Shown here: positions 1 through 64,000 of the stretch, piece after piece
How positions within the stretch are numbered: position 1 is the stretch's first letter
Layout: each line of letters begins with the position of its first letter
Notes under the pieces: generated by a model
Database searches by the model: none
Told to the model about the DNA's origin: nothing
What the model saw: the letters and a program-made list of their open reading frames with translations, nothing else
Position numbers and translations under genes: made by a program
Virus record (IMG/VR): IMGVR_UViG_3300042308_001511
Location: 280,084 to 344,083 of that record
Direction: 5' to 3' (one strand)
DNA length: 64,000 bases
Source of the DNA: a virus

Positions 1-206
1 TCGACCTATACAACATCATCCAGAACGAGGACATCACCAAAGCCGAAGGAGCCAACCTAAAGAGCTTATTCGAGACCGAGTTGAGAGTGATGCAGGAAGT
101 GAGCGTACACCTACGCAGTGTACGTTTCGACCCATCGAGTGAAGAAGGAATGGAGCTGCAGCTTGGCCTTTGCCAAAAAGTGTTGAACGGCGAGTCATTG
201 TCATAA
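1..206 (+). CDS. C-terminal end of a truncated unknown protein
   Basis: The frame is open from base 3 and ends at TAA 204-206. The visible 67 residues begin DLYNIIQNEDITKAEGANLK and end NGESLS. They look like a charged, mostly helical C-terminus. The 5' end lies outside the window, so no family can be assigned. The stop lies 10 bases before the next ATG on the same strand, suggesting one transcript with the two following genes. Confidence 0.7.
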   Translation, partial: DLYNIIQNEDITKAEGANLKSLFETELRVMQEVSVHLRSVRFDPSSEEGMELQLGLCQKVLNGESLS

Positions 207-216
207 ATCTACTAAA

Positions 217-735
217 ATGAAATACTTCTCAGATTTCCAGACCGGAAAGACATACAACTACAAAACGCTCTCATTGGACGGCACCAAGACCGTTCGCGAG
301 ACTAACACCAAATACCTTTTCTCCTTCTACACAAGCAACGGAAACGAGATCGACCTTCACTTCTTCCCGAACGATAACTTCTCGGCACCTGAGGGATCCA
401 CGTTCGACGAGAAGAAAAAGAGGAAGTTGAACGACTCCAGGTGCAGGTACATACTGTGTGAGGTCGAGACAATAGTATACGACGTCGAAGGAAACGAGCA
501 CGGACGTGATACGAAGTTCGAGGTGTACGATAAGTCTACGGACAAGCAAACCTTCGCACGTGGAAAGAAAGCTCGTTACAACAAGGATTTCGCACCTTTC
601 ACGAGGTTCTTCAACATCGAGCTGAAGGGCGGGAAGATGGTCTTGGCACCGGGCGGTGTCCACTACGGCGTGGTGCCAGGCACGTTGAAGCACGGAGTGG
701 AGGTGAAGGCGGTTGACTCATTAACAATAGTATAG
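217..735 (+). CDS. Hypothetical 172-aa protein
   Basis: Product starts MKYFSDFQTGKTYNY and is rich in Lys, Asp and Phe, with alternating beta-like stretches and a KKKRKLND basic patch near residue 70. I see no signal peptide, TM segment or known motif. It sits 10 bases after the preceding gene and 2 bases before the next, so all three are probably cotranscribed. The codons are rich in GC-ending choices compared with genes near 30 kb, as in the kinase genes at 4.6 and 7.4 kb. Confidence 0.75.
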   Translation: MKYFSDFQTGKTYNYKTLSLDGTKTVRETNTKYLFSFYTSNGNEIDLHFFPNDNFSAPEGSTFDEKKKRKLNDSRCRYILCEVETIVYDVEGNEHGRDTKFEVYDKSTDKQTFARGKKARYNKDFAPFTRFFNIELKGGKMVLAPGGVHYGVVPGTLKHGVEVKAVDSLTIV

Positions 736-737
736 AA

Positions 738-932
738 ATGGACGGGTTGAGAATCATCGACAACAACACCGGGAACAAGTGGGTCATCAGATCAACGGGC
801 AGAGGGCAGTTCCATCTGTCCAGGATCTATTCCAGCAAGAAGAACAAGAGAAGGCAGCAGTCGGAGCTGGTCTTCTCGGAATCTGAATGTCAAAAGTACA
901 TTAGTAATGGCAATTGGTCAAGCATCGTCTAA
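738..932 (+). CDS. Small basic protein, 64 aa
   Basis: The start follows the upstream stop by 2 bases. The protein is compact and basic (SSKKNKRRQQ in the middle) with a DNTGNKWVI beta-like opening. It could be a small nucleic-acid-binding protein, but no family is recognised. A hairpin just downstream probably ends this plus-strand operon. Confidence 0.65.
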   Translation: MDGLRIIDNNTGNKWVIRSTGRGQFHLSRIYSSKKNKRRQQSELVFSESECQKYISNGNWSSIV

Positions 933-962
933 ATAGACGATAATACGTTTTATCGTTTATTT
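931..962. terminator. Stem-loop terminator candidate
   Basis: Arms 931-943 and 950-962 pair over 13 positions with one G-T wobble around a 6-base loop. It lies between the stop of the plus gene ending at 932 and the convergent minus gene ending at 976, as expected for a bidirectional terminator. The stem is AT-rich, so its strength is uncertain. Confidence 0.5.
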
Positions 963-975
963 AGACGATTATCTT

Positions 976-1173
976 TCACGATATAGATATGTTTACGCAC
1001 CATTTGACTCTGTGCTGCACGACACCGTTTTCGTTCAGGAAAGTCTCTCTGCGCAGGAAGCCATACAGATCCTTCTGGTCCACGATGACTCTTTCTCTGC
1101 CGTGCAGGCGCTGTAGCCTGAGAATCTCCTCATAGACCTCATCGATTGAGTTCGCTTCTATTTTTCGTGTCAT
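976..1173 (-). CDS. Small hypothetical protein, 65 aa
   Basis: Start chosen at the ATG at 1173 (MTRKIEANSIDEVYEEIL) rather than the upstream ATG, because a TATATTTG box at 1189-1196 would otherwise lie inside the gene. The first half is a predicted helix (DEVYEEILRLQRLHGRE) and the second half is beta-like. No family recognised. Confidence 0.6.
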   Translation of the reverse strand: MTRKIEANSIDEVYEEILRLQRLHGRERVIVDQKDLYGFLRRETFLNENGVVQHRVKWCVNISIS

Positions 1174-1188
1174 AGATATGTTTTTTGA

Positions 1189-1221
1189 CAAATATAAGGA
1201 ATATATTCTAATGAACAAAGG
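1189..1221 (-). promoter_or_regulatory. Bacteroidota-type promoter, -33/-7
   Basis: On the minus strand TTTG is followed after 19 bases by TATATTTG (plus 1189-1196). This matches the published Bacteroidota pattern TTTG - about 19 to 21 - TAnnTTTG. It lies 15 bases upstream of the ATG at 1173 and is the clearest two-part promoter I found here. Confidence 0.65.
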
Positions 1222-1348
1222 ACGACTTTATTTTTTTATAAAGCAGGTTGGAGTCTACTCTTCCTGCACTGATGTTGTGCAACGCCCCTTTCCCGGCTTT
1301 CCCAGTGAGTCGATATGTCTTAGCTATGGTCCCATCGTTTCTTTTCAT
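1208..1348 (-). CDS. Possible 46-aa basic peptide
   Basis: From ATG 1348 the product is MKRNDGTIAKTYRLTGKAGK and on to SSFVH. It is basic and Gly/Lys-rich. The ORF covers the promoter of the gene at 976-1173, which argues against it, but the opening MKRNDGTIAKTYRLTGK looks protein-like. Confidence 0.3.
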   Translation of the reverse strand: MKRNDGTIAKTYRLTGKAGKGALHNISAGRVDSNLLYKKIKSSFVH

Positions 1349-1380
1349 AAATATAAGGATCTTTCCTGGATTAAACAAAG

Positions 1381-1415
1381 AAAGGTGCCAAAAATACACG
1401 TTTTTTGGCACCTTT
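1381..1415. terminator. Strong hairpin terminator
   Basis: AAAGGTGCCAAAAA pairs with TTTTTTGGCACCTTT around the loop tacacg. It lies just beyond the stop of the T9SS-type gene (1433) and should end minus-strand transcripts. A near copy is at 5729-5758. Confidence 0.8.
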
Positions 1416-1432
1416 CTATAATCTGTATCAGA

Positions 1433-2722
1433 TTAGTTTTTTATGGCTTTCAGTGATATTGTTTGTCTGTCCTTTGTTATGTTCAGAAAATAAGTCCCTG
1501 GTTGCAGCATCTGTGTATCGATTGAGATTGTGCCTCCGTCGAATACCTGGATTGTTTTCCCTTCGATGGTTGTAAATGTACCGTATGATCCAGGTGTCAA
1601 GCTAATCTCTATCCTATCGTTGAAAGGGTTCGGCCAGAACAACTCTTTAAGTTGTTGTTCACGTAAAGATAAGCTAGATGAGTCTTTTAGTCCTGTATTG
1701 TCCCACAAACACTTCACCGAGTCGAACTGGTAGACGTAGATAGTGTCTGTAGGCTGTACCGGTTTTGTGCCTTTGTTCTCCCATACGAGTGTTTTGATGT
1801 TGAACTGGTGGTTGTCCCAACAGGTTGTATCTGCAGGCCTGGTCGGTATTGCTCTTACAGAGTCCAGCCAGAAATATCCTGCGTACGGGTGGTACATCTG
1901 ACATACGGGAGTATTATCGTTACAATCAGATAGGAACTTACCAGATACTATAATACTATCGAGGTGAACGATTCCTGCGACCTGTGCTGCTGCGTAGTTA
2001 CAGATCTTATACTGAGTGTTGTCGTAGCTGATATAGTAGCCTGAGCAGTCTGTAAAGCCGAGTGCTACGTAGTTGGTGATTGGTCCTGGTTCTGTACCTG
2101 GTACAATCATTATAGGAACACCGGTTGGTTTGTATTCTTTGTTATTGGTTCCAACAACGGAACAACCGTTAGCGTCGGTGAATACGACGTATAGTTTAGG
2201 ATTGTATAGGTTCATAAAGCAACCACCTTGGTTTGGACCGTAGTATTGGGTGAATGTGTTGTCCCAGTTCTTTGTGTATACTTTATCAATCATAGCATAG
2301 TTAGCTTTATCGACTGAAAAGTAAATACAGGTTTGTTGGTTTTGAGGGTTCTGTGGATCTGGCATCTGTATAACATTGAAGGAAGTGACCTTCAGTGAGT
2401 CACAGTCTTTAGTGACAGCGATAGAGATGTTTATTAGTGTGTCCAACGAGAATTTGGCTAAGCCGTCATCTTTCTTCTTACCGAGTACCCAGTAGGTGCC
2501 TGGTACGAGTTCGCCTTTTGTTTTAAAGTTTGTGGCCAGTTCGGATCCCTGTATTGCAGCGTCTACGACTCTATAGATTGACCACTTTTTAATGTTTGTT
2601 CCTGTGGTGTCGACTGATACGGCACCATCATTGAAGTTTGGTCCAGTAGCGTTTGTGACCTTTACTTGTGAGTTTGCTAGGAATGCTAGCATAAATGAGA
2701 TTGTAGCTATTAGTTTTTTCAT
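1433..2722 (-). CDS. Secreted protein with T9SS type A C-terminal sorting domain
   Basis: 429 aa. Signal peptide MKKLIATISFMLAFLANSQ, then a Thr/Asn/Gly-rich beta-type body with many Cys (for example CNDNTPVC, DTTCWDN) that may form disulfides. The last ~75 residues have the type IX sorting-domain pattern: WPNPFNDRIEIS, a central IEGKTIQVFDGG strand and LQPGTYFLNITKD...KAIKN at the end. In Bacteroidota this domain takes a protein across the outer membrane and is removed at the surface. The gene is the last of a minus-strand cluster of exported proteins and is followed by a strong terminator. Its presence in a phage-like region suggests a product exported by the infected host, for example for superinfection exclusion or surface modification (inference). 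The body has no recognised catalytic motif. Confidence 0.85.
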   Translation of the reverse strand: MKKLIATISFMLAFLANSQVKVTNATGPNFNDGAVSVDTTGTNIKKWSIYRVVDAAIQGSELATNFKTKGELVPGTYWVLGKKKDDGLAKFSLDTLINISIAVTKDCDSLKVTSFNVIQMPDPQNPQNQQTCIYFSVDKANYAMIDKVYTKNWDNTFTQYYGPNQGGCFMNLYNPKLYVVFTDANGCSVVGTNNKEYKPTGVPIMIVPGTEPGPITNYVALGFTDCSGYYISYDNTQYKICNYAAAQVAGIVHLDSIIVSGKFLSDCNDNTPVCQMYHPYAGYFWLDSVRAIPTRPADTTCWDNHQFNIKTLVWENKGTKPVQPTDTIYVYQFDSVKCLWDNTGLKDSSSLSLREQQLKELFWPNPFNDRIEISLTPGSYGTFTTIEGKTIQVFDGGTISIDTQMLQPGTYFLNITKDRQTISLKAIKN

Positions 2723-2731
2723 ATTATTTTT

Positions 2732-2764
2732 TATACGAAAATAAATAAAAGATTTGATATGGTG
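2732..2764 (-). promoter_or_regulatory. Repeated upstream element, copy 1
   Basis: A 33-base block upstream of the T9SS gene is repeated with one difference at 4513-4545, upstream of the membrane-protein gene at 4123-4491. On the minus strand it contains TATTTTCG, close to TAnnTTTG. Position and conservation suggest a shared promoter. Confidence 0.6.
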
Positions 2765-2765
2765 T

Positions 2766-2799
2766 AAAAAAAAACCGTTCTGTTTTGAACGGGTTTTTT
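2766..2799. terminator. Hairpin terminator
   Basis: AAAAACCGTTC pairs with GAACGGGTTTTTT around a short loop. It lies just past the stop of the Gln-rich protein gene (2813) on the minus strand. Confidence 0.75.
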
Positions 2800-2812
2800 A
2801 TAATGTGAAAAA

Positions 2813-3118
2813 CTATGGTCTGTTTTGGTTCTGTTGTTGCTGAGGTTGTGGACAGATGACGTTCATAGTGGCGCCGTAGACCTTTAGGCCCAACGGAGTG
2901 TCCGCACCGTGAAGTTGGTGCCACTGACCCTCTGTTTTCATACCAGGGTTCACCGCCTCACCCTGTTGTTGTGCTCTGTACTGGTCACAAAGACCGTTAG
3001 GGCCATATACCAAACCCTTAATACCCTGTTGTTGCTGTTGTTGAGTCATATTCTGTGAGAATACAAATCCTGTAAACAAAAACGACACTATAAAGGCAAT
3101 CACTTTACTTTTCTCCAT
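2813..3118 (-). CDS. Small secreted Gln-rich protein
   Basis: Start set at ATG 3118 (MEKSKVIAFIVSFLFTGFVF), which gives a clean signal peptide ending FSQ. The 101-aa product has two Gln tracts: QQQQQQ soon after the cleavage site and QPQQQQNQNRP at the C-terminus. In between are single Cys residues in GLCDQY and VICPQ that could pair. It overlaps the upstream gene's 3' end by about 19 bases. Function unknown. Confidence 0.7.
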   Translation of the reverse strand: MEKSKVIAFIVSFLFTGFVFSQNMTQQQQQQGIKGLVYGPNGLCDQYRAQQQGEAVNPGMKTEGQWHQLHGADTPLGLKVYGATMNVICPQPQQQQNQNRP

Positions 3119-3756
3119 CTTTTTATTATTTTTTTTATACGGCACCGAAACCAGCACCAGTTATATATTCCATTCCTAAAATCTCCCAAAAGGTACCAAA
3201 ATCTCCACCAAACCCTCGGCCAGAACCTCCAATCATTCTTCCTATCCTCAACCAAACGCTCTGACCTCATAACGTTGGCCCACTCATCGTAGTCTAAATA
3301 AGCCAACTCTGCGTCACCTATATCCCAAGACCCAGGTACCGACCAATCCTTTCCCATGTGACCTGAAAGTGCAAGAACACATACCTCCTCTAACAATGGT
3401 GAAACACCTATGTCTAATCGCTTACTAGCCCTACGAAAACGTCCAACATGCCAAGCATTGACATCTATCAGTGCCACGTAGAACTCGTAATGTACAAACG
3501 AAGAGTCGGGTATGCCATATCTACCCAGATCCAAAAGACGATCTTGTAACTGAAAGTAAGTAAGTTCGAACACAACACTACCATCACCAGAAAGACGATA
3601 ACCCAAGTCCCTATCGAAACCTGTTTCCCAGTCATGCGTGAACCAGTCGTACATCGCCTGCACCGGATCTGAATACTCCTCTACCCAATAACCCTGTGTA
3701 GGACTAAGAACACCATTTACCTTCCTAAGTGGTAATAGAACCAATAACCAGCACAT
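3100..3756 (-). CDS. Trp-rich exported or membrane-anchored protein, 218 aa
   Basis: I prefer ATG 3756 (MCWLLVLLPLRKVNGVLS), which overlaps the previous stop as TGATG, over an upstream TTG. A short hydrophobic N-terminus is followed by an aromatic-rich body and a very basic C-terminus (RCRIKKIIKRWRKVK). There are over a dozen Trp. Unusual composition and no recognised family. It lies in the exported-protein cluster. Confidence 0.55.
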   Translation of the reverse strand: MCWLLVLLPLRKVNGVLSPTQGYWVEEYSDPVQAMYDWFTHDWETGFDRDLGYRLSGDGSVVFELTYFQLQDRLLDLGRYGIPDSSFVHYEFYVALIDVNAWHVGRFRRASKRLDIGVSPLLEEVCVLALSGHMGKDWSVPGSWDIGDAELAYLDYDEWANVMRSERLVEDRKNDWRFWPRVWWRFWYLLGDFRNGIYNWCWFRCRIKKIIKRWRKVK

Positions 3757-4112
3757 CAATCGTAACAAATATGACCCTCCAAAGTACCAACACCGTAGAC
3801 GTGTCCTTGTACGTAAACCGTGTAGGTACCTGGTGGAATCTTAAATACACCATGTTCGAAAACTTGACTATAGTAATCACCAAACATAGTTATACCTGAA
3901 ATCTTAACTCCAGTCGCCTGACCATCACCATACTTCATAAACCTGACAGATATCCGTCCAGTCTTAGTCGTGAACGTACCGTTAGTCTGAGTTATGTTGG
4001 GTGTCGATTGCCAAGAAGACCTACGTCCCTGTGTGAAAATTGAACTGCACATCTCACATGAGAAACACCAAACAGAAAATAACAAAAAAACCAATGAAAC
4101 TAATATCCTCAT
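3756..4112 (-). CDS. Small secreted protein, 118 aa
   Basis: N-terminus MRILVSLVFLLFSVWCFSC is a signal peptide. The Cys after FS could be a lipidation site, though the lipobox is weak, and CEMCSS gives a second nearby Cys. The mature part is Gly/Thr-rich and beta-like (PPGTYTVYVQGHVYG), resembling a small beta sandwich. Stop overlaps the next gene's ATG (TGATG), so the two are probably coupled. Confidence 0.65.
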   Translation of the reverse strand: MRILVSLVFLLFSVWCFSCEMCSSIFTQGRRSSWQSTPNITQTNGTFTTKTGRISVRFMKYGDGQATGVKISGITMFGDYYSQVFEHGVFKIPPGTYTVYVQGHVYGVGTLEGHICYD

Positions 4113-4122
4113 AATATGATAT

Positions 4123-4491
4123 TTACTTACCCAGTATTTCTTTGTCAGTTGCTGACATAGATGTAACTACCATCGATAAGCCGGTGGCCATTACTGAGGC
4201 CCATTCAGGAAGTTTGAATATGACACAGATTATGCCTAATATGATGTAAATTAATATACCTATCAGTATTCCTTTACCTAAACTTTTCCAGGTCGGTGGA
4301 ACCTCATCTTCGTCTGCTACTGTAAGTGCCATTATGCCGGAACACACCGTTGCTATTGTTAGTAATAGATAGTATCCACCTGACCAGGTTCCACCGACCC
4401 ACCAGTTTAGTAACAGGTAGTAAAGTGTACCTGTAGCGAGTGTGGTTCCGAGTGCTTTGATGATTCTTGAGATAATTAATGGTAAGTTCAT
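4123..4491 (-). CDS. Small integral membrane protein, holin candidate
   Basis: 122 aa with three or four hydrophobic segments: residues ~13-30, ~38-57, ~72-92 and ~98-112, with a charged ADEDEVPP loop between the second and third. Size and topology fit phage holins, and it heads the exported-protein cluster. However, no endolysin is adjacent (the GH19 enzyme is at 61.9 kb), so holin is only a possibility. Confidence 0.65.
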   Translation of the reverse strand: MNLPLIISRIIKALGTTLATGTLYYLLLNWWVGGTWSGGYYLLLTIATVCSGIMALTVADEDEVPPTWKSLGKGILIGILIYIILGIICVIFKLPEWASVMATGLSMVVTSMSATDKEILGK

Positions 4492-4512
4492 AATAAAAAA
4501 TATTTTTGTTTT

Positions 4513-4545
4513 TATACAAAAATAAATAAAAGATTTGATATGGTG
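4513..4545 (-). promoter_or_regulatory. Repeated upstream element, copy 2
   Basis: It matches the element at 2732-2764 at 32 of 33 positions. In this copy the minus-strand box is TATTTTTG, a full match to TAnnTTTG. It lies about 22 bases upstream of the ATG at 4491. Confidence 0.65.
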
Positions 4546-4553
4546 CTAAAAAA

Positions 4554-4563
4554 TAATATATAC
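4554..4563 (+). promoter_or_regulatory. TATATA box before an N-tag gene
   Basis: TAATATATAC lies 16 bases before the ATG at 4580. The same ten bases occur before the N-tag genes at 5797, 7378 and, with one change, 18562. Confidence 0.45.
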
Positions 4564-4579
4564 AAAAAAGAAGATATTT

Positions 4580-5461
4580 ATGAAGTACATAAAGACTTAC
4601 GAAGTGCTGAAGGAGGCCAAGCTTCCCAGAAGGAGGTTCATACTACTGTCAGGCCCCAGCGCCTCTGGTAAGTCAACACTGGCAAAGAACCTAGGTGCCA
4701 CTCACTGGTACGATAAGATGTCCCAGGCGGTACTGATTGGCACCGACGACTTTATGAATAGAAAGGCCTTCGGGGTTATGAAAAGTCTTTGTAAGGCTGC
4801 GGGAATGCCTTTACTGGCCGCTATGATGAAGGACTGGCCGCACGTATTCGACCAATACAAAAAAGACTTCACAAAGTGGCGCAAGACGGCATCAACCGAG
4901 GAGCAGTCAATCTTCGACGACCTACATAAGAGGTTCCCTATCGATAAGGCGAAGGACAACGCTCCACACTTCCACCAAGACGGAAGGATCACAGGGATGG
5001 CCTGGTGTGCTGCACTTCTACCTAAGGAGTGTAAGACCATATTGTTCGACGACATATCTGTTGGTATAAAGAAGTACTTCGATGTTGATGAGTGGATCCT
5101 GTTCACACCATTTGACTGGTTGCTTAAGAACATAACCGACAGGAACTCAGATAAGGATAAGAGTGTTCATATAGACGTGAACTCGGAGGGTACCGCTATA
5201 TACCAGTACTGCCAATGGTGGCAGGCGTCTGCTGAGGCGGATCTCGACAACAAGATGTACACGGCGGATTCTGTTAGGACGATGCTGTCTGCGGCAGGTC
5301 ATAATGATCCAGATGAGGTTCTTTCGCTACTGGGTGTTAAGGGTCTTGATAACGGGTTCTATCTTACGACCAGGGACTGGATCGACGCGGGTTCGAGGAT
5401 TGTGAACACCAGGGATGTTTCTACCGGTAGGGCCGGGGATTTGCCGGGTGGCTTAAAATAA
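4580..5461 (+). CDS. N-tagged P-loop kinase-like protein
   Basis: 293 aa. The N-tag MKYIKTYEVLKEA is followed by a P-loop: FILLSGPSASGKST with the Walker A motif at residues 25-33. A later ILFDDIS (~residue 155) could be a Walker B-like strand. The remainder shows no recognised family. The overall plan suits a small-molecule, nucleotide or protein kinase of the P-loop class; the substrate is unknown. The LKEA end of the tag resembles the T4 prohead-protease site (cleavage after Glu), so the tag may target the protein into capsids. Codons are GC-rich relative to the LRR/LOG region. Confidence 0.75.
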   Translation: MKYIKTYEVLKEAKLPRRRFILLSGPSASGKSTLAKNLGATHWYDKMSQAVLIGTDDFMNRKAFGVMKSLCKAAGMPLLAAMMKDWPHVFDQYKKDFTKWRKTASTEEQSIFDDLHKRFPIDKAKDNAPHFHQDGRITGMAWCAALLPKECKTILFDDISVGIKKYFDVDEWILFTPFDWLLKNITDRNSDKDKSVHIDVNSEGTAIYQYCQWWQASAEADLDNKMYTADSVRTMLSAAGHNDPDEVLSLLGVKGLDNGFYLTTRDWIDAGSRIVNTRDVSTGRAGDLPGGLK

Positions 5462-5478
5462 CATGGACTTTATGAAAC

Positions 5479-5684
5479 TTACATTCCCAATTCCTTAAGT
5501 TTATCTTCTCTGAGCTCTTCTACGGTTCTGAAGTTTTTCCGATCCAGATAAGACCATCTATCACTATCATTTTTGACTAAAATCAAATCCGGAGACATTC
5601 CATAGTCGTTTGCATCGTACCACTTGCCGACGTGACTGACAGGCGTTCTAATATTGATTGATTACTTACACAAATGACCTTCAT
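5479..5684 (-). pseudogene. Frameshifted CIS-family C-tag protein
   Basis: From ATG 5684 one frame reads MKVICVSNQSILERLSV. A second frame then continues VSHVGKWYDANDYGMSPDLI and ends RTVEELREDKLKELGM with TAA at 5479-5481. The length of 206 bases is not a multiple of three. Intact relatives (for example 26216-26431, with VQCVSNRSGYHTDIKIGEWYDA) show that the two parts belong together. A single-base change near 5630-5650, or a sequencing error, explains the break. Confidence 0.7.
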
Positions 5685-5728
5685 ACTATTGTTATTCTCA
5701 TAGGAACAAATATAGCGATTAAAAAGAA

Positions 5729-5758
5729 AGGTGCCAAAAAATACGAGTTTTTTGGCAA
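5729..5758. terminator. Hairpin resembling the 1381-1415 terminator
   Basis: GGTGCCAAAAAA, loop tacgag, TTTTTTGGCA. It lies between two divergent starts (5684 minus, 5797 plus), where no gene ends. It may insulate the two promoters or be left from a lost gene. Confidence 0.6.
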
Positions 5759-5782
5759 CTCATCATACTGGGTTCCGGTAAA

Positions 5783-5792
5783 TAATATATAC
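5783..5792 (+). promoter_or_regulatory. TATATA box 4 bases before ATG
   Basis: TAATATATAC then ccctt-ATG at 5797. If this is a -10-like element, transcription would start almost at the start codon, giving a leaderless or nearly leaderless mRNA. Confidence 0.45.
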
Positions 5793-5796
5793 CCTT

Positions 5797-6441
5797 ATGA
5801 GACTACTGAAGACATTCGAGGGATTCCACCTGGACGAGACAACACAGTTGATAACACACCTCTGCGAGGAACTGGGAGTTGACATAACATCCAGTGAAGA
5901 GATTGAGAGTGCGACAATATACACAACCGACTATTCTGAGTTGTCCGAACTAGAGATTGCTACGATACTAGAAGACCACATACCTATGCTGGGTGAGGGT
6001 AAAAGGATCGCGATGGCAATCGACCGGCTTAAGCCGATGAGGATATTCGTCTACGAGGGTAACCTGATTGATGTGATATTCTCCTACCTAGACTCAAGGC
6101 TCGGTGACATGGAGGTTGAGACCAACAAGAACAGGTGGGGTGAAGACACAATCGTGTACACAAAGGGTGGTTCGTGGTACTTCTGGCACTTCAAAGACGA
6201 CAGTGAGCTGAAGATATCCTACCAGAACGAGAACATACTCAACGAGATTGGATTGAAGAGCAAGCTAATAATGCCCAAAGTGGATCTCGAAGGGTTCATC
6301 GATTACATATCTGGGAACCACTACGAGCGGGGTGAGAAGATTACCGCGAACATATCGGCGGGATCCGTGAAACGTATGAACGTGGTGCATGAGTGGTTCT
6401 CCTCCAGGTTCGAGAAGTTCGACTACGTGGACTTCGTATAA
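5797..6441 (+). CDS. N-tagged hypothetical protein, 214 aa
   Basis: N-tag MRLLKTFEGFHLDE; the start is fixed by the TATATA box directly upstream. It is acidic, with a helical first third and a mixed alpha/beta centre (RIFVYEGNLIDVIFSYLDSR). It shares the FEEF/DE-x-TQLI opening with the minus-strand proteins at 6753 and 32706 (DEVTQIIIS), so these may be distant paralogs. Function unknown. It converges on the minus gene ending at 6445. Confidence 0.75.
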   Translation: MRLLKTFEGFHLDETTQLITHLCEELGVDITSSEEIESATIYTTDYSELSELEIATILEDHIPMLGEGKRIAMAIDRLKPMRIFVYEGNLIDVIFSYLDSRLGDMEVETNKNRWGEDTIVYTKGGSWYFWHFKDDSELKISYQNENILNEIGLKSKLIMPKVDLEGFIDYISGNHYERGEKITANISAGSVKRMNVVHEWFSSRFEKFDYVDFV

Positions 6442-6444
6442 GTT

Positions 6445-6699
6445 TTATAGACCAAGTTCCTTTAGCTTCATCTCGCGCCACTCTTCCTTTGAGACGAATC
6501 TCGACCTTAGATACTCGGTGTTGTGACCGAAGTTGTTGATGATCTCGACGAACTCGTCGAACAGGTTTTCTGCATAGTTTACTACCTCGTACTCCTTTCC
6601 GTAGGTCAAGCCCCCAGGGATATGGCCTCTGGATTTGTATCCTCTTTTTGTTGATTCGTTGTTGTCGTAAGGTTCTATACAGACGATTTTTTCACACAT
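6445..6699 (-). CDS. CIS-family C-tag protein
   Basis: 84 aa. It opens MCEKIVCIEPYDNN, has the family core GGLTYGKEYEVVNY, then YLRSRFVSKEEWREMKLKEL and ends GL. The pattern suggests a small SH3-like barrel plus a C-terminal helix. The tag is kept although no gene starts at its stop, so selection acts on the peptide. Closest relatives in the window are 24481-24717 and 47035-47271. Confidence 0.75.
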   Translation of the reverse strand: MCEKIVCIEPYDNNESTKRGYKSRGHIPGGLTYGKEYEVVNYAENLFDEFVEIINNFGHNTEYLRSRFVSKEEWREMKLKELGL

Positions 6700-6726
6700 G
6701 CCGTAAATATACGATAAAGTATTAAA

Positions 6727-6754
6727 GAAAAAAGCACCTAAGGTGCCTTTTTTT
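6727..6754. terminator. Hairpin terminator
   Basis: AAAAAAGCACCT / AGGTGCCTTTTTT with a tiny loop and one bulged C. It ends minus-strand transcripts from 6753-7295; its arm touches the stop codon. Confidence 0.65.
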
Positions 6755-7295
6755 ATCTCATTGATAGGACGAATACTATGTACTCTAATATCAAATCTTT
6801 CCTCCTGTGCTTGTACTCCCAGACGTCCTCCCCGGACTCTAACTCGTCATCTTCGTTAGTGAACTCGTCGAAGAAGGTGTCCGCGAAGTCCTCCTCCTCT
6901 GCGTCAGGATTAGAGGTGCCAAGTTCGTCTTTCAGAATATCCAAGCAGTCCCATAGTTCATCCTGATCGAGCATCTCGAGAAGTTCATCCTCGTCGTAGA
7001 AAATCACATATATCCTGTCGCTGGTACCGCCACCCTGTCCTACGGCGTAGTTCCAACCCTCGTCTTCGAGCATAGGTTTGAACCTGGTCTTAGTGTCTTT
7101 GTCAATGAACGGATTTTGACCATAAGGACCATAAGATGGTTTGTCTGCGTAGGACCATATACGAAACACGTTGTCTTTGGCGAGATTTATCCTCTCGGCA
7201 TCTTTGTCTTCCAGCATCGCAGTGGCTATCTGGTTGACCTGGTCCATTTTGTTATCCTGTCCGAACTCCTCGAACATCATCAGTCTTCTTCTCAT
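6753..7295 (-). CDS. N-tagged acidic protein, 180 aa
   Basis: N-tag MRRRLMMFEEFGQDN, then a strongly acidic body (EEEDFADTFFDEFTNEDDELE). It is a paralog of 32706-33215: both have FEEFG, RIWxY near residue 45-50 and GEDxWE near the C-terminus. This lineage also resembles 12621 and 19224. The protein is DNA-mimic-like in charge, so an inhibitory or packaged role is possible but unproven. A TAATATATA box lies 4 bases before the ATG. Confidence 0.75.
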   Translation of the reverse strand: MRRRLMMFEEFGQDNKMDQVNQIATAMLEDKDAERINLAKDNVFRIWSYADKPSYGPYGQNPFIDKDTKTRFKPMLEDEGWNYAVGQGGGTSDRIYVIFYDEDELLEMLDQDELWDCLDILKDELGTSNPDAEEEDFADTFFDEFTNEDDELESGEDVWEYKHRRKDLILEYIVFVLSMR

Positions 7296-7299
7296 GCTT

Positions 7300-7308
7300 T
7301 ATATATTA
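7300..7308 (-). promoter_or_regulatory. TATATA box before an N-tag gene
   Basis: Minus strand TAATATATA then AAGC-ATG at 7295. No TATATT(T/C)G box is nearby. Confidence 0.4.
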
Positions 7309-7363
7309 AAAGCATTATCCGTTTTCTTATTGTCTGTTGTGCCAGAATCCGGGAATGTTTGCG

Positions 7364-7374
7364 TTAATATATAC
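7364..7374 (+). promoter_or_regulatory. TATATA box before an N-tag gene
   Basis: TTAATATATAC is followed by tct and ATG 7378. It sits back to back with the box at 7300-7308 in an 80-base divergent gap. Confidence 0.45.
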
Positions 7375-7377
7375 TCT

Positions 7378-8172
7378 ATGAAGTACATTAGAACATACGG
7401 GATCTTCGAGTCGAAGAAGAAGGACGTGAAGGATTACATGGGCAAAGACAGGATCATACTGATAGGTCCACCTACGGTCGGAAAGTCGACCATATCCAAT
7501 GCACTCGCCAAGAGCCTGGGCCTCGAGGTCGTCTCTCTGGACAGGCTACAGGCTGAGTTCGGGTACGGAGAGGATTCCGAGCGCGAGTGCGTGGCCCACG
7601 TCCTGTCGGAGGACTACGAGGGCTTCGACAAGCCTTCGATACTCGACTTCGGTGGAGGGCACGTCTACAAGAAGGACGCTCACAAGCTGCTGAAGGGTTA
7701 CAGGAACATCTTCGTCCTTGTCCCTTCGGAGGACATTGAGTTCAGCAGGGAACTTCTGGAGAAGGGCCACGAGAGGAGGTTGCAGGTAGGTACTGACCGC
7801 GAGCTCAAGAAGGTCATGTCCGCCTACGAGAAGGGTTGGAAGGGAATGGACGAGGGCAAGGCCGAGAAGATGATTGAGTTGATAAAGAAGGTGCTGGAAG
7901 GCGGCGCTGGTAAGATAAAGGTCGAGGATCTACCGCCTAACATGAAGTCGGAGTTCACTGGCTCGTCCTTCTACAAGTCGCAGAAGCCAAAGTACTTCTG
8001 GGACGTCGAGTCAGGCTGGAGGAAGTACCAGGACCTTTTCACGAAGAGGCACGACAGGATAAACAGGTCCATAACGGACAACGTGGTTGAGGTCTACACT
8101 AAGAAGGGCGTCCGCAGGTCGAAGTCGGCCATAGTGAAGGAGATACTGGGTGGTCTGGTGAAATTCACTTAA
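7378..8172 (+). CDS. N-tagged shikimate-kinase-like P-loop protein
   Basis: 264 aa from ATG 7378, chosen over longer in-frame starts because the N-tag MKYIRTYGIFE begins here after a TATATA box. Walker A is GPPTVGKST (residues 30-38). VVSLDRLQ and later ILDFGGGHVYKKD match the D-x-R region and GGG loop of shikimate kinases, and NIFVLVPS follows in the usual place. The C-terminal ~90 residues are an extra basic helical region (TKRHDRINRS, KKGVRRSKS). The actual substrate is unknown. Like the gene at 4580 it may be a packaged kinase. Confidence 0.8.
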   Translation: MKYIRTYGIFESKKKDVKDYMGKDRIILIGPPTVGKSTISNALAKSLGLEVVSLDRLQAEFGYGEDSERECVAHVLSEDYEGFDKPSILDFGGGHVYKKDAHKLLKGYRNIFVLVPSEDIEFSRELLEKGHERRLQVGTDRELKKVMSAYEKGWKGMDEGKAEKMIELIKKVLEGGAGKIKVEDLPPNMKSEFTGSSFYKSQKPKYFWDVESGWRKYQDLFTKRHDRINRSITDNVVEVYTKKGVRRSKSAIVKEILGGLVKFT

Positions 8173-8215
8173 TAAGGGTGAAATTCACTTAAAATAAAAT
8201 TTGAGTGAAAAACAC
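8156..8215. repeat. Short direct repeat at a decayed gene junction
   Basis: GGTGAAATTCACTTAA occurs twice (about 8156 and 8179). A related inverted piece, GAGTGAAAAACACTT, follows. The first copy encodes the last residues of the kinase-like gene. The truncated pseudogene ends here, so the repeats may mark a recombination or slippage event. Confidence 0.6.
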
Positions 8216-8436
8216 TTAATATTTTAGAACCATATGAGGTTGTATGAATGGTGATTCTTCTTTGCAATTGAATTCGAATTCTACGTTGATTTCCGGTATT
8301 ACGCCTTTCACGATACCCTCAACGCCAATGAACTTCTCCATTTGAGAGTTCCAGTGTACGCCAAAATACCGGGAGAAGGTGGTACTTGATGAGGTCTCAA
8401 ACCTGAAACCCTTCGCCTGTCTCCTACTTTTATCAT
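8216..8436 (-). pseudogene. Frameshifted and truncated KGF-family gene
   Basis: ATG 8436 (overlapping the previous TGA) starts MIKVGD, as in intact relatives, then runs into the wrong frame. One base is missing, since the next frame gives QAKGFRFETSS, FIGVEGIVKGV and so on. The 3' part lacks the YPxxEYL and C-tag end found in every intact member and stops beside the direct repeats. A frameshift plus a truncation makes a true pseudogene likely. Confidence 0.7.
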
Positions 8437-8642
8437 CTATGAAGTGATTCAACCGTTATACTTCCATCTTCATGCTTGGTGAACTTATCTCCTTTCGACG
8501 GTAGGTGCATTTTACCGTTGGCTAATCGTATGAATGATCCTACGGTATCACAACCATCTCTTTCTTCTCTTATGCAGTTCCCTTCGAAGAACTTCTGAGC
8601 TTCTCGCCCCATCCATCCTTCATATACTAATTCTTCTTTCAT
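8433..8642 (-). CDS. Small hypothetical protein, 69 aa
   Basis: Start MKEELVYEGWMGREAQKFF at 8642 overlaps the preceding stop as ATGA, favouring it over the long upstream extension. It ends DGSITVESLHR without a C-tag, and its stop overlaps the ATG of the broken KGF gene. No family recognised. Confidence 0.6.
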   Translation of the reverse strand: MKEELVYEGWMGREAQKFFEGNCIREERDGCDTVGSFIRLANGKMHLPSKGDKFTKHEDGSITVESLHR

Positions 8643-8896
8643 CTTATTCCCAGTTCTTTTAGTTTGTCTTCTCTTAGTATTACAAGGTACTCGTCGATTG
8701 GGTACCACCAAGCAGAAGTGCCATTGTCTACGTTTTTATTTCCGAATTCTATTTTGAAGGTGCCATTATCGTGGTCTATTTCTACAATGGTTCCATCGAC
8801 GCCTATGAGGTTGTACATAGGTGTTGTCATCGCAACAAATAAGGCTCGCCTCTGTTCTGCGAATTCGAACCCTTTCACTCTGTCTCCTATCTTCAT
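8639..8896 (-). CDS. KGF-family C-tag protein
   Basis: 85 aa: MKIGDRVKGFEF, then NLIGVDGTIVEID, a variable strand-rich centre, WWYPIDEYLVI and the tag REDKLKELGIR. The fold is probably a small beta barrel with a C-terminal helix. It is joined to both neighbours by ATGA overlaps. Its closest relatives are 9117-9347 and 9344-9622, so the stretch looks like a tandem duplication. Confidence 0.75.
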   Translation of the reverse strand: MKIGDRVKGFEFAEQRRALFVAMTTPMYNLIGVDGTIVEIDHDNGTFKIEFGNKNVDNGTSAWWYPIDEYLVILREDKLKELGIR

Positions 8897-9120
8897 ATTC
8901 CAAGTTGTTTCAGTTTCTCTTCTCTGTACTCGTCGGGCTCCAGGAATTGTAGGTGTCTGTTGTGAACGACCAGCTCGTACTCGGTCCCGTCGACGGTGAA
9001 GAAGACTAAGGTATAGTATTTGTTCGAGAATTCCGACTTGTAGAGACCACCACAGATGAGCGGCTCGTAACTGTAGTCCTTCAGCGTCGCGTCGTCCGAT
9101 ATGACCTTTACGTATTTCAT
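8893..9120 (-). CDS. Small C-tag protein, 75 aa
   Basis: MKYVKVISDDATLKDYSYEP, then CGGLYKSEF and short strands ending YREEKLKQLGI. The LxxGGLY segment may correspond to the LTxGKxY step of the CIS family, making this a divergent member. Stop and start codons overlap those of both neighbours. Confidence 0.7.
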   Translation of the reverse strand: MKYVKVISDDATLKDYSYEPLICGGLYKSEFSNKYYTLVFFTVDGTEYELVVHNRHLQFLEPDEYREEKLKQLGI

Positions 9121-9347
9121 ATCCCTAGTTCTTTTAGTCTCCGTTCCCTTTGTATCGCCAGGTACTCCTTGATTGGGTAGGACCAGTAGCCGACTCCGTC
9201 GTAGAATATGCTGAATGTGTCGGTCCCCACGTCGCTTACGACGCCTTCTACACCCACGAAACGGTTCATACCTCTATTGTAGTTAAGGATTGCCGAGTTA
9301 TTGAATGCGGGGAATTTGAATCCTTTCGCTATGTCTCCTATCTTCAT
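9117..9347 (-). CDS. KGF-family C-tag protein
   Basis: 76 aa: MKIGDIAKGFKFPAF, RFVGVEGVVSDV, YWSYPIKEYLAI and the tag RERRLKELGI. It is among the shortest intact members and so outlines the core of the family. ATGA overlaps on both sides. Confidence 0.75.
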   Translation of the reverse strand: MKIGDIAKGFKFPAFNNSAILNYNRGMNRFVGVEGVVSDVGTDTFSIFYDGVGYWSYPIKEYLAIQRERRLKELGI

Positions 9348-9622
9348 ATCCCAAGTTCTTTAAGTTTTTCTTCTCTCTGCAATACCAGGTATTCGTCCAG
9401 AGGATAGATCCAGTGCTGCATGTTTGGTTCTGCTGGCATTACGCGAAATGTATCTACGTGTATGGGTGTACCGATAAAGCCTATGACCAGCTCGTTCATT
9501 TTCGGCCTGACCTGCCTCGCGATACCTTCCACGCCCACGAACTGTTCCATTAGGTCGTTCCAGTGAACCCCACTCGAGTTTTCGAACCGGAATCCTTTTG
9601 CCTTGTCTCCACGCTTAATCAT
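9344..9622 (-). CDS. KGF-family C-tag protein
   Basis: Start set at ATG 9622 (MIKRGDKAKGFRFENSSG), matching sister genes, not the upstream ATG at 9649. Contains FVGVEGIARQV, a Met/Pro-rich insert and WIYPLDEYLVLQREEKLKEL-GI. The insert length before the WxYP element is the main difference between relatives. Confidence 0.75.
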   Translation of the reverse strand: MIKRGDKAKGFRFENSSGVHWNDLMEQFVGVEGIARQVRPKMNELVIGFIGTPIHVDTFRVMPAEPNMQHWIYPLDEYLVLQREEKLKELGI

Positions 9623-9629
9623 CTTTCTA

Positions 9630-9875
9630 TCAAAAATGGTCTGGATCATAAAAGTCTCTATCTATGAATATAAGATCAGAGACCGGTATTGTTTTATAAC
9701 CATCATCGAATGTTTTATTGTTTAGAATAAATGCTGTGCCGAAGTCAAACGAATAATCTGAATTTTGAACGCAGCATATCTTATAGGTATTATCATTGTA
9801 ATTGTATGATACTTTGACAATATCACCTTCTAATACTTCTATGGCAGTGTCTTTGTATTTGAGCTTTATTTTCAT
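9630..9875 (-). CDS. Hypothetical beta-rich protein, 81 aa
   Basis: MKIKLKYKDTAIEVLEGDIV opens like a small beta barrel. It ends IDRDFYDPDHF without a C-tag. It lies in the KGF array but has different sequence and lower GC. Its stop is 8 bases from the next gene's ATG. Confidence 0.65.
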   Translation of the reverse strand: MKIKLKYKDTAIEVLEGDIVKVSYNYNDNTYKICCVQNSDYSFDFGTAFILNNKTFDDGYKTIPVSDLIFIDRDFYDPDHF

Positions 9876-9937
9876 GGCAGTTTATGTATTAAAATTTTAT
9901 TTGATCTCGACTTATCTCGCTCAGAGCAATGCCACAA

Positions 9938-10279
9938 TCATATTCCTATTTCTTTTAGTTTTTCTTCTCTATCTCTTCTTAATATCTCATTATCAAAAGG
10001 TATCCAATTTTCATCAAAGCTATACTTATAGATTTTCTTATTATCTTGCCAAATAAGATAAGAAGAAAACTTAACTACATTACCAAGATAGTCTACTCCT
10101 GTAAAAGCTTCTTTGTGTATGCTTTTTCCAAAACCCACTTTTTGAGTTTCTATATCCCTGATTATTTTTAATAAATCTTCAAAATCAATATCTCGCTCTA
10201 TAATTTCTTCGCCAGTAGTTGATATATACTCACCGGGCTTTAAAAACTTTATTTTAAGTATTTTCTCTATTTCCATCAT
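9938..10279 (-). CDS. C-tag protein, 113 aa
   Basis: MMEIEKILKIKFLKPGEYIS, then an acidic helical middle (DIDFEDLLKIIRDIE) and a strand-rich second half, ending LRRDREEKLKEIGI. It is more AT-rich than its neighbours. The KxLKPGEYIS opening may be a variant barrel start. It overlaps the stop of 10276-10554 by ATGA. Confidence 0.7.
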   Translation of the reverse strand: MMEIEKILKIKFLKPGEYISTTGEEIIERDIDFEDLLKIIRDIETQKVGFGKSIHKEAFTGVDYLGNVVKFSSYLIWQDNKKIYKYSFDENWIPFDNEILRRDREEKLKEIGI

Positions 10280-10554
10280 ATCCCTAATTCTTTTATTCTT
10301 TCTTCTCTATACCATGACACCGGCATGAAGTAGGGATCGAACCAGGGTTCGATCCCAGGCGTGACCACAAGGTTCTCGTCGACCCACTGCTCTATCCAGT
10401 TACAGGTTAGACCATCGTCGGATTTGAGCTTGTAGATCCATTGTCCAAATGAGTCGAGCGCTCGGTCAGTTATCTCGTATGTCTTTCCCAGGACGAGGGT
10501 GTTATAGTTTTCCTCACCTTTCGTGCATATTACTCGTTCTCCTATTTCTAACAT
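10276..10554 (-). CDS. CIS-family C-tag protein
   Basis: 92 aa: MLEIGERVICTKGEENYNTL, VLGKTYEITDRA, YKLKSDDGL and the tag YREERIKELGI. The ICT and GKTYEIT elements place it in the CIS family. It carries a Pro/Trp-rich insert before the tag. Confidence 0.75.
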   Translation of the reverse strand: MLEIGERVICTKGEENYNTLVLGKTYEITDRALDSFGQWIYKLKSDDGLTCNWIEQWVDENLVVTPGIEPWFDPYFMPVSWYREERIKELGI

Positions 10555-10555
10555 A

Positions 10556-10849
10556 TTACCATTTCTTTCTAAGACCTTCTTTTATCTCTGGATGGTATTT
10601 GTCCACTAGGCGTTCGAACTGACCGTGGTGAAGCCCGTAGATAGGTATTCCACCCTCTCCGCAATAGATTTTTATTACGTGCCCGAACGCTATTACTAAC
10701 TTCGCATGCCTTACGATGTCTTCTGGGTCCGGTAGGCGAGCTCCTATGAAGAACCCGTCGTGGTCGTCTATCTGATCAGCAAGGTCTTTGGCCATAATTT
10801 CCAAAGTACCATACTTTACTTGTTTGAGTATGTCTGTTACTTCCATCAT
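10556..10849 (-). CDS. Hypothetical protein, 97 aa
   Basis: MMEVTDILKQVKYGTLEIMA, a mixed alpha/beta protein ending HPEIKEGLRKKW without a C-tag. DDHDGFFIGARLPDPEDIV and GGIPIYGLHHGQFE are distinctive Gly/His-rich turns. No known family. Confidence 0.65.
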   Translation of the reverse strand: MMEVTDILKQVKYGTLEIMAKDLADQIDDHDGFFIGARLPDPEDIVRHAKLVIAFGHVIKIYCGEGGIPIYGLHHGQFERLVDKYHPEIKEGLRKKW

Positions 10850-10850
10850 C

Positions 10851-11177
10851 CTATAAGTGTTTCTGTGTATATGGAATAATTTCTATTCCTATTGTAACTA
10901 AGGCAAACTGAATCATCTCGTCATCCATATTTAGTTCTCGTATATGATCCGGGTTTCTGACTACACGGTTGGCAGTCTGCAGAGCAGTAAGTTCAGGTGT
11001 GAATTTTTTTAGATCCGTTTTTATAGCGTTTATCTGATCGTTATTTAGTACCTGGACTATTTTGTATAGTTCGATAATACGCTCTCTGGTCGATTTTTCT
11101 TTGATGAGGTCTAATTTCCTTTTCAGGTTCTTGGTAGCCAGTCGTGTTATAAAGTCTTTTTTTCTCGTATCCGTCAT
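10851..11177 (-). CDS. Helical hypothetical protein, 108 aa
   Basis: Almost wholly helical and basic at the N-terminus (KKDFITRLATKNLKRKLDLI). The sequence ...ELNMDDEMIQFALVTIGIEI ends the body. No C-tag. A TATATTTG box at 11223-11230 precedes it by about 46 bases, so a transcript may start here. Confidence 0.65.
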   Translation of the reverse strand: MTDTRKKDFITRLATKNLKRKLDLIKEKSTRERIIELYKIVQVLNNDQINAIKTDLKKFTPELTALQTANRVVRNPDHIRELNMDDEMIQFALVTIGIEIIPYTQKHL

Positions 11178-11222
11178 CGTCGTTCGTTTCTAGCATCGCG
11201 TGATACGCTCTGCGTTATACTA

Positions 11223-11230
11223 CAAATATA
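11223..11230 (-). promoter_or_regulatory. TATATTTG box
   Basis: Perfect TAnnTTTG on the minus strand in the gap between 11249 and 11177. No convincing -33 TTTG at the ideal distance. Confidence 0.45.
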
Positions 11231-11248
11231 GTAAAAACTTACGGGAAT

Positions 11249-11551
11249 TTATATGCCGAGTTCGTTTATTCTTTCATGTCTTGTAATCTCTATGTAGTCA
11301 GCGATTGGGTAGGTCCAATAATCATAATTTTGAAAATGAAGCAGATCAGACAAATTCCTGAGGTTCATGAACTTTACTACAAATGTCTCCTCCTTTACCT
11401 CAGCAACTTCACCCTCTTCACCAACGTAGAGATCCATGCTGGGGTGGTAGTTCAGCCCGGTCGTTTTGTCTATTGAAAAGGTGGTCTCAGATCCGTCACC
11501 TATTTTCTCTCCGAACTTGAACCCCTTTACTTTGTCTCCTACTTTTATCAT
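11249..11551 (-). CDS. KGF-family C-tag protein
   Basis: Start MIKVGDKVKGFKFGEKIGDG at 11551 matches sister genes. GEEGEVAEV replaces the usual GVEG, and YWTYPIADYIEITRHERINE-LGI closes the protein. The long polar insert after KGFKF is specific to this copy. Confidence 0.75.
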   Translation of the reverse strand: MIKVGDKVKGFKFGEKIGDGSETTFSIDKTTGLNYHPSMDLYVGEEGEVAEVKEETFVVKFMNLRNLSDLLHFQNYDYWTYPIADYIEITRHERINELGI

Positions 11552-11552
11552 A

Positions 11553-12314
11553 TCAATGTGGTACAATGATTGTCTTGCCCTCACCCTTCTTTACATGTTC
11601 TCTCTCGTTCAGTATCCTCTTTATAGCAGCGTTCCCAATACCTCTGTTCCTTTTCATTCCTGCCTTATACATCTTCAATAACCTCTCAGTCGATAACTTC
11701 TCTAGTCTTTTGTCCTCGGGTCTCTTATCCTTCTGTGCCAATGGCTTGGCTTTCTCTACCTTTCTTTTGGAGAGCTTGGTCCCGCAAACGTATCTGTGCT
11801 CGTCGTCGCCTACCCTGACCGACCATAGCTGGTAGCCTTTATCCTCGTTTTGGTGCTTGAAGGTGATTGTGGCGTGGTGTCCATTATAGTAGACTGGCTC
11901 ACCTACGGTGAATGAGTTGGCCCACTCCATTTTTACCTGACGGATCTCTTCTTTGAAGTTAATCCCAGGTGGAACCATAATGTTTCGCCAGGTCGTTGTC
12001 TTACCTGAACGTAGCTCTTCCAGGCGTTTTTGCTGCTCGTCCGAGTATATGATACTCTCGATGTCGAAGGTCTCTTCCAGGTCTTCCCCTTTGTTGTCCA
12101 GCAGGTCTTCTATGAGTGAGTTCCTAATCTCGGCTTTGATGTCGAGGTGGTCGATGTGTATGTAGTCAACCAGGAATGAAGGTTCGTGGTTATACATTGA
12201 TATCTTTATGTAGTGTGCGATGTGTGTGCCCTCGTGCCTCTCTAAACTGAGAAGCTTGTGGAATCCGGATACCCTGCTTCGGACTAAGTCCTCTATTCTC
12301 TTACTGTGTTCCAT
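11553..12314 (-). CDS. Basic hypothetical protein, 253 aa
   Basis: Starts MEHSKRIEDLVRSRVSGFHK. The N-terminal half is acidic and helical; the centre has strands (FTVGEPVYYNGHHATITFKH) resembling a KOW/SH3-type barrel; the C-terminus is Lys/Arg-rich helix. This looks like a barrel plus a basic tail that could bind RNA or DNA. No family assigned. Confidence 0.7.
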   Translation of the reverse strand: MEHSKRIEDLVRSRVSGFHKLLSLERHEGTHIAHYIKISMYNHEPSFLVDYIHIDHLDIKAEIRNSLIEDLLDNKGEDLEETFDIESIIYSDEQQKRLEELRSGKTTTWRNIMVPPGINFKEEIRQVKMEWANSFTVGEPVYYNGHHATITFKHQNEDKGYQLWSVRVGDDEHRYVCGTKLSKRKVEKAKPLAQKDKRPEDKRLEKLSTERLLKMYKAGMKRNRGIGNAAIKRILNEREHVKKGEGKTIIVPH

Positions 12315-12335
12315 TTATTCTAGTATTTCGTCAGT

Positions 12336-12554
12336 TTATGTGTTTAGAATTTTTTCAAGGACCTTACCATCTTCGTAATAGAAGTGTGATAAAGTCCAGC
12401 CTTTTTCTATACAGATTTTATCGATGTATTCATCTAATATAGATTCTCTTTGACCACAAAGTAAAGAATCATAATCTTTTACCTCATCCTTTATCAATCG
12501 TTTGGCCTCTCTTACGATGTTCTTACGATGTTTCAATGTCATTGGTCCTTTCAT
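12336..12554 (-). CDS. Helical hypothetical protein, 72 aa
   Basis: Start taken as MKGPMTLKHRKNIVREAKRL at 12554; an upstream ATG at 12596 is possible. Mostly helical and charged, with RESILDEYIDK near the middle, and ends KVLEKILNT. The first gene of the run below it. Confidence 0.55.
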   Translation of the reverse strand: MKGPMTLKHRKNIVREAKRLIKDEVKDYDSLLCGQRESILDEYIDKICIEKGWTLSHFYYEDGKVLEKILNT

Positions 12555-12603
12555 ATCAGATGTGTTTAGAAAATAAAGATAAGAATTATATTCCAATTTT
12601 TGA

Positions 12604-12615
12604 TTAATATATATA
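12604..12615 (+). promoter_or_regulatory. TATATA box before an N-tag gene
   Basis: TTAATATATATA then aacgt-ATG at 12621; spacing of 5 bases. The aacgtATG context is also seen at 33215 on the other strand. Confidence 0.45.
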
Positions 12616-12620
12616 AACGT

Positions 12621-13055
12621 ATGAGATACATAAAGCTTTACGAGGATTTCTCCGCATCGGATTTGGACCAGGTGATGATGTCCATCTGCGACGACATGTC
12701 GTTTAGTCTCTACTACGAGGGTAATCTGTCCAGGGTCTACACGGTCGATGGGCGGGTTGACGACACCGACCTGTCCAGGTGGAAGGACTACCTCGGTAGC
12801 GAGTGGACCATACTTGTGAACACACTTGTCAATAATAGCTGCGTGACGTTTGTTAGGGGAGACGAGGGTGTTTTCCCTGCGGTAAAAGAGATGTTGATGA
12901 AGTTATGGCCAACGAAGAGGTCGATAGATTACAATGGATTTGGTGGTGTTGATACGAACTGGTTCAGGATCAGGAGAGATCTGATATGGTACTTCGATCT
13001 CAGCTCGTCACAGGCAAGAACTTTGTTGAAGGATCACTACGAAGAGGCAGAGTGA
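12621..13055 (+). CDS. N-tagged protein, 144 aa
   Basis: Start set by the N-tag MRYIKLYEDFSASDLDQVMM and TATATA box rather than an ATG 21 bases upstream. A clear paralog of 19224-19856: both have SASDLDQVMMSICDDMSF or its NEFDQVMMSICEDMSF form, then YxVDGxxxDxDxSRxxxYLG. This copy is shorter at the C-terminus. Function unknown; a candidate packaged protein. Confidence 0.75.
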   Translation: MRYIKLYEDFSASDLDQVMMSICDDMSFSLYYEGNLSRVYTVDGRVDDTDLSRWKDYLGSEWTILVNTLVNNSCVTFVRGDEGVFPAVKEMLMKLWPTKRSIDYNGFGGVDTNWFRIRRDLIWYFDLSSSQARTLLKDHYEEAE

Positions 13056-13370
13056 TCAAATCCCAATCTCCGATAGTCTACAATCTCTTAGAAGCTCTTT
13101 GAATACCAATATATCGACTTCCAATGTATTGTCAAAGCAAATATCATCGGGCATGCTTTGGAGCTTATTGTCTTTATATACGAAATAGCATTTGTTAGGA
13201 TCTAAAAGAATCGATTCTGTAATCTCTCTTATGGCTCTTTCTTCAGATACTCGCCATTTATTGAATGATCCTTTTTCATAGTCCCACTGATAGTCGACCC
13301 AGCGAATGAATCTTTTTCCAAGGCGTTCTCTCTTTTCGCTTTTGATGGCGTTTAAAAGGCTCTCACTCAT
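13056..13370 (-). CDS. C-tag protein, 104 aa
   Basis: Helical, basic N-terminus (LLNAIKSEKRERLGKRFIRW), an acidic middle and the ending ELLRDCRLSEIGI, a variant tag with Cys at the third position. Overlaps the stop of 13367-13921 by ATGA. Convergent with the plus gene ending at 13055, so no gene follows its tag. Confidence 0.7.
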   Translation of the reverse strand: MSESLLNAIKSEKRERLGKRFIRWVDYQWDYEKGSFNKWRVSEERAIREITESILLDPNKCYFVYKDNKLQSMPDDICFDNTLEVDILVFKELLRDCRLSEIGI

Positions 13371-13921
13371 ATCCCAAGACTTGATATTTTATCGTCTCTC
13401 TTTCCCTCTACGTCCAGGTACCCTTCTTTTTTCATTAGCCTTTCTACGAATTCTCGTTTTCTCTTACGTTCTTCTTTTTCTGCTATCTCGTCTTTGTATC
13501 TGGTATCAAGGTATTTCTTTATGGTCTCCATTAAGCTGTATTTGTCTAGGTCGAATTTGCCTATTTCTTTACAGGAGAAGATACCTTGTTTCACCAATAG
13601 TCCTTCTAACTCGTCTTCGTCGATGATTAGTTCAAACTCTCCCATAGTAGAGTGGTACAGTCTCTTTCTCTTTTGAAATGAAATCATAAAGAAAGCGGTG
13701 AAGATTATTCTTCCACTATCCTCAAAGAGTTTGTTTGTGACTCCACCTAAAAAGAGCATCATAACGGTTATTAGGATTCCTATAATAGACATTCCTATAA
13801 CTGCACCAATAGTGACTTCGAATTTGGTTTCTTGTGCCATAGCGTATATAAGGCCTATGGCAGGAGCTGTTACGAATGCTATTCCAATTAGTGTGAATAT
13901 TAATCTTTTTAAGTGTCTCAT
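13367..13921 (-). CDS. Two-TM membrane protein with C-tag
   Basis: 184 aa. TM segments at ~8-28 and ~38-60, then a cytosolic domain and the tag KRDDKISSLGI. It is a paralog of 58198-58743. Shared elements: KRKxxYHSxxGxFxL, VKQGxFxCxEIG, LDxY and KKxxGxLDxExxRD. Probably inner-membrane with the tag in the cytoplasm. It has an unusually long, structured leader. Confidence 0.75.
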   Translation of the reverse strand: MRHLKRLIFTLIGIAFVTAPAIGLIYAMAQETKFEVTIGAVIGMSIIGILITVMMLFLGGVTNKLFEDSGRIIFTAFFMISFQKRKRLYHSTMGEFELIIDEDELEGLLVKQGIFSCKEIGKFDLDKYSLMETIKKYLDTRYKDEIAEKEERKRKREFVERLMKKEGYLDVEGKRDDKISSLGI

Positions 13922-13948
13922 TCTGTCTTATAATTAAAAAATAACAAA

Positions 13949-14036
13949 AATACATATGGATAAAGTTCCTGATCCATGTACCACTGAGGGAACTTTTAGT
14001 TTGTTCGGTTTCATTTCATGGTCATCCATATGTATT
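13949..14036 (-). ncRNA. Structured 5' leader, possible cis-regulatory RNA
   Basis: A 13-bp perfect stem (13949-13961 with 14024-14036) stacks on an 8-bp stem (13962-13969 with 13989-13996). A 27-base strand and a 19-base apical loop remain. The loop CCATG could pair with CATGG near 14018, a pseudoknot. ATGGAT of the main stem can pair instead with ATCCAT in the loop. It lies between a TATATTTG box (14064-14071) and the ATG at 13921. No known riboswitch recognised. Confidence 0.5.
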
Positions 14037-14063
14037 GTGTATTCAGTACAATGTTTTACAATA

Positions 14064-14071
14064 CAAATATA
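14064..14071 (-). promoter_or_regulatory. TATATTTG box for the structured leader
   Basis: Perfect TAnnTTTG on the minus strand, between the gene ending at 14085 and the structured element. Confidence 0.5.
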
Positions 14072-14084
14072 GTGTTTTTATTTA

Positions 14085-14576
14085 TTAAATACCAATCTCC
14101 AACAATTTTTTATCTCTTCTTATTTGGACATAGTCGAAGTATTCATCGATTACCCTTACGGTGTGTTCGAACGCCGGCTTACCTCTGAGGTGGTTGTTTC
14201 TCGCTTCGCTTATCGCAGCACCCATCTTATAGAACTCTTCATATGAAGTTAAACAAAATGCTACGGTATGTACATCATCACCTTTTATAATTGCGTGTGG
14301 TACCATCACTTCTTTCACATAAAGTCGTTTTACTTCTTCTATCGTCAGATATCCAGGTATGACCTCGTGAAGGTTCTCTTTGGTATATCCTTTTCTGATC
14401 CATTCTCTAGCTCCGGCTATGAGCTTGGTCTTTTCCCAGTACCTGTCGTAGTCTGTTATGAATTCGACTTTTCTTTGTATTATACCAATAACATCATATT
14501 CTTTCCCTTCTTCGAAGATTGTTCCACCCGTAAAAGAATGATTGATCATTTTTTCGTTAGTACATCTCAGTCTCAT
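14085..14576 (-). CDS. C-tag protein, CIS-like, 163 aa
   Basis: Start MRLRCTNEKMINHSFTGGTI at 14576 forms an ATGA overlap, so the upstream extension is dropped. TIFEEGKEYDVIGIIQRKV matches the CIS-family barrel. A longer alpha/beta region follows and the end is IRRDKKLLEIGI. No gene starts at its stop, so the tag is kept without any coupling role. Confidence 0.75.
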   Translation of the reverse strand: MRLRCTNEKMINHSFTGGTIFEEGKEYDVIGIIQRKVEFITDYDRYWEKTKLIAGAREWIRKGYTKENLHEVIPGYLTIEEVKRLYVKEVMVPHAIIKGDDVHTVAFCLTSYEEFYKMGAAISEARNNHLRGKPAFEHTVRVIDEYFDYVQIRRDKKLLEIGI

Positions 14577-14788
14577 ATCCCAATCTCTTTTAGTTGCAGC
14601 TCTCGCCATTCTTCTGGCGTCCAGAACCAGGTTCCTATGAAATCAACGCCTTTGGCTATTTTGAGTCCATAGAACCATTTCTTTTGGTCTTTCTCTCGTA
14701 TAATCATAATGGCGTTTTGTACATAAACACCTTCATATACTTCACCTTTTCTGAAACCATTGTGAGTATGTTTACATATTAGTTTCAT
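14573..14788 (-). CDS. CIS-family C-tag protein, 71 aa
   Basis: MKLICKHTHNGFRKGEVYEG, IMIIREKDQKKWFYG and WTPEEWRELQLKEIGI: a compact example of the family. Start chosen at 14788 because it overlaps the preceding TGA and matches MKxxC sisters; the longer frame is an artefact. Confidence 0.75.
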   Translation of the reverse strand: MKLICKHTHNGFRKGEVYEGVYVQNAIMIIREKDQKKWFYGLKIAKGVDFIGTWFWTPEEWRELQLKEIGI

Positions 14789-15102
14789 AGAGGCATTGTT
14801 ATTTGTTGACCTTCTTCGAAATCGATATCGGTTATGAACTCTACTTTGATCCAATCTTCTGTATAGTGTCTTTGATATTCTTCTTTGACTTCTCCTATGA
14901 AATCGTGTTCGACCCATCTATAGTCTTTTATCTGTAGCCCCTTAGTGATAATATTTACTTTGAGTGGCTTCCAATCTGGATTGACCAGGTTTATATCGGT
15001 GATGATGGCTTTGATAGGTGTATCAACGTCAGGGAACTTTATAGTCACCTGACGCTTGCCGTTGGCTATCTCCTGGAGGAGCTGGTTGAATGAGTATTCC
15101 AT
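14785..15102 (-). CDS. Hypothetical protein, 105 aa
   Basis: MEYSFNQLLQEIANGKRQVT, strand-rich centre (IKAIITDINLVNPDWKPLKV), ending DFEEGQQITMPL without a C-tag. Stop overlaps the next ATG. Possibly an alpha/beta domain with one N-terminal helix. Unrecognised. Confidence 0.65.
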   Translation of the reverse strand: MEYSFNQLLQEIANGKRQVTIKFPDVDTPIKAIITDINLVNPDWKPLKVNIITKGLQIKDYRWVEHDFIGEVKEEYQRHYTEDWIKVEFITDIDFEEGQQITMPL

Positions 15103-15125
15103 ATCACAAATATTGTTAATGCATT

Positions 15126-15407
15126 TTATTTTAATTTTCGTAGACCATAGAATATAAATGCTTTTTCAATCTGTTCTAAACTATATCCTTTAGATTCTTC
15201 ACCGTTATTAAATTTTTTCTCTAAATCATTCATCTTTCTAGTTATACCAAATAACATAAATCTTGACGAAACTAATTTAGTATACACCACTTGATTATAA
15301 TCAGTAAAATCTATGGTTTTAGACTTCTCTCTGACTATATCAACACATAAATCCCACGTAATTCTTTCTTGTGGTGATAAACTATTAAGTAAATTGGTAT
15401 AACTCAT
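15126..15407 (-). CDS. Helical hypothetical protein, 93 aa
   Basis: MSYTNLLNSLSPQERITWDL, four predicted helices, ending AFIFYGLRKLK. AT-rich codons. No known family and no C-tag. Confidence 0.6.
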   Translation of the reverse strand: MSYTNLLNSLSPQERITWDLCVDIVREKSKTIDFTDYNQVVYTKLVSSRFMLFGITRKMNDLEKKFNNGEESKGYSLEQIEKAFIFYGLRKLK

Positions 15408-15440
15408 ATTGTACAGATTTTAGTAGTGAACTTCGCGAAC

Positions 15441-15728
15441 TCAGTATTCCGCTCCGGAATTTTCCAATACATAATCGAACCAGTCTTCTGGCATGTCGTC
15501 GCAGTTTCCAGCGATTGCATCTGCTAGTACTTTGTTTCTATCTGAATACCCTTCGGCATCAATCACTTCTTTTATGATTGCTGCGGCGTCTTCTTTGGAT
15601 AGTGTCTTTACGAAGTCGGTGATGGGTGTGATGTTCATTACTTCGTAGGGTCCTTTGTCGTCAAAGGAATATGTACCGAATCGGGTTAAGGCTTCGGTTA
15701 GTTTTTGTAAGATGTTTTCTGCGGTCAT
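15441..15728 (-). CDS. Hypothetical protein, 95 aa
   Basis: Start set at MTAENILQKLTEALTRFGTY (15728) because the longer frame runs through the tRNA-like gene. Alpha/beta, acidic: SKEDAAAIIKEVIDAEGY and CDDMPEDWFDYVLENSG. It directly follows the tRNA-like sequence on the same strand. Confidence 0.65.
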   Translation of the reverse strand: MTAENILQKLTEALTRFGTYSFDDKGPYEVMNITPITDFVKTLSKEDAAAIIKEVIDAEGYSDRNKVLADAIAGNCDDMPEDWFDYVLENSGAEY

Positions 15729-15757
15729 GTTTAGAGTTTTTATTTTAAAATTTTTAG

Positions 15758-15873
15758 AGTCAGGACAAGATTCGAACTTGTTATAAGAGAGGTCACTTAC
15801 CGCTGATGGGACTTTCACCATCACCCTCTGTATTGCCATACCACGTTGCGTCTACCAATTCCGCCACCTGACT
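15758..15873 (-). tRNA. tRNA-like gene, class II (Leu-type) with atypical interior
   Basis: Minus strand: 7-bp acceptor stem AGTCAGG/CCTGACT, a D-arm with GCGGAATTGGTAGACGC as in bacterial tRNA-Leu, and a T-arm ACAAG-TTCGAAT-CTTGT. No CCA is encoded. Between D- and T-arm lie 65 bases, about 30 more than in tRNA-Leu. They can fold as nested stems (AGAGG/CCTCT outside GATGG/CCATC), and I cannot place a good 5-bp anticodon stem or a credible anticodon. A pseudo-tRNA, an inserted sequence or a non-canonical tRNA are all possible. Confidence 0.6.
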
Positions 15874-15894
15874 ATTCAAAGATAAGAATTATCC

Positions 15895-16578
15895 CTAATA
15901 AAATCTAAGTAAGATTGTTTTTTCTCCAGAGCGTGCAAATATAAAATCTTTGTATAATATCTCACTATTCGAGAATATACCGTAAATGTAATCCTCCTCA
16001 AAGTCTGCCTCGTAAATCTCTTCAGTGGTCATAACCCTTCTACCCCTCTTACCAAATATGAAATTAGAGTCCTCTATAAGAACCATTTGATTCTCGTTTA
16101 CGTGATCCATCACATAGTCACCATCATCATCACGTGTTGTCTGTTTATTTGACTGTCCCAAAAAGTCACTAAGATCAAACTCTATTGCTAATGAGTTCCT
16201 ACATTCATAGATATTGTACAACTCTTTGTATCCATACTCCTTAACGGTATCTGCAGGGTCATATACAATAAACTTTCCACCTACCGTTTTTAGTACCACC
16301 CAATGTTTTATGTTACCGTAGTAAACTGCAAGCATCCAAACTTTGTCGGGGTTTTGTAAGAAATAATTGAGAGGAGTTTCCGCCATAACCCGGTGCTTTA
16401 TACCGAGTTTATTTATTATGTCATGCATTCTTGGCCAAGGTGTGCCACCGATTCTGGTAGGAGACATATCGAATATATCTTGTATACCCAGTTCTTCTCG
16501 GTAACCAACAGCACTCATAATCATTCTGAGAGACGTTGGTCCACAAGATGATCCACAATTTTGGTTAAGGTGTTTCAT
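15895..16578 (-). CDS. C39-like (papain-fold) cysteine protease
   Basis: 227 aa: QNCGSSCGPTSLRMI near the N-terminus gives oxyanion Gln6 and nucleophile Cys12 in the CGP motif. HWVVLKTVGGKFIVYDPAD supplies His92 and Asp107, the order expected for peptidase C39-like enzymes. The C-terminal ~100 residues are an acidic extension with no known match. It has no signal peptide, so it probably acts in the cytoplasm. Its start abuts the stop of the GNAT gene, suggesting a two-gene unit. A maturation protease, deamidase or transglutaminase-like role would share this fold. Confidence 0.75.
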   Translation of the reverse strand: MKHLNQNCGSSCGPTSLRMIMSAVGYREELGIQDIFDMSPTRIGGTPWPRMHDIINKLGIKHRVMAETPLNYFLQNPDKVWMLAVYYGNIKHWVVLKTVGGKFIVYDPADTVKEYGYKELYNIYECRNSLAIEFDLSDFLGQSNKQTTRDDDGDYVMDHVNENQMVLIEDSNFIFGKRGRRVMTTEEIYEADFEEDYIYGIFSNSEILYKDFIFARSGEKTILLRFY

Positions 16579-17289
16579 TTAGAATAAGTTTAAGTATTGA
16601 GTTATTTCTTTTATCTCTTCAGGGTCAAAGGCACTTAGTAGTTCATCACCTTGTATTTCTTCCAAACTTTTCCCTTCTTTAGCGAGTTCTTCTATGTAGT
16701 CCGCTGCTGACTTTTTATTGGTCTCGTAGAATGCGAGGTGTTCAGTTGTTGGATACTTATCGATTGTACCGTCGTATACTTCTATGGTGAAGTAAACACC
16801 ATCTAAGTCGTTAAAGAGTTTCCTACTTTTCAACCAGTGATCTATGTTCTTTAGTCCGTGGAATGCTTGGCCCCATATGAACTTTACATCCGGTCTTGGG
16901 TTTTCTTTGTAGTAGTATTTAAGCATGTGTCCAATACCTTTTTCTTTATGGTCTGGATGCACAAATAAAGAAACACCTTCTATACCTGTAGAGTCGTCAC
17001 CTTCAAAGTCGTAGAAGTTACCGATTATGACTGGGAGCTTTGTTTTTTTGAGTATATACCCACCTACAATTTCACCGTTTATTTCTGCTACAATTGAAAC
17101 TGAATAATCAAGTTTATTGATAGAGTATTGGTCGTGTTTTTCTTTGGTCTTTGGATCTGCTAAGTCGCCCCAGAATTTACCAAAGTATTGGAACTTAATA
17201 TCCATACAGGTTCTCACATCGGCTTCAGTCATTGGTCTTATCGTTATGCCTTTGTTTAGAAATCCTTCGTATGTTTTCAGTATTTTCAT
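16579..17289 (-). CDS. N-tagged GNAT-family N-acetyltransferase
   Basis: 236 aa. N-tag MKILKTYEGFLNKG, then IRPMTEADVRTCMDIKFQYF (typical GNAT first strand and helix), INGEIVGGYIL, and VSLFVHPDHKEKGIGHMLKY, the acetyl-CoA-binding V-x-P-x-x-x-x-K-G-I-G signature (R replaced by K). The last ~60 residues are an extra helical region. Target unknown. If the N-tag directs packaging, this would be an injected acetyltransferase, analogous in logic to the injected T4 Alt. It is followed at once by the C39-like protease. Confidence 0.8.
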   Translation of the reverse strand: MKILKTYEGFLNKGITIRPMTEADVRTCMDIKFQYFGKFWGDLADPKTKEKHDQYSINKLDYSVSIVAEINGEIVGGYILKKTKLPVIIGNFYDFEGDDSTGIEGVSLFVHPDHKEKGIGHMLKYYYKENPRPDVKFIWGQAFHGLKNIDHWLKSRKLFNDLDGVYFTIEVYDGTIDKYPTTEHLAFYETNKKSAADYIEELAKEGKSLEEIQGDELLSAFDPEEIKEITQYLNLF

Positions 17290-17310
17290 AGGTGTGTTTT
17301 TATTTATAGA

Positions 17311-17320
17311 GTATATATTT
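17311..17320 (-). promoter_or_regulatory. TATATA box upstream of the GNAT gene
   Basis: Minus strand AAATATATAC, 21 bases before the ATG at 17289. Spacing is longer than in most N-tag genes. Confidence 0.4.
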
Positions 17321-17350
17321 CACGTAGAAAATACGTTCTCTTTAGTAGCG

Positions 17351-17572
17351 TCAAATTTCATCTTGTTCTTTGATATGTTCTTTGATATCTCCAATACAAT
17401 TGATTCCTTGGTTGCTATTATCTATAGCTACTACTTCTAAATCATTAGGTAATAATTCGCCTAATTTTTTAACCCAGGTCAATCTTACTTTACCGTTACC
17501 AATTCCTACTCTTCTAGCAATTGGTATTATTTCTCCGGTGCTAGGTATTTTTACTCCAAATGTCGTGCTCAT
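17351..17572 (-). CDS. Small hypothetical protein, 73 aa
   Basis: MSTTFGVKIPSTGEIIPIAR, then VRLTWVKKLGELLPNDLEVV: a compact beta-rich N-terminus and an acidic end (DIKEHIKEQDEI). No known family. Confidence 0.6.
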   Translation of the reverse strand: MSTTFGVKIPSTGEIIPIARRVGIGNGKVRLTWVKKLGELLPNDLEVVAIDNSNQGINCIGDIKEHIKEQDEI

Positions 17573-17594
17573 ACTTTTTATGTTTTAAGATTTT

Positions 17595-17948
17595 TTATTC
17601 GAGAACCAGGTCAATCTTCAACTCTCTAATCTCTTCGTCTGTTAGAGCTCCTATTTGTGCCACTCGGTCTAATATAATCTTTTCTAAATCAGTGGCCAAG
17701 CGTACTTCACGGTCGTACACAGAGACTCTTTTTCCACTCAAATAAGGATAGGTGTTTTGACCGTCTTTTCTGAGGAACTCATTACTGGACTTCCGCCACA
17801 TATGGTTCATATTACTGAAGGTCAATCCAAATACTAACGCGTTGGCAAAATCATCGTTCTGTGTGGTGTAAGGTCGTATAAGGCACCAGCTACCATCGTG
17901 TTCGTCGGTGATGAGGTATGTCTCGTCTTTTATGAATGTTCTTTTCAT
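17595..17948 (-). CDS. C-tag variant protein, 117 aa
   Basis: MKRTFIKDETYLITDEHDGS, CLIRPYTTQNDDFANALVFG, and the ending LTDEEIRELKIDLVLE, the x-LL class of tag. It matches the broken gene at 24134-24470 in layout (FIxxETYxxxxxxG, later LTExEIRDIKI), so these are paralogs. Start overlaps the stop of the KGF gene upstream. Confidence 0.7.
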   Translation of the reverse strand: MKRTFIKDETYLITDEHDGSWCLIRPYTTQNDDFANALVFGLTFSNMNHMWRKSSNEFLRKDGQNTYPYLSGKRVSVYDREVRLATDLEKIILDRVAQIGALTDEEIRELKIDLVLE

Positions 17949-18241
17949 ACACCCAGTTCTTTAAGTCTTTCTTCTCTTATATGTTGTAAGTATTCCGCGA
18001 GAGGATAAATTACGCCCCAACTGTTAGACCACGATGTATTGGCTTCGTTGCTGTAGTCTCTATCCCATTCTCTAGGAAATCGAACTTCGAATCTCGGTCC
18101 GACGCCGTGTGGTCCTTCAGATATCTTTTTAACAATTCCTTCGACACCGATGAATCGTTCCTTAGATTCGGTCCAATCTAGGTTTGCCGAGTTTAGTTCG
18201 TGGAATCTGAATCCTTTTACTTTACTGCCTTTCTCTATCAC
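17945..18241 (-). CDS. KGF-family C-tag protein, GTG start
   Basis: I propose GTG 18241 (MIEKGSKVKGFRFHELNS), since an upstream ATG at 18274 would run through two TATATTTG boxes. Contains FIGVEGIVKKI, GVIYPLAEYLQHI and the tag REERLKELGV. The Ile to Val end is conservative. Confidence 0.7.
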   Translation of the reverse strand: MIEKGSKVKGFRFHELNSANLDWTESKERFIGVEGIVKKISEGPHGVGPRFEVRFPREWDRDYSNEANTSWSNSWGVIYPLAEYLQHIREERLKELGV

Positions 18242-18249
18242 TTTTTTTA

Positions 18250-18266
18250 CAAATATAACAAATATA
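18250..18266 (-). promoter_or_regulatory. Tandem TATATTTG boxes
   Basis: Two perfect TAnnTTTG boxes 9 bases apart (plus 18250-18257 and 18259-18266), the nearer 8 bases from the proposed GTG. Confidence 0.5.
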
Positions 18267-18270
18267 AGAA

Positions 18271-18465
18271 TCATTCTGTAACCTTTATTATGTCGTTCGA
18301 AAAATAATCGCTAACTTTTTCTTCCTCTCCATATGGTCTGAAGTAAAGAAGACCGTCTCTTTTGTAGATCCTGTGTTGACCCGCTTGTTGTACATCTACC
18401 AGGTCTCCATCCGCGAGTTCGTTGTCGAACTTGTCTATACATTTTATTTTCATGTTGTCTCTCAT
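18271..18465 (-). CDS. Small basic barrel-like protein, 64 aa
   Basis: MRDNMKIKCIDKFDNELADG, DLVDVQQAGQHRIYKRDGLL. Short alternating strands with a Cys near the start, perhaps a minimal CIS-type barrel lacking the tag. Start may be the internal MKIKC. Confidence 0.6.
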   Translation of the reverse strand: MRDNMKIKCIDKFDNELADGDLVDVQQAGQHRIYKRDGLLYFRPYGEEEKVSDYFSNDIIKVTE

Positions 18466-18548
18466 GTCGTTTTTTTAGTAAAGATAAGGTGGTGGTTTGG
18501 TGTCCACAACGGACAATTGTCCTCATTTGTTTTAGGGTAAATAATAAT

Positions 18549-18557
18549 AATATATAC
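18549..18557 (+). promoter_or_regulatory. TATATA box before an N-tag gene
   Basis: AATATATAC then tcgt-ATG at 18562, preceded by an AT-rich run. Confidence 0.45.
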
Positions 18558-18561
18558 TCGT

Positions 18562-19227
18562 ATGAAAATTAGAATGTTTGAGAATTGGTCACAAGACTTC
18601 GTGACAGATTTCACCGACAACGGTTTCGATGTTGATGTGAATGAATATACTATCAACGGACAGTATAAGGGTAAGTTCGTGGTTACACAGGTTTCCAGGT
18701 GGTTCGACGATATGTTGGGTAAGATAGATACCGAGTACAATATAATGAGGACTAAGACATTCTTTAATTCGATTACAGGGAATGCCAACTTCGAGGTTGT
18801 TGTTGCACCTCCTACGAGTGGAAACTCGATTGAGTTTATGTTGGATGGTGTCAAGCATGAGTTCTATATAAAATATGTCAGGTGTTTCGGTAGCGGATCT
18901 GAAATAGGCCTTGCGTTTGTGGGTAACCGTGGTGATGGAGATTCTGGAACGATTTATATCAGTGTAGTTGAGAGTCCTGTGAGGAAGACGAAGAAGATCC
19001 GTTTTGGTTACAACAACAGGACCAAAAACGTTCTTGTGTCGATGGATGTAGTGGGTAAGCTACTGGAACTAATCATCTCAGATAAATTAGAGGTAGGTGA
19101 TTATGGTGAGAGAAAGAAGTATAGTGAGTTAACTAATGAAGAGCTAATTATTCGTAAATTTGATGGTGGGATGACCAAGCAGAAGTTCGATTTACATATA
19201 GATGCAATAAAGAGTGTAGTGAGATGA
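18562..19227 (+). CDS. N-tagged hypothetical protein, 221 aa
   Basis: MKIRMFENWSQDFVTDFTDN is a shortened N-tag (no Y/F at the usual place). Mixed alpha/beta body with VAPPTSGNSIEFMLDG and FGSGSEIGLAFVGNRGDGDS. The C-terminus is basic. Its stop overlaps the start of the next N-tag gene (ATGAGATG), so the two are one operon. Confidence 0.75.
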   Translation: MKIRMFENWSQDFVTDFTDNGFDVDVNEYTINGQYKGKFVVTQVSRWFDDMLGKIDTEYNIMRTKTFFNSITGNANFEVVVAPPTSGNSIEFMLDGVKHEFYIKYVRCFGSGSEIGLAFVGNRGDGDSGTIYISVVESPVRKTKKIRFGYNNRTKNVLVSMDVVGKLLELIISDKLEVGDYGERKKYSELTNEELIIRKFDGGMTKQKFDLHIDAIKSVVR

Positions 19228-19856
19228 GGTACATAAAACTATATGAAGAGTTCTCCAAGAACGAGTTCGACCAGGTGATGATGTCAATCTGTGAGGATAT
19301 GTCCTTCGAGGTCTACGAAGATTTCCCTTCTACTGAGGATGTAAGGGTCTACTTGGTGGACGGTTTACCTAACATAGATCGTTCTAGGTATGAAGAGTAT
19401 TTGGGTGATGATTGGCATATTATTTCGAAAGAGTACAGGTATCTCGATAAGTGTATGGTTAGTTTCGTGAAGGGTGAGCCTAGTGATGCAGCTCTTAAGT
19501 GGTTGGAGGATGTGTATGGTGACCTGAGACGAGAAGAGGAGCATCTTCCTTCGACTGAATGGGGAGCTTATGGTGAGAAGGCGGGTATTTCCTACAACTA
19601 CATTGATGGTACTGGTAGGAAGATACTATCATTCGTTGTGCGTGATGTTTTAAATCAATCGATGGATCCGTTCGATATGGAATCTTCGGGTGGTACGAAA
19701 GTATATTTCAACACTGATGTGCGTGACTTCCTACGAGCTTGTTTCGGTCTGTCGGATTTATTTGCACATATTCTAAGAGATATAGTAAATATTTGGATTA
19801 AGGATGTGTATGGTATAAACGGTCATGTCTATCTTCTTCCTCCTAATAACAGGTAG
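19224..19856 (+). CDS. N-tagged protein, 210 aa
   Basis: MRYIKLYEEFSKNEFDQVMM, a paralog of 12621-13055 over the first ~100 residues (QVMMSICEDMSF, VYLVDGLPNIDRSRYEEYLG). The C-terminal half, with DPFDMESSGGTKVYFNTD, is not in the shorter paralog. Unknown function. Confidence 0.75.
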   Translation: MRYIKLYEEFSKNEFDQVMMSICEDMSFEVYEDFPSTEDVRVYLVDGLPNIDRSRYEEYLGDDWHIISKEYRYLDKCMVSFVKGEPSDAALKWLEDVYGDLRREEEHLPSTEWGAYGEKAGISYNYIDGTGRKILSFVVRDVLNQSMDPFDMESSGGTKVYFNTDVRDFLRACFGLSDLFAHILRDIVNIWIKDVYGINGHVYLLPPNNR

Positions 19857-19858
19857 TT

Positions 19859-20116
19859 TTAGATTCCTAGTTGATTGAGTTTGTTTTCTCTCATCTCTAC
19901 CGCGAAGTAATTTTTGAGTATTTCTCTGTCGTGAAATTGAATGTTCTTGTGAGTTATCTCGACCGTTTCTAATGGATCTGGATTGTAGTCGCTGTATGTT
20001 AGTTCGTAGTCAATGAATCTAATATATATTCGCCATCGATCGTAATTGAATCTACCAGAGTTCTTTACGACCTCTTTAAACCCTATGCTTTTTATTTCTC
20101 TTATTAGGTCTTCCAT
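19859..20116 (-). CDS. C-tag protein, 85 aa
   Basis: MEDLIREIKSIGFKEVVKNS, then strands (RWRIYIRFIDYELTYSDYNP) and the tag MRENKLNQLGI. The alpha-beta layout differs from the KGF and CIS barrels. The tag is kept at a convergent operon end with no gene downstream. Confidence 0.7.
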   Translation of the reverse strand: MEDLIREIKSIGFKEVVKNSGRFNYDRWRIYIRFIDYELTYSDYNPDPLETVEITHKNIQFHDREILKNYFAVEMRENKLNQLGI

Positions 20117-20117
20117 A

Positions 20118-20576
20118 TTATGGATTTTTATCGGTGCACATCTCTTTTTTAATCGCTTCTTCCACCTTGGAATACCAGGTGGCAGTGGAGGTGGTTGGTG
20201 GACTCACCTCTCGTTTGAGTGCGTCTTCTACCTTATAATAGTATTGGAATTTCGTTGGATCAGGTGTACCCACCTCTCGTTTGAGTGCGTCTTCTACCAG
20301 CACCTTCGTTATTGCTTGTATTTCCTCGTATTTCAAATGGAAATTGGATTCGAAAAACTCCCAGTATTTATAATAGTGTGTCCAGAATTTTTCATTTTTA
20401 CAATCCTGGTAGAATATCCATTGACCATCTTTATGATATATGAATTCTAATCCATCTTCATTATATACATTACAATTGATAATCTCAATTCCTGACGTAA
20501 TTTCGCAGAACAGGTCTATGACAGTGTTTTGGTTCCCCATCAGTAAATCAATCTTTATGTCTCTTACTTCTTTCAT
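20118..20576 (-). CDS. Protein with three 22-residue repeats and an N-terminal tag-like start
   Basis: Start MKEVRDIKIDLLMGNQ at 20576 follows the upstream stop. RDIKIDLL is the x-LL tag pattern but at the N-terminus. A domain of mixed strands and helices follows. The last ~55 residues are VEDALKREV-type repeats (VEDALKREVGTPDPTK, VEDALKREVSPPTTST, VEEAIKKEM), the first two nearly identical in DNA. The repeats would be short amphipathic helices separated by Pro/Thr linkers. Confidence 0.65.
   Translation of the reverse strand: MKEVRDIKIDLLMGNQNTVIDLFCEITSGIEIINCNVYNEDGLEFIYHKDGQWIFYQDCKNEKFWTHYYKYWEFFESNFHLKYEEIQAITKVLVEDALKREVGTPDPTKFQYYYKVEDALKREVSPPTTSTATWYSKVEEAIKKEMCTDKNP
20205..20298 (-). 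repeat. Two 28-base coding repeats
   Basis: The same 28 bases occur at 20205-20232 and 20271-20298, 66 bases apart (22 codons), and encode the VEDALKREV units. A third, diverged unit lies near 20138. This suggests recent duplication. Confidence 0.75.
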
Positions 20577-20839
20577 TAGTCTAAAAGTTCTTCTTCTCTT
20601 GCATAAAACTGTTCGCCATTTTCGTCGGTGAAATAGTAGATATAATTTCCACCTTTCATACCACATTTGTCTATGGTTATAATCTTCCCATCCATCTTTA
20701 CCTTATCTCCTTTGTAGAATAATGGCATACTTATCCAATGGGGAAAAAGGTCTAGCACCTGTTGTACTTTACCATTGTCTCCGATTATCTCTTTTATCTT
20801 TCTTTCGAATCCTGATAGGTTGTCCATTTCTTCTTTCAT
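20576..20839 (-). CDS. C-tag variant protein, 87 aa
   Basis: Start set at MKEEMDNLSGFERKIKEIIG (20839). Helical N-terminus, then a barrel-like stretch (FYKGDKVKMDGKIITIDKCG). The end AREEELLD is a shortened tag. Function unknown. Confidence 0.6.
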   Translation of the reverse strand: MKEEMDNLSGFERKIKEIIGDNGKVQQVLDLFPHWISMPLFYKGDKVKMDGKIITIDKCGMKGGNYIYYFTDENGEQFYAREEELLD

Positions 20840-20862
20840 AGGTACAATATACGGAAAATAAT

Positions 20863-21138
20863 TTACCTCATCTCTATTTCCTCTAATGATACAACGTTCA
20901 CCTCTGCCAGTGTGTGGTATTTTGCCCACTGCTCTATGTAGATGCCACGCATCGGATCATCATCATCGTTTAGTTTCTCGTCAATCTCGCGGTAGTATTC
21001 TTTCACTTTCACTAAGAGTTTGTTTGCCTTTTCTACGTAGGCAAGTGCGAGTTCTTTGTCATTGGTTACGAACAGGTTACCTCTGTGGAAGTCGTCCCAA
21101 CTTCCGCTTGTGTATGTTATTATGTACATATTTTTCAT
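20863..21138 (-). CDS. Hypothetical protein, 91 aa
   Basis: Start MKNMYIITYTSGSWDDFHRG at 21138 overlaps the stop upstream. GNLFVTNDKELALAYVEKAN and a coiled helix with EIDEKLNDDDDP follow. This resembles small phage proteins of a Fis-like alpha/beta type; no family is named. Confidence 0.65.
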   Translation of the reverse strand: MKNMYIITYTSGSWDDFHRGNLFVTNDKELALAYVEKANKLLVKVKEYYREIDEKLNDDDDPMRGIYIEQWAKYHTLAEVNVVSLEEIEMR

Positions 21139-21386
21139 TGTATTTCTAATTTGTTCAATTGTCTTTCTCTCCACTCTTTTTGTGTGTAAAATCTTTCTTC
21201 AATATCACCGCCGACCCAATGTGGAATACCATCTCCGTTTGTATTTTTTATGATGCTACCTGGCCCGTCTACGAAAGTAATTTCATACATATCACCTGGT
21301 ATGAAATGGTATTCATAAGACCCTCCGGTTTTACCATATAGTGCGGTATAGGGTTTATTAACATAGATTATATCTCCTACTTTCAT
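21135..21386 (-). CDS. CIS-like C-tag protein, 83 aa
   Basis: MKVGDIIYVNKPYTALYGKT, HFIPGDMYEITFVDGPGSII, and the end YTQKEWRERQLNKLEIQ, a tag in which Gly is lost and Gln added. The barrel with GDMYEIT fits the CIS family although the Cys is absent. Confidence 0.7.
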   Translation of the reverse strand: MKVGDIIYVNKPYTALYGKTGGSYEYHFIPGDMYEITFVDGPGSIIKNTNGDGIPHWVGGDIEERFYTQKEWRERQLNKLEIQ

Positions 21387-21724
21387 ATTCCTAGTTCTAT
21401 TAGTCTCTGTTCTCGTATCTCACGGAGATACTCTTTTATAGGATAGCACCATTTCCTTGGCGGCACTTCCTCTAAACGATAATCTCCTTCATTCGAACTT
21501 GATAATACTAATCTTTCAATTTCCTCATCAGGAAGGATTTCGAATTGTATGGTTATGTAGTTTTCATTCGGTGTTCTGGATTCGTATACTATTTCTACTA
21601 TTGATCCCTCGCGACCGATGTATTTCTCCATACGTTGATCCCAGTACATATTCGAAGAGTTTTTCTTATTTGTGAACCTGAACCCTTTTGCTTTTTGTCC
21701 TAACTCTAGTGTACCTACTTTCAT
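21383..21724 (-). CDS. KGF-family C-tag protein, 113 aa
   Basis: MKVGTLELGQKAKGFRFTNK from ATG 21724 (ATGA overlap). KYIGREGSIVEIVYES, a long insert of acidic strands, KWCYPIKEYLREIREQRLIE-LGI. It is the longest KGF copy and shows that the insert between GxEG and YP is the variable region. Confidence 0.75.
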   Translation of the reverse strand: MKVGTLELGQKAKGFRFTNKKNSSNMYWDQRMEKYIGREGSIVEIVYESRTPNENYITIQFEILPDEEIERLVLSSSNEGDYRLEEVPPRKWCYPIKEYLREIREQRLIELGI

Positions 21725-21921
21725 ATCCCCAGTTCTTCCAGCTGTTTCTCTCTCCACTTATTCATTGGTATTACCGTTCTTATATTATGCCAGGTAAAAT
21801 AACCTTTATCATCAACTATTTTATAGTCAAAATAAGTTTGGTCGATAACGTCATATGCCTTACCATAGGTGAGGTTCGTAGTTGTGCCGTAGCTGATCTC
21901 GCTTATACAAACAACTTTCAT
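21721..21921 (-). CDS. CIS-family C-tag protein, 66 aa
   Basis: MKVVCISEISYGTTTNLTYG, KAYDVIDQTYFDYKIVDDKG, VIPMNKWREKQLEELGI: a textbook copy of the family. The start is fixed by MKxxCIS sisters; the frame continues upstream without meaning. Confidence 0.75.
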   Translation of the reverse strand: MKVVCISEISYGTTTNLTYGKAYDVIDQTYFDYKIVDDKGYFTWHNIRTVIPMNKWREKQLEELGI

Positions 21922-21922
21922 T

Positions 21923-22318
21923 TCATTTCGTTTTTGTAATCTCTTTGTCGAAGCAGTATAGAGCATCCAGAACCTCTTTCTTTGTGTCGAAGTTGTTCCA
22001 TTCGTTGAAGTAATCGAAAACACACCCGTCTACGCCGTCTGCGTAAATAGATACTTCCCACCACTTTGTCTCACACTCTTCGTTGAATATATCCACCGTG
22101 AAGTTCTTGCCGTGGTATGTGTACCACCCAATCCCATTTTTGGTCACTTTGATACCGTCTTCTTTCAGGATCTCACCGAAAGACTTTGGCTTACACAGCT
22201 TGGCCCACTTCTTCGCTAGTTTGTCGTACTGAGATTTATAGTCAGTGTAGTTCATCTTACCTGCTTTATAGTCTTCACCAAGTGTCAGAATGTTTTGTTT
22301 TATTTCTTCGTGTGTCAT
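21923..22318 (-). CDS. Hypothetical protein, 131 aa
   Basis: MTHEEIKQNILTLGEDYKAG, helical N-terminus with DYKSQYDKLAKKWAKLCKP, then an alpha/beta domain (FTVDIFNEECETKWWEVSIY). No C-tag. It carries its own TATATTTG box at 22337-22344, about 18 bases upstream. Confidence 0.65.
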   Translation of the reverse strand: MTHEEIKQNILTLGEDYKAGKMNYTDYKSQYDKLAKKWAKLCKPKSFGEILKEDGIKVTKNGIGWYTYHGKNFTVDIFNEECETKWWEVSIYADGVDGCVFDYFNEWNNFDTKKEVLDALYCFDKEITKTK

Positions 22319-22336
22319 CGCAGTGGGTTTGTTTAA

Positions 22337-22344
22337 CAAATATA
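22337..22344 (-). promoter_or_regulatory. TATATTTG box
   Basis: Perfect TAnnTTTG on the minus strand, 18 bases before ATG 22318; likely first promoter of the minus run down to about 19.9 kb. Confidence 0.5.
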
Positions 22345-22390
22345 GTTAAATGGTTTAACACCTCATCATATCCCCCATTGTATTTTTATT

Positions 22391-23641
22391 TTATTGTTTC
22401 TTCTTTGTCTTCTTTTTAGTTGGTATTGGCGGTAAAGATTTGAACTCTGTCAGTGTAGGCTCGAGTCCTTTCATTATCGGCCTCAGGTACGACACGTGTT
22501 CCTTTTCGTACTGTTCTATTATCCAACTTTCTTTAAACTCTTTCTCTATCTTTGTGACCAGGTCGCCGAACTCTCGGTCCAACTCTGTGAAGACTTTGAC
22601 AATCTCCGGGTTCCCCATCGTTTCTTTGTATATTTCTGGGTAATTCTGTTTGGCGTAGAGTAGGTACCATCCCGTGAATGTCCTGAACTCGTACCAAGCG
22701 AAGTAGGTCGATAGGCAGCCTTCCTCGAATATTTTCAACGACACCTTGTCACCTTTCACCTTTGCTGTCTGGTATCCTATCCAGTTAGACCGGGTTCCGT
22801 TATAGTATGCAGAGAACTCGTCCATCATTCCGTATATGCCCCACGAGTTGGCACTTACTTTCGAGTTGGCACTTACGTAGGTGCCGTACCTGAATATCTT
22901 TGATGGTGCGTCCTTTGGAACTATGGCTATGAACTCGCATGAATTGTAAGGTTTAGTGTGTCTCGCCCATAGGTCGTGGCCGGGTGTTATCATATAGCGG
23001 TGTCGAAGATCTTTGTCCCATCCCCAGTCTATCTTGTTGTAGTGATGTGTCGTCTCGTGTAGTAGCGTGTTGAGTTTATGTGGAAAACTTACACTGGTGT
23101 CACCACCGTATGGTATAGTCTTTCCATTTACCACAGAGTTGTAACATCCGGGACCGCAGTACGCACTATCTACTACTATCATATACTCTGGACACCACTT
23201 TTTGATACTGGCGATGGCTTTGTTCTTTATATACTCTTGACTTTGCTTGATGTAGAGCTCGTTGTTCTTTCTTATCCATTCTAGTCTTTCCCATTCCTTT
23301 ATGGTTGGAAACAAATTGGCTTCGTATTTCTTTATTCGTTTTGGATTGAATATTCCTTCGTAGAGATCGTTTTTCTTGTCGTCGTATCGCATGAACTTGG
23401 GAACCTTACCTTTCATAACTATTCCGAAACGTTTTATTATGTATGTGCCGGAGTCGATCTTCTCGATCGGTATTCTGACATCCTTTGGTTTGTATGGTTT
23501 TTGATAAGAGTGTGTAACAAAGGTTCCGTCGCTGTAGAACCTTATGGCTTTTATTGGTTTGTTTCCGGTTAGGTATACTTTGGAAGTGTCTGGTTGTGCC
23601 AGTGATATAAGTGGTAACAGAAGTAGTATAATGAGTTTCAT
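22391..23641 (-). CDS. Secreted putative zinc metalloprotease (HExxH)
   Basis: 416 aa from ATG 23641 (MKLIILLLLPLISLAQPDTS), a signal peptide with Gln at the cleavage site. NTLLHETTHHYNK gives the zinc-binding HExxH at residues 195-199. The third zinc ligand could be a Glu in the DEFSAYYNG or PGHDLW regions downstream, but I cannot decide which. Four Cys in YCGPGCYNS and elsewhere fit an extracytoplasmic protein. TACATTTG (TAnnTTTG) lies just upstream. Probable role in the envelope or outside the cell; substrate unknown. Confidence 0.75.
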   Translation of the reverse strand: MKLIILLLLPLISLAQPDTSKVYLTGNKPIKAIRFYSDGTFVTHSYQKPYKPKDVRIPIEKIDSGTYIIKRFGIVMKGKVPKFMRYDDKKNDLYEGIFNPKRIKKYEANLFPTIKEWERLEWIRKNNELYIKQSQEYIKNKAIASIKKWCPEYMIVVDSAYCGPGCYNSVVNGKTIPYGGDTSVSFPHKLNTLLHETTHHYNKIDWGWDKDLRHRYMITPGHDLWARHTKPYNSCEFIAIVPKDAPSKIFRYGTYVSANSKVSANSWGIYGMMDEFSAYYNGTRSNWIGYQTAKVKGDKVSLKIFEEGCLSTYFAWYEFRTFTGWYLLYAKQNYPEIYKETMGNPEIVKVFTELDREFGDLVTKIEKEFKESWIIEQYEKEHVSYLRPIMKGLEPTLTEFKSLPPIPTKKKTKKKQ

Positions 23642-23663
23642 ATCCTTCAAATGTAAGGATATA

Positions 23664-24137
23664 TTAGTATTTACAGTGTATGTTTAGATAGATACCTTTC
23701 ATTTGTGCATTGATATATACAAATCGAATAAAGTAGGTTGTATTCTTTTTTATGTAGGTATATTCTTCAAATGAAGTAACCTCGCTTAAGAAGTTGGATT
23801 CATTTATATCTACTTTGACTTTTGTTCTATCTTTTGGTAAATCTTTGGCAAATTTATTTAAAACATTAGTAATAGAATCTGATGAGACATTACTTTTTAG
23901 ATCAACACCATCATAATCATTAAGATAATAAAGCCCGGTGAATCCTTTTGTTTTGACCATATCGACTATTATGTCGATTTTTTTTGAATAAAGAATGTCC
24001 AAAAGGCGGTTTTTATATTTGTTATGATTGGCAAATACTTTTGTAGGTTGCCATGTATCTGAAGCGTCTATATCTGTACTATCTGATTGTGAGTACAAAT
24101 TCAATGCTATCAATAAGAATAAAGTTAAAATTTTCAT
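23664..24137 (-). CDS. Secreted protein, 157 aa
   Basis: Signal peptide MKILTLFLLIALNLYSQSDS with Gln at the cleavage point. The mature part is Lys/Asp-rich alpha/beta with a YxFxx-rich end (TTYFIRFVYINAQ). ATG overlaps the stop of the broken gene upstream (ATGA). It lies beside the metalloprotease gene and may be cotranscribed with it. Confidence 0.7.
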   Translation of the reverse strand: MKILTLFLLIALNLYSQSDSTDIDASDTWQPTKVFANHNKYKNRLLDILYSKKIDIIVDMVKTKGFTGLYYLNDYDGVDLKSNVSSDSITNVLNKFAKDLPKDRTKVKVDINESNFLSEVTSFEEYTYIKKNTTYFIRFVYINAQMKGIYLNIHCKY

Positions 24138-24470
24138 AGTAGGCTGCCTATTTTTATGTCTCTTATTTCCTGTTCGGTCAGAGCGAATTTTATTTCTGTT
24201 GCTTGTTGGTGCATTAGTATTTCGATTTCGGTCGCTGATCTGGTTTCCCTACTCTTTATGCTTATAGCGTTGGTAAACCACCAAGGCCACGTATTCTCAC
24301 CGTCGTTTAAACAACAATGAGGTTTCGCTCCAGTGATTGTTCATATCGGTTAGTACATATGCACCAAGAGACCATTGATCGTCCTCTATTTGTGTCCTTA
24401 AAGGACGGAATATGGCGATTCCACCTTTGGTCTCACACACGTATGTTTCTCCTTCTATGAACACTCTCAT
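24134..24470 (-). pseudogene. Frameshifted paralog of 17595-17948
   Basis: From ATG 24470: MRVFIEGETYVCETKGGIAI, then LGAYVLTDMNNHWSE-TSLLFKRR and a stop. The +1 frame continues GENTWPWWFTNAISIKSRET and ends LTEQEIRDIKIGSLL with TGA at 24134-24136. Length 337 is one over a multiple of three. The two halves align with the intact relative, so a one-base insertion or sequencing error near 24295-24310 is likely. A +1 programmed shift at CGG-TGA is less likely. Confidence 0.65.
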
Positions 24471-24480
24471 TGTTTATCCT

Positions 24481-24717
24481 TTATTCAATTCCAATTTCTT
24501 TTAGTTTAAGTTCCCTGAACTCTTCCTGTGTCACGAACCTAGTTCTTAGGTAGTCATTGCTTATACCCATATCGTTGATGAGCGTGTAGAATCTTATGTG
24601 ATATGTTTCGATTACGTAGTATGTCTTCCCATAGGTAAGCTCTTGACCTCCATTTTGTCCGAATTTGAGTATGTCGGTCTCGCAGTCTATGCAGACGAGT
24701 GGTTTTCCTTTCATCAT
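24481..24717 (-). CDS. CIS-family C-tag protein, 78 aa
   Basis: MMKGKPLVCIDCETDILKFG, QELTYGKTYYVIETYHIRFY, YLRTRFVTQEEFRELKLKEI-GIE. Its YLRTRFVTQEEFRE block is nearly that of 6445-6699 (YLRSRFVSKEEWRE), so those two are close paralogs in distant operons. Confidence 0.75.
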   Translation of the reverse strand: MMKGKPLVCIDCETDILKFGQNGGQELTYGKTYYVIETYHIRFYTLINDMGISNDYLRTRFVTQEEFRELKLKEIGIE

Positions 24718-24718
24718 C

Positions 24719-25045
24719 TTACTTTTTTGATTCGTGCCACTCCCGTTTGTTGGTGTATGTCTTCCTGTGTTCGTCTATCATACCAAGTGCCTCTTCGTAT
24801 TCGTAGATCCTTTCCTTCTCGAAGATTTCGAGTGTCTCACCACCCAATCCTCTCTTAACGTAGAGTTTGTGTGGGTTCGCCACACAGGTCTCAATCTCGT
24901 TTCCTTCTCCTGTGTAGTCTCTAACATATCCGTAAGGCTTGTCGATCAACTGTGCGAAGTTTTTCTTGCTGTTCGTTGCGCAGATGATTAGTACCTCTAC
25001 ACCTCTTATCAGAGTCGTTAGGTTGTATTGTTTTAGTTTTGCCAT
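24719..25045 (-). CDS. Hypothetical protein, 108 aa
   Basis: MAKLKQYNLTTLIRGVEVLI, ICATNSKKNFAQLIDKPYGY: an alpha/beta start resembling small phage proteins that take part in nucleotide metabolism, but no motif decides. It ends YTNKREWHESKK with no tag. A TATATTC-like box lies about 10 bases upstream. Confidence 0.65.
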   Translation of the reverse strand: MAKLKQYNLTTLIRGVEVLIICATNSKKNFAQLIDKPYGYVRDYTGEGNEIETCVANPHKLYVKRGLGGETLEIFEKERIYEYEEALGMIDEHRKTYTNKREWHESKK

Positions 25046-25065
25046 ACTGTGAATATAAGGATTTT

Positions 25066-25617
25066 TTAGAAGTTCTTGTATGTCTCGAAAGATTTTCCGG
25101 TTGTGTCACCACCGTAGTTGTCAACTTCTTCACCATCGTAGAACACCTCGCCTACTATATCTCCGTAGAAGTATTGGTCTATACCTATCTCGTCATAGAT
25201 CTTGATTTTCATTTTGGTGATGTCGAACTCGTCCTCTGTTGTTATGTCTCCTTGGAAGAAACTACCTTTCTCGAAAGAGATACACATAAGAAGATCCTTC
25301 GTCTCGTCGACTGGGACGTACTCATACTCTACAAGTTCGAAGTCTTCTGTGTCGTGGTCGTGTAGGCTCTCGGAGTCTATTGTAAAAACAGTTTCGCCTT
25401 CTTCGTCGGTGATTTCTATGGTGTATCCACCGGACGCGCCCCATTTGTGGAACTGGTTATCTATCTCGTGCCAGCCACCAATCTCGTCTAAGTCTTCATC
25501 TACTGCCTCAACGAGTTCTTTGTAGGGGTTGTTCAGTATTTTCTTTATGTCTTCGTTAACGGATCCGATGGTGACTTCACTACCATATCCGCTGATTGAT
25601 ATTTTGTAAGTTCTCAT
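25066..25617 (-). CDS. Acidic beta-rich protein, 183 aa
   Basis: MRTYKISISGYGSEVTIGSV and then strand-rich, acidic. FDITKMKIKIYDEIGIDQYF...VFYDGEEVDNYGG near the C-terminus matches FDFSKITFLSYLGSND...VFYGEELLDMEEN in 33855-34787, so both contain a shared C-terminal domain. Function unknown. A TATATTTA box sits just upstream. Confidence 0.7.
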   Translation of the reverse strand: MRTYKISISGYGSEVTIGSVNEDIKKILNNPYKELVEAVDEDLDEIGGWHEIDNQFHKWGASGGYTIEITDEEGETVFTIDSESLHDHDTEDFELVEYEYVPVDETKDLLMCISFEKGSFFQGDITTEDEFDITKMKIKIYDEIGIDQYFYGDIVGEVFYDGEEVDNYGGDTTGKSFETYKNF

Positions 25618-25639
25618 ATTGTAAATATAAGGAAGTTTT

Positions 25640-25966
25640 TCATAGTATAAGTTCGATCCTGGCGTCTCGTTTTTCTTGTTCGGTCACTTTATGCTTAACG
25701 AACCTTTCTTCGAATTTCCTTGCGTTTTCTTCGTCATCGTTGTGATACTCGATCCAGTGTGAGTTATTTGTGCTATATCTGAATCGTTCTTCGAGTTCAT
25801 TCGAACTTGCATACTTCATCACTGCCCAGTTCGTTATAACTCCCTGTATGGTGGTTATCTGTCCGTTTTCTGCGATGTGAATGACACATAGCCAGTAGCT
25901 AAGCATCTCACTGAACATAGAACCTCTCTTTGGGTTAAGCAGTGCGTTTTTGGTTTTGTTTTCCAT
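25640..25966 (-). CDS. C-tag variant protein, 108 aa
   Basis: MENKTKNALLNPKRGSMFSE, VIHIAENGQITTIQGVITNW, and the end VTEQEKRDARIELIL, the x-LL tag type. It shares the T-E-Q/D-E-x-R-D arrangement with 17595 and 24134. Confidence 0.65.
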   Translation of the reverse strand: MENKTKNALLNPKRGSMFSEMLSYWLCVIHIAENGQITTIQGVITNWAVMKYASSNELEERFRYSTNNSHWIEYHNDDEENARKFEERFVKHKVTEQEKRDARIELIL

Positions 25967-25979
25967 TTCTTCTTATGTT

Positions 25980-26219
25980 TTAGATTCCGAGTGAATCGAT
26001 CCTCTGTTCTCTGTATTCTGCCATATCCATAAAGTCTGACCTGCGGCGGACCCTGTATTGACCGTCTTCACAGGTGACGATGACAAGTTTTGGTCCTAGC
26101 TCACCAGTTGGTGTGTACGTTGAAGGGCAGTCTGATGTCTCGTAAGCCTTTCTAGCTTTCATTAACCATACTCCGTTACCATCCTTCCAATCGTGTTTGG
26201 ATATCATTATATCGTTCAT
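25980..26219 (-). CDS. C-tag protein, 79 aa
   Basis: MNDIMISKHDWKDGNGVWLM, CEDGQYRVRRRSDFMDMAEY and the tag REQRIDSLGI. The CEDGQYRxRRxxDF element recalls KCEDGKFRKYDAEHF in 48972-49220, so it is a CIS-type relative. Confidence 0.7.
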   Translation of the reverse strand: MNDIMISKHDWKDGNGVWLMKARKAYETSDCPSTYTPTGELGPKLVIVTCEDGQYRVRRRSDFMDMAEYREQRIDSLGI

Positions 26220-26431
26220 ATTCCTAGTTTTTCCAGTACGAGTTGTCTTTTTTCCACAGTTGATATGAATAGTTCTCTATCGTATATTGCATAGTCGGTT
26301 TCGCCGTTTCCCCAGTATATTGCGTAGTAGTTTACTCTATCCACCGCATCGTACCATTCGCCAATCTTTATGTCGGTGTGATAGCCGGATCTGTTTGATA
26401 CACACTGAACTTTTATCCTCTGTCGTTTCAT
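26216..26431 (-). CDS. CIS-family C-tag protein, 71 aa
   Basis: MKRQRIKVQCVSNRSGYHTD, IKIGEWYDAVDRVNYY and the end VEKRQLVLEKLGI. This is the intact guide for the broken gene at 5479-5684 (CVSN, GxWYDA). Confidence 0.7.
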   Translation of the reverse strand: MKRQRIKVQCVSNRSGYHTDIKIGEWYDAVDRVNYYAIYWGNGETDYAIYDRELFISTVEKRQLVLEKLGI

Positions 26432-26694
26432 ATTCCGAGTTCTTTTATCTTTTGGTCTCTTAGTCGTATTTTGTATTCGTCGAGATTTATGGTGATGTCT
26501 TTTTTATAGGTGAAATGTTTCTTCATACCTTGTACGTTCTTTATGATAGTAAAGTAATAGTTCACCATTAGTAAGTCTTCGGTAAAGTCTAATTGTATTT
26601 CGTAGATTTTATCGATGACTATTTTATCTCTTTCTATCGTAGGCTCTTTTTCGGTTATAAAGTCCTTTATCAGTTCGTTGTCGTATTCGATCAT
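26428..26694 (-). CDS. C-tag protein, 88 aa
   Basis: MIEYDNELIKDFITEKEPTI, strand-rich middle (YYFTIIKNVQGMKKHFTYKK) and the end YKIRLRDQKIKELGI. Low GC. ATGA overlaps on both sides. Confidence 0.7.
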   Translation of the reverse strand: MIEYDNELIKDFITEKEPTIERDKIVIDKIYEIQLDFTEDLLMVNYYFTIIKNVQGMKKHFTYKKDITINLDEYKIRLRDQKIKELGI

Positions 26695-26945
26695 TCTATT
26701 CCTAGTTCATCGAGTTTTCTGTCTCTTTGTCTCTGTGCCTCGCTGAGGTTGATTAGTCGGCCTCTTGTGTGTGAATTTGGGCTGTGGAAGTTTTTGTTGT
26801 GACTCGACGTCCACGGTATGTCGAGCTCGCTGGACCAAATCCATATTCTATCGTACGTGAAGTTCTTGTCGTCGAGTTCCTCTATCGTGAACGTCTTTTC
26901 TGGCTGTGTTTCCCAGTACACGAGGTCTCCTACCTGGTAGTTCAT
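26691..26945 (-). CDS. C-tag protein, 84 aa
   Basis: MNYQVGDLVYWETQPEKTFT, a barrel opening like KOW/SH3 domains, then WIWSSELDIPW and the tag AQRQRDRKLDELGIE. First gene of the run, with the divergent LRR gene about 140 bases away. Confidence 0.7.
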   Translation of the reverse strand: MNYQVGDLVYWETQPEKTFTIEELDDKNFTYDRIWIWSSELDIPWTSSHNKNFHSPNSHTRGRLINLSEAQRQRDRKLDELGIE

Positions 26946-27085
26946 ATCCCTATTACTTTTACGTGCGACTTTATATCCATTGGTGTTCCTGCTGTTTTAT
27001 TTTCCGAATATAAGTAAATAATATGTAACTGACAAATTATAGTTATTTTATTTTTAATATATAAGATATAAAAAAAATATTTATA

Positions 27086-28258
27086 ATGGCAACATTTACC
27101 ACATCAAAAACTTCTGGAAGTATATATGTATCTGTTAATACAACAACGGGTTATTGGATGAGTTTCCATAATGGAAGTTATAATGGAAATTCAAACACCC
27201 CACAGATATATAGTGATTCTGGTACCTTCAATTATTGGGGTAAAAGATTGGATGTAATTGCAACAAATGGTGAATTTACAATTGTCGCGTGTGATGTTAA
27301 TGGAAACATTGGTGGTGATATAACTTTGTTGAATTTATATTCTAGTTCTGATATAATTGCGTTTGACGGAACTGGTTTGACCGCTTTGACTAAATTGAGT
27401 ATAGAGGGTGCATCGAATATTAGAGGTCAGCTAACATCTTTTGATGCGACTGGTATGACTTCATTGAATTGGTTATACTTAAGGAGTAATTTACTAACAA
27501 ATATAAACGTAACTGGTTTAGTAAATCTAACTAAGTTAGTGTTGGATGGTAATCAATTAACTTGGGGAGGTATAAGTGGTTTAAATACTTTGAGTAGTTT
27601 AACTTGGTTAAACTTAAATGGTAACTTATTAACTACATTTGATGGTTCAGGTTTGAGCTCGTTATTACAACTTGATTTGTTCTACAATCAGGTAACAACA
27701 TCTGGAATAACTAATTTACCAAATACATTGGTTAAATTGAATTTACGTTATAATAGACTTACATCATTTGATGCTACTAGTTTAGTAAACTTAACTGAAC
27801 TTAGTTTACAGATGAATCAAATAACATCTGTAAATTTATCTGGCCTAACAAAATTGATTTTACTTAATTTATCTGATAATTTATTGACAGATATAAATGT
27901 TTCTGGATTGACTAGTTTGAAATATATAAATCTTACTGGTAATCGTTTATCTACAATGGATGTAAGTGGTCTAACTAATTTAGTTGATTTGAGATTATGG
28001 CGTAATTCGTCTATAACACCTAGTGTTAACAATCAGATATTACAACAATTGGATCAAAATGGTGCTATTGGTGATACTTCTACTAGTAAGGGTTACTTTC
28101 CAGCAAATGGTGTTTTTTGGTCTAATAATGGTAGAACTTCTGTTAGTAATGTAAGTTTCAATAATTTGACGAATAAAAATTGGGAATTTGATGGTTTGGA
28201 TTTGATTGCGAGTCCAACTCGTCAGTTATCGGGCACTAAGGACAGAAAAAACTTATAA
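27086..28258 (+). CDS. Leucine-rich-repeat protein, fibre/adhesin-like
   Basis: 390 aa. A ~90-residue Thr/Ser/Gly-rich N-terminal beta domain is followed by about ten LRR units with the pattern LTxLxLxxNxLTxINVTGLxN. This is the bacterial BspA-like/cysteine-poor LRR style seen in Bacteroidota and phage fibres. The unit repeats as LxxLxxLNLNGN and SxLxQLDLFYNQ. No signal peptide. Codons are AT-rich, unlike the kinase genes. Its LRR style resembles the fibre-like protein at 59087. A receptor-binding role is inferred. Confidence 0.7.
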   Translation: MATFTTSKTSGSIYVSVNTTTGYWMSFHNGSYNGNSNTPQIYSDSGTFNYWGKRLDVIATNGEFTIVACDVNGNIGGDITLLNLYSSSDIIAFDGTGLTALTKLSIEGASNIRGQLTSFDATGMTSLNWLYLRSNLLTNINVTGLVNLTKLVLDGNQLTWGGISGLNTLSSLTWLNLNGNLLTTFDGSGLSSLLQLDLFYNQVTTSGITNLPNTLVKLNLRYNRLTSFDATSLVNLTELSLQMNQITSVNLSGLTKLILLNLSDNLLTDINVSGLTSLKYINLTGNRLSTMDVSGLTNLVDLRLWRNSSITPSVNNQILQQLDQNGAIGDTSTSKGYFPANGVFWSNNGRTSVSNVSFNNLTNKNWEFDGLDLIASPTRQLSGTKDRKNL

Positions 28259-28366
28259 ATTTGTTATATCACCTACGGGATTTCCATTTAGATTTACCTC
28301 ATTTTCTTGTGATAAGGAAAAAACAGAGATAGATAAAAAGATGAAAGTGATGATAAACGTTTTCAT
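28253..28366 (-). CDS. 37-aa secreted peptide
   Basis: Below most length cut-offs. ATG 28366 gives MKTFIITFIFLSISVFSLSQ, a clean signal peptide ending Gln, then ENEVNLNGNPVGDITNL. The stop overlaps the end of the LRR gene. The signal peptide follows the same Gln rule as the other exported products, supporting a real gene. The mature peptide would be about 17-18 residues. Confidence 0.5.
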   Translation of the reverse strand: MKTFIITFIFLSISVFSLSQENEVNLNGNPVGDITNL

Positions 28367-28447
28367 ATTTGAATTTTTTAGGTGAGTAATTATCTACACA
28401 ACAAATATAATGAAAATATTTTATAAAGTGGTATTCGGTAGAAAATA

Positions 28448-29170
28448 TCAATTACATATTGCCTTTATTAGTGCTGCCTCTTGCTTCGGGGATATCCTTC
28501 CGTTACGGTCGTAGTATTCCAATACACTAGATACGAATTGTGATGATTTGTGGTTTATCTCACGGCTCTTCACCAGGAACTTGGCTTGTCTTATACAATC
28601 TATACCTTCTGATTTGTCGTCGAGTAGCGAGTTTATCTTCGCGTCTCTCATATCGGATTTGTCTGACTCTATGTAGTCGAGGAATGCAATCCATTCGCAT
28701 TCCTCCATCGTGTAGTAGCTTTTGTTGAACGTAGATATGATTATCTTTATCTCGTTCTTATCCTGTATGCAGTAGAAACTATTTATCGGACAGTTCTTGT
28801 AATTAATGAGTATTCGGTCTCCTTCCTTCTTACAAAAGCTTAGGTCATAGGGGTTCAAGCTATCAAAATTCAACTTCTGTGGATAGGAGTAGTCGACTTC
28901 GCAGTTTCCGAATACTTCCATTGTTTTTATGAACTCCTCGTCAGATATGTCTTCTATTCTCTTACCTATGTTCAGTATCTTCTCTACGGGCTTCCACCAC
29001 GCGGTCCAACTTATGCATTCCGGTTCTAAAATCGCCTCAGCTCCTCGCATCTCGGCAATACCCCTAACCTTACGTGTCTGCCAGACTTGTACGGTCTGAT
29101 ACCAGCCAGCTGTGTTCACCTTTCCAAAGTCTTCTTCTGCAGAGAATGATATGTAGAAGTTTGTTACCAT
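28448..29170 (-). CDS. Two-part protein with internal tag
   Basis: 240 aa: a first domain with SFSAEEDFGKVNTAGWYQTV, then at residues 174-185 MRDAKINSLLDD (the x-LL tag motif), then a helical C-terminal part with SREINHKSSQFVSSVLEYYD and NGRISPKQEAALIKA. In other proteins the tag is terminal, so here an additional domain appears to have been attached after it. Confidence 0.7.
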   Translation of the reverse strand: MVTNFYISFSAEEDFGKVNTAGWYQTVQVWQTRKVRGIAEMRGAEAILEPECISWTAWWKPVEKILNIGKRIEDISDEEFIKTMEVFGNCEVDYSYPQKLNFDSLNPYDLSFCKKEGDRILINYKNCPINSFYCIQDKNEIKIIISTFNKSYYTMEECEWIAFLDYIESDKSDMRDAKINSLLDDKSEGIDCIRQAKFLVKSREINHKSSQFVSSVLEYYDRNGRISPKQEAALIKAICN

Positions 29171-29517
29171 CTACTTTCTATATCTGTGGTCTCGTTGATT
29201 ATGAATTGTGATCCGTCTTCTATTGATTCACCTGATTGTAGGAATAAATCTTCACTTTTCCACGCGCTGTTGTAGAACTCTTCATATTCGGGTTCTATTA
29301 ATGGTGCTATACTATCTTGAGTCTCTGGATCTAATTCGTTCCAAAGATCTTCGTCGTCATTTAGTTCATAAAGTAAAGTATCTATGTATTGTACGAAATC
29401 TTTTTCGGTTGTGCCTTCGTAAGGAATTGATATTTCCCTGAACTTCTCTGGATCCAGAGTAATATGTTCTGATTGTCTTAGAACGGTGTATCGTTCTACT
29501 TTTCGAATTGTTATCAT
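29164..29517 (-). CDS. Acidic protein, 117 aa
   Basis: MITIRKVERYTVLRQSEHIT, then very acidic (DEDLWNELDPETQDSIAPLI). It overlaps the next start and is probably translationally linked to 28448-29170. No known family. Confidence 0.65.
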   Translation of the reverse strand: MITIRKVERYTVLRQSEHITLDPEKFREISIPYEGTTEKDFVQYIDTLLYELNDDEDLWNELDPETQDSIAPLIEPEYEEFYNSAWKSEDLFLQSGESIEDGSQFIINETTDIESRW

Positions 29518-29572
29518 ATTTTTTTATTTAGTATTCAAATATAACTATTTATTTTGAATTGTAAAAAGAAAT

Positions 29573-30202
29573 ATGGAAAGACTGTCGGGTTTGTGTGTTT
29601 ATATATATCCTAAACTAATAAAACATATGTTATCCAGAGAAAAGATGATTAGTATGATTAGGAGGTCACAAACCTACATATCTGTATTACTATTCACTTT
29701 TGTTTTCATATTCTGTTGGAAGACTACGAATCTCGATATAACAAAGATAGAGTTATCGAAATGGGGTCAATCTGGATTTGTTTCTATTATATGGAATAGT
29801 GCGGTATTAATTTTCTCATTATCAATTGCGGTAAATTCATGGTTGTATATGAGGGGACATAAACGACTTAAGCATCGTAGGAAGTTTTATATTCTTTTCG
29901 CGTTTCTTCCGATGGCATTGGCTGTGGTTGGTTTATTTGATGCGTTTTCACATCCTTATATTCACTCGGTTGCAGCAGGTCTTTATTTCTTCGTATATCC
30001 ACTTACCATTTTTCTTTTTGCACATTTCAATAGAAAGAATATGCAATATTTACAATGGACTACACATATAACTTTAGCGGTATTGATGGCAATTGCACCA
30101 ATATCATTTATGCTTTTGTTTAAAGGAAAGGCAATAGCAGAAACGGTACACACATTGCTCGTAATCATATACAATGTAATGATTGCTAGACACGAGCATT
30201 AA
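29573..30202 (+). CDS. Six-TM membrane protein (DUF998-like)
   Basis: 209 aa, possibly starting at MLSREKMISM (29627). TM segments at about 35-50, 70-90, 105-125, 130-150, 160-180 and 187-203. The GLFDAFSHPYIHSVAAGLYF region fits the G-x-F / HxxxA feature of the six-TM DUF998 family (moderate match). It is followed 18 bases later by the LOG-family gene, so the two are probably an operon. AT-rich codons suggest recent acquisition from a Bacteroidota host. Confidence 0.65.
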   Translation: MERLSGLCVYIYPKLIKHMLSREKMISMIRRSQTYISVLLFTFVFIFCWKTTNLDITKIELSKWGQSGFVSIIWNSAVLIFSLSIAVNSWLYMRGHKRLKHRRKFYILFAFLPMALAVVGLFDAFSHPYIHSVAAGLYFFVYPLTIFLFAHFNRKNMQYLQWTTHITLAVLMAIAPISFMLLFKGKAIAETVHTLLVIIYNVMIARHEH

Positions 30203-30220
30203 TAAAAATAAAATAATAAA

Positions 30221-30886
30221 ATGAAAAATCAAAAATGGAAATACAATCAGAAGGCAGAAGACGCGTGGCAAGTTTTGAGAATACAAAGTGAGTTTATAAA
30301 GGGATTCGATGAATTATCTGAGTTAACTCCATGTATATCGGTCTTCGGATCTGCTAGGACTGATAAAGACGACAAATATTATAAAGAAGCAACTAGATTG
30401 TCTGAGATGATTGTAAAAAGTGGATATGGTGTAATAACTGGTGGTGGACCAGGAATAATGGAGGCTGCAAATATGGGTGCGTATGGTAATGATGGTAAAT
30501 CTGTGGGTTTGGAAATTGAATTACCATTTGAGACAAGTGCTAATAAGTATATTGATAAATTGGTTTCGTGTAGGTATTTCTTTACACGAAAAGTATTCTT
30601 TTTGAAGTATTCACAAGCATTTGTTGGTTTTCCGGGTGGTTTTGGAACATTAGATGAATTGTTCGAAACATTGACACTTATGCAGACTGGACATCTAAGG
30701 ATGTTGCCAATTGTTTTAGTTGGTAAAGACTATTGGAAAGGGATGATTAAATGGATTAAGAAAACTATGTTAGAGGATGGTAAAGTTTCTAAAGAAGATT
30801 TAAACCTTTTCAAAGTTGTTGATACTGCAGAAGAAGCGATGGAGTATATTTTATCGAAATTGGAAGAGAACAAACCTAACTTTTAG
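30221..30886 (+). CDS. LOG-family (lysine-decarboxylase-like) nucleotide-binding protein
   Basis: 221 aa, the usual LOG length. Rossmann start PCISVFGSARTDKDDKYYKE, GGGPGIMEAANMGA at 74-88 and PGGFGTLDELFE (138-149), the PGGxGTxxE signature that forms the active site of cytokinin-riboside-monophosphate phosphoribohydrolases. The enzyme may cleave AMP-like nucleotides or bind ADP-ribose-type signals. With a membrane partner upstream it may work in nucleotide-signal defence or counter-defence (inference). A host housekeeping origin is also plausible. Confidence 0.85.
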   Translation: MKNQKWKYNQKAEDAWQVLRIQSEFIKGFDELSELTPCISVFGSARTDKDDKYYKEATRLSEMIVKSGYGVITGGGPGIMEAANMGAYGNDGKSVGLEIELPFETSANKYIDKLVSCRYFFTRKVFFLKYSQAFVGFPGGFGTLDELFETLTLMQTGHLRMLPIVLVGKDYWKGMIKWIKKTMLEDGKVSKEDLNLFKVVDTAEEAMEYILSKLEENKPNF

Positions 30887-30944
30887 TAACTGGTTTTGGT
30901 GTATAGTTTATAATATATAGTTTATAAAAAAAAATAAATCTACG

Positions 30945-31154
30945 ATGATAAAATTGAAGAAGTTTGAGGAGTTGGATTACGAACAGCTTAGAGACCAAAC
31001 GAATAGAGACTTCCACGGAAGTAAATCAGATACTGTTGAATATCCGGATGTTAGGAATATGAATAGGGATGAGTTGAAGGACTATCTTGAAACTATTGGT
31101 GTTCCATCAAACATACTCGATGAAACTGTGGATAATATACTTAGTGCACTATAA
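30945..31154 (+). CDS. N-tagged small protein, 69 aa
   Basis: MIKLKKFEELDYEQLRDQTN is a slightly diverged N-tag. The rest is helical and acidic (RDELKDYLETIGVPSNILDE), like a small helix-turn-helix or SAM-like bundle. It could be packaged. A perfect terminator follows. Confidence 0.65.
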   Translation: MIKLKKFEELDYEQLRDQTNRDFHGSKSDTVEYPDVRNMNRDELKDYLETIGVPSNILDETVDNILSAL

Positions 31155-31155
31155 T

Positions 31156-31185
31156 AAAAATACCTTCCAATTGGAAGGTATTTTT
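31156..31185. terminator. Bidirectional terminator, perfect palindrome
   Basis: ATACCTTCCAATTGGAAGGTAT with flanking A and T runs, between convergent genes ending at 31154 and 31186. Confidence 0.85.
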
Positions 31186-31617
31186 TTATTCAAATGTTAC
31201 TATTTTTCCTATAAATACACAATGTTTATTATATTTTGATTTCTCACCAGTTTCCACATTCACCACAAAAAATGCTTCTTTAGATTCTTTGGCATCGTAC
31301 ATCTCGTACTCTGTCATACCTTCAAAGTTTATTACTTCAAGATAACAATTCTTTGGAATTGCCATTCCTGATATGATTTTACCATCTGTTGATTTCACAT
31401 ATATTTTGTTTGTACTTTTTCTATACACAACGAAGAAGTCTGCACCATAACCTAATATTTGCTTATCATCATCTATTGTCTCCACAAAAAGTGTCTTACC
31501 TGTCTCAGAACTAACTATTGCGGTCTGGTAGTCGTCTAGCTCGTCTAAATATATTTCACTTTGTGCACTTACCAGTGTAGATAAGAATAGTAATGTGATT
31601 GTGATAATGTTTCTCAT
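31186..31617 (-). CDS. Secreted protein, 143 aa
   Basis: Signal peptide MRNIITITLLFLSTLVSAQS, Gln at the cleavage point. The mature part is beta-rich (ETGKTLFVETIDDDKQILGY) with one Cys pair candidate (NCYLE, KHCVF). A TATATTCG box at 31635-31642. No domain recognised. Confidence 0.7.
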   Translation of the reverse strand: MRNIITITLLFLSTLVSAQSEIYLDELDDYQTAIVSSETGKTLFVETIDDDKQILGYGADFFVVYRKSTNKIYVKSTDGKIISGMAIPKNCYLEVINFEGMTEYEMYDAKESKEAFFVVNVETGEKSKYNKHCVFIGKIVTFE

Positions 31618-31634
31618 AGTAGTTTTCGTTTCTA

Positions 31635-31642
31635 CGAATATA
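31635..31642 (-). promoter_or_regulatory. TATATTCG box
   Basis: One mismatch to TAnnTTTG, 17 bases before ATG 31617. Confidence 0.4.
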
Positions 31643-31666
31643 CTAAATTTTTATCAATTACGGTCT

Positions 31667-31957
31667 TTATATTCCTAATTCTTCTAATTTCAAGTCTCTT
31701 AGCATTTTGTACTTCCATTCTATGTATTCACTATCCATATAATGGAAAACAAGTGTTTCCAGGAATACGAAGAATCCTTCAGGTGTCAGTTCACATATTT
31801 TCTCACATGCGTATAGGTTTGAACCCATAGAGAAATTGATGTAATAGTCGGTAGGCTCAAATGGTGCCACCGGCCATTGACTTAAGTTTATATCTCCCAG
31901 TGAACTTATAAACGGTTTAGCCTCTTTGATCAACAGTTCTATCGTTTCCTTCTTCAT
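31667..31957 (-). CDS. C-tag protein, 96 aa
   Basis: MKKETIELLIKEAKPFISSL, helical with FSMGSNLYACEKICEL and the end YKMLRDLKLEELGI. Overlaps the next gene's stop by ATGA. Confidence 0.7.
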   Translation of the reverse strand: MKKETIELLIKEAKPFISSLGDINLSQWPVAPFEPTDYYINFSMGSNLYACEKICELTPEGFFVFLETLVFHYMDSEYIEWKYKMLRDLKLEELGI

Positions 31958-32193
31958 ATGCCTAGTTCCTCAATCTTTCTTTGTCGGTTCATTGCCAGTG
32001 TATCTTCGGTCTCGTACCATATACCACTATCGAAATCGATATTTATCTTCCAGTCACCATCGTCAACGGTGTAGAATAGTTTTGAGTTCTCTATGACTAA
32101 TCGGTATAGTGTTGTTGATATTTCACCTGTTCCAACCTCTCTACACTGAACGTATAAACCATCGACGAGTTCTTCTATACTAAGTTTCCTCAT
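31954..32193 (-). CDS. C-tag protein, 79 aa
   Basis: MRKLSIEELVDGLYVQCREV, a strand with YRLVIENSKLFYTVDDGDWK, and the end LAMNRQRKIEELGI. CREVGTGEIS may replace the CIS element. Confidence 0.7.
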   Translation of the reverse strand: MRKLSIEELVDGLYVQCREVGTGEISTTLYRLVIENSKLFYTVDDGDWKINIDFDSGIWYETEDTLAMNRQRKIEELGI

Positions 32194-32618
32194 CTCGCAC
32201 CTTTGTATGCAGCTTGTTTTAAAGTATCTACAATGGCGTTTCTAGGGTATTCTACAGATAGTGCACTTTCGTCTACCTCATATTTCCTAAAGCCTATCTT
32301 CTTCATTGTGAGCTTGTGTCCTATCTTATCAGGATCGACCTGTGCAACCGGATTCTCTCCGTATACGTCTACTCCGAACTCCAACTTTTCCAACTGGATG
32401 GTTTCTGCCTTCATATCCAGAATGAGCGTCAGTTTGCACGATATCATTTCGGGTCCATCCTGGTAAGGACTTGGTCTCTTAGGTATGTCAGATAGTCTTA
32501 CTCCGAATACGTCTGCATTTTCTTCTTCTTCGTCTATAGAGAAGTTCATTACTCTTGTCTGCATAGTCAATGGATGAGCTGTTTCACTCCATATAACTCT
32601 TTGTCCGTCTATCTTCAT
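32190..32618 (-). CDS. Hypothetical protein, 142 aa
   Basis: MKIDGQRVIWSETAHPLTMQ, acidic loop, then a strand-rich body (ISCKLTLILDMKAETIQLEK), ending LKQAAYKGAR. No tag. It heads a three-gene ATGA-linked unit. Confidence 0.65.
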   Translation of the reverse strand: MKIDGQRVIWSETAHPLTMQTRVMNFSIDEEEENADVFGVRLSDIPKRPSPYQDGPEMISCKLTLILDMKAETIQLEKLEFGVDVYGENPVAQVDPDKIGHKLTMKKIGFRKYEVDESALSVEYPRNAIVDTLKQAAYKGAR

Positions 32619-32672
32619 AGTTTTTTCTTTATATTACTAACGAATGTAGTGAAAAATATTATAAATACCAAC

Positions 32673-32699
32673 AAAAAACGAGGCATATACCTCGTTTTT
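32673..32699. terminator. Hairpin terminator
   Basis: CGAGG catata CCTCG between A and T runs, just past the stop of the minus gene at 32706. Confidence 0.75.
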
Positions 32700-32705
32700 C
32701 TTTTG

Positions 32706-33215
32706 TTATTCACTATAAAGGTGATGTGTCTCCGCTACGAGGTAGTCCATCAGAATAATGCTTCTTTCTTGATCGTCTTTACAATTTTCCCACATATCTT
32801 CTCCGTCCACGTATTTTCCGGTCTCGTCGTCGTAGATTCCTGAGAAGTATTGGCTTGCATAGCCACCGTCTTCTTGGCCCAGTACAGATTGTACTTCGTA
32901 GACCGCTTCGTTGAGGTCATCTACGAGTATAGAGTTCCACCATTTGGTTTCGTACGCGACGCAGTACCTGGTTATATCTCTTCCGGTTGCCTCCCATTCT
33001 AGTCTTATTTCCCAGCCAATCTCACTCAGCAAATACTCACATCGTTTGAGGTCTATTCCTTCTTTGTTGTCCTCGTTTGAATATTGCCATATCCTCAGCT
33101 CGGTTCCCGGTATTTCGATCCTGTCGGGGCTTACTTCTATATCCTCGAACATAGAGATGATGATTTGTGTCACCTCGTCAAATCCGAACTCCTCGAACAT
33201 CTTTATCCTTCTCAT
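32706..33215 (-). CDS. N-tagged acidic protein, 169 aa
   Basis: N-tag MRRIKMFEEFGFDEVTQIII. A clear paralog of 6753-7295: both have LRIWQY/FRIWSY, an acidic mid-region, and GEDMWENCKDDQERSIILMD near the end like GEDVWEYKHRRKDLILEYIV. Function unknown. A TATATATA box lies 5 bases before the ATG. Confidence 0.75.
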   Translation of the reverse strand: MRRIKMFEEFGFDEVTQIIISMFEDIEVSPDRIEIPGTELRIWQYSNEDNKEGIDLKRCEYLLSEIGWEIRLEWEATGRDITRYCVAYETKWWNSILVDDLNEAVYEVQSVLGQEDGGYASQYFSGIYDDETGKYVDGEDMWENCKDDQERSIILMDYLVAETHHLYSE

Positions 33216-33220
33216 ACGTT

Positions 33221-33228
33221 TATATATA
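33221..33228 (-). promoter_or_regulatory. TATATA box before an N-tag gene
   Basis: Minus strand TATATATA then aacgt-ATG at 33215, the same spacer as at 12621. Confidence 0.45.
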
Positions 33229-33282
33229 CGGTTTAGAGTATATATTTATTATCGTTTCGGTTAATTGCCATTAGACGGGTCA

Positions 33283-33789
33283 TTATTTTTTCAATTCTTG
33301 TATCAATTTAGTCAATTGTTCATCTGTATGAATATTGATAAATTGATCTTTTACCATCATATGGATTACATCTTCTGGGAAGTTTACTTTAAAATTAGTT
33401 CCCCATGAATCTGAAATCATTCTAAATGCAAATGGTTTAGTTTTTATGTAATCTACATATTCTTCTGTATCAATATTATCTTCATAAACATATTTCTCAT
33501 CTACTTCAGTATCATTAAATATATCATGGTAATCAAAGAAACTGTTTTGGAATAAAAAACCAGTGGGTGGAATTCTCATCATTTCTTCGGCATAAGGATC
33601 TATATAAAGTTCGTGATATCTACCATTCGTATCAACGGCTTGGTAATGATCTAATATTTTACTTTCTCTTATAGAACCGAGTCGATGGTAAATTATATTG
33701 TATCCATCTTCTGTGACAAGATTGTTGAGATAGTTTAAAGAGTTTCTGATACTATCAACTTGAATAGGATTTTCTTTTGTACCAATCAT
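33283..33789 (-). CDS. Hypothetical protein, 168 aa
   Basis: MIGTKENPIQVDSIRNSLNY, alpha/beta, acidic. Ends EQLTKLIQELKK. AT-rich codons. No tag, no TM segment, no recognised motif. First gene downstream of a terminator. Confidence 0.65.
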   Translation of the reverse strand: MIGTKENPIQVDSIRNSLNYLNNLVTEDGYNIIYHRLGSIRESKILDHYQAVDTNGRYHELYIDPYAEEMMRIPPTGFLFQNSFFDYHDIFNDTEVDEKYVYEDNIDTEEYVDYIKTKPFAFRMISDSWGTNFKVNFPEDVIHMMVKDQFINIHTDEQLTKLIQELKK

Positions 33790-33830
33790 ATAAGTTTTTT
33801 TATATTATTTTTAAACTTGCCTAATAAAAA

Positions 33831-33856
33831 AACAAAGGTGTAAAACACCTTTGTTT
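33831..33856. terminator. Hairpin terminator
   Basis: AACAAAGGTGT aaa ACACCTTTGTTT; arms abut the stop of the minus gene ending at 33855. Confidence 0.75.
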
Positions 33857-34787
33857 ATCCATATAAGAAAAAATCAAGTCTTTCGTAGCCTCTGGATTCA
33901 CCGTATTTGAGTTCGATACCTTTATCTCTGTGCCAGTTCTCTTCCATATCAAGTAACTCTTCTCCGTAGAAGACATGACTGAATACTACGTCGTTGCCCC
34001 TGAAATCGTTTGAACCTAAATAACTTAAGAAAGTAATCTTTGAAAAGTCGAACTCTTCGTCTCCGGTCTCAACCATGAAAGACCATGTTGTGATGTCGTC
34101 GAAATAGATGGTAACACCGTGCTCTCTACCCTGCTCTTCGTCGAACTTTACTAAACCAGGATATTCAAGTTGATCGTTCACAAACTTACATCCGTGTTCG
34201 TTTATATTCCAATGTGTGTACTCACTATCACCGGTACTGAAACCGAAGTCCGGATTGACATCCTTTATCTTACGGATCTTTAATAAATCTTCGTATCCAT
34301 CGTCGCCTTCTTCAATCTCGTCAGTATTGCCACCTGCGTCTCCTTCCATAAAGTCGGATAAGTTTGTCTCTGACATTACTTCGTTTCCGTCATAGTCGTA
34401 TACGGCGATTGTTGCGTCGTCTTCGAATAGTGATATACCTGTGAACGTTCCATATCCGAGCCAACTGTATTCTGGATAATCGAATAGTGCCTCCATCATG
34501 ATGTAGTGACCGAACTCTTCCTCAATGTATTCGTTAACAACTCGGTTAAAGTTTGGCAGCTTCGCCAGGTCTTCTCTGGAGATTTCGTTGAACAACTCCT
34601 CTACGTGGTTACCTGGTCCATCCATCGGGAGGTTGAAGATTAGATTTAGGAAGTCATTCTCGTCTTCCACGTTTTCTCCTTTACATAACTCTACTGCTAG
34701 TGTTAGTTCATCTCTGAACTCTTTCATTAGTGTTCCGAAAAAGTATTTCGGGATCCTTCCCGATACTTGAATTTCAAATAGTCCCAT
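33855..34787 (-). CDS. Acidic multi-domain protein, 310 aa
   Basis: MGLFEIQVSGRIPKYFFGTL, a helical N-terminal half with AVELCKGENVEDENDFLNLI, a Gly/Glu linker (GDAGGNTDEIEEGDDGYED), then a C-terminal domain shared with 25066-25617. The N-terminal half has no obvious match. It may pair with DNA-binding proteins given the charge, but no function is proven. Confidence 0.7.
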   Translation of the reverse strand: MGLFEIQVSGRIPKYFFGTLMKEFRDELTLAVELCKGENVEDENDFLNLIFNLPMDGPGNHVEELFNEISREDLAKLPNFNRVVNEYIEEEFGHYIMMEALFDYPEYSWLGYGTFTGISLFEDDATIAVYDYDGNEVMSETNLSDFMEGDAGGNTDEIEEGDDGYEDLLKIRKIKDVNPDFGFSTGDSEYTHWNINEHGCKFVNDQLEYPGLVKFDEEQGREHGVTIYFDDITTWSFMVETGDEEFDFSKITFLSYLGSNDFRGNDVVFSHVFYGEELLDMEENWHRDKGIELKYGESRGYERLDFFLYG

Positions 34788-34798
34788 TTTGTGTCCTT

Positions 34799-35017
34799 TT
34801 ATATTTCTATTATTTTATCAATCTTCATATCCCTTATATCCTCTTTTTCGACGTAGTAGATAATGGCGGTATACCTGTAACCGAGAGTACCTGCCGATGC
34901 GGAGTGTTCCGTTTTGATCACCTGTCTGATGTCAATGGTTTCCAGGAATTTGTTTAAATCACTCTCTAAATAGCCAGTGTACTCGCTGGAGAATATTTTT
35001 ATTTTTGCGTTTATCAT
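34799..35017 (-). CDS. C-tag variant protein, 72 aa
   Basis: MINAKIKIFSSEYTGYLESD, EHSASAGTLGYRYTAIIYYV and the end RDMKIDKIIEI, a tag with IIE in place of ELG. Overlaps the start of the following gene. Confidence 0.65.
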   Translation of the reverse strand: MINAKIKIFSSEYTGYLESDLNKFLETIDIRQVIKTEHSASAGTLGYRYTAIIYYVEKEDIRDMKIDKIIEI

Positions 35018-35415
35018 AGTATGTCTTTTAGTCTGTGATCCCTTATCTCTTCGGTCGGGTTTTCATTTAGTCTTATTATACTTTCGTCTAAACGATTTTT
35101 CATATGTTCCATTTTAGACATCTCGTCACAGATTTCTTTTAGTATGAGTATGAAATCCTCCTCCATTGCCTCAGTGATGTCGTTTGGTGAAATGGTTATG
35201 TATTTACCCCACCCGACAAACTCCCACATTCCTTCGATAAACGAAGTACCTAACATATATGGAGTAATCTTCACAAAGTAATCGATGTCCTTTATTATTC
35301 GGAATTCAATCTTATCCTCTCCGTATTTCATGAAACTTATACGTTGGATACTTTCCTTTCCGAAGACTTTCTCAAGTATCTCTTGCATACGTTCGACGGT
35401 TATACGTTTTTCCAT
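35014..35415 (-). CDS. C-tag variant protein, 133 aa
   Basis: MEKRITVERMQEILEKVFGK, strand pair (FRIIKDIDYFVKITPYMLGT), a helical region and the end RDHRLKDIL. It has a TATATTCG box 4 bases from its start. Confidence 0.65.
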   Translation of the reverse strand: MEKRITVERMQEILEKVFGKESIQRISFMKYGEDKIEFRIIKDIDYFVKITPYMLGTSFIEGMWEFVGWGKYITISPNDITEAMEEDFILILKEICDEMSKMEHMKNRLDESIIRLNENPTEEIRDHRLKDIL

Positions 35416-35419
35416 ATTA

Positions 35420-35427
35420 CGAATATA
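35420..35427 (-). promoter_or_regulatory. TATATTCG box
   Basis: One mismatch to TAnnTTTG, 4 bases before ATG 35415. Confidence 0.4.
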
Positions 35428-35439
35428 AGGATAGTTTTT

Positions 35440-35733
35440 TTAGATTCCAATAGAACTAAGCTTGTGATTACGTAATAACGTCTCCAACGAACTTGTTTGG
35501 TGTTTAAAGACTACCTTCTCCCAGTATTCGAGTCCCATTTTGGTATCACGCATCGTGAAAGATGACCAGATGAACCAGTTCAGATATGTGTAGTCGTCAG
35601 AAAGTATTTTCTCAGTTCTTACAACCACGTCTTTGTGAAGGTCGACCTCTTTTAGCCATTCATCTTGTACGTCTTTTGGTAGTGTTTCAAGCCATTCACG
35701 TCCCAAAAATCGAAATGTGTAATTCATTGTCAT
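35440..35733 (-). CDS. C-tag protein, 97 aa
   Basis: MTMNYTFRFLGREWLETLPK, DVQDEWLKEVDLHKDVVVRT, strongly helical, and the end LLRNHKLSSIGI. A paralog of 46545-46787, which shares PxDxxxxWL, a middle WSSFTMRDTK/ISSTLNWTMT and YWEKVVF/YWERIFM. Confidence 0.7.
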   Translation of the reverse strand: MTMNYTFRFLGREWLETLPKDVQDEWLKEVDLHKDVVVRTEKILSDDYTYLNWFIWSSFTMRDTKMGLEYWEKVVFKHQTSSLETLLRNHKLSSIGI

Positions 35734-35740
35734 ACTTTTA

Positions 35741-36286
35741 CTATAAACCGAGCTCTTCTATACGTTTGTTCCTTGTGTAGGATCTCATAAGTGGCTGTGG
35801 ATCCATACTGAACATATACTCGCCGAGGTCGTCGGGTATCAGGCAGTCGTATTCCTTCTCGATGTTCATTATGACCTCTACCATATCTAAGTCGTCAACG
35901 TTCATCTCGTTGAACGTCTTGGCGCTGTAGTTCCATTCGAAATCGTAGTCTAGGTGTTCGCGTATCATGTCGTTGAAGGTCTTCGGAAACAGCAACGTAA
36001 CTAATTGTTCTATCGTCTTTATCGTCATTTTTTCCAGTATTTCGTTTATTCTTTTCTCCCTGTGCATCGACTTGTTCCGCGCTTCGTCTGGAATGAAGTC
36101 TTTCGTCCAGTAGCTCGCTACCCTTCCTACTCTTTGTGAGTTTGTCCAGTGCTTAGGTTTTTTCGGATAGCTTATTACCCTTCCTTGGAATGTTCCATCT
36201 GGATCCGCGGTATTGCAGCTTGTTGAAATTACCTCCACGACGAACTCTGGTTCTACTTTGGCAATCCATCTCTCTCCTGTTTTCAT
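35741..36286 (-). CDS. Acyl-carrier-like domain without the phosphopantetheine serine, fused after an internal tag
   Basis: 181 aa from ATG 36286 (MKTGERWIAKVEPEFVVEVI). A barrel-like first domain ends at MHREKRINEILEK (~74-86, tag motif). Residues ~88-167 align with acyl carrier protein: NEMNVDDLDMVEVIMNIEKE then YDCLIPDDL, where ACP has DLGADSLDTVELVMALEEE. The carrier serine is replaced by Asp132, so it cannot be loaded in the usual way. The end TRNKRIEELGL is a second tag. It might bind ACP partners or act as a decoy (inference). A related copy is at 57102. Confidence 0.75.
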   Translation of the reverse strand: MKTGERWIAKVEPEFVVEVISTSCNTADPDGTFQGRVISYPKKPKHWTNSQRVGRVASYWTKDFIPDEARNKSMHREKRINEILEKMTIKTIEQLVTLLFPKTFNDMIREHLDYDFEWNYSAKTFNEMNVDDLDMVEVIMNIEKEYDCLIPDDLGEYMFSMDPQPLMRSYTRNKRIEELGL

Positions 36287-36420
36287 ATCCCTATACCGTT
36301 TAGTGTTACATGGTTGTACGTTCACGTGATTATCTTCTCAATAGAATAATTATCACGATGATTATTAATAATGTCATAATTTTATTTTTTTTTATGTCTT
36401 ACGAATATAGCAAAAATAAA
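36287..36420 (-). promoter_or_regulatory. Leader with TATATTCG box and a CGTGAT/ATCACG stem
   Basis: TATATTCG at 36402-36409 is 115 bases upstream of ATG 36286. CGTGAT-TAT (from about 36333) pairs with ATA-ATTATCACG (to about 36358) as a hairpin with a small internal irregularity. Leaders this long are rare here and the structure may regulate the ACP-like gene. Confidence 0.4.
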
Positions 36421-36819
36421 TCAGTGTGTGTAATAGTTAAAGTAATAATTCATTTTGCCGAACATACCACCTTCCATCTCGGCGAACACATAGAACCTAA
36501 GTTTTGTAATTTCGTATTTAAGAACCTCACTTGCAATCTCTCTGATGAACTGTCGTGTATCGAATGCGTCATTCAAATAAGAACTCGCGTTACGCGTGTG
36601 TTTAATCTGTTGTTTATAAGGTAACGAGTATCGGTCGGTCTTCACTGACGCATGTGTGTTTATCATATCAAGCATCTTTATGACCTTTTCTTCTATTGAC
36701 TTTTCGAGATTACACATTTGCTTCTCATACTCTTCAAGAGTTAGTTCCTTTCTATCTTTTCCAGACATTAGACCCAATAGAGTATTGTTACTTTCCGGTA
36801 TCGCTCTTAATTTCATCAA
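36421..36819 (-). CDS. Helical hypothetical protein, 132 aa
   Basis: MMKLRAIPESNNTLLGLMSG, helical (KELTLEEYEKQMCNLEKSIE), then RFYVFAEMEGGMFGKMNYYF at the end. The stop/start overlap with 36816 is ATGA. No tag and no family. Confidence 0.65.
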   Translation of the reverse strand: MMKLRAIPESNNTLLGLMSGKDRKELTLEEYEKQMCNLEKSIEEKVIKMLDMINTHASVKTDRYSLPYKQQIKHTRNASSYLNDAFDTRQFIREIASEVLKYEITKLRFYVFAEMEGGMFGKMNYYFNYYTH

Positions 36820-37199
36820 TCTATAAATCTCAATTTGTATTCTCTTATTTCTGATTGATTTGCGGGTTCGGGCATTTCATTTCCAGATGAATCGACGAGA
36901 ACTGATAAGTCAATGTATTTATCACCTGTCAATTTTATCAATTGCTCAATAATCTTATTTGATGAGGATTGATCTTCCATTGCATCGTATATATCCTGTC
37001 CGATTTCTTTTAGAGGTAATAGGTTATGTTTAACAAAGTGATTTTTTATATCATGATTATCGAGTGATAGAGCAACAAGTATGTATTTCTCTAAATCGCT
37101 TAGTTTTCCTATAACATCGGTCATATCACCCGCGTTTAGGTATTTATAGGTCTCTATGAATTCATTCGATACCTCTAATTTTTCTTTAGTTTCTTCCAT
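36816..37199 (-). CDS. Helical hypothetical protein, 127 aa
   Basis: MEETKEKLEVSNEFIETYKY, all-helical, with DMTDVIGKLSDLEKYILVAL and a late strand. It ends REYKLRFID, a distant tag-like ending. AT-rich codons. Unrecognised. Confidence 0.6.
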   Translation of the reverse strand: MEETKEKLEVSNEFIETYKYLNAGDMTDVIGKLSDLEKYILVALSLDNHDIKNHFVKHNLLPLKEIGQDIYDAMEDQSSSNKIIEQLIKLTGDKYIDLSVLVDSSGNEMPEPANQSEIREYKLRFID

Positions 37200-37205
37200 A
37201 GTTTA

Positions 37206-37520
37206 TCAATTTTTGTAAATCCATTTGTCTTCTTCGTCAAAGTAGTAGTTCTTTGTTTCTTCTGAGTTTTCAGACCTAATCTCACAATAAACCTCATTCT
37301 CTTGACAGATTTCCTCACATAGTAATGTGTCGATGTCCTCGATGTCGTCAGTGTCTAAGTTCAAAGAGATTGATAACATTTCCTCGTCTTCATCATAGTC
37401 TGTATCGACTTCTGCTTCAGCTTCAGGGTAATCACTTTGAAACCGATTAGTTATGTTATTTACTATTGTGTCGAAGTCTGAATCGGCATCAATAAAAATG
37501 TAGAATTTTGTGGTTATCAT
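37206..37520 (-). CDS. Very acidic protein, 104 aa
   Basis: Start MITTKFYIFIDADSDFDTIV at 37520. A long Asp/Glu-rich core (AEAEVDTDYDEDEEMLSISL) ends in KNYYFDEEDKWIYKN. Strand-helix-strand layout with high charge suggests a DNA-mimic or small inhibitor, but nothing proves it. Confidence 0.6.
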   Translation of the reverse strand: MITTKFYIFIDADSDFDTIVNNITNRFQSDYPEAEAEVDTDYDEDEEMLSISLNLDTDDIEDIDTLLCEEICQENEVYCEIRSENSEETKNYYFDEEDKWIYKN

Positions 37521-37525
37521 AGCTA

Positions 37526-38122
37526 TTATTTTTTGTTTGTTTTTAATATTTCTTTTGCTTTTTCGAACGCAGTCAACATACGTTCCGGTGTCCGGCATCC
37601 TTCGAATGTATAGTATCCCCTAATGGACAATTTTTCTATTCTACAAGTCTCGTAGAGTTTTCTGAATCCATATATTTCGAGTAGTACTTGGTACCACTCA
37701 ACAGAATCTGAAACGTTGTAGAGTAGGTATTCTGAGTTTGACTTCACTACCTTTGAGAAATCTGTTTTAGTTCTCGGACAAGTAGTCAGTTTATCGAACA
37801 CAACCTTTCCACGTGGAGTGAGCTGACTTTGGTCCCAAGTACATCTTGTCGCATTTTTTTCGAAGAGTGTTAACACCCTCTGTGCTTTCTCCGAGAACTC
37901 GTCACCGAGTACTGTGTTTATGGCGGAGTCTCTTTGTATCTGATCTTGTAGTTGTTCTATAGTTTGCGTACGTGACTGTTCCGACTCTTGTGTGGCCTCT
38001 ACCGTTATGACCGTAATTTCCTCGTTACCGTTCTCTATTAGAAACTTTAGGAGATCCTTTTGTTTTTCGAACCAACGGTCGGTACCGAACCTTCTTTTCA
38101 CTAAATATATTTTCTTATTCAT
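37526..38122 (-). CDS. Hypothetical protein, 198 aa
   Basis: MNKKIYLVKRRFGTDRWFEK, helical centre with Gln/Glu-rich coil (QTIEQLQDQIQRDSAINTVL), DFSKVVKSNSEYLLYNVSDS near the C-terminus, basic end. No known domain. Confidence 0.65.
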   Translation of the reverse strand: MNKKIYLVKRRFGTDRWFEKQKDLLKFLIENGNEEITVITVEATQESEQSRTQTIEQLQDQIQRDSAINTVLGDEFSEKAQRVLTLFEKNATRCTWDQSQLTPRGKVVFDKLTTCPRTKTDFSKVVKSNSEYLLYNVSDSVEWYQVLLEIYGFRKLYETCRIEKLSIRGYYTFEGCRTPERMLTAFEKAKEILKTNKK

Positions 38123-38420
38123 CTATTCCAATTTTACTTAGTTGCATCTCTCGGTATACCTGCTTCAGTAGGGGATAAGCGTGGTTCGCGTGGCTTGTGT
38201 CTACTTCGTCGGGGTTGATATCACCGGTGAGCAGGATTACGTACGCACCTGTGAACTCGTGGTGGTTTCTATGCCTGGTGAAGATGGCCACCCTGACCTG
38301 CCTCATATACTCATCGTCGATGTTGAATCCACGTTCGAGCATTATCTGTTCGATGTTGTCATAGAACTTGTACTCTATGATTGTATCGTTTTTGAATGAT
38401 ATGTAGAGGTAGCCTTCCAT
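38115..38420 (-). CDS. C-tag protein, 101 aa
   Basis: MEGYLYISFKNDTIIEYKFY, VRVAIFTRHRNHHEFTGAYV, and the end YREMQLSKIGIDE, a tag with two extra acidic residues. Overlaps the start of 37526. Confidence 0.65.
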   Translation of the reverse strand: MEGYLYISFKNDTIIEYKFYDNIEQIMLERGFNIDDEYMRQVRVAIFTRHRNHHEFTGAYVILLTGDINPDEVDTSHANHAYPLLKQVYREMQLSKIGIDE

Positions 38421-38423
38421 TTA

Positions 38424-38768
38424 TTATTTTGATTCGATTATTTCTTCAACTGCTTGTATCATCATTTCTATCTCCGGTCGGTTTCCGTCTATCAGTTCGC
38501 GTGTGTCTTTACTACCTTTAAACCTCCAGTATAACATATGTGCTATAAGGAAAAATAATGCTACATTAAATGTTATTATTAGGAATCCTAAAAAATGTAT
38601 GATACAAGGTACAATCAACCAAGGTATGAACGAGATTATCCATAATACCTTCTCACTGAAGATTGATCTCAATACTTTTAGAAGTTTTAGATATCTTTTT
38701 ATGTACTTTTCACTTTTACCATCAAGATCTTTTTTAACATCTTCTTTTATTTCATCATATGTTTTCAT
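38424..38768 (-). CDS. Two-TM membrane protein, 114 aa
   Basis: Basic N-terminus (KKDLDGKSEKYIKRYLKLLK), two TM segments at ~43-62 and ~64-84, and an acidic C-terminal helix (EIEMMIQAVEEIIESK). The YIKRYLKLLKVLRSIFSEKV stretch is amphipathic. Function unknown. Confidence 0.7.
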   Translation of the reverse strand: MKTYDEIKEDVKKDLDGKSEKYIKRYLKLLKVLRSIFSEKVLWIISFIPWLIVPCIIHFLGFLIITFNVALFFLIAHMLYWRFKGSKDTRELIDGNRPEIEMMIQAVEEIIESK

Positions 38769-38770
38769 AA

Positions 38771-39064
38771 CTAAGATAGTATTCGTTTTATGTTGCCGTT
38801 TTTGTCTGTTATGACGGTTTTCCCGGTTTTGTAAACTATTCTTACGTCTGTTCCATTAAACCTTGCTTCACTACAATCTTTCCAGTATGATCCAAAAGTG
38901 TTGCCGTTTTTGTCACATAACCAGACCTTACCATCTGTTTTTGTAACTAAGTATCTTTCGGTTACTGTGTCATAATCCGCGAATACGACATTACTCTGTA
39001 GTTGTGATCCGGTGTTCCCGTTTTGATCACATTTATATAAACGTCCGTCTTTTATGATAAACAT
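38771..39064 (-). CDS. DKNGN-repeat beta protein, 97 aa
   Basis: Three repeats of L/V-x-x-C/T-D-x-N-G-N (KCDQNGNTGS, LCDKNGNTFG, ITDKNGNIKR) separated by strand pairs, resembling blades or hairpins of WG/beta-propeller repeats. May be a fragment of a repeat protein. TATATTTA box lies upstream. Confidence 0.6.
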   Translation of the reverse strand: MFIIKDGRLYKCDQNGNTGSQLQSNVVFADYDTVTERYLVTKTDGKVWLCDKNGNTFGSYWKDCSEARFNGTDVRIVYKTGKTVITDKNGNIKRILS

Positions 39065-39105
39065 ATTTTTATTTTTAGGTTATTGTAAATATAATAAAAA
39101 TTATA

Positions 39106-39582
39106 TTATATACCTATCTTTTCTAATTTCTTTTCTCTTACCTTGGCTGGGTCAGTTAGGTCGCAAAGCATCCTATAACTGGATCTTTTTAGAAAATTCG
39201 TCAGCAACGAACCTGTGAATAGTCCAATCATTGTTTCCCCGAACATCATTCCACCAAAGCCTGGTGCCCACGAGGAGACCGTGAAGTTGTCCTCGATTGA
39301 TAAAATATTATGTCTACATTCTTTATTATAGATTGCAAGTGAGTACACTCTGTCGTCAATAAACATCTTAAACCTGCCTGGATATTGTTCGTTTATTTCC
39401 TCAATCTTTACTCTTCCTGCTCTCAGTGAACGCCAGAGTCTCCACCTGTTGACCCAGTACTTTCGTTCACCGGTCGCCTCGTAGAAGATTGCCATTCCGA
39501 CACCGAGTGTTAGTATCATAAGTGCCGTCCATATGATGGACCTAGGTGGTTGTTTTTCTACTAATATGTGGTCACTTCTCAT
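39106..39582 (-). CDS. Membrane protein with C-tag, 158 aa
   Basis: TM segment at ~15-33 and a second hydrophobic region near residue ~118-135 (GGMMFGETMIGLFTGSLL). Cytosolic-looking YWVNRWRLWRSLRAGRVKIE and the end VREKKLEKIGI. The tag is kept at the end of the operon. Related in plan to 39794 and 43515. Confidence 0.7.
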   Translation of the reverse strand: MRSDHILVEKQPPRSIIWTALMILTLGVGMAIFYEATGERKYWVNRWRLWRSLRAGRVKIEEINEQYPGRFKMFIDDRVYSLAIYNKECRHNILSIEDNFTVSSWAPGFGGMMFGETMIGLFTGSLLTNFLKRSSYRMLCDLTDPAKVREKKLEKIGI

Positions 39583-39797
39583 TTCACATCATTTAGTAGT
39601 TCGTCGATGCGGTTATTTCTTCTCTCAGACTTTACCCTGGCCATCCTTTCTTCCGGAGTTTCCCCGTAATCTATGTTGTGGTAGTAGCTCAGGTAGTCCA
39701 GTGCGGACTGGTCGTCCACAAAGTTTTTGGTGTAGCCGTCGACGTTGATCTCATAACATTTTCCGTATTGGTCGCCATATGTCTTTATCTCTTTCAT
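39579..39797 (-). CDS. Small protein with tag-like end, 72 aa
   Basis: Start MKEIKTYGDQYGKCYEINVD at 39797 overlaps the previous stop. It ends SERRNNRIDELLNDVK, a longer x-LL tag. MKEIKTYG resembles a shortened N-tag but lacks ExF. Confidence 0.6.
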   Translation of the reverse strand: MKEIKTYGDQYGKCYEINVDGYTKNFVDDQSALDYLSYYHNIDYGETPEERMARVKSERRNNRIDELLNDVK

Positions 39798-40363
39798 ACT
39801 CCTATCTTTTTTAGTTTGTCTTCCCTCTCCTGCATCTTCGTCTTGAACCTCGGCAGGCGAAAGAAGTCCGTAGGTCCGAACCACCTCAGGTGAAGTTGTT
39901 GATCCTGGCCTTTAGCAATCAGTCTTCCGAACGCGTGGTGATGGTAGATGCCGTCTATCACCTCGATCTCGTGGCTTTCGTAGAGTATGTCTTTGGTGGT
40001 TTCAGTTGCGTCCCAGTCCTCCATAAATGTGATTACGATGAAGGAAATCAAGCCGATTACACCGACGACGATGCACGCTATGGTACCTGGTCCGACGACC
40101 TGTCTTTTCAGACAGAGGTTTGACTGGTTCATCTTGTCGGGGAATAGCGTCTGCTCCTTGTCGAATGTCTCTGTGCTACCATTGTATAGCTCGTAGTAGT
40201 ATTTGCCTCCGTCTTGGAAGATTGACTGTACGGATGAGAACACTGTCTCACGTTCAATCATATAAGCTGATATGAATAGTGTTATCGAGGCGACGAGTAG
40301 TAGAAATCTTTTCCAGTTCTCAATCACAATTCTTGGTATAAATAGTAGGAAGAATTTTATCAT
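39794..40363 (-). CDS. Two-TM membrane protein with C-tag, 189 aa
   Basis: TM at ~20-38 and ~98-118. An exposed loop with KYYYELYNGSTETFDKEQTL lies between them; the C-terminal part includes HHHAFGRLIAKGQDQQLHLR and ends QEREDKLKKIGV. It is a paralog of 43515-44123 in layout, with the first TM, a YELYN/YYVLNND loop, a second TM and a tag. Membrane with cytosolic C-terminus (inference). Confidence 0.7.
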   Translation of the reverse strand: MIKFFLLFIPRIVIENWKRFLLLVASITLFISAYMIERETVFSSVQSIFQDGGKYYYELYNGSTETFDKEQTLFPDKMNQSNLCLKRQVVGPGTIACIVVGVIGLISFIVITFMEDWDATETTKDILYESHEIEVIDGIYHHHAFGRLIAKGQDQQLHLRWFGPTDFFRLPRFKTKMQEREDKLKKIGV

Positions 40364-40380
40364 TTCTTTAAATTATTATT

Positions 40381-40683
40381 CTATTTTATCCCGAGGTCTT
40401 TAAGTTTCTTTTCTCTTACAAGTTCGGTCATATGTTTTTCTACGAAGTCTTTGAACTGGTGATGTTCGTAGTCCATACCAGAACCGTGATACTCAAGATA
40501 TGTCATAACGGCAGGTTTTGTAAGTTCTATAAGATCTTCCAAATCTTTCTGTTCATATTTGGATAATTTTTTGTATTTCTCGATACCGTCTATCTGGTAA
40601 ATCAGATCCTCTATGACTTTTCGGAGTGTGCCACCGGTCAGATTCATCAGTAAATCGTCGTATGTCGGTTTTTTTGATTCCAT
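40381..40683 (-). CDS. C-tag protein, 100 aa
   Basis: MESKKPTYDDLLMNLTGGTL, helical, EKYKKLSKYEQKDLEDLIEL and the end LVREKKLKDLGIK. It stands alone with a small upstream gap. Confidence 0.7.
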   Translation of the reverse strand: MESKKPTYDDLLMNLTGGTLRKVIEDLIYQIDGIEKYKKLSKYEQKDLEDLIELTKPAVMTYLEYHGSGMDYEHHQFKDFVEKHMTELVREKKLKDLGIK

Positions 40684-40691
40684 AGTTTCTG

Positions 40692-40937
40692 TTATATTCC
40701 TAAATCACCTAATTTCTTTTCTCGTTGTAGTGCGTCCCATTCGGACTTCGGCATCATATAGTCTTTGTGTATCTGTCTATACATTTTGTTTTCATCTATC
40801 AGTGTCACATATACACCTGATAGGTTAGATACGTTCTCGTATTCCTTTCCTAAAATTAGAGTTCCGTCTCTGGACATTCTTTCCATTTTAGGTTGCCAAT
40901 CTTTCGTAGGTTTGTAGAAGACGTATATCTCTTTCAT
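40692..40937 (-). CDS. CIS-like C-tag protein, 81 aa
   Basis: MKEIYVFYKPTKDWQPKMER, LILGKEYENVSNLSGVYVTL, and LQREKKLGDLGI. GKEYENV matches the CIS family, though the MKxxC Cys is absent. ATGA link upstream. Confidence 0.7.
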   Translation of the reverse strand: MKEIYVFYKPTKDWQPKMERMSRDGTLILGKEYENVSNLSGVYVTLIDENKMYRQIHKDYMMPKSEWDALQREKKLGDLGI

Positions 40938-41179
40938 ATTCCTAGCTCGTCTATTTTTTTGTTTCTTAGTTCTATCAGGTCATCGTCTGTTATTTTTAGA
41001 GTTACCTGCTTGTTGTCTATGCTTACATCACTTATGTGGTACTTTCCGACCTCAATGCCGTAGTACTTTCTGTACAGATCCATTATCAGTGTAGTACTGT
41101 CTTTTTCACGTATGAGGTCTAATGGATCTATTTCCTTCGAAGTTATGATCCGGTCATTGTTCTGTATTCGTATTAGCAT
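40934..41179 (-). CDS. C-tag protein, 81 aa
   Basis: MLIRIQNNDRIITSKEIDPL, strand-rich second half (YHISDVSIDNKQVTLKITDD) and the end LIELRNKKIDELGI. Its start overlaps the upstream stop. Confidence 0.7.
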   Translation of the reverse strand: MLIRIQNNDRIITSKEIDPLDLIREKDSTTLIMDLYRKYYGIEVGKYHISDVSIDNKQVTLKITDDDLIELRNKKIDELGI

Positions 41180-41469
41180 TAGATTATTTCCTTTATGTGT
41201 GTGTTGCTACAAGCGTGAGATTTTGCTCTGTAACTCGTCCAGACGAACTTACTACCTGTTCCCTTCTCCTTTGGCTTGATGAACTGGAAACGTATCTCCA
41301 CGGTCTTCATAGACGGTGTTTTCTCGTCGTCTGTCTCTACGATGTCGTTTGCGAAGATTGTACCGTTGTTTTTGAACCTATTGTCTTCTGCGAGCATTGA
41401 GAAGAATCTCATAAGGTCTTTCTGATCTGCGTTTTTGAATTTGTCCTCGTTGAAGCTTAATCTGTTCAT
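41179..41469 (-). CDS. Hypothetical protein, 96 aa
   Basis: MNRLSFNEDKFKNADQKDLM, helix then strands; IRFQFIKPKEKGTGSKFVWT and a Cys/His end (SHACSNTHIKEII). No tag. TATATTCG box 15 bases upstream. Confidence 0.65.
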   Translation of the reverse strand: MNRLSFNEDKFKNADQKDLMRFFSMLAEDNRFKNNGTIFANDIVETDDEKTPSMKTVEIRFQFIKPKEKGTGSKFVWTSYRAKSHACSNTHIKEII

Positions 41470-41484
41470 AGTCGTTCTTTTTTA

Positions 41485-41492
41485 CGAATATA
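41485..41492 (-). promoter_or_regulatory. TATATTCG box
   Basis: One mismatch to TAnnTTTG, 15 bases before ATG 41469. Confidence 0.4.
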
Positions 41493-41520
41493 GTTATTTA
41501 GATTTTTATTTCAAATAAAA

Positions 41521-41545
41521 AAAAAGCGAGCATTGCTCGCTTTTT
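41521..41545. terminator. Hairpin terminator
   Basis: GCGAGC att GCTCGC between A5 and T5 runs; immediately follows the stop of the minus methyltransferase at 41547. Confidence 0.8.
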
Positions 41546-41546
41546 A

Positions 41547-42200
41547 TTAAAATGGATTGTCAGATATGTTTATCATCCCAAATTCGTTCTGAAAATTATC
41601 TATTTCTGGATATCTTGAACCGTTCGCGTAATGATTGAAAATGTCCATAATTCTTCTTGGGTGTTCTTTTACGTGTTCCTCACCTTTTACAAAAACGGCT
41701 ACATAATCAAACCATATATCTTGCTCTTTTAGTGAAGTGAATTGTTCTAAGACTACACAATCGTGTCCATTTCTTTTCGCCCATTTTGATAGTGCTTGTG
41801 CACTATCTGGATAAAATCTCCAACAATCGACCGGCCAACGGTGAAAAGCACCATTTGATGGTGCGTTTAAATAAAAAAGACCACCTGGTTTAAGTACTCG
41901 CATAATCTCAAGAAAAGAAAGCCAAAAGAATTCGGAGTGTTCGAAACATGAAGAACTAATTATGTAGTCTACAGAGTTATCTTCTAATGGATAAACATAT
42001 GCATCTTCCAAAACAAGATCAACGTTGTTTCCTTTTTGAAAATCTAATCCAATATATTTAACATTTGATGGTACTATATTTCTCATTGAGAATTGTCCTC
42101 CTACTGCTTGTGATCCAATATCTACAATTGTTTTACCTTCTTCGTTCTTAACATAACTTATTATGAAACGGTGTGCATTTTTTACTGATGTATCGTGCAT
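41547..42200 (-). CDS. SAM-dependent methyltransferase, polysaccharide type
   Basis: 217 aa. Motif I is KTIVDIGSQAVGGQ (~23-36), with LEDAYVYPLEDNSVDYII and SSSCFEHSEFFWLSF in the class I order, then LKPGGLFYLNAP (motif post-II). FHRWPVDCWRFYPDS is a feature common in polysaccharide-cluster methyltransferases. No tags. With the neighbour it may modify glycans on the host surface or phage fibres. Confidence 0.8.
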   Translation of the reverse strand: MHDTSVKNAHRFIISYVKNEEGKTIVDIGSQAVGGQFSMRNIVPSNVKYIGLDFQKGNNVDLVLEDAYVYPLEDNSVDYIISSSCFEHSEFFWLSFLEIMRVLKPGGLFYLNAPSNGAFHRWPVDCWRFYPDSAQALSKWAKRNGHDCVVLEQFTSLKEQDIWFDYVAVFVKGEEHVKEHPRRIMDIFNHYANGSRYPEIDNFQNEFGMINISDNPF

Positions 42201-42206
42201 ATATTT

Positions 42207-42866
42207 TTATCTTTTTGTTATTATAACAATAGAGTTTAAAAAGTTTATAGATTCTATATCAGTTCTTATACCAGATGACTTAACATATGCTGTTTGTTCT
42301 AACATATCTTCTCTTCTTGCATGTATAGGTTCAAAATTATCACATAGACTTCCGTTGAAGTTAACATCATCTACTAAAATCTTAAAGTGTTCTATAGAAC
42401 TACCTTCTACACGAAGACCTCCTCCAAAATTTTGCCAGTATGCACAACATGAATCCTCTACTACGTATGTTCCACCATTTACCAAATATGGAAAAAGAAA
42501 ATTGAAAGATTTTAGTACATGTTGTTGTAAATGTGAACCGTCGTCAATTATAAGGTCGAACTGACCGTATTTCTCAACTACACTGCTAAGAAAATCATAA
42601 TCGTCTTGTGATCCAATCTCTATCTTTATCCTATCTTGTTCGTAGGTTTTGCAATGTGGATTTATATCAATTCCGACTACAGTGGAGTTAGGATAAAATT
42701 CTGACCAAGTTTTGACTGATGAACCTGCCAATACTCCTATCTCTAATATTTTTATTTGTTGATTTCTTTCAAATCTAAGGTATTTCTCATATTTATCACA
42801 ATAGTTGTGGATTTCAGAACTTTTATCTGTACCATTTTCTCTTGCGATTTCGTCTAATCTTTTCAT
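42207..42866 (-). CDS. SAM methyltransferase, sugar O-methyltransferase-like
   Basis: 219 aa. Opening LDEIARENGTDKSSEIHNYC resembles the start of macrolide and rhamnosyl O-methyltransferases. KILEIGVLAGSSVKTWSEFY is motif I; VVGIDINP and FDLIIDDGSHLQQH follow, with DDGSH as the usual metal/acid site. Substrate unknown but probably a sugar. It starts 7 bases from the previous methyltransferase's start region and likely shares its operon. Confidence 0.8.
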   Translation of the reverse strand: MKRLDEIARENGTDKSSEIHNYCDKYEKYLRFERNQQIKILEIGVLAGSSVKTWSEFYPNSTVVGIDINPHCKTYEQDRIKIEIGSQDDYDFLSSVVEKYGQFDLIIDDGSHLQQHVLKSFNFLFPYLVNGGTYVVEDSCCAYWQNFGGGLRVEGSSIEHFKILVDDVNFNGSLCDNFEPIHARREDMLEQTAYVKSSGIRTDIESINFLNSIVIITKR

Positions 42867-42912
42867 TAATTTTTTTTATTATTTTAGTGAAAAATAATAT
42901 AAATGTTTTTAA

Positions 42913-43515
42913 TCATAAAGGTTTGAATATACGTTCGAGATCGCTGTTATGTTTTTCTTTTTGTGTTTTTCCGTCGTCCATCAAATCATAGTATCTGATT
43001 CTTCCTACACAGTTCTTCTCTATGTGACATTTAGCTTCTACGATAGACACCGGATCCTGTATACGGTATTTGTGCCCCTCGAACTCGAAGTAGTTGTTAT
43101 GAGTGTTTCCTGTGTTTTCGAAGAAGTCTACCTTCCTTTTTATGGTAGATTTGAGACCGAAAAATCGTTTGATTGCACCTGATTTTACCTCCTCTTCGAA
43201 GTATATGTAACCTAATCGGTTTTCCATAGTAAGGTCACCGTCGTTGGGTGATCCGTAGAGTTGTCCTGAAGAATAACCACTATACCTGAACCTCGAGTCT
43301 ATAAGGATGTCGATGTCATTTATATCCCTTTCTATGAGACCATATAAGTTGAGTGCTAGCGATCCGGTGATGATATCATCCGGAAGTTCTTTCGCAATGA
43401 ACCTTAGCTCTGATGTGAACTTCGCAATCGCCTTATCACAGATTTCTATTTTTCTTTCACCGGAGACGATGTCTATCTTCATATCTCTCAGTTCTTGTTG
43501 CCATTGTCCTTCCAT
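42913..43515 (-). CDS. Nucleotidyltransferase-fold protein
   Basis: 200 aa. ITGSLALNLYGLIERDINDI-DILID gives the GS-x(n)-D-x-D signature of the polymerase-beta superfamily (GS at 51-52, D67 and D69). The second half, with KVDFFENTGNTHNNYFEFEG, looks substrate-binding. MEGQWQQELRDMKIDIVSGE contains RDMKIDI, a tag-like block at the N-terminus. Such folds include AbiEii-type toxins and tRNA-modifying enzymes, so toxin-like or resistance roles are open. The start overlaps the upstream stop (TGATG). Confidence 0.7.
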   Translation of the reverse strand: MEGQWQQELRDMKIDIVSGERKIEICDKAIAKFTSELRFIAKELPDDIITGSLALNLYGLIERDINDIDILIDSRFRYSGYSSGQLYGSPNDGDLTMENRLGYIYFEEEVKSGAIKRFFGLKSTIKRKVDFFENTGNTHNNYFEFEGHKYRIQDPVSIVEAKCHIEKNCVGRIRYYDLMDDGKTQKEKHNSDLERIFKPL

Positions 43516-44123
43516 CAGTTGATTCCTATTTCATCTAATTTTCTATCTCTTATCTCGTCTTTCTCGATACAGTCTTCGAGTTCCATAAACTCACTTATAC
43601 TCATACTCAGTCCGTACATCTCTTTCTTTGTCTTAGGTGAGTAAGACACCAACACCTTTTTGGTGTAAGCAGTATAGACGAAGTTGGTCGACCAGTTGTG
43701 TTGTTCTTTATTGGTGAGCTTTACGTCTTGAAGTATGGTTGCCTCAACTGCCTTCGGTATCTCCAAATCCTCCACGAAAAAACTTACGATAACGAACACT
43801 AATAGCGCTGAGGTCAGTCCAATAATTAAGATCTTACCCTCGCCGACCTCGGTCCTCTTTATGTAGTATCCGTCATCATCTTCAAACACCTCGAGCTTTT
43901 CTTCCGACTCTATCGTGTCGTTATTAAGTACGTAGTAGTGAGTGCCGTCCTTCGATTGGAAGTGTTTGTATATCTCACGGAATACTATAATATTGTCAAT
44001 CGTGAGTGACATAATGAAGAAGGTTAGTACTACGGGTAGCAGTATAGCTCTCGCTGGGTTTAACTTGATTATGTTTATTACGAGGTTTTTCCAGAACCTT
44101 CTTCTGTCTTGTTTGAACATCAT
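43515..44123 (-). CDS. Two-TM membrane protein with C-tag, 202 aa
   Basis: Basic N-terminus, TM segments at ~25-47 and ~98-118, a hydrophilic loop (GTHYYVLNNDTIESEEKLEV) between, and a C-terminal cytosolic domain ending IRDRKLDEIGIN. A paralog of 39794-40363. The TGATG overlap joins it to the nucleotidyltransferase gene. Confidence 0.7.
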   Translation of the reverse strand: MMFKQDRRRFWKNLVINIIKLNPARAILLPVVLTFFIMSLTIDNIIVFREIYKHFQSKDGTHYYVLNNDTIESEEKLEVFEDDDGYYIKRTEVGEGKILIIGLTSALLVFVIVSFFVEDLEIPKAVEATILQDVKLTNKEQHNWSTNFVYTAYTKKVLVSYSPKTKKEMYGLSMSISEFMELEDCIEKDEIRDRKLDEIGIN

Positions 44124-44458
44124 AGCTTAAGTGTTTTGTCTATTCTCCAGTTTCTAATATTTTCTCTTATCTCGATGAACTCGTCGAGATGATTTATTTG
44201 ACGTTCTTTGTATTCGGTAACCTTCTTTATGATGTAGTCAATCACAGTCTCGTCCTCGATCCTCTCGGATTCCTCCTTACCTGGGTAGCCGAACCAAAAC
44301 GCTGGTTCTTGTCCGAATCTTCGGTCTACACATATTTCTATGTCTTTGTTATTCCTGGCCTCAAGCCAATCAATGTTTTTCCAAACTACGGCCATCCGGC
44401 AGGTTATGCCGGTTGTACCGCCGTCTCGGTATCTGTTTATTTTCTGTATTACTAACAT
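44120..44458 (-). CDS. C-tag variant protein, 112 aa
   Basis: MLVIQKINRYRDGGTTGITC, CVDRRFGQEPAFWFGYPGKE, then a helix and the end RNWRIDKTLKL (no Gly). Start overlaps the next stop by ATGA. Confidence 0.65.
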   Translation of the reverse strand: MLVIQKINRYRDGGTTGITCRMAVVWKNIDWLEARNNKDIEICVDRRFGQEPAFWFGYPGKEESERIEDETVIDYIIKKVTEYKERQINHLDEFIEIRENIRNWRIDKTLKL

Positions 44459-44519
44459 AAAAATATTATTTTAATGCAACATCATGATATATACTACATA
44501 CTATTCGTGATTTTAGATA

Positions 44520-45266
44520 TCAGAATATTTTTTTTGCCACAAGTACCCTAACCGTCTTCATTTTGGTTGAGTTCATACGGTGGTAACCATCTATAGCTCT
44601 GTAACCATCACCACACGGAACTACGACACCCCTTATTCCTTTATATCTTTCGTCTGAGTAGTGTTCCGTATTCTTCTTTCGAACGTTCTTAAGATGTTGT
44701 ATGGCACCGAACTTTATTTTGTCCAGTTCGACAACGGTATCCTCGTAGGTGCAATCCAGTAGGTCCTGGTGAACTGAGCCATATTCTAATAACATAAGTG
44801 CCTCGACGATGTCCTCGACATTTTGTAACTGACATATTCGAACAATATCGTCTATGATAATCCTCGCAGTTTCTTCAACGATACAGACACCCTCGACCTC
44901 TTCACCGTAGTATCCGGCGGATACATCTATGTTCCACTTCTCTGGTGACCATATCTTATGTGAACGACAGATCCTTTCCGTTGCGTAATGTAGTATCTCC
45001 ATATCAGGAAGACCCAACAACTCGTTGATCCTCGATTCCCTTTTCTTCTGCTTGTCCATAGTACCGAAGGTCATCTCGATGATACGCTCAATCACACGTG
45101 TCATATTAACATTGCTAACTCTTTTATAATCCACCGTACCGCAGCGGCATATACCCTCGTCATCACAGCCAGACTCTTTACACGAGTAAGACCAACGTGT
45201 ATCGAGCGTGACACCCGTAAATTGGAAGTCGAAGTCTACCAGTTCAAATATGTATGGATCAATCAT
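44520..45266 (-). CDS. ParB/Srx-like domain protein with Cys-rich N-terminus and internal tag
   Basis: 248 aa. Cys29, 34, 40 and 42 (SCKESGCDDEGICRCG) form a possible zinc site. The tag KRESRINELLGL occurs at ~75-86. The C-terminal ~50 residues, GVVVPCGDGYRAIDGYHRMN and TVRVLVAKK, follow the ParB/sulfiredoxin-like pattern (IDGxHR). That domain can bind nucleotides or act as a nuclease. A DNA-linked role is inferred. Stop/start overlap with 45266 suggests coupling. Confidence 0.65.
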   Translation of the reverse strand: MIDPYIFELVDFDFQFTGVTLDTRWSYSCKESGCDDEGICRCGTVDYKRVSNVNMTRVIERIIEMTFGTMDKQKKRESRINELLGLPDMEILHYATERICRSHKIWSPEKWNIDVSAGYYGEEVEGVCIVEETARIIIDDIVRICQLQNVEDIVEALMLLEYGSVHQDLLDCTYEDTVVELDKIKFGAIQHLKNVRKKNTEHYSDERYKGIRGVVVPCGDGYRAIDGYHRMNSTKMKTVRVLVAKKIF

Positions 45267-45454
45267 CAGTCTAAGTCTATTCCGAGTTCTTCACTACAGA
45301 CATAGTCAAGTATTACTGCCATAGACATGATTTGTTCATACATATCCAGTCCGCCCATTTCAGTTTTTATATTTATTCCTAACATAAAAACTAAATAGTT
45401 TGCGTATACCTGTGCAATAGGTTTGATGATTTGGTTTTTTATAAATGATTTCAT
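45266..45454 (-). CDS. Small hydrophobic-start protein, 62 aa
   Basis: MKSFIKNQIIKPIAQVYANY, one helix of moderate hydrophobicity, then an acidic helical end CSEELGIDLD. The end contains ELGI but continues and lacks the Arg-x-x-Lys part, so I do not count it as a tag. Confidence 0.5.
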   Translation of the reverse strand: MKSFIKNQIIKPIAQVYANYLVFMLGINIKTEMGGLDMYEQIMSMAVILDYVCSEELGIDLD

Positions 45455-45492
45455 AATCTTTTTTTTTTTTACTAATGTAAGTAATATATTTC

Positions 45493-45921
45493 TTAGTCCA
45501 AAATTTGGTCTAATATTTGTTCCCTTCTCTCACCCTCGTCGTCGAAGTCTTCCTCGTCGAGTTCCCTTGCCAGGTTGTGCCAGTCCTCTTCGTTCTGTCT
45601 GCTTGCAAGAAGTCCTGCCAGTATACACGAGTTCAGATTCTTTGGTTCGAAACAATACTCGCTTGCGATTTCGAACGACTCTGTGAGACTAGGATCGTTT
45701 TCTGTTAGGTACTTCATCGCGTCGTAATGATAGATAAACTCTTCTTGTAAGATTGTAGTGTCCCATATTAACTCGTTCAGATCATCGAGTTCGTAGATGC
45801 TGTCGACACTTTCTATCTCCTCAATTATGGCGTCTATGTCGATGTCGTGATATTTCGGATTTTCGTCGTAGATTTCTCTGATCCTTTGTTTTAGTCTTCT
45901 GTTTGGTTCGAAGTCGTTCAT
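45493..45921 (-). CDS. Acidic helical C-tag variant, 142 aa
   Basis: MNDFEPNRRLKQRIREIYDE, acidic helices (DLNELIWDTTILQEEFIYHY), CILAGLLASRQNEEDWHNLA and the end RREQILDQILD. Overlaps the next gene. No known family. Confidence 0.65.
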   Translation of the reverse strand: MNDFEPNRRLKQRIREIYDENPKYHDIDIDAIIEEIESVDSIYELDDLNELIWDTTILQEEFIYHYDAMKYLTENDPSLTESFEIASEYCFEPKNLNSCILAGLLASRQNEEDWHNLARELDEEDFDDEGERREQILDQILD

Positions 45922-46163
45922 ATACCTATTTTGTTAAGTTGTTGTTCTCTCCATTCTTGGTCTGAGGTGAATTTGCTCATGTCGAAATATCTGAAATAAC
46001 CGTCGTCGCATTTCACCTTTACTTCATATAAAATGTTTTGTATGTTCGCTCCTCTAAATGAAACCGTGTTATTACGATATGTTAAAACATTGTAAAACCT
46101 GTCTTTTGTCAGTATAATCCTATCATCAGAGGACTTTATTGTATGTTTCGCACGTAGGTTCAT
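45918..46163 (-). CDS. CIS-like C-tag protein, 81 aa
   Basis: MNLRAKHTIKSSDDRIILTK, ILYEVKVKCDDGYFRYFDMS, and FTSDQEWREQQLNKIGI. KCDDGYFRYFD parallels KCEDGKFRKYD in 48972-49220. A TATATTTG box lies 13 bases upstream. Confidence 0.7.
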   Translation of the reverse strand: MNLRAKHTIKSSDDRIILTKDRFYNVLTYRNNTVSFRGANIQNILYEVKVKCDDGYFRYFDMSKFTSDQEWREQQLNKIGI

Positions 46164-46176
46164 CTTTTCTTTACTA

Positions 46177-46184
46177 CAAATATA
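46177..46184 (-). promoter_or_regulatory. TATATTTG box
   Basis: Perfect TAnnTTTG on the minus strand, 13 bases before ATG 46163. Confidence 0.5.
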
Positions 46185-46203
46185 GCCATTCCCTTTGTGG
46201 TTT

Positions 46204-46211
46204 TATATATA
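46204..46211 (+). promoter_or_regulatory. TATATA box before the lipoprotein gene
   Basis: TATATATA then gtat-ATG at 46216. This is the one TATATA-box gene here whose product is a lipoprotein rather than N-tagged. Confidence 0.4.
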
Positions 46212-46215
46212 GTAT

Positions 46216-46548
46216 ATGAGAAATTTTTTGATTTTGGTTTTACTATTGACGGGATGTGCTAGACATCACTCTACTAACTATACTGTTTCGGTAGGGGAAA
46301 AGTTTAGTATAGAACATAGGTCAAATCCGAGTACTGGATATCATTGGGTCGTAGATACGAAGGGTGTTTGTGATATAGACTCTGTCTTATACGTACAGGA
46401 TCCTGCACCGGAAGGTTATTGTGGTGTCGGTGGTGTCGAAACTCACCATTTCACAGCACTTCATCAGGGTATTGATACACTTACCTTTGTTTATATGAGA
46501 GGTGATGATGCCGCCGAGGCTAGGAGGTACACCGTTTGGGTTCGTTAG
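46216..46548 (+). CDS. Chagasin-like (I42) cysteine-protease-inhibitor lipoprotein
   Basis: 110 aa. Lipoprotein signal MRNFLILVLLLTGC (lipobox Cys14). VSVGEKFSIEHRSNPSTGYH-W then GYCGVGGVETHHFTALHQGI-DTLTFVY, with a final YTVWVR. These match the I42 loops NPTTGYxW, GxGG and F-x-A-x-x-x-G-x-x-x-L, and the RPxW loop is reduced. I42 proteins inhibit papain-family (C1) proteases. It would lie in the envelope, presumably blocking extracytoplasmic proteases or protecting fibres. Convergent with the minus gene ending at 46545. Confidence 0.8.
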   Translation: MRNFLILVLLLTGCARHHSTNYTVSVGEKFSIEHRSNPSTGYHWVVDTKGVCDIDSVLYVQDPAPEGYCGVGGVETHHFTALHQGIDTLTFVYMRGDDAAEARRYTVWVR

Positions 46549-46787
46549 ACTCCCAGTTCGGCTAGCTTCGCCTCACGTTCTATTTTAGTATTGAGTTCGA
46601 TGTCCATAAATATTCTTTCCCAGTATACGTGACCTTCGTTTGTCATTGTCCAATTCAGTGTGCTACTTATGAAAATACGGAACGTGTCGAACTCGTGCTC
46701 CCTCCAAATCAAATTAGAAGTATGGTTACCGATCCATTTTTCTCGTATGTCTTCGGGCATCGCGTCTATGTAGTGTCCGCCATTCAT
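46545..46787 (-). CDS. C-tag protein, 80 aa
   Basis: MNGGHYIDAMPEDIREKWIG, FRIFISSTLNWTMTNEGHVY, ELNTKIEREAKLAELGV. A paralog of 35440-35733 (same Trp positions and YWExxxF). The tag ends Val and no gene follows it. Confidence 0.7.
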   Translation of the reverse strand: MNGGHYIDAMPEDIREKWIGNHTSNLIWREHEFDTFRIFISSTLNWTMTNEGHVYWERIFMDIELNTKIEREAKLAELGV

Positions 46788-47038
46788 ATACCCAGTTCGT
46801 TTAGTTTCTTATCTCTGTTTGGCCAAACATTCAACTTATCACATAAGTCGTGGAGTTCTTTAATATCTTCATCACTTACTATCCAACCAGCACCAGACGC
46901 CTTCAAACCATGTTTATAAAGAACAACATCTGGAGTATCCCCGTGTAGACCTGGATAACTTACGTCATAGTCTGTATGTTGTCTATCTCTAACAGCTGCA
47001 CATCCAATTCGTATATCGAGAAAATATCTATCTTTCAT
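46784..47038 (-). CDS. C-tag protein, 84 aa
   Basis: MKDRYFLDIRIGCAAVRDRQ, YPGLHGDTPDVVLYKHGLKA, SDEDIKELHDLCDKLNVWPN and the end RDKKLNELGI. Two Cys. Different from the barrel families: mixed alpha/beta. Confidence 0.7.
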   Translation of the reverse strand: MKDRYFLDIRIGCAAVRDRQHTDYDVSYPGLHGDTPDVVLYKHGLKASGAGWIVSDEDIKELHDLCDKLNVWPNRDKKLNELGI

Positions 47039-47271
47039 ATACCTATGTTTTTTAGTCTCATTTCTCTTGCTTCTTTCATTGTGACGAATCTGTCTGATGT
47101 GTAGACAATCTCTTCACCGTTGTCGTTGATGACTGCAACGTCGGTCTGTACTCCTTCGTGTTTCTCGTAAAGGTCGTCCTCGGATTCGTATACCTTTCCG
47201 ATGGTAAGGCTCTGTGTTTTGTCACTGAGTAGTGATGGACCGTTCCATATACACACTACTTTGTTTTTCAT
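47035..47271 (-). CDS. CIS-family C-tag protein, 78 aa
   Basis: Start MKNKVVCIWNGPSLLSDKTQ at 47271 overlaps the stop of the previous gene, replacing a longer frame. SLTIGKVYESEDDLYEKHEG and RFVTMKEAREMRLKNIGI. Typical of the family. Confidence 0.75.
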   Translation of the reverse strand: MKNKVVCIWNGPSLLSDKTQSLTIGKVYESEDDLYEKHEGVQTDVAVINDNGEEIVYTSDRFVTMKEAREMRLKNIGI

Positions 47272-47537
47272 ATTCCTAAATCGTTTAGTTTTCTTTCTCT
47301 CAACTCTCTTAATGTTCCAAAATGTTTTTTGTTGAATGGCCATAGAAATGCACCAACCTTTACCAAAAATCTGTTCTGTGGTGACCATTCGTCGAGGTAC
47401 TCACCAATATAACTATAATAACATTCACCTTCTTTTACTTCGATGTTTCCTAAATCAATATGTATCATAGACATATCTTTTAGACAATAGACTTCTTCGT
47501 ACAATTTGTCTTTTACTATAGGTGCTAAAAAACTCAT
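47268..47537 (-). CDS. C-tag protein, 89 aa
   Basis: MSFLAPIVKDKLYEEVYCLK, DLGNIEVKEGECYYSYIGEY and the end LRELRERKLNDLGI. Barrel-like middle. ATGA links on both sides. Confidence 0.7.
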   Translation of the reverse strand: MSFLAPIVKDKLYEEVYCLKDMSMIHIDLGNIEVKEGECYYSYIGEYLDEWSPQNRFLVKVGAFLWPFNKKHFGTLRELRERKLNDLGI

Positions 47538-47830
47538 ATTCCAATCTCTTTTAGTTTAATTTCTCTGAATAATGGCAGTAACCATTTCTCGTAGGAGTAC
47601 GCCTCTTCTTCCACGAAGTCTCTCATTATTAAGTCGTAGAACTTATCTTTGATTGGTTCGAAGAAGTCCAACACCTCAATCTCGTGTCGATCCTCGTACA
47701 CCTTCATCTTACAGAATACCGTTCCAGTGCGTACGTTGTATAGCGTAAAGATTCTGTGTCTTGGAATATAGTGAACCTCTCTTTGCTTGCTGAAGAACTT
47801 CATCTCATTTCCTTCGTTGATCCATCTCAT
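47534..47830 (-). CDS. C-tag protein, 98 aa
   Basis: MRWINEGNEMKFFSKQREVH, strand pair (VFCKMKVYEDRHEIEVLDFF), helical second part, and the end LPLFREIKLKEIGI. It starts right after a leftover tag sequence at 47828-47850. Confidence 0.7.
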   Translation of the reverse strand: MRWINEGNEMKFFSKQREVHYIPRHRIFTLYNVRTGTVFCKMKVYEDRHEIEVLDFFEPIKDKFYDLIMRDFVEEEAYSYEKWLLPLFREIKLKEIGI

Positions 47831-47850
47831 ATTCCAATCTCTTTTAGTTT
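47828..47850 (-). other. Leftover C-tag coding sequence out of frame
   Basis: Minus strand AAACTAAAAGAGATTGGAAT-ATGA would encode KLKEIGI-stop, the usual tag ending at the ATG of 47830. But the upstream gene stops a few bases earlier with its own tag ending (VLDDLGIN), so this second tag is out of frame. It looks like a recombination scar between two tag sequences, or an initiation region kept for the downstream gene. Confidence 0.6.
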
Positions 47851-48074
47851 ATTCCTAAATCATCTAGCACTTTTCCTCTGTCCTCTGCGATCCTCTTTGT
47901 TATGAGTTCGTCAATGAACCTGATCCACCTCTTTATGTAGGCGTCTGGTGGTGCTTGTTGTGCACCAGTGAGCATCGTCCTCAGCTCGTAAGTGCTGAGA
48001 TCTGAAAGGAAAACGATTTTGCCCGCTAGTTGTAAGGTCGAGAACTCAGAACATAAGTCCATATATGTCTTCAT
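47844..48074 (-). CDS. C-tag protein, 76 aa
   Basis: MKTYMDLCSEFSTLQLAGKI, helical with TMLTGAQQAPPDAYIKRWIR and the end AEDRGKVLDDLGIN. Its own stop comes before the leftover tag. Overlaps the 34-aa gene by ATGA. Confidence 0.65.
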   Translation of the reverse strand: MKTYMDLCSEFSTLQLAGKIVFLSDLSTYELRTMLTGAQQAPPDAYIKRWIRFIDELITKRIAEDRGKVLDDLGIN

Positions 48075-48175
48075 AATATTCCAATATTGTTTAGTTTCCT
48101 GTCGCGGATGGCCAGGTTCGGTACTGTCTTCTCGTCACCTGGAAGTCTGTGTAAATGTATTATCCTTTGTTTCAT
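48071..48175 (-). CDS. 34-residue mini C-tag protein
   Basis: ATG 48175 to TGA 48071-48073: MKQRIIHLHRLPGDEKTVPN then LAIRDRKLNNIGIL. Nearly a third is the tag. Both ends overlap neighbours in ATGA fashion, exactly as for full-length array members, so it is unlikely to be random. It may be a degraded member or the minimum unit of the family. Confidence 0.55.
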   Translation of the reverse strand: MKQRIIHLHRLPGDEKTVPNLAIRDRKLNNIGIL

Positions 48176-48393
48176 ATTCCTATCTCTTTCAGTTTTTTCT
48201 GCCTACATTCGTCGAGTGGTATAAATAAATTTTTAGGGTATGTGTTGAATGCACCTAGATCGTTCCTCAGTGAGTAGTTGTTGTGTTGGTCTATTGTTGC
48301 TTCGTAGACTTTACCCACTGTAAGTTTTAGTAATCTCGAAAGTGGATTGGTAGTTTCATCGAGAAATCTATTGGATATGCACATCAGTTTCAT
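48172..48393 (-). CDS. CIS-family C-tag protein, 73 aa
   Basis: MKLMCISNRFLDETTNPLSR, LLKLTVGKVYEATIDQHNNY, FIPLDECRQKKLKEIGI. LTVGKVYEA is the family core. ATGA on both sides. Confidence 0.75.
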   Translation of the reverse strand: MKLMCISNRFLDETTNPLSRLLKLTVGKVYEATIDQHNNYSLRNDLGAFNTYPKNLFIPLDECRQKKLKEIGI

Positions 48394-48641
48394 ATACCTA
48401 TTTGTTTTAGTTTCCTTTCTCTTAGACTTTCCCTAAGGAACGCAGAATATTTACGTTCACTATACAATATACCATTAAAGTAAATGTTTTTTGAATGATC
48501 CAGATAGTCAATCAGTCTTTTTAGTTCGTACATTCCGTGCATCGAAATTTTACCATCTTCGTCTTTGAAGAATATCCATTTTTCGATCTCTAAGTTTTTC
48601 ATTATTATGTACTTCCCATCGAAGCCGATTGTTTCGTCCAT
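48390..48641 (-). CDS. C-tag protein, 83 aa
   Basis: MDETIGFDGKYIIMKNLEIE, EKWIFFKDEDGKISMHGMYE, FLRESLRERKLKQIGI. Strand-then-helix arrangement, perhaps beta-hairpin plus helices. Confidence 0.7.
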   Translation of the reverse strand: MDETIGFDGKYIIMKNLEIEKWIFFKDEDGKISMHGMYELKRLIDYLDHSKNIYFNGILYSERKYSAFLRESLRERKLKQIGI

Positions 48642-48642
48642 A

Positions 48643-48975
48643 TTATATCCCTATTTTTCTTATCTGTATCTCCCTTACTGCCGCTCTTAGTGAACTCTTG
48701 ATTGGTTCCTCGAAGTTCTTTATTTTTATTACGTCTCGTTGTCCGAGATTTTCCTTATCGTATACCTCATCACCGATGACATCCCTTGTCACACCGCACT
48801 CCTCGTCGAGTATTGGCTCGGTCACTATGTGGTGAAACCTAATATCATCACCGTCAACCTCTATACCAGTAATAAACACGTTCATCGCCATCTTCTCGTG
48901 AATCGGAAGGTGTTTGTTAGTCTCGTAGATGTGTGTTCTTATTATGAAATTGTCTTCCTCGTCTGTGTGTATCAT
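48643..48975 (-). CDS. C-tag protein, 110 aa
   Basis: MIHTDEEDNFIIRTHIYETN, VFITGIEVDGDDIRFHHIVT, an acidic middle with CGVTRDVIGD, and the end AVREIQIRKIGI. Larger than most; unrecognised. Confidence 0.7.
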   Translation of the reverse strand: MIHTDEEDNFIIRTHIYETNKHLPIHEKMAMNVFITGIEVDGDDIRFHHIVTEPILDEECGVTRDVIGDEVYDKENLGQRDVIKIKNFEEPIKSSLRAAVREIQIRKIGI

Positions 48976-49220
48976 ATTCCTAGTTCTTTAAGTTTTTGTT
49001 CTCTTACCTCTTGTATGTCTCTGAAGTGTTCAGCGTCGTACTTCCTAAACTTTCCGTCTTCACACTTCACTACATAAGATGGTTTTCCTGGTTTGTATGT
49101 ATTTGGATCGTATGTGGTTGGTGTTAGTTCGTATTCATAAATATTACCATATATAAGTATGTATTCGTAACCACCACGATGTTTTGGTATACTTAAATCT
49201 ATTTTAGACTGACATTTCAT
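48972..49220 (-). CDS. CIS-like C-tag protein, 82 aa
   Basis: MKCQSKIDLSIPKHRGGYEY, ILIYGNIYEYELTPTTYDPN, KCEDGKFRKYDAEHFRDIQE and VREQKLKELGI. CIS-type layout with Cys at residue 3. Confidence 0.7.
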   Translation of the reverse strand: MKCQSKIDLSIPKHRGGYEYILIYGNIYEYELTPTTYDPNTYKPGKPSYVVKCEDGKFRKYDAEHFRDIQEVREQKLKELGI

Positions 49221-49483
49221 ATTCCTAGTTCGTTTAGTCTTTGGTTTCTACAAAGTGGTAACAACTCAGTAAAGTCCTTACTGAGTCTTCGCATAATTTT
49301 GTTGCGGTGTATAGACCTGTCGAGGTCCCAAGTTGTGTAGGACCCTATATTCATTATCTTTATAGTGTAGTGACCGGTCTCGGCTTTGTCGTGACAGATT
49401 ACGGTAGGTGTGACACCCATTCGCTTATACATCATTAGATGATCTACTATGTTCGCTGTTATGTCGTCAAGATTGTACCTCAT
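49217..49483 (-). CDS. C-tag protein, 88 aa
   Basis: MRYNLDDITANIVDHLMMYK, VICHDKAETGHYTIKIMNIG, SKDFTELLPLCRNQRLNELG-I. It heads the array 46545-49483; a TATATTCG box is 6 bases upstream. Confidence 0.7.
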   Translation of the reverse strand: MRYNLDDITANIVDHLMMYKRMGVTPTVICHDKAETGHYTIKIMNIGSYTTWDLDRSIHRNKIMRRLSKDFTELLPLCRNQRLNELGI

Positions 49484-49489
49484 ATTCTA

Positions 49490-49497
49490 CGAATATA
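49490..49497 (-). promoter_or_regulatory. TATATTCG box of the 46.5-49.5 kb array
   Basis: One mismatch to TAnnTTTG; 6 bases before ATG 49483, then eleven genes joined mostly by ATGA overlaps. Confidence 0.45.
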
Positions 49498-49518
49498 AGG
49501 AATTTTTAATGATTGATG

Positions 49519-50226
49519 TTATGTTTCGAACCTGGCTTTCATAGTCAGGTAATTTTTGTAAATTTCTTCATCTGTTAATATCCTTTCGTATATTCTAAAG
49601 TTGGATATGTCACCTTTGAATGGATAGGGGTTGTTAAAATACCAATTACCCATTATAAGATAGTTATTAACGGATGATGTCAACGGTTGAGTCATTGTTC
49701 CTGCTGGCCATGTCTGAGTGTTTATTAGAAAGCCGTTGACGTAAATTTTTGCATTTGCTGTAGTTGCGACTAGGTTGTACTCAACCGTACACGTAACGTT
49801 ATACCATGTATTGTTACTGAAAGTAACACCTGAATAAAGACTCTTCTGTGAATTTGATCCGTTGTTTGTGTAGTATGAGAAATGAAACTCACCGTTTGGA
49901 CGGAATCCTAAGTATGGTACATAAAATCCCCAGACTATATTGTATGCACTCACACTCTCCTGTCTATTGAACCAAACATCAAATGTTCTCGAATTTGTCG
50001 AGAATATGTTCTCATTATTCGATGCAGAACTTCCTAAGTTACCATCGAAAGTCAAAACACCTGCATTATTTGGATTGTAAGTGGCACCAGATAAAGATAG
50101 TGTTTGTCGTTTACGTGTAAGGTCTGCCCATCCATTTGTTGTATTAACAAATGAACGACTGTTTGCTACATCCAGATATAGTGATAGATTATCAGTTGTT
50201 AGTTTAGGTCCTAGTTGAATCGACAT
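49519..50226 (-). CDS. LamG/concanavalin-like fibre protein, 235 aa
   Basis: One LamG-type domain: LTTDNLSLYLDVANSRSFVN at the start, RTFDVWFNRQESVSAYNIVW, TWYNVTCTVEYNLVATTANA with KIYVNGFLINTQ, and a final ISNFRIYERILTDEEIYKNY. Such domains bind carbohydrate and are common in phage adhesins. It shares its opening and closing blocks with the next gene, so it looks like a one-domain version. Confidence 0.8.
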   Translation of the reverse strand: MSIQLGPKLTTDNLSLYLDVANSRSFVNTTNGWADLTRKRQTLSLSGATYNPNNAGVLTFDGNLGSSASNNENIFSTNSRTFDVWFNRQESVSAYNIVWGFYVPYLGFRPNGEFHFSYYTNNGSNSQKSLYSGVTFSNNTWYNVTCTVEYNLVATTANAKIYVNGFLINTQTWPAGTMTQPLTSSVNNYLIMGNWYFNNPYPFKGDISNFRIYERILTDEEIYKNYLTMKARFET

Positions 50227-50241
50227 TTCTTTATATTTAGT

Positions 50242-51663
50242 TTAGTATCCGAACCTTGCTTTTTGTGCGTTGTAGTTCTGTAGTATCTCTGAATCGGTGA
50301 GTATCCTTTTGTAAATCTTTAGATTGGATATCTTTCCGTTGAATGGGTATATGCCAGTTGGTCCATAGTTAGCCATTTTTAATCCACCACCTTGGAAAAC
50401 AGAATCTACGGTTCCTGCAGCGGTAGTCAAATTTGTAACAAGTGTACCATTTATGTACATTTTTGCAGTAGATGTTGTTGCTATATCGTCTTGTACCAAT
50501 GTACACACCACGTTGTACCAGGTATTGTCCGAATATGAAATTGGTGAAATTATGGTTCTCTGTTGTGGCACTCCTGCTGCTACGGTAGCAGAGGTTGTGT
50601 ACCACGAGAATAATATTTTATTTAGGTTGGTACTATCTCTGAATGATAGATATGGAAGTAAGTTATTTGAGAAAATCATATTAAACTGGTTTATACTAGA
50701 TGTTCTATTGAACCAAACGTCCCATGTCATTTCGTAGTTTTGTGTGAAAATTGTTGAGGTTGATGCAGAACTTCCTGCAGCACCGTCAAACTTCAAAGTA
50801 CGTGATATATCTGGAGTATAAGACGCACCACTAATTGGAAGAGTTCCGTAGTTTTTTGCCATATCGGTCCATCCGGTTGTAGTATTTATAAATGACCTAG
50901 TATCATTTGCATCTATATAAAAGTTAAGACCTTCTCCAACTATATCATTTTCAAATCTGGTATTTTGTGCATTGTAGTTTTGTAGTATCTCTTCTGCAGT
51001 CAGTGCTTTATTATAAAATCTCGTTTGAGAGAATAATCCTTGCCATGGGTAGTTGTTATCTGTTGCTGCTGTATAACCACCTGCCACTCTGGATACGGTG
51101 AGTTGTGTTGTTGTTGGATTAACCGTTGTTGTTCCAGTTACGTTCGATATATATTTTCCGTTTAGATAAAATTGAATGGTTCTATCTGTTTTTACTACCA
51201 TTGATAATAAACCCCAATTTTTCGACAAATCATAGTTACTAACCGTTGCACCGTAGAAATAGTTGCCACCGGTCTGTCTGAAACTAAATTTCCATTGGCT
51301 TGGTGTACTGACACATGATATCATAACCCATGGCCATGTTGCACCTGGACCACAAAGTGAATTTAGTGAAGTCGTGTTTTCTCTCATTTTGACGGTGAAT
51401 TCCATAGTGTACTCTGACTGGTCTACAAAAACGATGTTATTGGTTGTGGATATCCATGTAGGTGTTCCCACAGTTGCTCCTTTGGTGTCGAAACAACCTA
51501 ACCCCACCGGATTATAACCGATAGTTCCGACTAAAAGTCCAGAATTCCTTCCAGTTAAATCTTTGTAATCAACACCAGTACTAGGGTATGATTTGGTGTT
51601 GGCAGGATCGAGGTAGTATATCAATCCGTCAGTTACTATGCTAGGTCCTATGTTTGTTGCCAT
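50242..51663 (-). CDS. Two-domain LamG fibre protein, 473 aa
   Basis: Two LamG repeats: residues ~5-235 (GPSIVTDGLIYYLDPANTKS to TRFYNKALTAEEILQNYNAQ) and ~240-473 (GEGLNFYIDANDTRSFINTT to LKIYKRILTDSEILQNYNAQ). The repeats end with the same EILQNYNAQ helix. No signal peptide. It probably arose by duplicating a single-LamG gene like 49519. Receptor or glycan binding inferred. Confidence 0.8.
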   Translation of the reverse strand: MATNIGPSIVTDGLIYYLDPANTKSYPSTGVDYKDLTGRNSGLLVGTIGYNPVGLGCFDTKGATVGTPTWISTTNNIVFVDQSEYTMEFTVKMRENTTSLNSLCGPGATWPWVMISCVSTPSQWKFSFRQTGGNYFYGATVSNYDLSKNWGLLSMVVKTDRTIQFYLNGKYISNVTGTTTVNPTTTQLTVSRVAGGYTAATDNNYPWQGLFSQTRFYNKALTAEEILQNYNAQNTRFENDIVGEGLNFYIDANDTRSFINTTTGWTDMAKNYGTLPISGASYTPDISRTLKFDGAAGSSASTSTIFTQNYEMTWDVWFNRTSSINQFNMIFSNNLLPYLSFRDSTNLNKILFSWYTTSATVAAGVPQQRTIISPISYSDNTWYNVVCTLVQDDIATTSTAKMYINGTLVTNLTTAAGTVDSVFQGGGLKMANYGPTGIYPFNGKISNLKIYKRILTDSEILQNYNAQKARFGY

Positions 51664-51666
51664 ATC

Positions 51667-52134
51667 TTAAAAGTAGTCGAAGTTTGATTTATAGTCGTAA
51701 GGATCCATCGTCTTAACATATATATCGGGCCAAAGTCTGTTGAGTTCGTCTATGCTTTCTTCGAGTAGATAGGTTGCCTCTATGTCCATCACCTCCATAT
51801 CGTCCTCGTCTATCATTGTGAGACAAACGCTGACCTCCGGTTCGCCTGCGGCATCTATCGCCTCCTGTATCTCATCATAGTTGTTGATGTCGAACGTGTA
51901 GTCCTCTGGTCTGGTCGAACTATCGAACGATGTGCTGAATATGTACTCGCTACCTCCGTGTTGACTCACCGGATTGTCCACGGTTGCCATAACCATGAGC
52001 GAACCTCCATTGTCGATACTATCGAGTGCTAAGTCGTAGACGTTTTGTATCGCACCCCGTATGTCACTTAGTACGTCGATAGCTTCCTTTCCCTGTGTGG
52101 ACTCGAACGCCTTCCAGCTCTTTATCTTTTTCAT
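51667..52134 (-). CDS. N-tagged protein, 155 aa
   Basis: Start MKKIKSWKAFESTQGKEAID at 52134 (ATGA with previous stop); the frame has earlier Met codons but this gives the N-tag. A paralog of 52131-52580: both have an early D-I/L-R helix, then SLMVMATVDNP or YSMTIPSPHE, then YDxI/VxEAI/QAL. Acidic. Unknown. Confidence 0.7.
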   Translation of the reverse strand: MKKIKSWKAFESTQGKEAIDVLSDIRGAIQNVYDLALDSIDNGGSLMVMATVDNPVSQHGGSEYIFSTSFDSSTRPEDYTFDINNYDEIQEAIDAAGEPEVSVCLTMIDEDDMEVMDIEATYLLEESIDELNRLWPDIYVKTMDPYDYKSNFDYF

Positions 52135-52580
52135 CCTATCCATATCGTTATTCCTTTCCATTCCTCTTTCAACTCGTCTAGTGCTCTTTCTTGTAGTTCC
52201 TCGGTCTTTTCTTGGTCAAAGTTTATTTCTTTTCCAAACCTTGTGTTGGTGTTCTCGGTTAGTAGATAAAACCATACAGCAGGTTTCATTCCTTCTGAAA
52301 GAGCTTGCTCGACCCAATTGACACTATCATACTCAAATACGATGTCACGGTTTTCGTGGTTAATCATACCACTCGCGATTGATGTATTTGGCGTTTTCTC
52401 GTGATAGAGTCCTTCGTGTGGTGAAGGTATTGTCATTGAGTATCCAAGGTATCCATCTTCGTCAATGTGTTCGATGCTAAGCATAAAGACTTGGTTGGTC
52501 AGTTCTCTAAGATCACTCTCCATCTGTTCGAGAAGATTTTTATTGTTCTCAAACATCGCGTACGACTTTATTCTTTTCAT
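52131..52580 (-). CDS. N-tagged protein, 149 aa
   Basis: N-tag MKRIKSYAMFENNKNLLEQM. Paralog of 51667-52134. TATATATA box 4 bases before its ATG, shared in a divergent gap with the plus gene at 52612. Unknown function. Confidence 0.7.
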   Translation of the reverse strand: MKRIKSYAMFENNKNLLEQMESDLRELTNQVFMLSIEHIDEDGYLGYSMTIPSPHEGLYHEKTPNTSIASGMINHENRDIVFEYDSVNWVEQALSEGMKPAVWFYLLTENTNTRFGKEINFDQEKTEELQERALDELKEEWKGITIWIG

Positions 52581-52584
52581 ACCA

Positions 52585-52592
52585 TATATATA
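52585..52592 (-). promoter_or_regulatory. TATATA box before an N-tag gene
   Basis: Minus strand TATATATA then ggt-ATG at 52580. The plus gene at 52612 lies in the same gap with its own TATATTCA five bases before its ATG. Confidence 0.45.
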
Positions 52593-52611
52593 AAATTGCT
52601 ATATTCACGTT

Positions 52612-52935
52612 ATGGATTTCGGATACTACATATTAGACGAACAAAAAAGACCTGTGAAGTGTGACGACTTTTCTAAGGTGGGGAATTTTATGGGTATGTC
52701 TGTCGCTAGGAACTCACACAACGGTGTCGAGGTTTCGACTGTTTTTTTGGTTATGGAACATGGAACTGACGAGTTGGGAAGGCCTCTACTTTTTGAGTCA
52801 ATGGTCTTTGGTGGTCCACATGATGGTATTCAGTTTAGATATTCTACTTGGGAAGATGCCGAAGCTGGTCATGAGTCATTACTATGGGTTTTGACTGAGG
52901 AGAGAGATAAAAAACTTGGTGAGTTGGGTATTTAG
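52612..52935 (+). CDS. C-tag protein on the plus strand, 107 aa
   Basis: MDFGYYILDEQKRPVKCDDF, SKVGNFMGMSVARNSHNGVE, EEGTDELGRPLLFE-type strands, and the end TEERDKKLGELGI. One of few C-tag genes on this strand. No gene starts at its stop, so the tag is retained without coupling. TATATTCA lies 5 bases upstream of the ATG. Confidence 0.75.
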   Translation: MDFGYYILDEQKRPVKCDDFSKVGNFMGMSVARNSHNGVEVSTVFLVMEHGTDELGRPLLFESMVFGGPHDGIQFRYSTWEDAEAGHESLLWVLTEERDKKLGELGI

Positions 52936-53153
52936 TCTAATAATGAATTAATTTTTTTATCACGCAAATCTATTTGTACCTTCTTCCAATAATTATCGTG
53001 TATCGAGAATGTGAGATTGTCCTTTCCGTTCCTTATCGTGAAGAACCAAGTGTCACCAATAAGCTGTTCTATCATTACATCCATACCCTCGAAGAAGTTT
53101 ATGTGTACCTCCTCAATCTCACCAAAAACTCCTATTCTATATTTTTCCATCAT
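52932..53153 (-). CDS. C-tag variant protein, 73 aa
   Basis: MMEKYRIGVFGEIEEVHINF, strand-rich, TWFFTIRNGKDNLTFSIHDN, ending LRDKKINSLLD. Convergent with 52612; the stop regions overlap by 4 bases. Confidence 0.65.
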   Translation of the reverse strand: MMEKYRIGVFGEIEEVHINFFEGMDVMIEQLIGDTWFFTIRNGKDNLTFSIHDNYWKKVQIDLRDKKINSLLD

Positions 53154-53169
53154 AAATCGTTTAACTTTT

Positions 53170-53177
53170 TATATATA
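53170..53177 (+). promoter_or_regulatory. TATATA box before an N-tag gene
   Basis: TATATATA then gttgt-ATG at 53183. Confidence 0.45.
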
Positions 53178-53182
53178 GTTGT

Positions 53183-54853
53183 ATGAAAAGATTAATGACG
53201 CGTCAACAATTCTTAAACGAAGCACACATTTACTTCGACGATTACCTGGTAGACACGCTGAGTGAGATAGACAACACGATAGCAAAGAGGCTTCTCGACC
53301 TACACAAGAAACAGCAAGACACGGATATCGCTTTCGCGATGCAGGGCAAGAAAGGTAAAGTCAATATAATAACTTATAAAAAAGCAGCAGAGACGCTACG
53401 TAAGAAGGAGGACGACGTTTTCATAAACGATGTGGCAGATGACGTAGAGGCAGACAAGCCACTCGACGACGACTGGCAGATAAAGTCTTTTAACTTCCTT
53501 AGAGACAATAAAGCAATGACCGCGACCAAAATATCGAGGCTTGTAAACACCCTCTTCCCTAAGGAGTACGAAGACACAGAAGGACAAAAGACACTAAGAG
53601 ACCTGATAGACAAATATGGTGCACTTACCGACGACACAATGAAGTTTGAGGTCGTGAAGGGTGAGGAGGTAAAGAAGTGGTATCTTGAAGACAACTACGA
53701 GACAACAAAGGGAGACCTCGGTGGAAGTTGTATGAGACACGACCGATGTCAGACCTACTTCGACATATACATCAAGAATCCGGACGTGGTCAGCATACTA
53801 ATTTGTCTCGGTGCGAAAGGAACGTTGATAGGAAGAGCACTCATCTGGAACCTGTCGGACAGCAATGATCCGTCGCAGCTGATGGACAGGATTTACTTCA
53901 GAGACGAGAGGGTCAAAGAAAAGTTCATAAGCTACGCAGAGGATAACGATATGGCCTACAAACCCGGAAGGGGTCTGACCAATATCGTCTGGCGTGGAGA
54001 GAGATTCAAAAAATCACCGAAGGTAAAACTCGAAGAGTGGGAGTTCGACGAATATCCGTATATGGACACATTCGCGAAGCTCGACATCGAGGACGGTACA
54101 CTATACAACTCAGAAGACAAGGCCGACGGCTTCTACATACTCACATCCACAGACGGTGGATACCACGAGAGAGAGATTGTCTGGTCAACCTACGAAGACC
54201 AGGAGATAGACGAAGAAGAGGCGGTGTGGAGCGAGCCAATACAGGATTGGGTAAGCAGGGAAAATTCCGTATACGTCAGCACGGACTACGACAGAACAAC
54301 AGGCGATTACCCTAAGGACCACCCGGACATCGTACACATACCGAACGAAGGATATTTTCATATCGACGATACACTATGGAGTGAGTGCATGGAACAAGCG
54401 ATACTCTACTCCGACGCGATAGAAATAGTAGGTCACATCGACGATATGGAGGCAGACTCGTTTGGACACGAGATTGACTATGTCGATAGATCGAAAAAAC
54501 TCGTAATCTGGCGGGATATGCTCTGTGCGAACTGGCTGAGGTACCTAATAGACAATGATATCTGGGACGAGAAGCCGTTCCTCGACGACGACGTGGTAAA
54601 GGTAGAGAACGGAAAGTACTACCTAGTCGACTGGTCAATCGTCGCTTACGAGACCGAGAAGGGGCAGCTTTCATTCAAGCATTGTCAGGTTCTCAACATT
54701 AACAACGATGGACTTAAAGAGGTTATGACTGACACGCCTAGTTACTACTGGAACTTGAAATCAGAGATAAAAAAAGAATTAATCTCGGCACTCAAAGGTA
54801 AAGATGATAAAGAGGTAGAGAAGATTGAGAAGTGGATACTAAATACCCAATAG
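53183..54853 (+). CDS. Large N-tagged protein, 556 aa
   Basis: N-terminus MKRLMTRQQFLNEA resembles the N-tag and T4-type cleavage site. Central block GGSCMRHDRCQTYFDIYIKN then VSILICLGAKGTLIGRALIW and MDRIYFRDERVKEKF is a conserved-looking feature (Cys-rich loop, strands, IGRALxW, MDRIYF) that I have seen in tailed-phage hypothetical proteins but cannot name. The rest is acidic. It is the largest N-tagged protein here and so a strong candidate for a packaged, injected protein. Confidence 0.7.
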   Translation: MKRLMTRQQFLNEAHIYFDDYLVDTLSEIDNTIAKRLLDLHKKQQDTDIAFAMQGKKGKVNIITYKKAAETLRKKEDDVFINDVADDVEADKPLDDDWQIKSFNFLRDNKAMTATKISRLVNTLFPKEYEDTEGQKTLRDLIDKYGALTDDTMKFEVVKGEEVKKWYLEDNYETTKGDLGGSCMRHDRCQTYFDIYIKNPDVVSILICLGAKGTLIGRALIWNLSDSNDPSQLMDRIYFRDERVKEKFISYAEDNDMAYKPGRGLTNIVWRGERFKKSPKVKLEEWEFDEYPYMDTFAKLDIEDGTLYNSEDKADGFYILTSTDGGYHEREIVWSTYEDQEIDEEEAVWSEPIQDWVSRENSVYVSTDYDRTTGDYPKDHPDIVHIPNEGYFHIDDTLWSECMEQAILYSDAIEIVGHIDDMEADSFGHEIDYVDRSKKLVIWRDMLCANWLRYLIDNDIWDEKPFLDDDVVKVENGKYYLVDWSIVAYETEKGQLSFKHCQVLNINNDGLKEVMTDTPSYYWNLKSEIKKELISALKGKDDKEVEKIEKWILNTQ

Positions 54854-55174
54854 TTGATCTATTCTACTATTTCTTAATTCTATACGATTCTCTATAAATG
54901 AACTTAGGTTTGAACTCGAACATATTATACCACGTTCGTCGGTGAAGATGTACTTCCATTTATAGTTACCTTCTCGTTGGACTATGAAGACCACTATGGC
55001 ATCGTATATCACACCACATCGCATTGATATTATTTTACCATTTTTTTGGTTTACGTACATATTTTTTTTGACCATTATTCTGACCTGCTCTGCCTCAGTG
55101 TTCAGTGTCATGCTTCGATTCCAGTATTTCAGATCTGCAGTATGTTGCTTCTCTGGCCTTATTTTATACATCAT
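54839..55174 (-). CDS. C-tag variant protein, 111 aa
   Basis: MMYKIRPEKQHTADLKYWNR, strands (KWKYIFTDERGIICSSSNLS) and the end RNSRIDQLLGI. Overlaps the plus gene's 3' end by 15 bases. Intermediate between the ELGI and x-LL tag types. Confidence 0.65.
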   Translation of the reverse strand: MMYKIRPEKQHTADLKYWNRSMTLNTEAEQVRIMVKKNMYVNQKNGKIISMRCGVIYDAIVVFIVQREGNYKWKYIFTDERGIICSSSNLSSFIENRIELRNSRIDQLLGI

Positions 55175-55428
55175 TTAAGTATTTCGTTAAGTTTGTCTTC
55201 TCTTCTTTCCCAGTCCTCTGTTTTGTTGGTGTACATCCAATCCCCTGCTATGATCACCTCTTTTCTTTTACAACAAATGCACCTTCTTATTTCCCGTTCA
55301 AAGGGTTGATCTATGTGATTTGTTCTCCACCTCGTAATGTATTTTGGAAAAGTGGATCTCAGTGTTATATTTGCTTTGTAATGTTCCCATATATGGAAAC
55401 CGAACTTACATTTTATTTTCTGTATCAT
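55171..55428 (-). CDS. Zinc-ribbon-like small protein with tag, 85 aa
   Basis: MIQKIKCKFGFHIWEHYKAN with later RRCICCKRKEVIIAGDWMYT: Cys residues near both ends fit a small zinc-binding fold common in phage proteins (CKxGxHxW ... RxCxxC). End RREDKLNEILK (ILK tag). ATGA link to 55425. Confidence 0.65.
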   Translation of the reverse strand: MIQKIKCKFGFHIWEHYKANITLRSTFPKYITRWRTNHIDQPFEREIRRCICCKRKEVIIAGDWMYTNKTEDWERREDKLNEILK

Positions 55429-55799
55429 TTAAGTACTTTTTCGAGTGCCTCATCTCTAAGCTCGGCCTTTATGTATGATAGTGTCGCGTCGAGACCAATC
55501 TCTTTACGCATATCCATATACCTTTTGAATTCCCTTATGTTCACACAGTTGATTGTGAACTCCCTCTCGTAGTCGTTCCGATATGTGGTCATCCATATTT
55601 TTGCGGCGCTGGGTATGAAGTGGTTTTGGCAGAGTATCATATAAAACTCTCCCGAGAATTTTCGTAACATGTCCGTTATCTGTCGCATGTCGTGCACCCT
55701 CCATATTTGTGGATGTGGGAGTATTGGATTCTGCCCACCGAATGTCATTGCGACAATCAGATTCCTATTCCGTCTAATGCGTTTTGTCTTTTCCATCAC
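55425..55799 (-). CDS. C-tag variant protein, 124 aa
   Basis: MMEKTKRIRRNRNLIVAMTF, an alpha/beta core (SGEFYMILCQNHFIPSAAKI) and the end LRDEALEKVLK. The first ~15 residues are basic. No known family. Confidence 0.65.
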   Translation of the reverse strand: MMEKTKRIRRNRNLIVAMTFGGQNPILPHPQIWRVHDMRQITDMLRKFSGEFYMILCQNHFIPSAAKIWMTTYRNDYEREFTINCVNIREFKRYMDMRKEIGLDATLSYIKAELRDEALEKVLK

Positions 55800-56119
55800 T
55801 CAATACCGAGATTGATTAATCTTTCCTCTCTTAGGTACTTTTCCCAATCCTTGAACTCGTTAATCATCGTAGTGAGACCTCTTCGATATCCCTCCATTTC
55901 GAGTGCGTTCAGTGTGAAACCGTTCTCTTTGTAGTCGTCAATCGTTTGGTTCGCAGACTCGAGTTCTCGATTTAGTTCGTGCATCACTGCTTCGTAGTGT
56001 TTCTTATAACGGAGTTCCTCGTTGTCGTTCAGTTTTTCATTGACCATTGACTCGACCATCTGATTGAGTTTCTTTGCAATTATTCTTATCTCTTCTTGCT
56101 CTATGTTTATTTTTTCCAT
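55796..56119 (-). CDS. Helical C-tag protein, 107 aa
   Basis: Nearly all helix: ANQMVESMVNEKLNDNEELR-type and GFTLNALEMEGYRRGLTTMI, ending YLREERLINLGIE. Possible coiled-coil. It heads the operon of 55171-56119. Confidence 0.7.
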   Translation of the reverse strand: MEKINIEQEEIRIIAKKLNQMVESMVNEKLNDNEELRYKKHYEAVMHELNRELESANQTIDDYKENGFTLNALEMEGYRRGLTTMINEFKDWEKYLREERLINLGIE

Positions 56120-56238
56120 CGTAATTTATTTTTCTATTTGATTATTGTACAAAAATAATAAAACGATTTTATTATTTGCCATATATAAGTTAGTGCGAGA
56201 ATTATATTTTCGCTAATTTTATATTATAATTATTTTGT

Positions 56239-57105
56239 ATGCGAGTTATATGTGTAAAAATAGGGTCTCTTTCTGAGTTTGAGACGTTCCTTCTTGCCGA
56301 AAATTTGGGATTGGATTACTTATCTATGAATGAGATAAGAAGAGATAAGACTGTTAGGAAATATTGGTTTGACCTGAATGGTGGAAGACTTTTGGCAGTA
56401 GAAAGGGTTATACTGGGTGAAAAAGAGTTTGACCCTATGATGCCTTTAGATTCATTACAATTAGATTCAATTCGTAAAAGTAAGCCTGTTCAGGCAGGTG
56501 AACCAACTAGGAAGTTTAAAGGTGACATAGAAGAGAAGAGGAAAGATTTTCAGCGATTGTTGGAAGAGGAAAGGAAATACAAAGAGGATATGTTGAACCG
56601 TAAGGACTATAATCCTGGTAACATAGTTTGTATAAATTCTAAATCTACATTGGATCAGGTTTTCGCGGTTTGTGTTGTAAATGATGTGGATCCAGTTACG
56701 ACAATTTCTTTTATATACGGTAATAGTCACTTAGATATGACACGTGTTTGGTTTGAAAAAATAACCGGTGTTTTGGTTGCATATAGTTACTACGAATATG
56801 GTAGAGATAACTTTGTTATGGTTGATTGTTTGATACCTAAAAAAGCGATATATCAGATGAGTCACACTCCTGTTAATGTACCGAAATTGAAGGTTTCTGA
56901 TGTTGCAATAGATGCGTATGGTAAGTTGAAAGAGTTAGGAATAGACTTAGGTATACAAAAGTTAGAGAACGTCGTTCTGGTTCAAAAGAACAGAGAGTTT
57001 TTGGAAAAATTACAGAGTGAACTTGCAGATGCAATCGATACTGAAGATTATGAGAAGGCTGCAGTTCTTAGAGATAGAATAAATGCACTAAAGGATAGAG
57101 ATTAA
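56239..57105 (+). CDS. UVR-motif protein, 288 aa
   Basis: MRVICVKIGSLSEFETFLLA, then a basic coiled region (KRKDFQRLLEEERKYKEDML), a middle domain with VCVVNDVDPVTTISFIYGNS, and at residues ~252-285 LEKLQSELADAIDTEDYEKA then AVLRDRINALK. That is the UVR (UvrB/UvrC-type) motif, also in ClpC-like adaptors and McsA. It may bind UvrA/C-like or Clp proteins. AT-rich codons suggest host origin. Confidence 0.75.
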   Translation: MRVICVKIGSLSEFETFLLAENLGLDYLSMNEIRRDKTVRKYWFDLNGGRLLAVERVILGEKEFDPMMPLDSLQLDSIRKSKPVQAGEPTRKFKGDIEEKRKDFQRLLEEERKYKEDMLNRKDYNPGNIVCINSKSTLDQVFAVCVVNDVDPVTTISFIYGNSHLDMTRVWFEKITGVLVAYSYYEYGRDNFVMVDCLIPKKAIYQMSHTPVNVPKLKVSDVAIDAYGKLKELGIDLGIQKLENVVLVQKNREFLEKLQSELADAIDTEDYEKAAVLRDRINALKDRD

Positions 57106-57404
57106 ATTCCTAAATCTCTTAGTTTTTTTTCTCTCTTCATTGCTGATATAAGTGAATTTGGTTGTATACTGAGTACCTTATCTACTACGAAATCAGAGAT
57201 TGTTAATTTATATTTCGTCTCTACTTCAATAATAGCGCCTATTACATCCAGTTCATCCATATCCATATCGTAGAAAGTATTTGCGTTCGGATCCCACTTT
57301 ATACTACAAAGGTTCTCACATATTTCGTCAAATGGTATTTGCATATCACATATAACAGATATAAGAGTTTCTAAGTTTGTAATAAGTTTCTTTGAGTCCA
57401 TCAC
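57102..57404 (-). CDS. Stand-alone acyl-carrier-like protein without the carrier serine
   Basis: 100 aa: a short N-terminal helix, then DMDMDELDVIGAIIEVETKY, which follows the ACP pattern DSLDxVELIMxLExxF. Glu51 replaces the phosphopantetheine serine. VDKVLSIQPNSLISAM completes the ACP helix IV region. The end REKKLRDLGI is a C-tag. It is a second member of the type seen in 35741-36286 (Asp there). It could act as an ACP decoy or scaffold. Confidence 0.7.
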   Translation of the reverse strand: MMDSKKLITNLETLISVICDMQIPFDEICENLCSIKWDPNANTFYDMDMDELDVIGAIIEVETKYKLTISDFVVDKVLSIQPNSLISAMKREKKLRDLGI

Positions 57405-57409
57405 ATTTG

Positions 57410-57712
57410 TTATTTTAATATTTCACCGAGTATAGATTCTCTTAATTCTTCTTTTGTGTAGAACGGAAATGTGTAGTTGGTGTCATCAAATTCGAAAGTC
57501 CAGGTTGCATCGCCTCCACTATCATCTTTTATTCTTATACTACGATTGGATTTGAATATTATAATGTATTGTTTTCCTTTTGTTAGTAATCGATTTTCAT
57601 CTTTTTCATCTGGAACCCATTTTCCGTTTTCTGAATATTTAAGTTGATACGCATCTCTTTTTGCCACACATTTACCACCGGTAACGAACTCGTCTTTTTG
57701 TTCTTGTGTCAT
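57410..57712 (-). CDS. C-tag variant protein, 100 aa
   Basis: MTQEQKDEFVTGGKCVAKRD, SENGKWVPDEKDENRLLTKG with KQYIIIFKSNRSIRIKDDSG, and the end LRESILGEILK. LLTKGKQYIII is a CIS-like barrel step. ATGA link to 57709. Confidence 0.65.
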   Translation of the reverse strand: MTQEQKDEFVTGGKCVAKRDAYQLKYSENGKWVPDEKDENRLLTKGKQYIIIFKSNRSIRIKDDSGGDATWTFEFDDTNYTFPFYTKEELRESILGEILK

Positions 57713-57960
57713 ATTCTTTTAATTTTGTAACTTCCACATATTGTCCTGGATTGTCCATTTTCGTCTGTGAAGTCAACACATTCTCCGGTTATGACAGGAT
57801 CTGTTGTGAGGTGGTACTCACCATTGTGTATTATTTGCCAGTTTTGTTTGTCACTTGGTTTTGAAATTTTTATAATCATTGCGATTACTAATATCGTCGA
57901 TGATATAATTATCAACAATGTCGTTTTTTTATCTACACCAAAAATATTTTCAATATTCAT
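57709..57960 (-). CDS. Single-TM protein with CIS-like extracytoplasmic part, 83 aa
   Basis: TM at ~13-31 (TLLIIISSTILVIAMIIKIS), then a soluble barrel-like part with Cys pair ECVDFTDENGQSRTICGSY. No tag. An inner-membrane anchor for a barrel is a variation on the small-protein theme. Confidence 0.65.
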   Translation of the reverse strand: MNIENIFGVDKKTTLLIIISSTILVIAMIIKISKPSDKQNWQIIHNGEYHLTTDPVITGECVDFTDENGQSRTICGSYKIKRI

Positions 57961-58167
57961 TTAGTTTAATTTTTTTATCATCTCGTCCGCCATCTTAGCT
58001 GCGATGTCCGCTACTTTGTCGAGGTTGTGCTCGCTCTGTATGTTCATAGTCTTTATAAGACTGGACATTGCTTCTATTGCAATTTTGTCTCTGATACTCA
58101 TTTCGTTTGCTGGTGCATTACTAAATGCTTTCAGTCTTTCTCTGTTGTTATATTCAATTGGATCCAT
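57961..58167 (-). CDS. Helical small protein, 68 aa
   Basis: MDPIEYNNRERLKAFSNAPA, helical throughout, with LIKTMNIQSEHNLDKVADIA and the end ADEMIKKLN. No tag or known motif. Confidence 0.6.
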   Translation of the reverse strand: MDPIEYNNRERLKAFSNAPANEMSIRDKIAIEAMSSLIKTMNIQSEHNLDKVADIAAKMADEMIKKLN

Positions 58168-58197
58168 ATTGATTTTTTTTTAATTTTTATATTTTTT

Positions 58198-58743
58198 TTA
58201 GATACCAAGTTCGTTTATCTTTTTATCTCGTCTGGTCTCTGTGTCGAGGAAGCCGTCCCACTTCTTCATCTTTGCAATCAGTTCGTCCTGTTTCTCGCGT
58301 TCGTGTTTTTCGTTGAGTACGCTTTTGTACTCACGATCTAACATTTCCTTTATGGTATTGGGTACGTCGTAGTTGTCTAATGAAATCTCACCGATTTCGA
58401 GGCAATGAAAAAATCCTTGTTTGTAGACGAATATTTTATTAGCAGAGCGAAATATGTAAAGGTCGAACCAGCCGAGTTTCGAGTGGTAAGTCTTCTTTCT
58501 CTGTCGTGTAAACATCCACCAGAACATAGGAAATATCTTTCCGGTGTATTTTCCTTCTTCGACCATCTTTTCAAACAGAAAGAAAATTGCGGTCTGAACA
58601 ACAATTGTCACTAAGATTATAAGTACTAGAGCTATATTTCCGAGTATTCCTTCGAAATTAGATTTGTGTAAAATGGTTATTGGTATTATTGCGTTCGCCA
58701 AAATACCTAATAATATGTAAACTATCTTCTTAATTATCTCCAT
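58198..58743 (-). CDS. Two-TM membrane protein with C-tag, 181 aa
   Basis: TM segments at ~5-25 and ~34-56; the following cytosolic domain matches 13367-13921 (RKKTYHSKLGWFDLYI, VYKQGFFHCLEIGEISLDNY). End TRRDKKINELGI. Two copies in separate operons point to duplication. Confidence 0.75.
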   Translation of the reverse strand: MEIIKKIVYILLGILANAIIPITILHKSNFEGILGNIALVLIILVTIVVQTAIFFLFEKMVEEGKYTGKIFPMFWWMFTRQRKKTYHSKLGWFDLYIFRSANKIFVYKQGFFHCLEIGEISLDNYDVPNTIKEMLDREYKSVLNEKHEREKQDELIAKMKKWDGFLDTETRRDKKINELGI

Positions 58744-58987
58744 CTTCTAATAAATTTTCTATTCTACTATTTCGCCATTCGTCGATATCCATAAAGTTCT
58801 TACTAAATACACTAAGTTTACCAGTGTCGGTGTCAGTGGTTGGATAAAAAATTACCATTTCATCGTCGTGGTATTCTTTGGTATATGCGAGTTCGAAAAC
58901 TTCTCCTTTATGGTAGGCATGATGTGTCCCGTTATACCAGACTTTATGTAGTGTTTCGGGTCCGTCGTTTATGGCTATTACTTTCAT
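58730..58987 (-). CDS. CIS-like C-tag variant, 85 aa
   Basis: MKVIAINDGPETLHKVWYNG, HAYHKGEVFELAYTKEYHDD, and the end MDIDEWRNSRIENLLEDGDN, an x-LL tag with four extra residues. Overlaps the next gene by 14 bases. Confidence 0.65.
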   Translation of the reverse strand: MKVIAINDGPETLHKVWYNGTHHAYHKGEVFELAYTKEYHDDEMVIFYPTTDTDTGKLSVFSKNFMDIDEWRNSRIENLLEDGDN

Positions 58988-59035
58988 AATACAAAAATAA
59001 TAAACTTCTTTCTAACCTTAGTTTTTTTAATAAAA

Positions 59036-59058
59036 AAAGACACCAAAAAGGTGTCTTT
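59036..59058. terminator. Hairpin terminator
   Basis: AAAGACACC aaaaa GGTGTCTTT with an upstream A run; terminates the minus fibre gene ending at 59087. Confidence 0.75.
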
Positions 59059-59086
59059 GATTTTATTTTAAAGTCTAATTTTTCTT

Positions 59087-60817
59087 TTAGAGTTGAGTTA
59101 CATTGAATCCGTATAGAGACCATCCCTTGCTTATAAGGTTCGTTAATGCAGTGTCACTTGCATGAGTTCTCAAAAGGTCATTTGTACTGTATTTAGTTCT
59201 AGTAAGTGAGCCGTTTACAACACCACTTGCGTCTAATCCTGTCAATAATGAATCGACTTCTGTAGGAGTTACTGAAGTTAGTCTATAAATATCTACGTCT
59301 TTAGCACTATAAGGTAGATTAAACGAAGTTATATCTAATTGTTTCAATTCTATAGTAAAAAGCTCTCCAAATGAAGCTAAGTCAATGTATGGCCAATTTA
59401 TATTCACTAAGTAAAGTCTTTCGAGTGAGTTCCATAGGTTAGTATTGCTATGGAATGTTGATATTGTTGTATCGAATATTGATGGGGTTATATCAAGTTG
59501 TGACATATCCTTCAGACTTAAATCTGTTAGTGATGTTAGATTTAAAAGATTAATCGCAGATACACCAACATTTTCAAGAAACAATCGTTTTAGGTTGTTT
59601 GGTAATTGCATAATACTTGAAGAATAATTGGGTGAATCCAATATAATAATTGTATCCAAATAAGGAAGTTGTAAATCGGTACTAACTAATGCTGCATTAT
59701 TTCTCAAATCGATATTGTCTAAGTTTTCACAACCAGTACTATTTATATTAGTCAAATTTGTACAATTGCTTAATTGTAACATTGTTACACCATCGTGGCC
59801 ACCTAAGTCTAAAGATGTAATAGGTAAGTTTGTGATATTCAGTAATTTAGTTACATAATGTGGAGAGTTCCATTCTGACCTGTTGCTTGTTATAGTTCCA
59901 TCTAATTTTATGAAAGATGGTTGTTGCCAATTAGGTATATTAGTCAATGACATTACTCCTGTGAACGATTGTAGGTTCTCAAGTGTTATATGCTCAATGT
60001 TAGTTAATAATGAGAAATTTAAATCAGAAGTTGTAATTACTGTATTGTTTTTTATTGTAAGGTATTTCAATTGAGTTACCTTATCTAGTGAGAATTCTAA
60101 GTATTTGTTGTTGGTTAGTTCTATACTAGATATATATCCTGGCATCATTCCAGTATTAACGTTTCCATTAACGTCACAGCTCCATATTTTTATCAATTTT
60201 GGTCCATATGAATTCATAGTTCCATCAGGAACCGACGTATTTGTCTTTTGGAAGGTTGTCCATGATGGTAGTATTTCTGAAGTTCCGTCCCAATATAATA
60301 TACGATAATATCCTTCTGATGATCCGATTCTACCATCTATTATATCGCCAGTTAAAAGTTGTGCTTTCAGGATAAATGCATTTGGTGGTGCAACCAATTG
60401 TTGTTCAACAACTCTACGTAGTGTACATGATTTACCACCTACTTGTATTGCAAAACTTGCAGTTCCTGATGTTGATGGAGTTCCTGATATTGTATATGTT
60501 AATGTACCACTACTTAGTAAAAAGAAACCTGATTGTAGTTTTGCATTAAGACCAGTAACACCAGTTGAATTTACCGTTTGTGTTGGGTATGAACCTCCAT
60601 TACCACCAGCATATGAAACCGATGATGATGCACTTACCGGTTTAAGTGCTACTAATGTACCGTAGTTGGTAAAAGATCCACAATTTAGAGATTGTATAGT
60701 TCCGTCCCAGTCATCTACAATAGATGTTCTAGGCCAATTGTTTGGATTTTTGTATGGTTTGATACCTGCAATGAGATTTCCCCACATATTGTACCATTTA
60801 CTTCTGTCGATAGGCAT
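59087..60817 (-). CDS. LRR fibre-like protein with shared head module
   Basis: 576 aa. The opening PIDRSKWYNMWGNLIAGIKP is shared with 60861-61772. A Thr/Ser/Gly-rich beta region follows (residues ~60-200), then an LRR section with LTNIEHITLENLQSFTGVMS, LTSLDLGGHDGVTMLQLSNC, LKRLFLENVGVSAINLLNLT. No signal peptide. The shared head presumably attaches the protein to the particle and the LRR part contacts the host (inference). Confidence 0.75.
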   Translation of the reverse strand: MPIDRSKWYNMWGNLIAGIKPYKNPNNWPRTSIVDDWDGTIQSLNCGSFTNYGTLVALKPVSASSSVSYAGGNGGSYPTQTVNSTGVTGLNAKLQSGFFLLSSGTLTYTISGTPSTSGTASFAIQVGGKSCTLRRVVEQQLVAPPNAFILKAQLLTGDIIDGRIGSSEGYYRILYWDGTSEILPSWTTFQKTNTSVPDGTMNSYGPKLIKIWSCDVNGNVNTGMMPGYISSIELTNNKYLEFSLDKVTQLKYLTIKNNTVITTSDLNFSLLTNIEHITLENLQSFTGVMSLTNIPNWQQPSFIKLDGTITSNRSEWNSPHYVTKLLNITNLPITSLDLGGHDGVTMLQLSNCTNLTNINSTGCENLDNIDLRNNAALVSTDLQLPYLDTIIILDSPNYSSSIMQLPNNLKRLFLENVGVSAINLLNLTSLTDLSLKDMSQLDITPSIFDTTISTFHSNTNLWNSLERLYLVNINWPYIDLASFGELFTIELKQLDITSFNLPYSAKDVDIYRLTSVTPTEVDSLLTGLDASGVVNGSLTRTKYSTNDLLRTHASDTALTNLISKGWSLYGFNVTQL

Positions 60818-60860
60818 ATTATTTTTTTTTTTTTTTATTTATCGAATGAACGATATTTTA

Positions 60861-61772
60861 TTATTCATAAGCACTTGATGTAGTATCGTATTCAATCACG
60901 AATCTGAATTTGAGGTCAGGTATATTACCATAATTTGCGTAAGAAAGTGGCCACATTTGAAATGATATGTAAGATGTATAATACTTTTCAACTGGTGTAT
61001 TTTGTGGTATTCTCCAACTTCCACTATATGGATATGGAACGGTTCCAAGAGACTTATTACCAATGAGTGTACCTTCTAATTTATAAGTAGTAGAATCCAA
61101 ACTAACTTCTTCCGAGAATGTTACCTTTTCTCCCCATATTGTTCCTGGATCTCCTATATTTGCCGATGTGTATATTGAACCTGCGGTGGCTGCTGTTCCT
61201 GCAACTATATTATTTAGTTGAAATTGCGTCAGAGGATTTAAAACATTTCCTGGACCATTTGTAATGAATTCACCAACATTTGATGTTGTTGGGTCCTGAT
61301 CCAAATCATAGTTTATATTATAGTAGTTGTATCCGCCCATACCTTGAATTCTTACTTGTGTATTGGATAAGTTTCCTTTATAAATTATGTTTGTGTATAC
61401 TTTTATTTTACGTATTGCAAACCATGGTGTTATTGGTCGAAATGCTATAATTGACCATTGGTCTGGGTTGTATCCACCTACTACGAAACCAGGAGTTTTT
61501 TGAATTGCTGGTAAGTTTTTACCATTGTAAAATAATGAGGTACTGTAATATCCTTTTATCACACCATAATTTTCTTGGTTAGCGGCAACGACTATAGGAT
61601 TGAATCCGGATCCTCCTGTTCCTGAATCTATTGATAGACTCATTACACCACTATCGTATTGACCATATGATGTTGGAATTGGCCAATCGGTTGTTGGGTT
61701 TTTGTGTGGTTTAATCCCTGATATAGGTTTACCCCAAAGATTGTACCATTTACTTCTGTCGATAGGTGGCAT
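60861..61772 (-). CDS. Fibre-like protein with shared head module, 303 aa
   Basis: MPPIDRSKWYNLWGKPISGI-KPHKNP matches the start of 59087-60817 almost word for word; the rest is an unrelated beta-rich region with WSIIAFRPITPWFAIRKIKV and a jelly-roll-like pattern. The C-terminal domain is replaced between the two, as in swappable fibre tips. Confidence 0.75.
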   Translation of the reverse strand: MPPIDRSKWYNLWGKPISGIKPHKNPTTDWPIPTSYGQYDSGVMSLSIDSGTGGSGFNPIVVAANQENYGVIKGYYSTSLFYNGKNLPAIQKTPGFVVGGYNPDQWSIIAFRPITPWFAIRKIKVYTNIIYKGNLSNTQVRIQGMGGYNYYNINYDLDQDPTTSNVGEFITNGPGNVLNPLTQFQLNNIVAGTAATAGSIYTSANIGDPGTIWGEKVTFSEEVSLDSTTYKLEGTLIGNKSLGTVPYPYSGSWRIPQNTPVEKYYTSYISFQMWPLSYANYGNIPDLKFRFVIEYDTTSSAYE

Positions 61773-61893
61773 ATTTTCATTTTGTTTTTTTTTATCGATA
61801 AAACGATAAGCTTTTTTTTCTATATATTAATTTATAGGTATGAATAATTTGTACTTCTGAGTTTCTGATATATAAATAAAATAATTTTGAGTT

Positions 61894-62616
61894 ATGATTT
61901 TGAAATTAGGATCAAAAGGTGATGACGTCAAAAGACTTCAGGAGAAGTTGGGACTTGGAATGGACGGCACTTTCGGTGTTGTTACTGAGAAAGCTGTAAA
62001 GGATTGGCAATCAAAGAACGGACTTGTTTCGGATGGTATTGTAGGAGATTCTACGTGGGGTAAATTGTTCGGTACTAATGTAGAGGTCGATGCTAATGCA
62101 CCATTAGCATTTATTAGCAAATTGAAAGGGCACATACCTGATGCAGTTTTTTCACAACTTCCTACAACGTGTGCTGCTTATAACATAATTACACCACTTA
62201 GACTTGCACACTTTATGGCACAATGTGCTCACGAATCTGGAAACTTTGTTTGGACAACAGAATTGGCAACTGGTAAGGCATATGAGGGTAGAAAAGATTT
62301 AGGTAATATACAACCGGGTGATGGTGTTAGGTTTAAGGGAAGAGGTTATATACAACTAACAGGAAGAGCCAATTATGAAAAGTTTTCTAAGTTCTGTGGT
62401 GAGGATTGTGTTACTAACCCAGAGTTAGTTGCAACTAAATACCCAATGTTATCTGCTGCTTACTTTTTTCAGAAGACTAAACTTTGGGACATTTGTGATC
62501 AAGGTTCTGATGAAACGGTTGTTACGAAGGTTTCTAAAAGGGTAAATGGTGGAACGAATGGATTAGAAGACAGGAAAAAGAAGTTCAAAAACTTCTGGTC
62601 TATATTATCAAAGTAA
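61894..62616 (+). CDS. Endolysin: peptidoglycan-binding domain plus GH19 lysozyme
   Basis: 240 aa. Residues ~3-60 (LKLGSKGDDVKRLQEKLGLG, DGIVGDSTWGKLFG) form a PG_binding_1 repeat. Residues ~72-240 are a GH19 domain: HFMAQCAHESGNFVWTTEL has the catalytic Glu114 and likely second Glu123, GRGYIQLTGRANY the sugar-binding loop, and SKRVNGGTNGLEDRKKKF the C-terminal signature. It would cut peptidoglycan at the end of infection. No signal peptide, so it needs a holin. Confidence 0.9.
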   Translation: MILKLGSKGDDVKRLQEKLGLGMDGTFGVVTEKAVKDWQSKNGLVSDGIVGDSTWGKLFGTNVEVDANAPLAFISKLKGHIPDAVFSQLPTTCAAYNIITPLRLAHFMAQCAHESGNFVWTTELATGKAYEGRKDLGNIQPGDGVRFKGRGYIQLTGRANYEKFSKFCGEDCVTNPELVATKYPMLSAAYFFQKTKLWDICDQGSDETVVTKVSKRVNGGTNGLEDRKKKFKNFWSILSK

Positions 62617-62627
62617 TTATAATTGAT

Positions 62628-62831
62628 ATGAAAATAAAGTTATTTGAGAAATTCAATTCGAAAAAGAAGAAGACTTTCAATATAGAAGATTGTCCATCTT
62701 TCGGTGAGTTCAGTAAGTTATTGACTGATTTGAAAAAGTTGGCAGAAAAAGTTAGAAAAGAGATGCCACATGGTACTAAAAGTGATTTAGATGACTATAT
62801 TGAGAATAGAATTTTCGGTAGAGATGTATAA
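62628..62831 (+). CDS. N-tagged small basic protein, 67 aa
   Basis: N-tag MKIKLFEKFNSKKKKTFNIE (short form). Helical second half (LLTDLKKLAEKVRKEM). It starts 12 bases after the endolysin stop, so the two may share a transcript. Confidence 0.65.
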   Translation: MKIKLFEKFNSKKKKTFNIEDCPSFGEFSKLLTDLKKLAEKVRKEMPHGTKSDLDDYIENRIFGRDV

Positions 62832-62832
62832 A

Positions 62833-63120
62833 TCAATTGAGTAGGTCGTCAATCTTTTTATCTCTATCGTGTTCTGTAAGTCTTCTCTGAATGGCGTCTA
62901 TTCCTTTTATGAAATTCATAACATAACCGGGTATGATGTGGTGTTTGTCTGATGTGAAATAATCTAACTTCTTACAATTAGCATATGGATACTTTTTACT
63001 AAGAGATTCGAATGTCGTTTCTTCGTCTAAGTCAAGTATCTCATAGCGTATACCCGTTCTGGCTAACTTACGTGATTCCTGTGCGTAGACCGCTATGTCA
63101 TTGAATTTAATGAAATACAT
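62833..63120 (-). CDS. C-tag variant protein, 95 aa
   Basis: MYFIKFNDIAVYAQESRKLA, DLDEETTFESLSKKYPYANC, YVMNFIKGIDAIQRRLTEHD and the end RDKKIDDLLN. TATATTTG box 19 bases upstream. Confidence 0.65.
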   Translation of the reverse strand: MYFIKFNDIAVYAQESRKLARTGIRYEILDLDEETTFESLSKKYPYANCKKLDYFTSDKHHIIPGYVMNFIKGIDAIQRRLTEHDRDKKIDDLLN

Positions 63121-63139
63121 ATTTTTGTTGTGATTTCTA

Positions 63140-63147
63140 CAAATATA
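63140..63147 (-). promoter_or_regulatory. TATATTTG box
   Basis: Perfect TAnnTTTG on the minus strand, 19 bases before ATG 63120. Confidence 0.5.
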
Positions 63148-63151
63148 AAAA

Positions 63152-63439
63152 TTAATAAAGACCTTTCAAAAGTTCGTCAATCTTCATTTCTCTGAAAATG
63201 TCCTTTTGTATCAGAAAACTTTTGTGTACTTTGTAACCATTCGGCCTACCACCTAAATCTTTACCTTCTTCCAATACCTCTACGCTATCACCCCATAGTC
63301 TTATAACGACGTAAGTAGTTCCGTCTATAAGTTGTCTGGGATAACCATTACCCTTCCTTCGGAATACAATCACCCGGTCACCAATCACGTAGGATATGCT
63401 ACCCGACATTATTGTGTCTTTTAATTTCCAAGTATCCAT
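63152..63439 (-). CDS. C-tag variant protein, barrel-like, 95 aa
   Basis: MDTWKLKDTIMSGSISYVIG, DRVIVFRRKGNGYPRQLIDG-TTYVVIRLWGDSVEVLEEGK, and the end FREMKIDELLKGLY. A CIS-type barrel with a longer x-LL tag. The overlap with 63421 is 19 bases. Confidence 0.65.
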   Translation of the reverse strand: MDTWKLKDTIMSGSISYVIGDRVIVFRRKGNGYPRQLIDGTTYVVIRLWGDSVEVLEEGKDLGGRPNGYKVHKSFLIQKDIFREMKIDELLKGLY

Positions 63440-63987
63440 TTTGTATCGTGTGTTACGTTTGTGTCGTAAATCGCGTACTCTATCTCGACCTTCTCGTATT
63501 CGAAAGAACGGAAATGACTAAGCATACTCCAGTCGTTCTTTCCGGAAATAATTTTCTCAATTGACCTAACTTCTCCTTCGAACTCCTTCGCATTCACCAT
63601 ATTACTCCTGTACGTAAGCATATTGATGAACTTGCCATCATCTGTCTTTTTGAAAAAGTTCTTTGACAACTTCGCAGTTCCACTGAACTCACATATACTT
63701 TCGTTTAGGAAATCGACAAGATCTTCGAGATCCTGCTTGGTCTCCTTCGTGACGATGACTCCGATGTGTGACTCGAAGTAACATCCGTTCGGGATTGGGT
63801 CTCCGTGCCATAGTGGATGGTCTTTGTCTTTATCCTGTGGTACTGCCGGATGCCACGGCACTGTTTCTATCTTGTTCCTGACCACACTGTAGCCCATCTC
63901 CTTCAGGCGCTTGGCTATCCTCTCGGACTCCTCGTATGCAGTCCTGTTGTCACCGAAGAACTTCGAGCTGGTCATCACGTCTTTCAT
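63421..63987 (-). CDS. Hypothetical protein, at least 188 aa
   Basis: MKDVMTSSKFFGDNRTAYEE, helix; HPAVPQDKDKDHPLWHGDPI, PNGCYFESHIGVIVTKETKQ and an alpha/beta end (EYEKVEIEYAIYDTNVTHDT). The frame is open to the window edge upstream of the ATG, so the real start may lie outside. The VPWHPAVPQ/HPLWHGDP His-rich loops are distinctive but unrecognised. Confidence 0.6.
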   Translation of the reverse strand: MKDVMTSSKFFGDNRTAYEESERIAKRLKEMGYSVVRNKIETVPWHPAVPQDKDKDHPLWHGDPIPNGCYFESHIGVIVTKETKQDLEDLVDFLNESICEFSGTAKLSKNFFKKTDDGKFINMLTYRSNMVNAKEFEGEVRSIEKIISGKNDWSMLSHFRSFEYEKVEIEYAIYDTNVTHDTKWILGN

Positions 63988-64000
63988 GCTGGACCTGTCC

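What the first reader, a model, noticed from the sequence alone, without database searches (positions are those of the whole stretch)
1433..2722. Phage-region protein with a T9SS sorting domain
It carries both an export signal and a complete C-terminal sorting domain (PNPF...LQPGTYFL...KAIKN). A virus using the host T9SS to display its own protein on the cell surface is unusual; roles could be receptor masking or superinfection exclusion.
Basis: partly seen in the sequence, partly recalled or inferred. Interest (0 to 1): 0.7.

Follow-up and report, generated by a model that had tools for sequence, protein, structure and literature searches.

The report
Megaphage protein tagged for T9SS export
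A giant bacteriophage of Bacteroidota carries a gene for a protein with both addresses needed to be exported by its host's type IX secretion machine, and many of its giant relatives carry similarly tagged but otherwise different proteins, which suggests that these viruses routinely decorate the surface of the cells they infect.

Summary
Window 1433-2722 (minus strand, 429 aa) has a Sec signal peptide (MKKLIATISFMLAFLANS|Q) and, at its extreme C-terminus, a type A T9SS sorting domain above the curated cut-offs of Pfam (30.9/27 bits) and NCBIfam (24.3/23). Modelled with ten relatives (pLDDT 86), the domain matches solved T9SS cargo domains, and it keeps the near-invariant lysine (K425) that contacts PorV. 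The record is phage: a 344 kb virus contig with a structural protein 53-54% identical to those of 634-642 kb huge phages (Mahaphage clade). The tag recurs across this lineage: above cut-off in 4 of 5 named huge phages and 8 of 50 related contigs, and in 0 of 14 control genomes. Most tagged proteins also have a signal peptide, but the passengers differ. The passenger here has no homologue in any collection searched. "A virus using T9SS" is not new: a cryoconite phage (2020) and crAss-like phages (2019) have it, and UniProt phage entries are annotated so. I judge it a genuine, new member of a known kind; lineage-wide recurrence in megaphages is the part I did not find reported. Receptor masking or superinfection exclusion is plausible but untested.

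The parts
1433..2722 (-). CDS, 429 aa, phage-encoded candidate T9SS type A cargo
2669..2722 (-). Sec signal peptide, residues 1-18 (MKKLIATISFMLAFLANS), predicted cleavage before Q19 (Q-rule)
   Evidence: read from the sequence; no SignalP run; Q-rule after PMC5837995
1637..2668 (-). Passenger, residues 19-362, ten cysteines (2.4% of the mature protein against 1.3% in window ORFs), no detectable homologue
1436..1636 (-). T9SS type A C-terminal sorting domain, residues 363-429
   Evidence: PF18962 and TIGR04183 over cut-off; AF2 model pLDDT 85.8; Foldseek to mirolase CTD, PorZ, and NucA and FspA CTDs bound in the translocon
1448..1450 (-). K425, fifth residue from the C-terminus, at the place of the near-invariant lysine that contacts PorV
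   Evidence: read from the sequence; role of the lysine from PMC10994853
2728..2760 (-). 33-bp promoter-like element just upstream of the CDS; one of only two copies in 344 kb
1379..1417 (-). Intrinsic-terminator-like hairpin after the CDS
2775..2792 (-). Terminator-like hairpin ending the upstream operon, so the CDS appears monocistronic
4509..4541 (-). Second copy of the promoter-like element (one C/T difference), upstream of the four-gene operon
4123..4491 (-). First gene of the operon: 122-aa small multi-span membrane protein
   Evidence: no homologue
3756..4112 (-). Second gene: 118-aa exported protein
3100..3756 (-). Third gene: 218 aa, ATG overlaps the preceding stop (TGATG), signal-like N-terminus
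   Evidence: no homologue in phages
2813..3118 (-). Fourth gene: 101-aa exported Q-rich protein (MEKSKVIAFIVSFLFTGFVFS|Q)

Best explanation
A huge phage related to the Mahaphage clade encodes a genuine T9SS cargo protein. During infection the host would export it by Sec, remove the signal peptide at S18|Q19, fold it in the periplasm, and hand its C-terminal beta-sandwich to the SprA-PorV translocon. The C-terminal domain would then be cleaved and the passenger anchored on the surface or released. The addressing (signal peptide plus type A CTD, phage origin) is shown at sequence and model level. Actual secretion, anchoring and host identity are inferred. The most likely purpose is to remodel the surface or surroundings of the infected cell, by adhesion, receptor masking or exclusion of rival phages; this part is inference, with a probability of about 0.35 for exclusion or masking specifically.
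For: Curated-threshold hits of two models. CTD at the extreme C-terminus with K425 in register. A profile of 17 phage CTDs finds solved T9SS CTDs (8glk, 8glj, 5hfs, 5ag8, 7pq4, 8qb1). The AF2 CTD model (pLDDT 86) matches mirolase CTD at E 2.5e-4, PorZ at 3.5e-4, and translocon-bound NucA and FspA CTDs at TM 0.73-0.74. Phage context. Recurrence in relatives with signal peptides. Orthologous tagged proteins persist: about 190 aa in W01, W02 and G018 beside DnaJ and a tail-fibre-like gene, with a fourth relative in G031, and 633/638 aa in G015 and G009. No PorV homologue found in G000 or nine relatives, so the host's machine would be needed. Huge phages over 634 kb are predicted to infect Bacteroidetes (PMC7162821), the phylum that has T9SS.
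Against: Scores of this CTD are only a little above the cut-offs. The passenger has no homologue and no recognised domain; the single-sequence model is uninformative (pLDDT 33). The host is not identified, so that it has a T9SS is not shown. CTDs are not always interchangeable between species (PMC11285876). No expression or secretion data. 42 of 50 related contigs showed no CTD, though most are fragments.
Confidence: 0.75

Rival explanations
1. The gene is a host cargo gene recently picked up by the phage (a 'moron') with no function for the phage.
For: No homologue in any related phage; the passenger is an orphan; CTD genes are common in Bacteroidota hosts (background knowledge).
Against: It has its own promoter-like element, shared in the whole 344 kb only with a neighbouring operon of exported and membrane proteins, and its own terminator. 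No homologue in the host genome collection either (close relatives only). Tagged proteins recur across the lineage, and some are conserved as orthologues.
Confidence: 0.2
2. The protein is a virion or lysis component and the CTD-like fold is a generic Ig-like domain, not an export tag.
For: Ig-like domains are common in tailed-phage structural proteins; some weak Foldseek hits are generic Ig folds; it lies beside an operon with a small multi-span membrane protein that could be a holin.
Against: Curated T9SS models pass and the best fold hits are true T9SS CTDs. A Sec signal peptide would remove it from the cytoplasm where virions assemble. The C-terminal position and lysine are kept.
Confidence: 0.08
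3. The locus is host DNA: a chimaeric contig or contamination.
For: Portal (PF07230), terminase (PF03237) and phrog_2 models gave no convincing match in this incomplete record.
Against: IMG/VR virus record; phage structural and head-tail adaptor proteins; 53-54% identity of a 1052-aa protein to huge phages. The N-terminal (MKxIKxFExF) and C-terminal (R-E-x-K-L-K-E-L-G-I) motifs occur on window genes and on genes elsewhere in the record and in relatives. No tRNA genes in the window.
Confidence: 0.03

Closest known systems
Cryophage T9SS cargo genes (PMC7468147, Nat Commun 2020)
   Same: Phage-encoded proteins with T9SS type A sorting domains, variable between phage variants; [quoted passage not shown]
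   Different: Those passengers are an endoglucanase, a GH39 hydrolase and a PA14 protein; this one has no recognisable domain and lies in a huge phage related to the Mahaphage clade.
crAss-like BACON phages with T9SS sorting domains (PMC6949934)
   Same: Phage ORFs carrying the sorting domain, one together with BACON repeats.
   Different: Different phage lineage; those ORFs lie next to the head genes.
Huge (Mahaphage) phages LR745206, LR756502, LR756501, LR756504 (PMC7162821)
   Same: Share the large structural protein; four of the five named huge phages tested carry a CTD over cut-off; the paper noted predicted surface proteins that may affect infection by other phages.
   Different: Passengers differ; in the main text the word 'secretion' does not occur.
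F. johnsoniae NucA, FspA and RemZ type A CTDs bound to SprA-PorV (PMC10994853; 8glk, 8glj, 8gl8)
   Same: CTD fold and conserved C-terminal lysine.
   Different: Bacterial cargo, not phage; transport shown experimentally.
Porphyromonas gingivalis phage Q-rule proteins (PMC10367356)
   Same: Phage proteins whose signal peptides expose an N-terminal glutamine, taken as adaptation to the host export pathway.
   Different: T9SS is not mentioned in that paper's main text.

Membership tests
T9SS type A cargo protein | Sec signal peptide | tested here: met
   Sequence (n-h-c regions, S18|Q19); 19 of 21 CTD proteins against 21 of 179 background by a crude hydropathy test; no SignalP available
T9SS type A cargo protein | Sorting domain above curated thresholds | tested here: met
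   PF18962 30.9/27 bits; TIGR04183 24.3/23 bits
T9SS type A cargo protein | Domain at the extreme C-terminus | tested here: met
   Residues 363-429 of 429
T9SS type A cargo protein | CTD beta-sandwich fold | tested here: met
   AF2 pLDDT 85.8; Foldseek to 8qb1, 5m11, 8glk, 8glj
T9SS type A cargo protein | Near-invariant lysine near the C-terminus | tested here: met
   K425, fifth from the end, as in most of 17 phage CTDs; role from PMC10994853
T9SS type A cargo protein | T9SS- and PorV-dependent secretion, CTD removal | not testable with these tools
   needs an experiment
T9SS type A cargo protein | Host with a T9SS | not testable with these tools
   host unknown; Bacteroidota inferred from kin (PMC7162821) and the Q-rule
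Mahaphage / huge phage lineage | Shared large structural protein | tested here: met
   53-54% identity over 98% of 1052 aa
Mahaphage / huge phage lineage | Placement in terminase and capsid trees, complete genome size | tested here: inconclusive
   PF03237 and phrog_2 found nothing and the portal hit was below cut-off in this incomplete 344 kb record; no tree made
Superinfection-exclusion protein | Blocks adsorption or entry of other phages | not testable with these tools
   no sequence match to the defence-system library either

The most novel reading that the evidence does not exclude
Huge phages of Bacteroidota systematically use the host T9SS to coat or arm infected cells: a stable address (signal peptide plus type A CTD) joined to rapidly exchanged passengers (cohesin/dockerin-like, F5/8 lectin-like, propeller, orphan), as a lineage-wide strategy rather than an accidental acquisition.
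Probability: 0.4. Interest if true: 0.75.

Novelty: new member of a known kind. Interest (0 to 1): 0.52.

Why it matters
If secreted, these proteins let the largest known phages alter the outside of their host cell during infection, with consequences for rival phages, cell adhesion and the shared environment. T9SS CTDs can be species-specific (PMC11285876), so a phage's CTD might also give a clue to its host. The recurrence in uncultured megaphages turns single anecdotes into a testable general pattern.

Tried and rejected
Homologues of the passenger: none in viral contigs, phages, genome contigs, plasmids, PDB or 18 related records (no positive control for that search). Single-sequence AlphaFold of the whole protein: pLDDT 33, discarded. 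A SprB-repeat or gliding-adhesin reading of residues 20-200 (pattern recalled from memory): not supported by Pfam at E<1. Wzt_C match (19.5 bits, cut-off 30.4): below cut-off and overlapping the CTD, rejected. Homologues of the upstream operon: none. Phage-encoded PorV: none, but the control set held no T9SS-positive genome over the cut-off. Host inference from the DNA ligase: no match.

Full report
WHAT IS THERE. The ORF lies at 1433-2722 on the minus strand, 429 aa. Residues 1-18 form a Sec signal peptide and Q19 follows the predicted cleavage site, in keeping with the Bacteroidetes Q-rule (PMC5837995, PMC10653852). Residues 363-429 are a T9SS type A sorting domain above the curated cut-offs of Pfam PF18962 (30.9 against 27 bits) and NCBIfam TIGR04183 (24.3 against 23). 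No other CTD is found in the 344,083-base record. The gene seems to be its own transcription unit: a terminator-like hairpin before it (2775-2792) and after it (1379-1417), and a 33-bp promoter-like element directly upstream. That element has exactly one other copy in the whole record, upstream of the adjacent operon of one small membrane protein and three apparently exported proteins (4123-4491, 3756-4112, 3100-3756, 2813-3118). Joint regulation of these two units is inferred from this.

IS IT A REAL CTD. Seventeen CTDs from this phage and its relatives align with conserved PNP, two invariant glycines and a C-terminal lysine in most rows. A profile made from them finds solved T9SS CTDs in the PDB: NucA and FspA CTDs from the translocon complexes, gingipain RgpB, mirolase. 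Repeat proteins such as WD-40 also score on that list, by summing many weak repeats; they are not taken as evidence. The modelled CTD of this protein (11 sequences, pLDDT 85.8) matches mirolase CTD and PorZ at E below 0.001 and the translocon-bound NucA and FspA CTDs at TM 0.73-0.74. K425 is the fifth residue from the end, where the near-invariant lysine of type A CTDs contacts PorV (PMC10994853).

IS IT PHAGE. Yes. The record is an IMG/VR virus record with tail-fibre, virion-structural and head-tail adaptor proteins. A 1052-aa protein near its start is 53-54% identical, over 98% of its length, to proteins of the 634 and 642 kb huge phages LR745206 and LR756502, and 35% to the 735 kb phage. 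These sizes match the largest genomes of Al-Shayeb et al., which cluster in Mahaphage and are predicted to replicate in Bacteroidetes (PMC7162821). Terminase and portal models gave nothing convincing, but the record is probably about half a genome, judging by the size of its relatives.

HOW COMMON IS IT IN KIN. PF18962 is over cut-off in 4 of 10 named relatives: LR745206, LR756502, LR756501 (two genes) and LR756504. A fifth huge phage, LR756500, gives a sub-threshold match; Tenacibaculum PTm1/PTm5, PAU and two Lak phages give none. Among 50 related IMG/VR contigs, 8 carry it, 10 genes over cut-off in all. The near relatives have about 1.7 per Mb and the 19 most distant contigs none in 2.1 Mb. 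No control genome passes. Of 21 such proteins, some with sub-threshold CTDs, 19 have a signal-peptide-like N-terminus by a crude test, against 21 of 179 ORFs in the phage.

PASSENGERS. They differ: cohesin- and dockerin-like, F5/8 type C, a two-component-regulator propeller repeat, a Fibrobacter major domain (with its CTD internal, an exception), and orphans. Yet some are kept as orthologues: a protein of about 190 aa beside DnaJ and a tail-fibre-like gene in three phages, with a fourth relative in G031, and a 633/638-aa protein in a conserved exported-protein island in two. This speaks against chance acquisition as the whole story. The passenger of the present protein has no homologue anywhere searched, and its ten cysteines fit an extracytoplasmic protein.

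MECHANISM. Best supported: Sec export, periplasmic folding, recognition of the CTD by the host SprA-PorV translocon, CTD removal, and surface anchoring or release. These steps are those known for bacterial cargo (PMC10994853) and are inferred here. No PorV homologue was found in this record or nine relatives, so the machine would be the host's. What the passenger does outside is not known. I rank surface remodelling of the infected cell first (adhesion, receptor masking, exclusion of rivals), because the huge-phage authors and the Cryophage authors suggest the same for their surface proteins, and because passengers turn over quickly, as expected in conflict. This remains an inference.

NOVELTY. 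Phage-encoded T9SS cargo has been reported in Cryophage (PMC7468147) and crAss-like phages (PMC6949934), and BFVD lists phage proteins annotated with the domain. A library search for T9SS together with jumbo phages returned one paper, on a Tenacibaculum isolate and its phage, which I did not read further; the library is incomplete. The present gene is a new member of a known kind. The recurrence across the megaphage lineage appears to be the new part.

Noticed in passing
window, e.g. 9117-9347, 9344-9649, 10276-10554, 40692-40937, 48972-49220 (all minus): A shared C-terminal tag, roughly R-[DE]-x-[KR]-[LI]-x-x-[LI]-G-I-stop, ends 46 of 133 window ORFs (49 of 179 with L003 and L005; shuffled ends give 1.3 on average). 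With the tag removed these 46 ORFs fall into 37 sequence groups without mutual similarity, and the tag is also seen in relatives (G025, W01, G011). It looks like a genuine tag on unrelated small proteins and deserves its own study.
   Followed up: partly
window 4580-5461, 5797-6441, 16579-17289, 19224-19856, 32706-33215 and others; L003: A shared N-terminal motif, roughly MKxIKxFExF, starts 9 window ORFs and 5 in L003, and recurs in relatives. From memory it resembles the T4 capsid-targeting sequence of internal head proteins, so it may mark proteins packaged in the virion.
   Followed up: partly
window 46216-46548 (+): A lipoprotein-like chagasin-family (I42) peptidase inhibitor (65.7 bits, cut-off 27.2), unusual cargo for a phage; possibly acts on envelope or rival proteases.
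   Followed up: no
L005 18226-18666 (+) and 545-1672 (-): By eye an SmpB-like protein (matches phrog_6791, E 5e-44) and an S1-like repeat protein, near a thioredoxin-like and a ClpP-like gene: translation and quality-control functions in the phage.
   Followed up: no
L003 15097-15792, 17249-18043 (both minus): Two exported proteins that read like outer-membrane beta-barrels, without a Pfam match; L003 15807-16454 is lectin-like.
   Followed up: no
LR756501 around 654257-654469 (L030 5379-6719): A CTD in the middle of the protein, followed by a Fib_succ_major domain; odd for a C-terminal signal.
   Followed up: no

Follow-up and report, generated by a model that had tools for sequence, protein, structure and literature searches.

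The question raised by this locus is why so many small viral proteins end in the same short peptide, and what that peptide does. The window, a stretch of 64,000 nucleotides from the virus record IMGVR_UViG_3300042308_001511, contains 65 ORFs whose C-terminal end is R-[ED]-x-[KR]-[LI]-x-x-[LI]-G-I or a variant of it. The core pattern stands at the extreme C terminus of 55 ORFs, against 0.05 expected from shuffled tails, and variants such as R-D-K-K-I-N-S-L-L-D bring the total to 65. The shared tag, for which an earlier note had counted about 60 small proteins, is thereby confirmed as a real observation. The whole 344-kb record holds 78 core matches (almost none with shuffled tails), and the density of tagged genes in the window, where they make up 45 of the 139 called genes, is far above that of the rest. 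The tag is also found outside the window, both elsewhere in the record and in other phages. The tagged ORFs of the window are the following, with the strand in brackets:

5479..5598 (-): ORF, 39 aa, ...REDKLKELGM
6445..6699 (-): ORF, 84 aa, SH3-barrel-like family, ...REMKLKELGL; convergent neighbour at stop
8639..8896 (-): ORF, 85 aa, ...REDKLKELGIR
8893..9120 (-): ORF, 75 aa, ...REEKLKQLGI
9117..9347 (-): ORF, 76 aa, ...RERRLKELGI
9344..9649 (-): ORF, 101 aa, ...REEKLKELGI
9938..10279 (-): ORF, 113 aa, ...REEKLKEIGI
10276..10554 (-): ORF, 92 aa, ...REERIKELGI
11249..11584 (-): ORF, 111 aa, ...RHERINELGI
13056..13370 (-): ORF, 104 aa, ...RDCRLSEIGI
13367..13921 (-): membrane protein, 184 aa, ...RDDKISSLGI
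14085..14609 (-): ORF, 174 aa, ...RDKKLLEIGI; related phages have homologues; in the AF2 model the tag forms the final helix (165-171)
14573..14917 (-): ORF, 114 aa, ...RELQLKEIGI
17595..17948 (-): ORF, 117 aa (variant), ...RELKIDLVLE
17945..18274 (-): ORF, 109 aa, ...REERLKELGV
19859..20116 (-): ORF, 85 aa, ...RENKLNQLGI; convergent neighbour at stop
21135..21386 (-): ORF, 83 aa, ...RERQLNKLEIQ
21383..21757 (-): ORF, 124 aa, ...REQRLIELGI
21721..22023 (-): ORF, 100 aa, ...REKQLEELGI; real start probably lies further in, as alignments with homologues begin at residue 35
24481..24717 (-): ORF, 78 aa, ...RELKLKEIGIE
25640..25966 (-): ORF, 108 aa (variant), ...RDARIELIL
25980..26219 (-): ORF, 79 aa, ...REQRIDSLGI
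26216..26431 (-): ORF, 71 aa (variant), ...RQLVLEKLGI
26428..26694 (-): ORF, 88 aa, ...RDQKIKELGI
26691..26945 (-): ORF, 84 aa, ...RDRKLDELGIE
31667..31957 (-): ORF, 96 aa, ...RDLKLEELGI
31954..32193 (-): ORF, 79 aa, ...RQRKIEELGI
34799..35017 (-): probable tagged ORF, 72 aa (variant), ...RDMKIDKIIEI
35014..35415 (-): ORF, 133 aa, ...RDHRLKDIL
35440..35733 (-): ORF, 97 aa, ...RNHKLSSIGI
35741..36325 (-): ORF, 194 aa, ...RNKRIEELGL
36816..37199 (-): ORF, 127 aa (variant), ...REYKLRFID
38115..38420 (-): ORF, 101 aa, ...REMQLSKIGIDE
39106..39582 (-): membrane protein, 158 aa, ...REKKLEKIGI
39579..39884 (-): ORF, 101 aa, ...RNNRIDELLNDVK
39794..40363 (-): membrane protein, 189 aa, ...REDKLKKIGV
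40381..40683 (-): ORF, 100 aa, ...REKKLKDLGIK
40692..40937 (-): ORF, 81 aa, ...REKKLGDLGI
40934..41179 (-): ORF, 81 aa, ...RNKKIDELGI
43515..44123 (-): membrane protein, 202 aa, ...RDRKLDEIGIN
44120..44458 (-): ORF, 112 aa (variant), ...RNWRIDKTLKL
45493..45921 (-): ORF, 142 aa (variant), ...REQILDQILD
45918..46163 (-): ORF, 81 aa, ...REQQLNKIGI
46545..46787 (-): ORF, 80 aa, ...REAKLAELGV; convergent neighbour at stop
46784..47038 (-): ORF, 84 aa, ...RDKKLNELGI
47035..47388 (-): ORF, 117 aa, ...REMRLKNIGI
47268..47537 (-): ORF, 89 aa, ...RERKLNDLGI
47534..47830 (-): ORF, 98 aa, ...REIKLKEIGI
47844..48074 (-): ORF, 76 aa (variant), ...RGKVLDDLGIN
48172..48393 (-): ORF, 73 aa, ...RQKKLKEIGI
48390..48641 (-): ORF, 83 aa, ...RERKLKQIGI
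48643..48975 (-): ORF, 110 aa, ...REIQIRKIGI
48972..49220 (-): ORF, 82 aa, ...REQKLKELGI; AF2: small SH3-like barrel, tag as a separate C-terminal helix (69-79)
49217..49483 (-): ORF, 88 aa, ...RNQRLNELGI
52612..52935 (+): ORF, 107 aa, ...RDKKLGELGI; stop overlaps stop of convergent tagged gene
52932..53153 (-): ORF, 73 aa, ...RDKKINSLLD
54839..55174 (-): ORF, 111 aa, ...RNSRIDQLLGI
55171..55428 (-): ORF, 85 aa, ...REDKLNEILK
55425..55799 (-): ORF, 124 aa (variant), ...RDEALEKVLK
55796..56119 (-): ORF, 107 aa, ...REERLINLGIE
57102..57404 (-): ORF, 100 aa, ...REKKLRDLGI; convergent neighbour at stop
57410..57712 (-): ORF, 100 aa (variant), ...RESILGEILK
58198..58743 (-): membrane protein, 181 aa, ...RDKKINELGI
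58730..58987 (-): ORF, 85 aa (variant, extended), ...RNSRIENLLEDGDN
62833..63120 (-): ORF, 95 aa, ...RDKKIDDLLN
63152..63439 (-): ORF, 95 aa, ...REMKIDELLKGLY

The consensus of the tag can be written E-[LIW]-R-[ED]-x-[KR]-[LI]-x-[ED]-[LI]-[GL]-I, and its last key residue is usually followed by 1-5 residues, with 6-40 in some proteins. A free carboxylate is thus not needed, unlike in an ssrA-type degron, and the strictly terminal position expected of ssrA or of a terminal Clp degron is not met. In two bodies modelled with AF2 (the ORFs at 14085..14609 and 48972..49220), the tag is predicted to form the terminal helix.

Comparison of homologues shows that strong selection acts on the peptide. 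The pN/pS ratio is 0.12 at the key tag positions versus 0.37 in the body, while pS is equal in both. The tag arginine is kept in 148 of 155 homologue pairs (95%) at 25-40% identity, compared with 164 of 722 body arginines (23%), and the tag is retained in 454 of 502 pairs. Alternatively, these 3' ends could be conserved as an RNA or DNA signal, either for the start of the next gene or as recombination joints. Many tags indeed overlap the ATG of the next gene, and their codon use, near background overall, leans mildly to A-ending codons at some positions. However, the 24-nt tag sequences of the 73 tagged genes in the record all differ from one another, synonymous change in the tag equals that of the body, and at 44 of the 73 tags there is no overlapping start downstream; simple gene calls place a convergent neighbour after 24 of them and a gap after 20 more. 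The six sites named earlier as keeping the tag where no gene starts at its stop are borne out, since the neighbour is convergent at 6445, 19859, 46545, 52612 and 57102, while a gap follows 14085. A nucleic-acid signal, already contradicted by the equal pS and the conserved key residues, is hardly tenable. The earlier note's claims that codons differ between copies and that selection is not only on RNA therefore stand, and the outcome that would have refuted the latter, a tag without excess synonymous change, was looked for and did not occur.

The bodies carrying the tag are mostly small and include both soluble and membrane proteins; in the latter, the tag seems to lie on the inner side. With the last 14 residues removed before family assignment, the 73 tagged proteins fall into 66 sequence families, which means that the tags are not recent duplicates and that similarity beyond the tag, as expected of a paralogous family, is missing. 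Single members match riboflavin kinase, BtpA, IscX-like proteins, and acyl carrier protein. Untagged relatives of tagged small barrels adjoin tagged genes, for example at L047:2302-2508. A few small families do exist among the tagged proteins (an SH3-like barrel family and one with YP[IL]xEY tails), as would be expected if a single ancestral gene had recently been duplicated many times and its tail merely inherited. This reading is nevertheless contradicted by the 66 families and by the arginine kept in 95% of homologues while the bodies diverge; it can practically be dismissed, and the bodies are unrelated, as first described. The tag instead appears to be an appended module, in favour of which counts a homologue from the 735-kb phage that lacks the tag carried by its counterpart in the 642-kb phage.

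The tag extends beyond the phage of this record and belongs to one lineage of huge bacterial viruses. It is present in 634-kb and 642-kb huge phages and in IMG/VR relatives, reaching about 9-14% of called genes in several genomes and about 70-100 different proteins per genome. No tag was detected in the 735-kb phage, in Lak, in SCTP-2 or in the 462-kb LR756500. A strict-tag DNA pattern matched 41 stretches in IMG/VR, 40 of them true C-terminal tags, while a codon-permuted control pattern matched none there; in 257 Gb of bacterial and archaeal genomes, the strict pattern gave 6 matches and no tagged ORF.

In the same phages, 24 to 52 other proteins hold an N-terminal capsid-targeting-like leader, never observed together with the tag on one protein (0 versus 14 expected). 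A late-promoter-like motif precedes 115 of 136 leader genes (85%) but only 64 of 351 tagged genes (18%; p=8e-43). Gene timing is inferred here from this motif, without expression data, and the best reading is that the tagged proteins form a non-late (early or middle), non-virion class. The targeting sequence (CTS) of T4 is N-terminal. The C-terminal tag does not meet this positional criterion, nor, judging by the motif alone, the late, virion-class one. A role as virion packaging signal, through which tagged proteins would be loaded into the head and then injected, could be proposed by analogy with T4, whose internal head proteins are diverse accessory proteins with only a short terminal targeting peptide in common (PMC3012670). 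However, the CTS serves packaging, while the tag does not seem to be late and is never borne by the CTS-like proteins of the same phages. The missing leader and the mostly absent late-like motif argue against packaging, which is very unlikely, and speak likewise against the virion component and the scaffold listed among the possible partners in the earlier note.

The tag is thus, with good confidence, a C-terminal docking peptide for a common partner, not yet identified; on unrelated bodies and selected as a peptide, it behaves as the shared address or partner peptide initially suggested. The principle has precedents in the T4 CTS and in the encapsulation peptides of bacterial microcompartments, which send unrelated enzymes to one structure (PMC11157265). 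These resemble the tag as short peptides on unrelated proteins, but have no known sequence relation to it, and no shell genes, which were not searched for, have been identified in tagged phages. To our knowledge, there is no precedent matching the peptide, position, carriers and scale of the tag. As proposed, a short amphipathic helix added to the end of small phage proteins with no other relation to one another would let one common cytosolic partner bind all of them outside the late phase. What is observed is the peptide itself, the selection on it, the unrelatedness of its carriers, its different versions between lineages and its absence from the late class that bears the leader; a single trans-acting reader and a cytosolic location are both inferred.

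The leading specific candidate for this reader is the ClpC-ClpP protease that the phage itself encodes, together with ClpS, a tentative assignment that has not been shown and to which the confidence in docking does not extend. Here, the tag would act like the ClpX-binding tail (XB) of SspB: either the cargo bound by the body would be handed over to the protease, or the tagged protein would itself be earmarked for removal. XB is sufficient on its own to recruit ClpXP (PMC12373786). Like the tag, XB and other Clp adaptor tails are short C-terminal peptides; these tails anchor to a Clp ATPase a body that binds substrate. The position and form of the tag fit such a tail, and tagged phages encode Clp parts. 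However, no substrate binding is known for tagged bodies, XB binds the ClpX zinc-binding domain whereas the reader of the tag is not shown, no sequence relation is established, and the tag sits on about 70-100 proteins in a genome. A Clp ATPase and ClpP are found in all seven tagged genomes tested (G000, W01, W05, W02, G002, G018, G020), and ClpS in the six other than the incomplete IMGVR_UViG_3300042308_001511 record. The protease suggested earlier as partner gains circumstantial support from this co-occurrence, but SCTP-2 encodes a ClpA-type ATPase, ClpX, ClpP and ClpS with no tag anywhere in its genome, and the association, resting on one clade, represents about one evolutionary event. The N-domain of ClpC is the usual adaptor-binding site. 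The ClpC of tagged phages lacks it, beginning with a short acidic stretch, and no Clp_N, even stand-alone, was found in any tagged genome, leaving this criterion for an SspB-XB-like tail unmet. The late-like motif upstream of ClpC in three tagged phages also counts against this reading.

That same motif, the depletion of late-type motifs before tagged genes and the phage-encoded ClpC and ClpP would suit a tag that is only a C-terminal degron, through which early proteins are removed by a phage or host protease at the switch to late genes. The ssrA tag and other C-terminal degrons are likewise found on many unrelated proteins. However, ssrA is added by tmRNA, and known Clp degrons of its type are unstructured and strictly terminal, whereas the phage tag is gene-encoded, predicted to be helical and not always terminal; together with the untagged barrel relatives beside tagged genes (L047:2302-2508), this makes a mere degron unlikely. 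A docking peptide read by something other than Clp remains quite plausible, although short of probable: a phage-made compartment or scaffold, a replication complex, RNA polymerase or the ribosome could serve as a collecting point for early proteins. Carriers that are unrelated, soluble as well as membrane-bound and in part metabolic-type, are as compatible with a location signal as with a protease signal, and the 6 to 40 residues tolerated after the motif dispense with a free carboxylate, but comparing tagged with untagged phages singled out no shell, hub or reader gene.

Poxvirus ankyrin-repeat proteins combine variable bodies with a C-terminal F-box/PRANC motif that plugs into degradation machinery. 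By analogy only, as these belong to a eukaryotic virus and the ubiquitin system, the tagged proteins might be modular adaptors, each body taking hold of its own target among host or defence proteins while the helix plugs into the N-domain-less ClpC-ClpP, as a swappable targeted-degradation repertoire with lineage-specific plug and socket pairs; this version is speculative and doubtful.

What most huge-phage genes do is unknown, and in the tagged genomes the tag sorts about one gene in ten into one functional class. It offers a homology-free handle by which the common partner of dozens of unknown proteins could be revealed at once, and a second terminal address system beside the N-terminal leader of the same phages. 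With the phage Clp protease as reader, it would represent targeted degradation in bacteria by a system that a virus makes; with a compartment as reader, it would be a phage sorting signal.

The tag and its reader would evolve together, lineage by lineage, and the differences between versions (R-E/D..., R-K...) are as expected in that case, so that coevolution of the peptide with its reader can be tested on natural variants. The versions found are R[ED]xKLxELGI, R[DE]xK[LI]xx[IL]L and RKx[KR]Ixx[LI]; the version with R-K is the one that the 636-kb phage has for its own, as R-K-x-[KR]-I-x-x-L.

Small and otherwise unrelated proteins encoded in the window close with a common C-terminal tag, R-[ED]-x-[KR]-[LI]-x-[ED]-[LI]-G-I. 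When all ORFs are considered, the core pattern R-[EDNQHG]-x-[KRQ]-[LI]-x-x-[LI]-[GLDE]... stands at the C-terminal end of 55 window ORFs, whereas shuffling the 15 C-terminal residues predicts 0.05; 23 further matches are found in the record outside the window. With obvious variants included, the window holds 65 tagged ORFs and one probable case. These counts hinge on the regular expressions used, and the genes were called by longest-ORF selection in 20-kb pieces, so that a few at piece borders were missed and some starts are wrong. No earlier account of such a tag was found in the open-access literature.

The tag is carried by many independent protein bodies. After removal of the last 14 residues, the 73 tagged proteins of the record fall into 66 families (E<1e-3), and 356 tagged proteins from four genomes into 296. 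The possibility raised in the earlier note as a refutation, namely that the tags align only because whole proteins are recent duplicates, is thus not met, and duplication of one ancestral gene is disfavoured both by this number of families and by the persistence of the tag arginine in diverged homologues. In pairs at 25-40% identity, this arginine is retained in 148 of 155 cases, compared with 164 of 722 body arginines (a count conditioned on the query alone), and the remaining key positions are retained in 88%, against 47% of the K, L, and I residues in the body. The tag as a whole was retained in 75 of 78 homologues elsewhere in a first comparison; a broader comparison gave 454 of 502, with many near-tags among the exceptions.

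The earlier note had also proposed that selection acts on the peptide and not only on RNA, and the comparison of synonymous and nonsynonymous change supports it: key positions have a pN/pS of 0.12, compared with 0.37 for the body and 0.54 for free positions (55 pairs, 50-92% identity), while pS is equal (0.56 at key tag positions, 0.58 in the body). Only pairs with the tag in both partners were taken, which biases pN downwards but not pS. An RNA signal or a recombination joint is disfavoured by this equal pS and by the tag DNA, in which every copy differs in sequence; codon use is close to background, with a mild lean to A-ending codons. Among the 73 tagged genes, simple gene calls place an overlapping downstream start after 29, a gap after 20, and a convergent gene after 24, and all six tags named earlier as lacking a gene start at their stop hold up.

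Information is concentrated at R(0), [ED/K](+1), [KR](+3), [LI](+4), [LI](+7), and [GL](+8), with weaker preferences from -4 to -1. AlphaFold2 predicts the tag as a separate terminal helix both in the SH3-like barrel family (pLDDT 88) and in a conserved 174-residue protein (pLDDT 83), in each case from a shallow alignment. Foldseek searches returned only weak SH3-like matches for the barrel model and one uncharacterised marine phage protein for the other. The last key residue is usually followed by 1 to 5 residues; since the motif lies 6 to 40 residues short of the end in nine proteins of the 634-kb phage LR745206 and in 12 of the 642-kb phage LR756502, a free carboxylate seems dispensable. 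The tag is an added module, because where a tag-free phage encodes a homologue of a tagged body, that homologue has a different end or continuation. A resemblance to the UVR motif (R-D-x-I-x-x-L) was rejected, as the spacing does not match. Separately, a 288-residue plus-strand protein (window 56239-57105), adjoining a convergent tagged gene, closes with a UVR-like motif (YEKAAVLRDRINALKDRD).

Protein-family searches with the tagged bodies gave almost no matches to known families, the single ones being to riboflavin kinase, BtpA, an IscX-like protein, and acyl carrier protein. Around one in ten tagged proteins has a membrane-like segment, and in the membrane carriers examined the tag comes after a charged, presumably cytoplasmic, part. 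An 85-residue tagged protein (L251:5439-5696, on an extracted sequence piece) matches GIY-YIG endonuclease-like proteins in their N-terminal part, much as though a severed domain had received the tag. A protein of 83 residues whose tail is of the R-K type (L045:435-686) has its homologous region inside a 699-residue phage protein (L065:5272-7371), itself a weak prohead-protease match. One run of tagged genes is conserved in two phages (L009:10792-13465 and L047:2302-11202); in LR745206 it closes with a 731-residue tagged protein, and a relative of one of its members matches a prokaryotic E2 model weakly, below the cut-off.

The linear 344-kb record, of which the window is bases 280084-344083, is probably a fragment. 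It contains T4-like replication genes, and its type II topoisomerase shares 73% identity with the enzymes of LR745206.1 (634 kb) and LR756502.1 (642 kb). Complete huge-phage genomes of 634, 636, 642, and 735 kb were published in 2020; those above 634 kb have Bacteroidetes as predicted hosts and fall within a 'Mahaphage' clade that includes the Lak phages as well (PMC7162821). The general C-terminal pattern R...[IL]..[IL] occurs in 88 genes of this record, 150 of LR745206, 154 of LR756502, and 134 of LR756504 (636 kb), against a chance level of 8 to 16. The LR756504 version, R-K-x-[KR]-I-x-x-[LI], was discovered without presupposing this form, and further IMG/VR relatives also carry tags. The 462-kb LR756500 (10 against 4.6 expected) and Salicola phage SCTP-2, scanned over its whole genome (3 against 3.1), count as untagged, and no tag was seen in samples of the 735-kb LR756501, or of Lak phages and LR756508 (codes 11 and 15). 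A degenerate DNA pattern of the strict tag matched 41 IMG/VR stretches, 40 with genuine C-terminal tags, and a codon-permuted control matched none; in a collection of bacterial and archaeal genomes the tag pattern gave six matches and no tagged ORF. The tag therefore belongs, as far as seen, to one subclade of huge phages.

The topoisomerase tree groups LR756500 with the 636-kb phage. Despite this, 31 reciprocal-best proteins place it outside (mean identity 35.7% versus 42.6%), and a joint loss of tag and Clp proteins in LR756500 was dropped as an explanation. Its gp52-like topoisomerase (L018:20001-21089) resembles that of the tagged clade more closely than its other proteins would lead one to expect, which suggests gene exchange. 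In contig G017, one gene run near the end appears in opposite orientations in pieces L144 and L205; either an inverted repeat or merely one place extracted twice, with the first piece reversed, could account for this.

The same phages encode a second, N-terminal family, in which each genome has 24 to 52 proteins with a leader of the form M-[KR]-x-I-K-x-[FY]-x-x-F, also seen as M[KR]xIKx[FY]ExF; a strict pattern recognises 24 of them in this record, and LR756502 has up to 52. We take this leader to resemble the capsid-targeting sequence carried by internal proteins of T4. The principle of the T4 sequence has been described (PMC3012670). In an IMG/VR relative, about 11 paralogous leader proteins (MKHIKPYKIF...HYKIIE) lie in tandem (L206:3146-12328).

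Leader proteins recognised by the N-terminal pattern (window coordinates unless stated)
4580-5461, leader protein
5797-6441, leader protein
6753-7295, leader protein
16579-17289, leader protein
19224-19856, leader protein
30945-31154, leader protein
32706-33215, leader protein
52131-52580, leader protein
62628-62831, leader protein
Pieces L001-L014, further leader proteins

Leader and tag are never combined in one protein (0 against 14 expected, four genomes). A late-promoter-like motif, TAATATATA, precedes 115 of 136 leader genes (85%), 64 of 351 tagged genes, and 1074 of 2967 others (tagged versus leader genes, p=8e-43). Judged from leader genes in four tagged genomes (G000, W01, W05, W02), it is a strong late-promoter candidate in this group of huge phages. 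Because leader and tag exclude each other and the motif is mostly absent upstream of tagged genes, the latter are most likely early or middle and non-virion, an inference made without expression data. Packaging of tagged proteins into the virion is disfavoured by the same two observations. The host-type promoter TAnnTTTG showed no consistent enrichment upstream of tagged genes.

Which partner reads the tag was approached through gene content. About 100 genes are common to tagged phages and absent from the untagged LR756500, with no clear reader among them. Each of the seven tagged genomes tested encodes a Clp ATPase (~650-710 residues) together with one or more clear ClpP proteins; ClpS is encoded in six, the exception being this incomplete record. 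In LR756500, Clp ATPase and ClpS were not found, and only weaker ClpP-like proteins were; LR756501 has the ATPase, with ClpP and ClpS not found; in LR756508 the ATPase is accompanied only by a weak ClpP-like protein, with ClpS not found. The tagless Lak phages have ClpP and the ATPase, with ClpS not found. SCTP-2 encodes a ClpA-type ATPase, ClpX, ClpP, and ClpS and lacks the tag, and the Clp set is therefore not sufficient. With every tagged phage in a single clade, the association amounts to about one evolutionary event. The ClpC of tagged phages has lost its N-domain and begins with a short acidic stretch. These phages encode no Clp_N on its own, and ClpP (one to several copies) and ClpS lie elsewhere in the genomes.

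ClpC ATPases without N-domain (extracted pieces)
L005:13802-15922, ClpC ATPase
L043:3224-5329, ClpC ATPase
L076:544-2667, ClpC ATPase
L200:2219-4348, ClpC ATPase

On this evidence, Clp parts are a possible but not a probable reader of the tag; that some other, unidentified hub or compartment reads it is somewhat more plausible, without being probable either. For jumbo phages, a turning of ClpP and ClpS on host proteins has already been proposed (PMC7824862). The SspB tail is a docking tail that delivers a held target (PMC12373786). If Clp is the reader, a docking helix of this kind, delivering a held target, would by analogy fit better than a plain degron, because the tag is helical and not strictly terminal.
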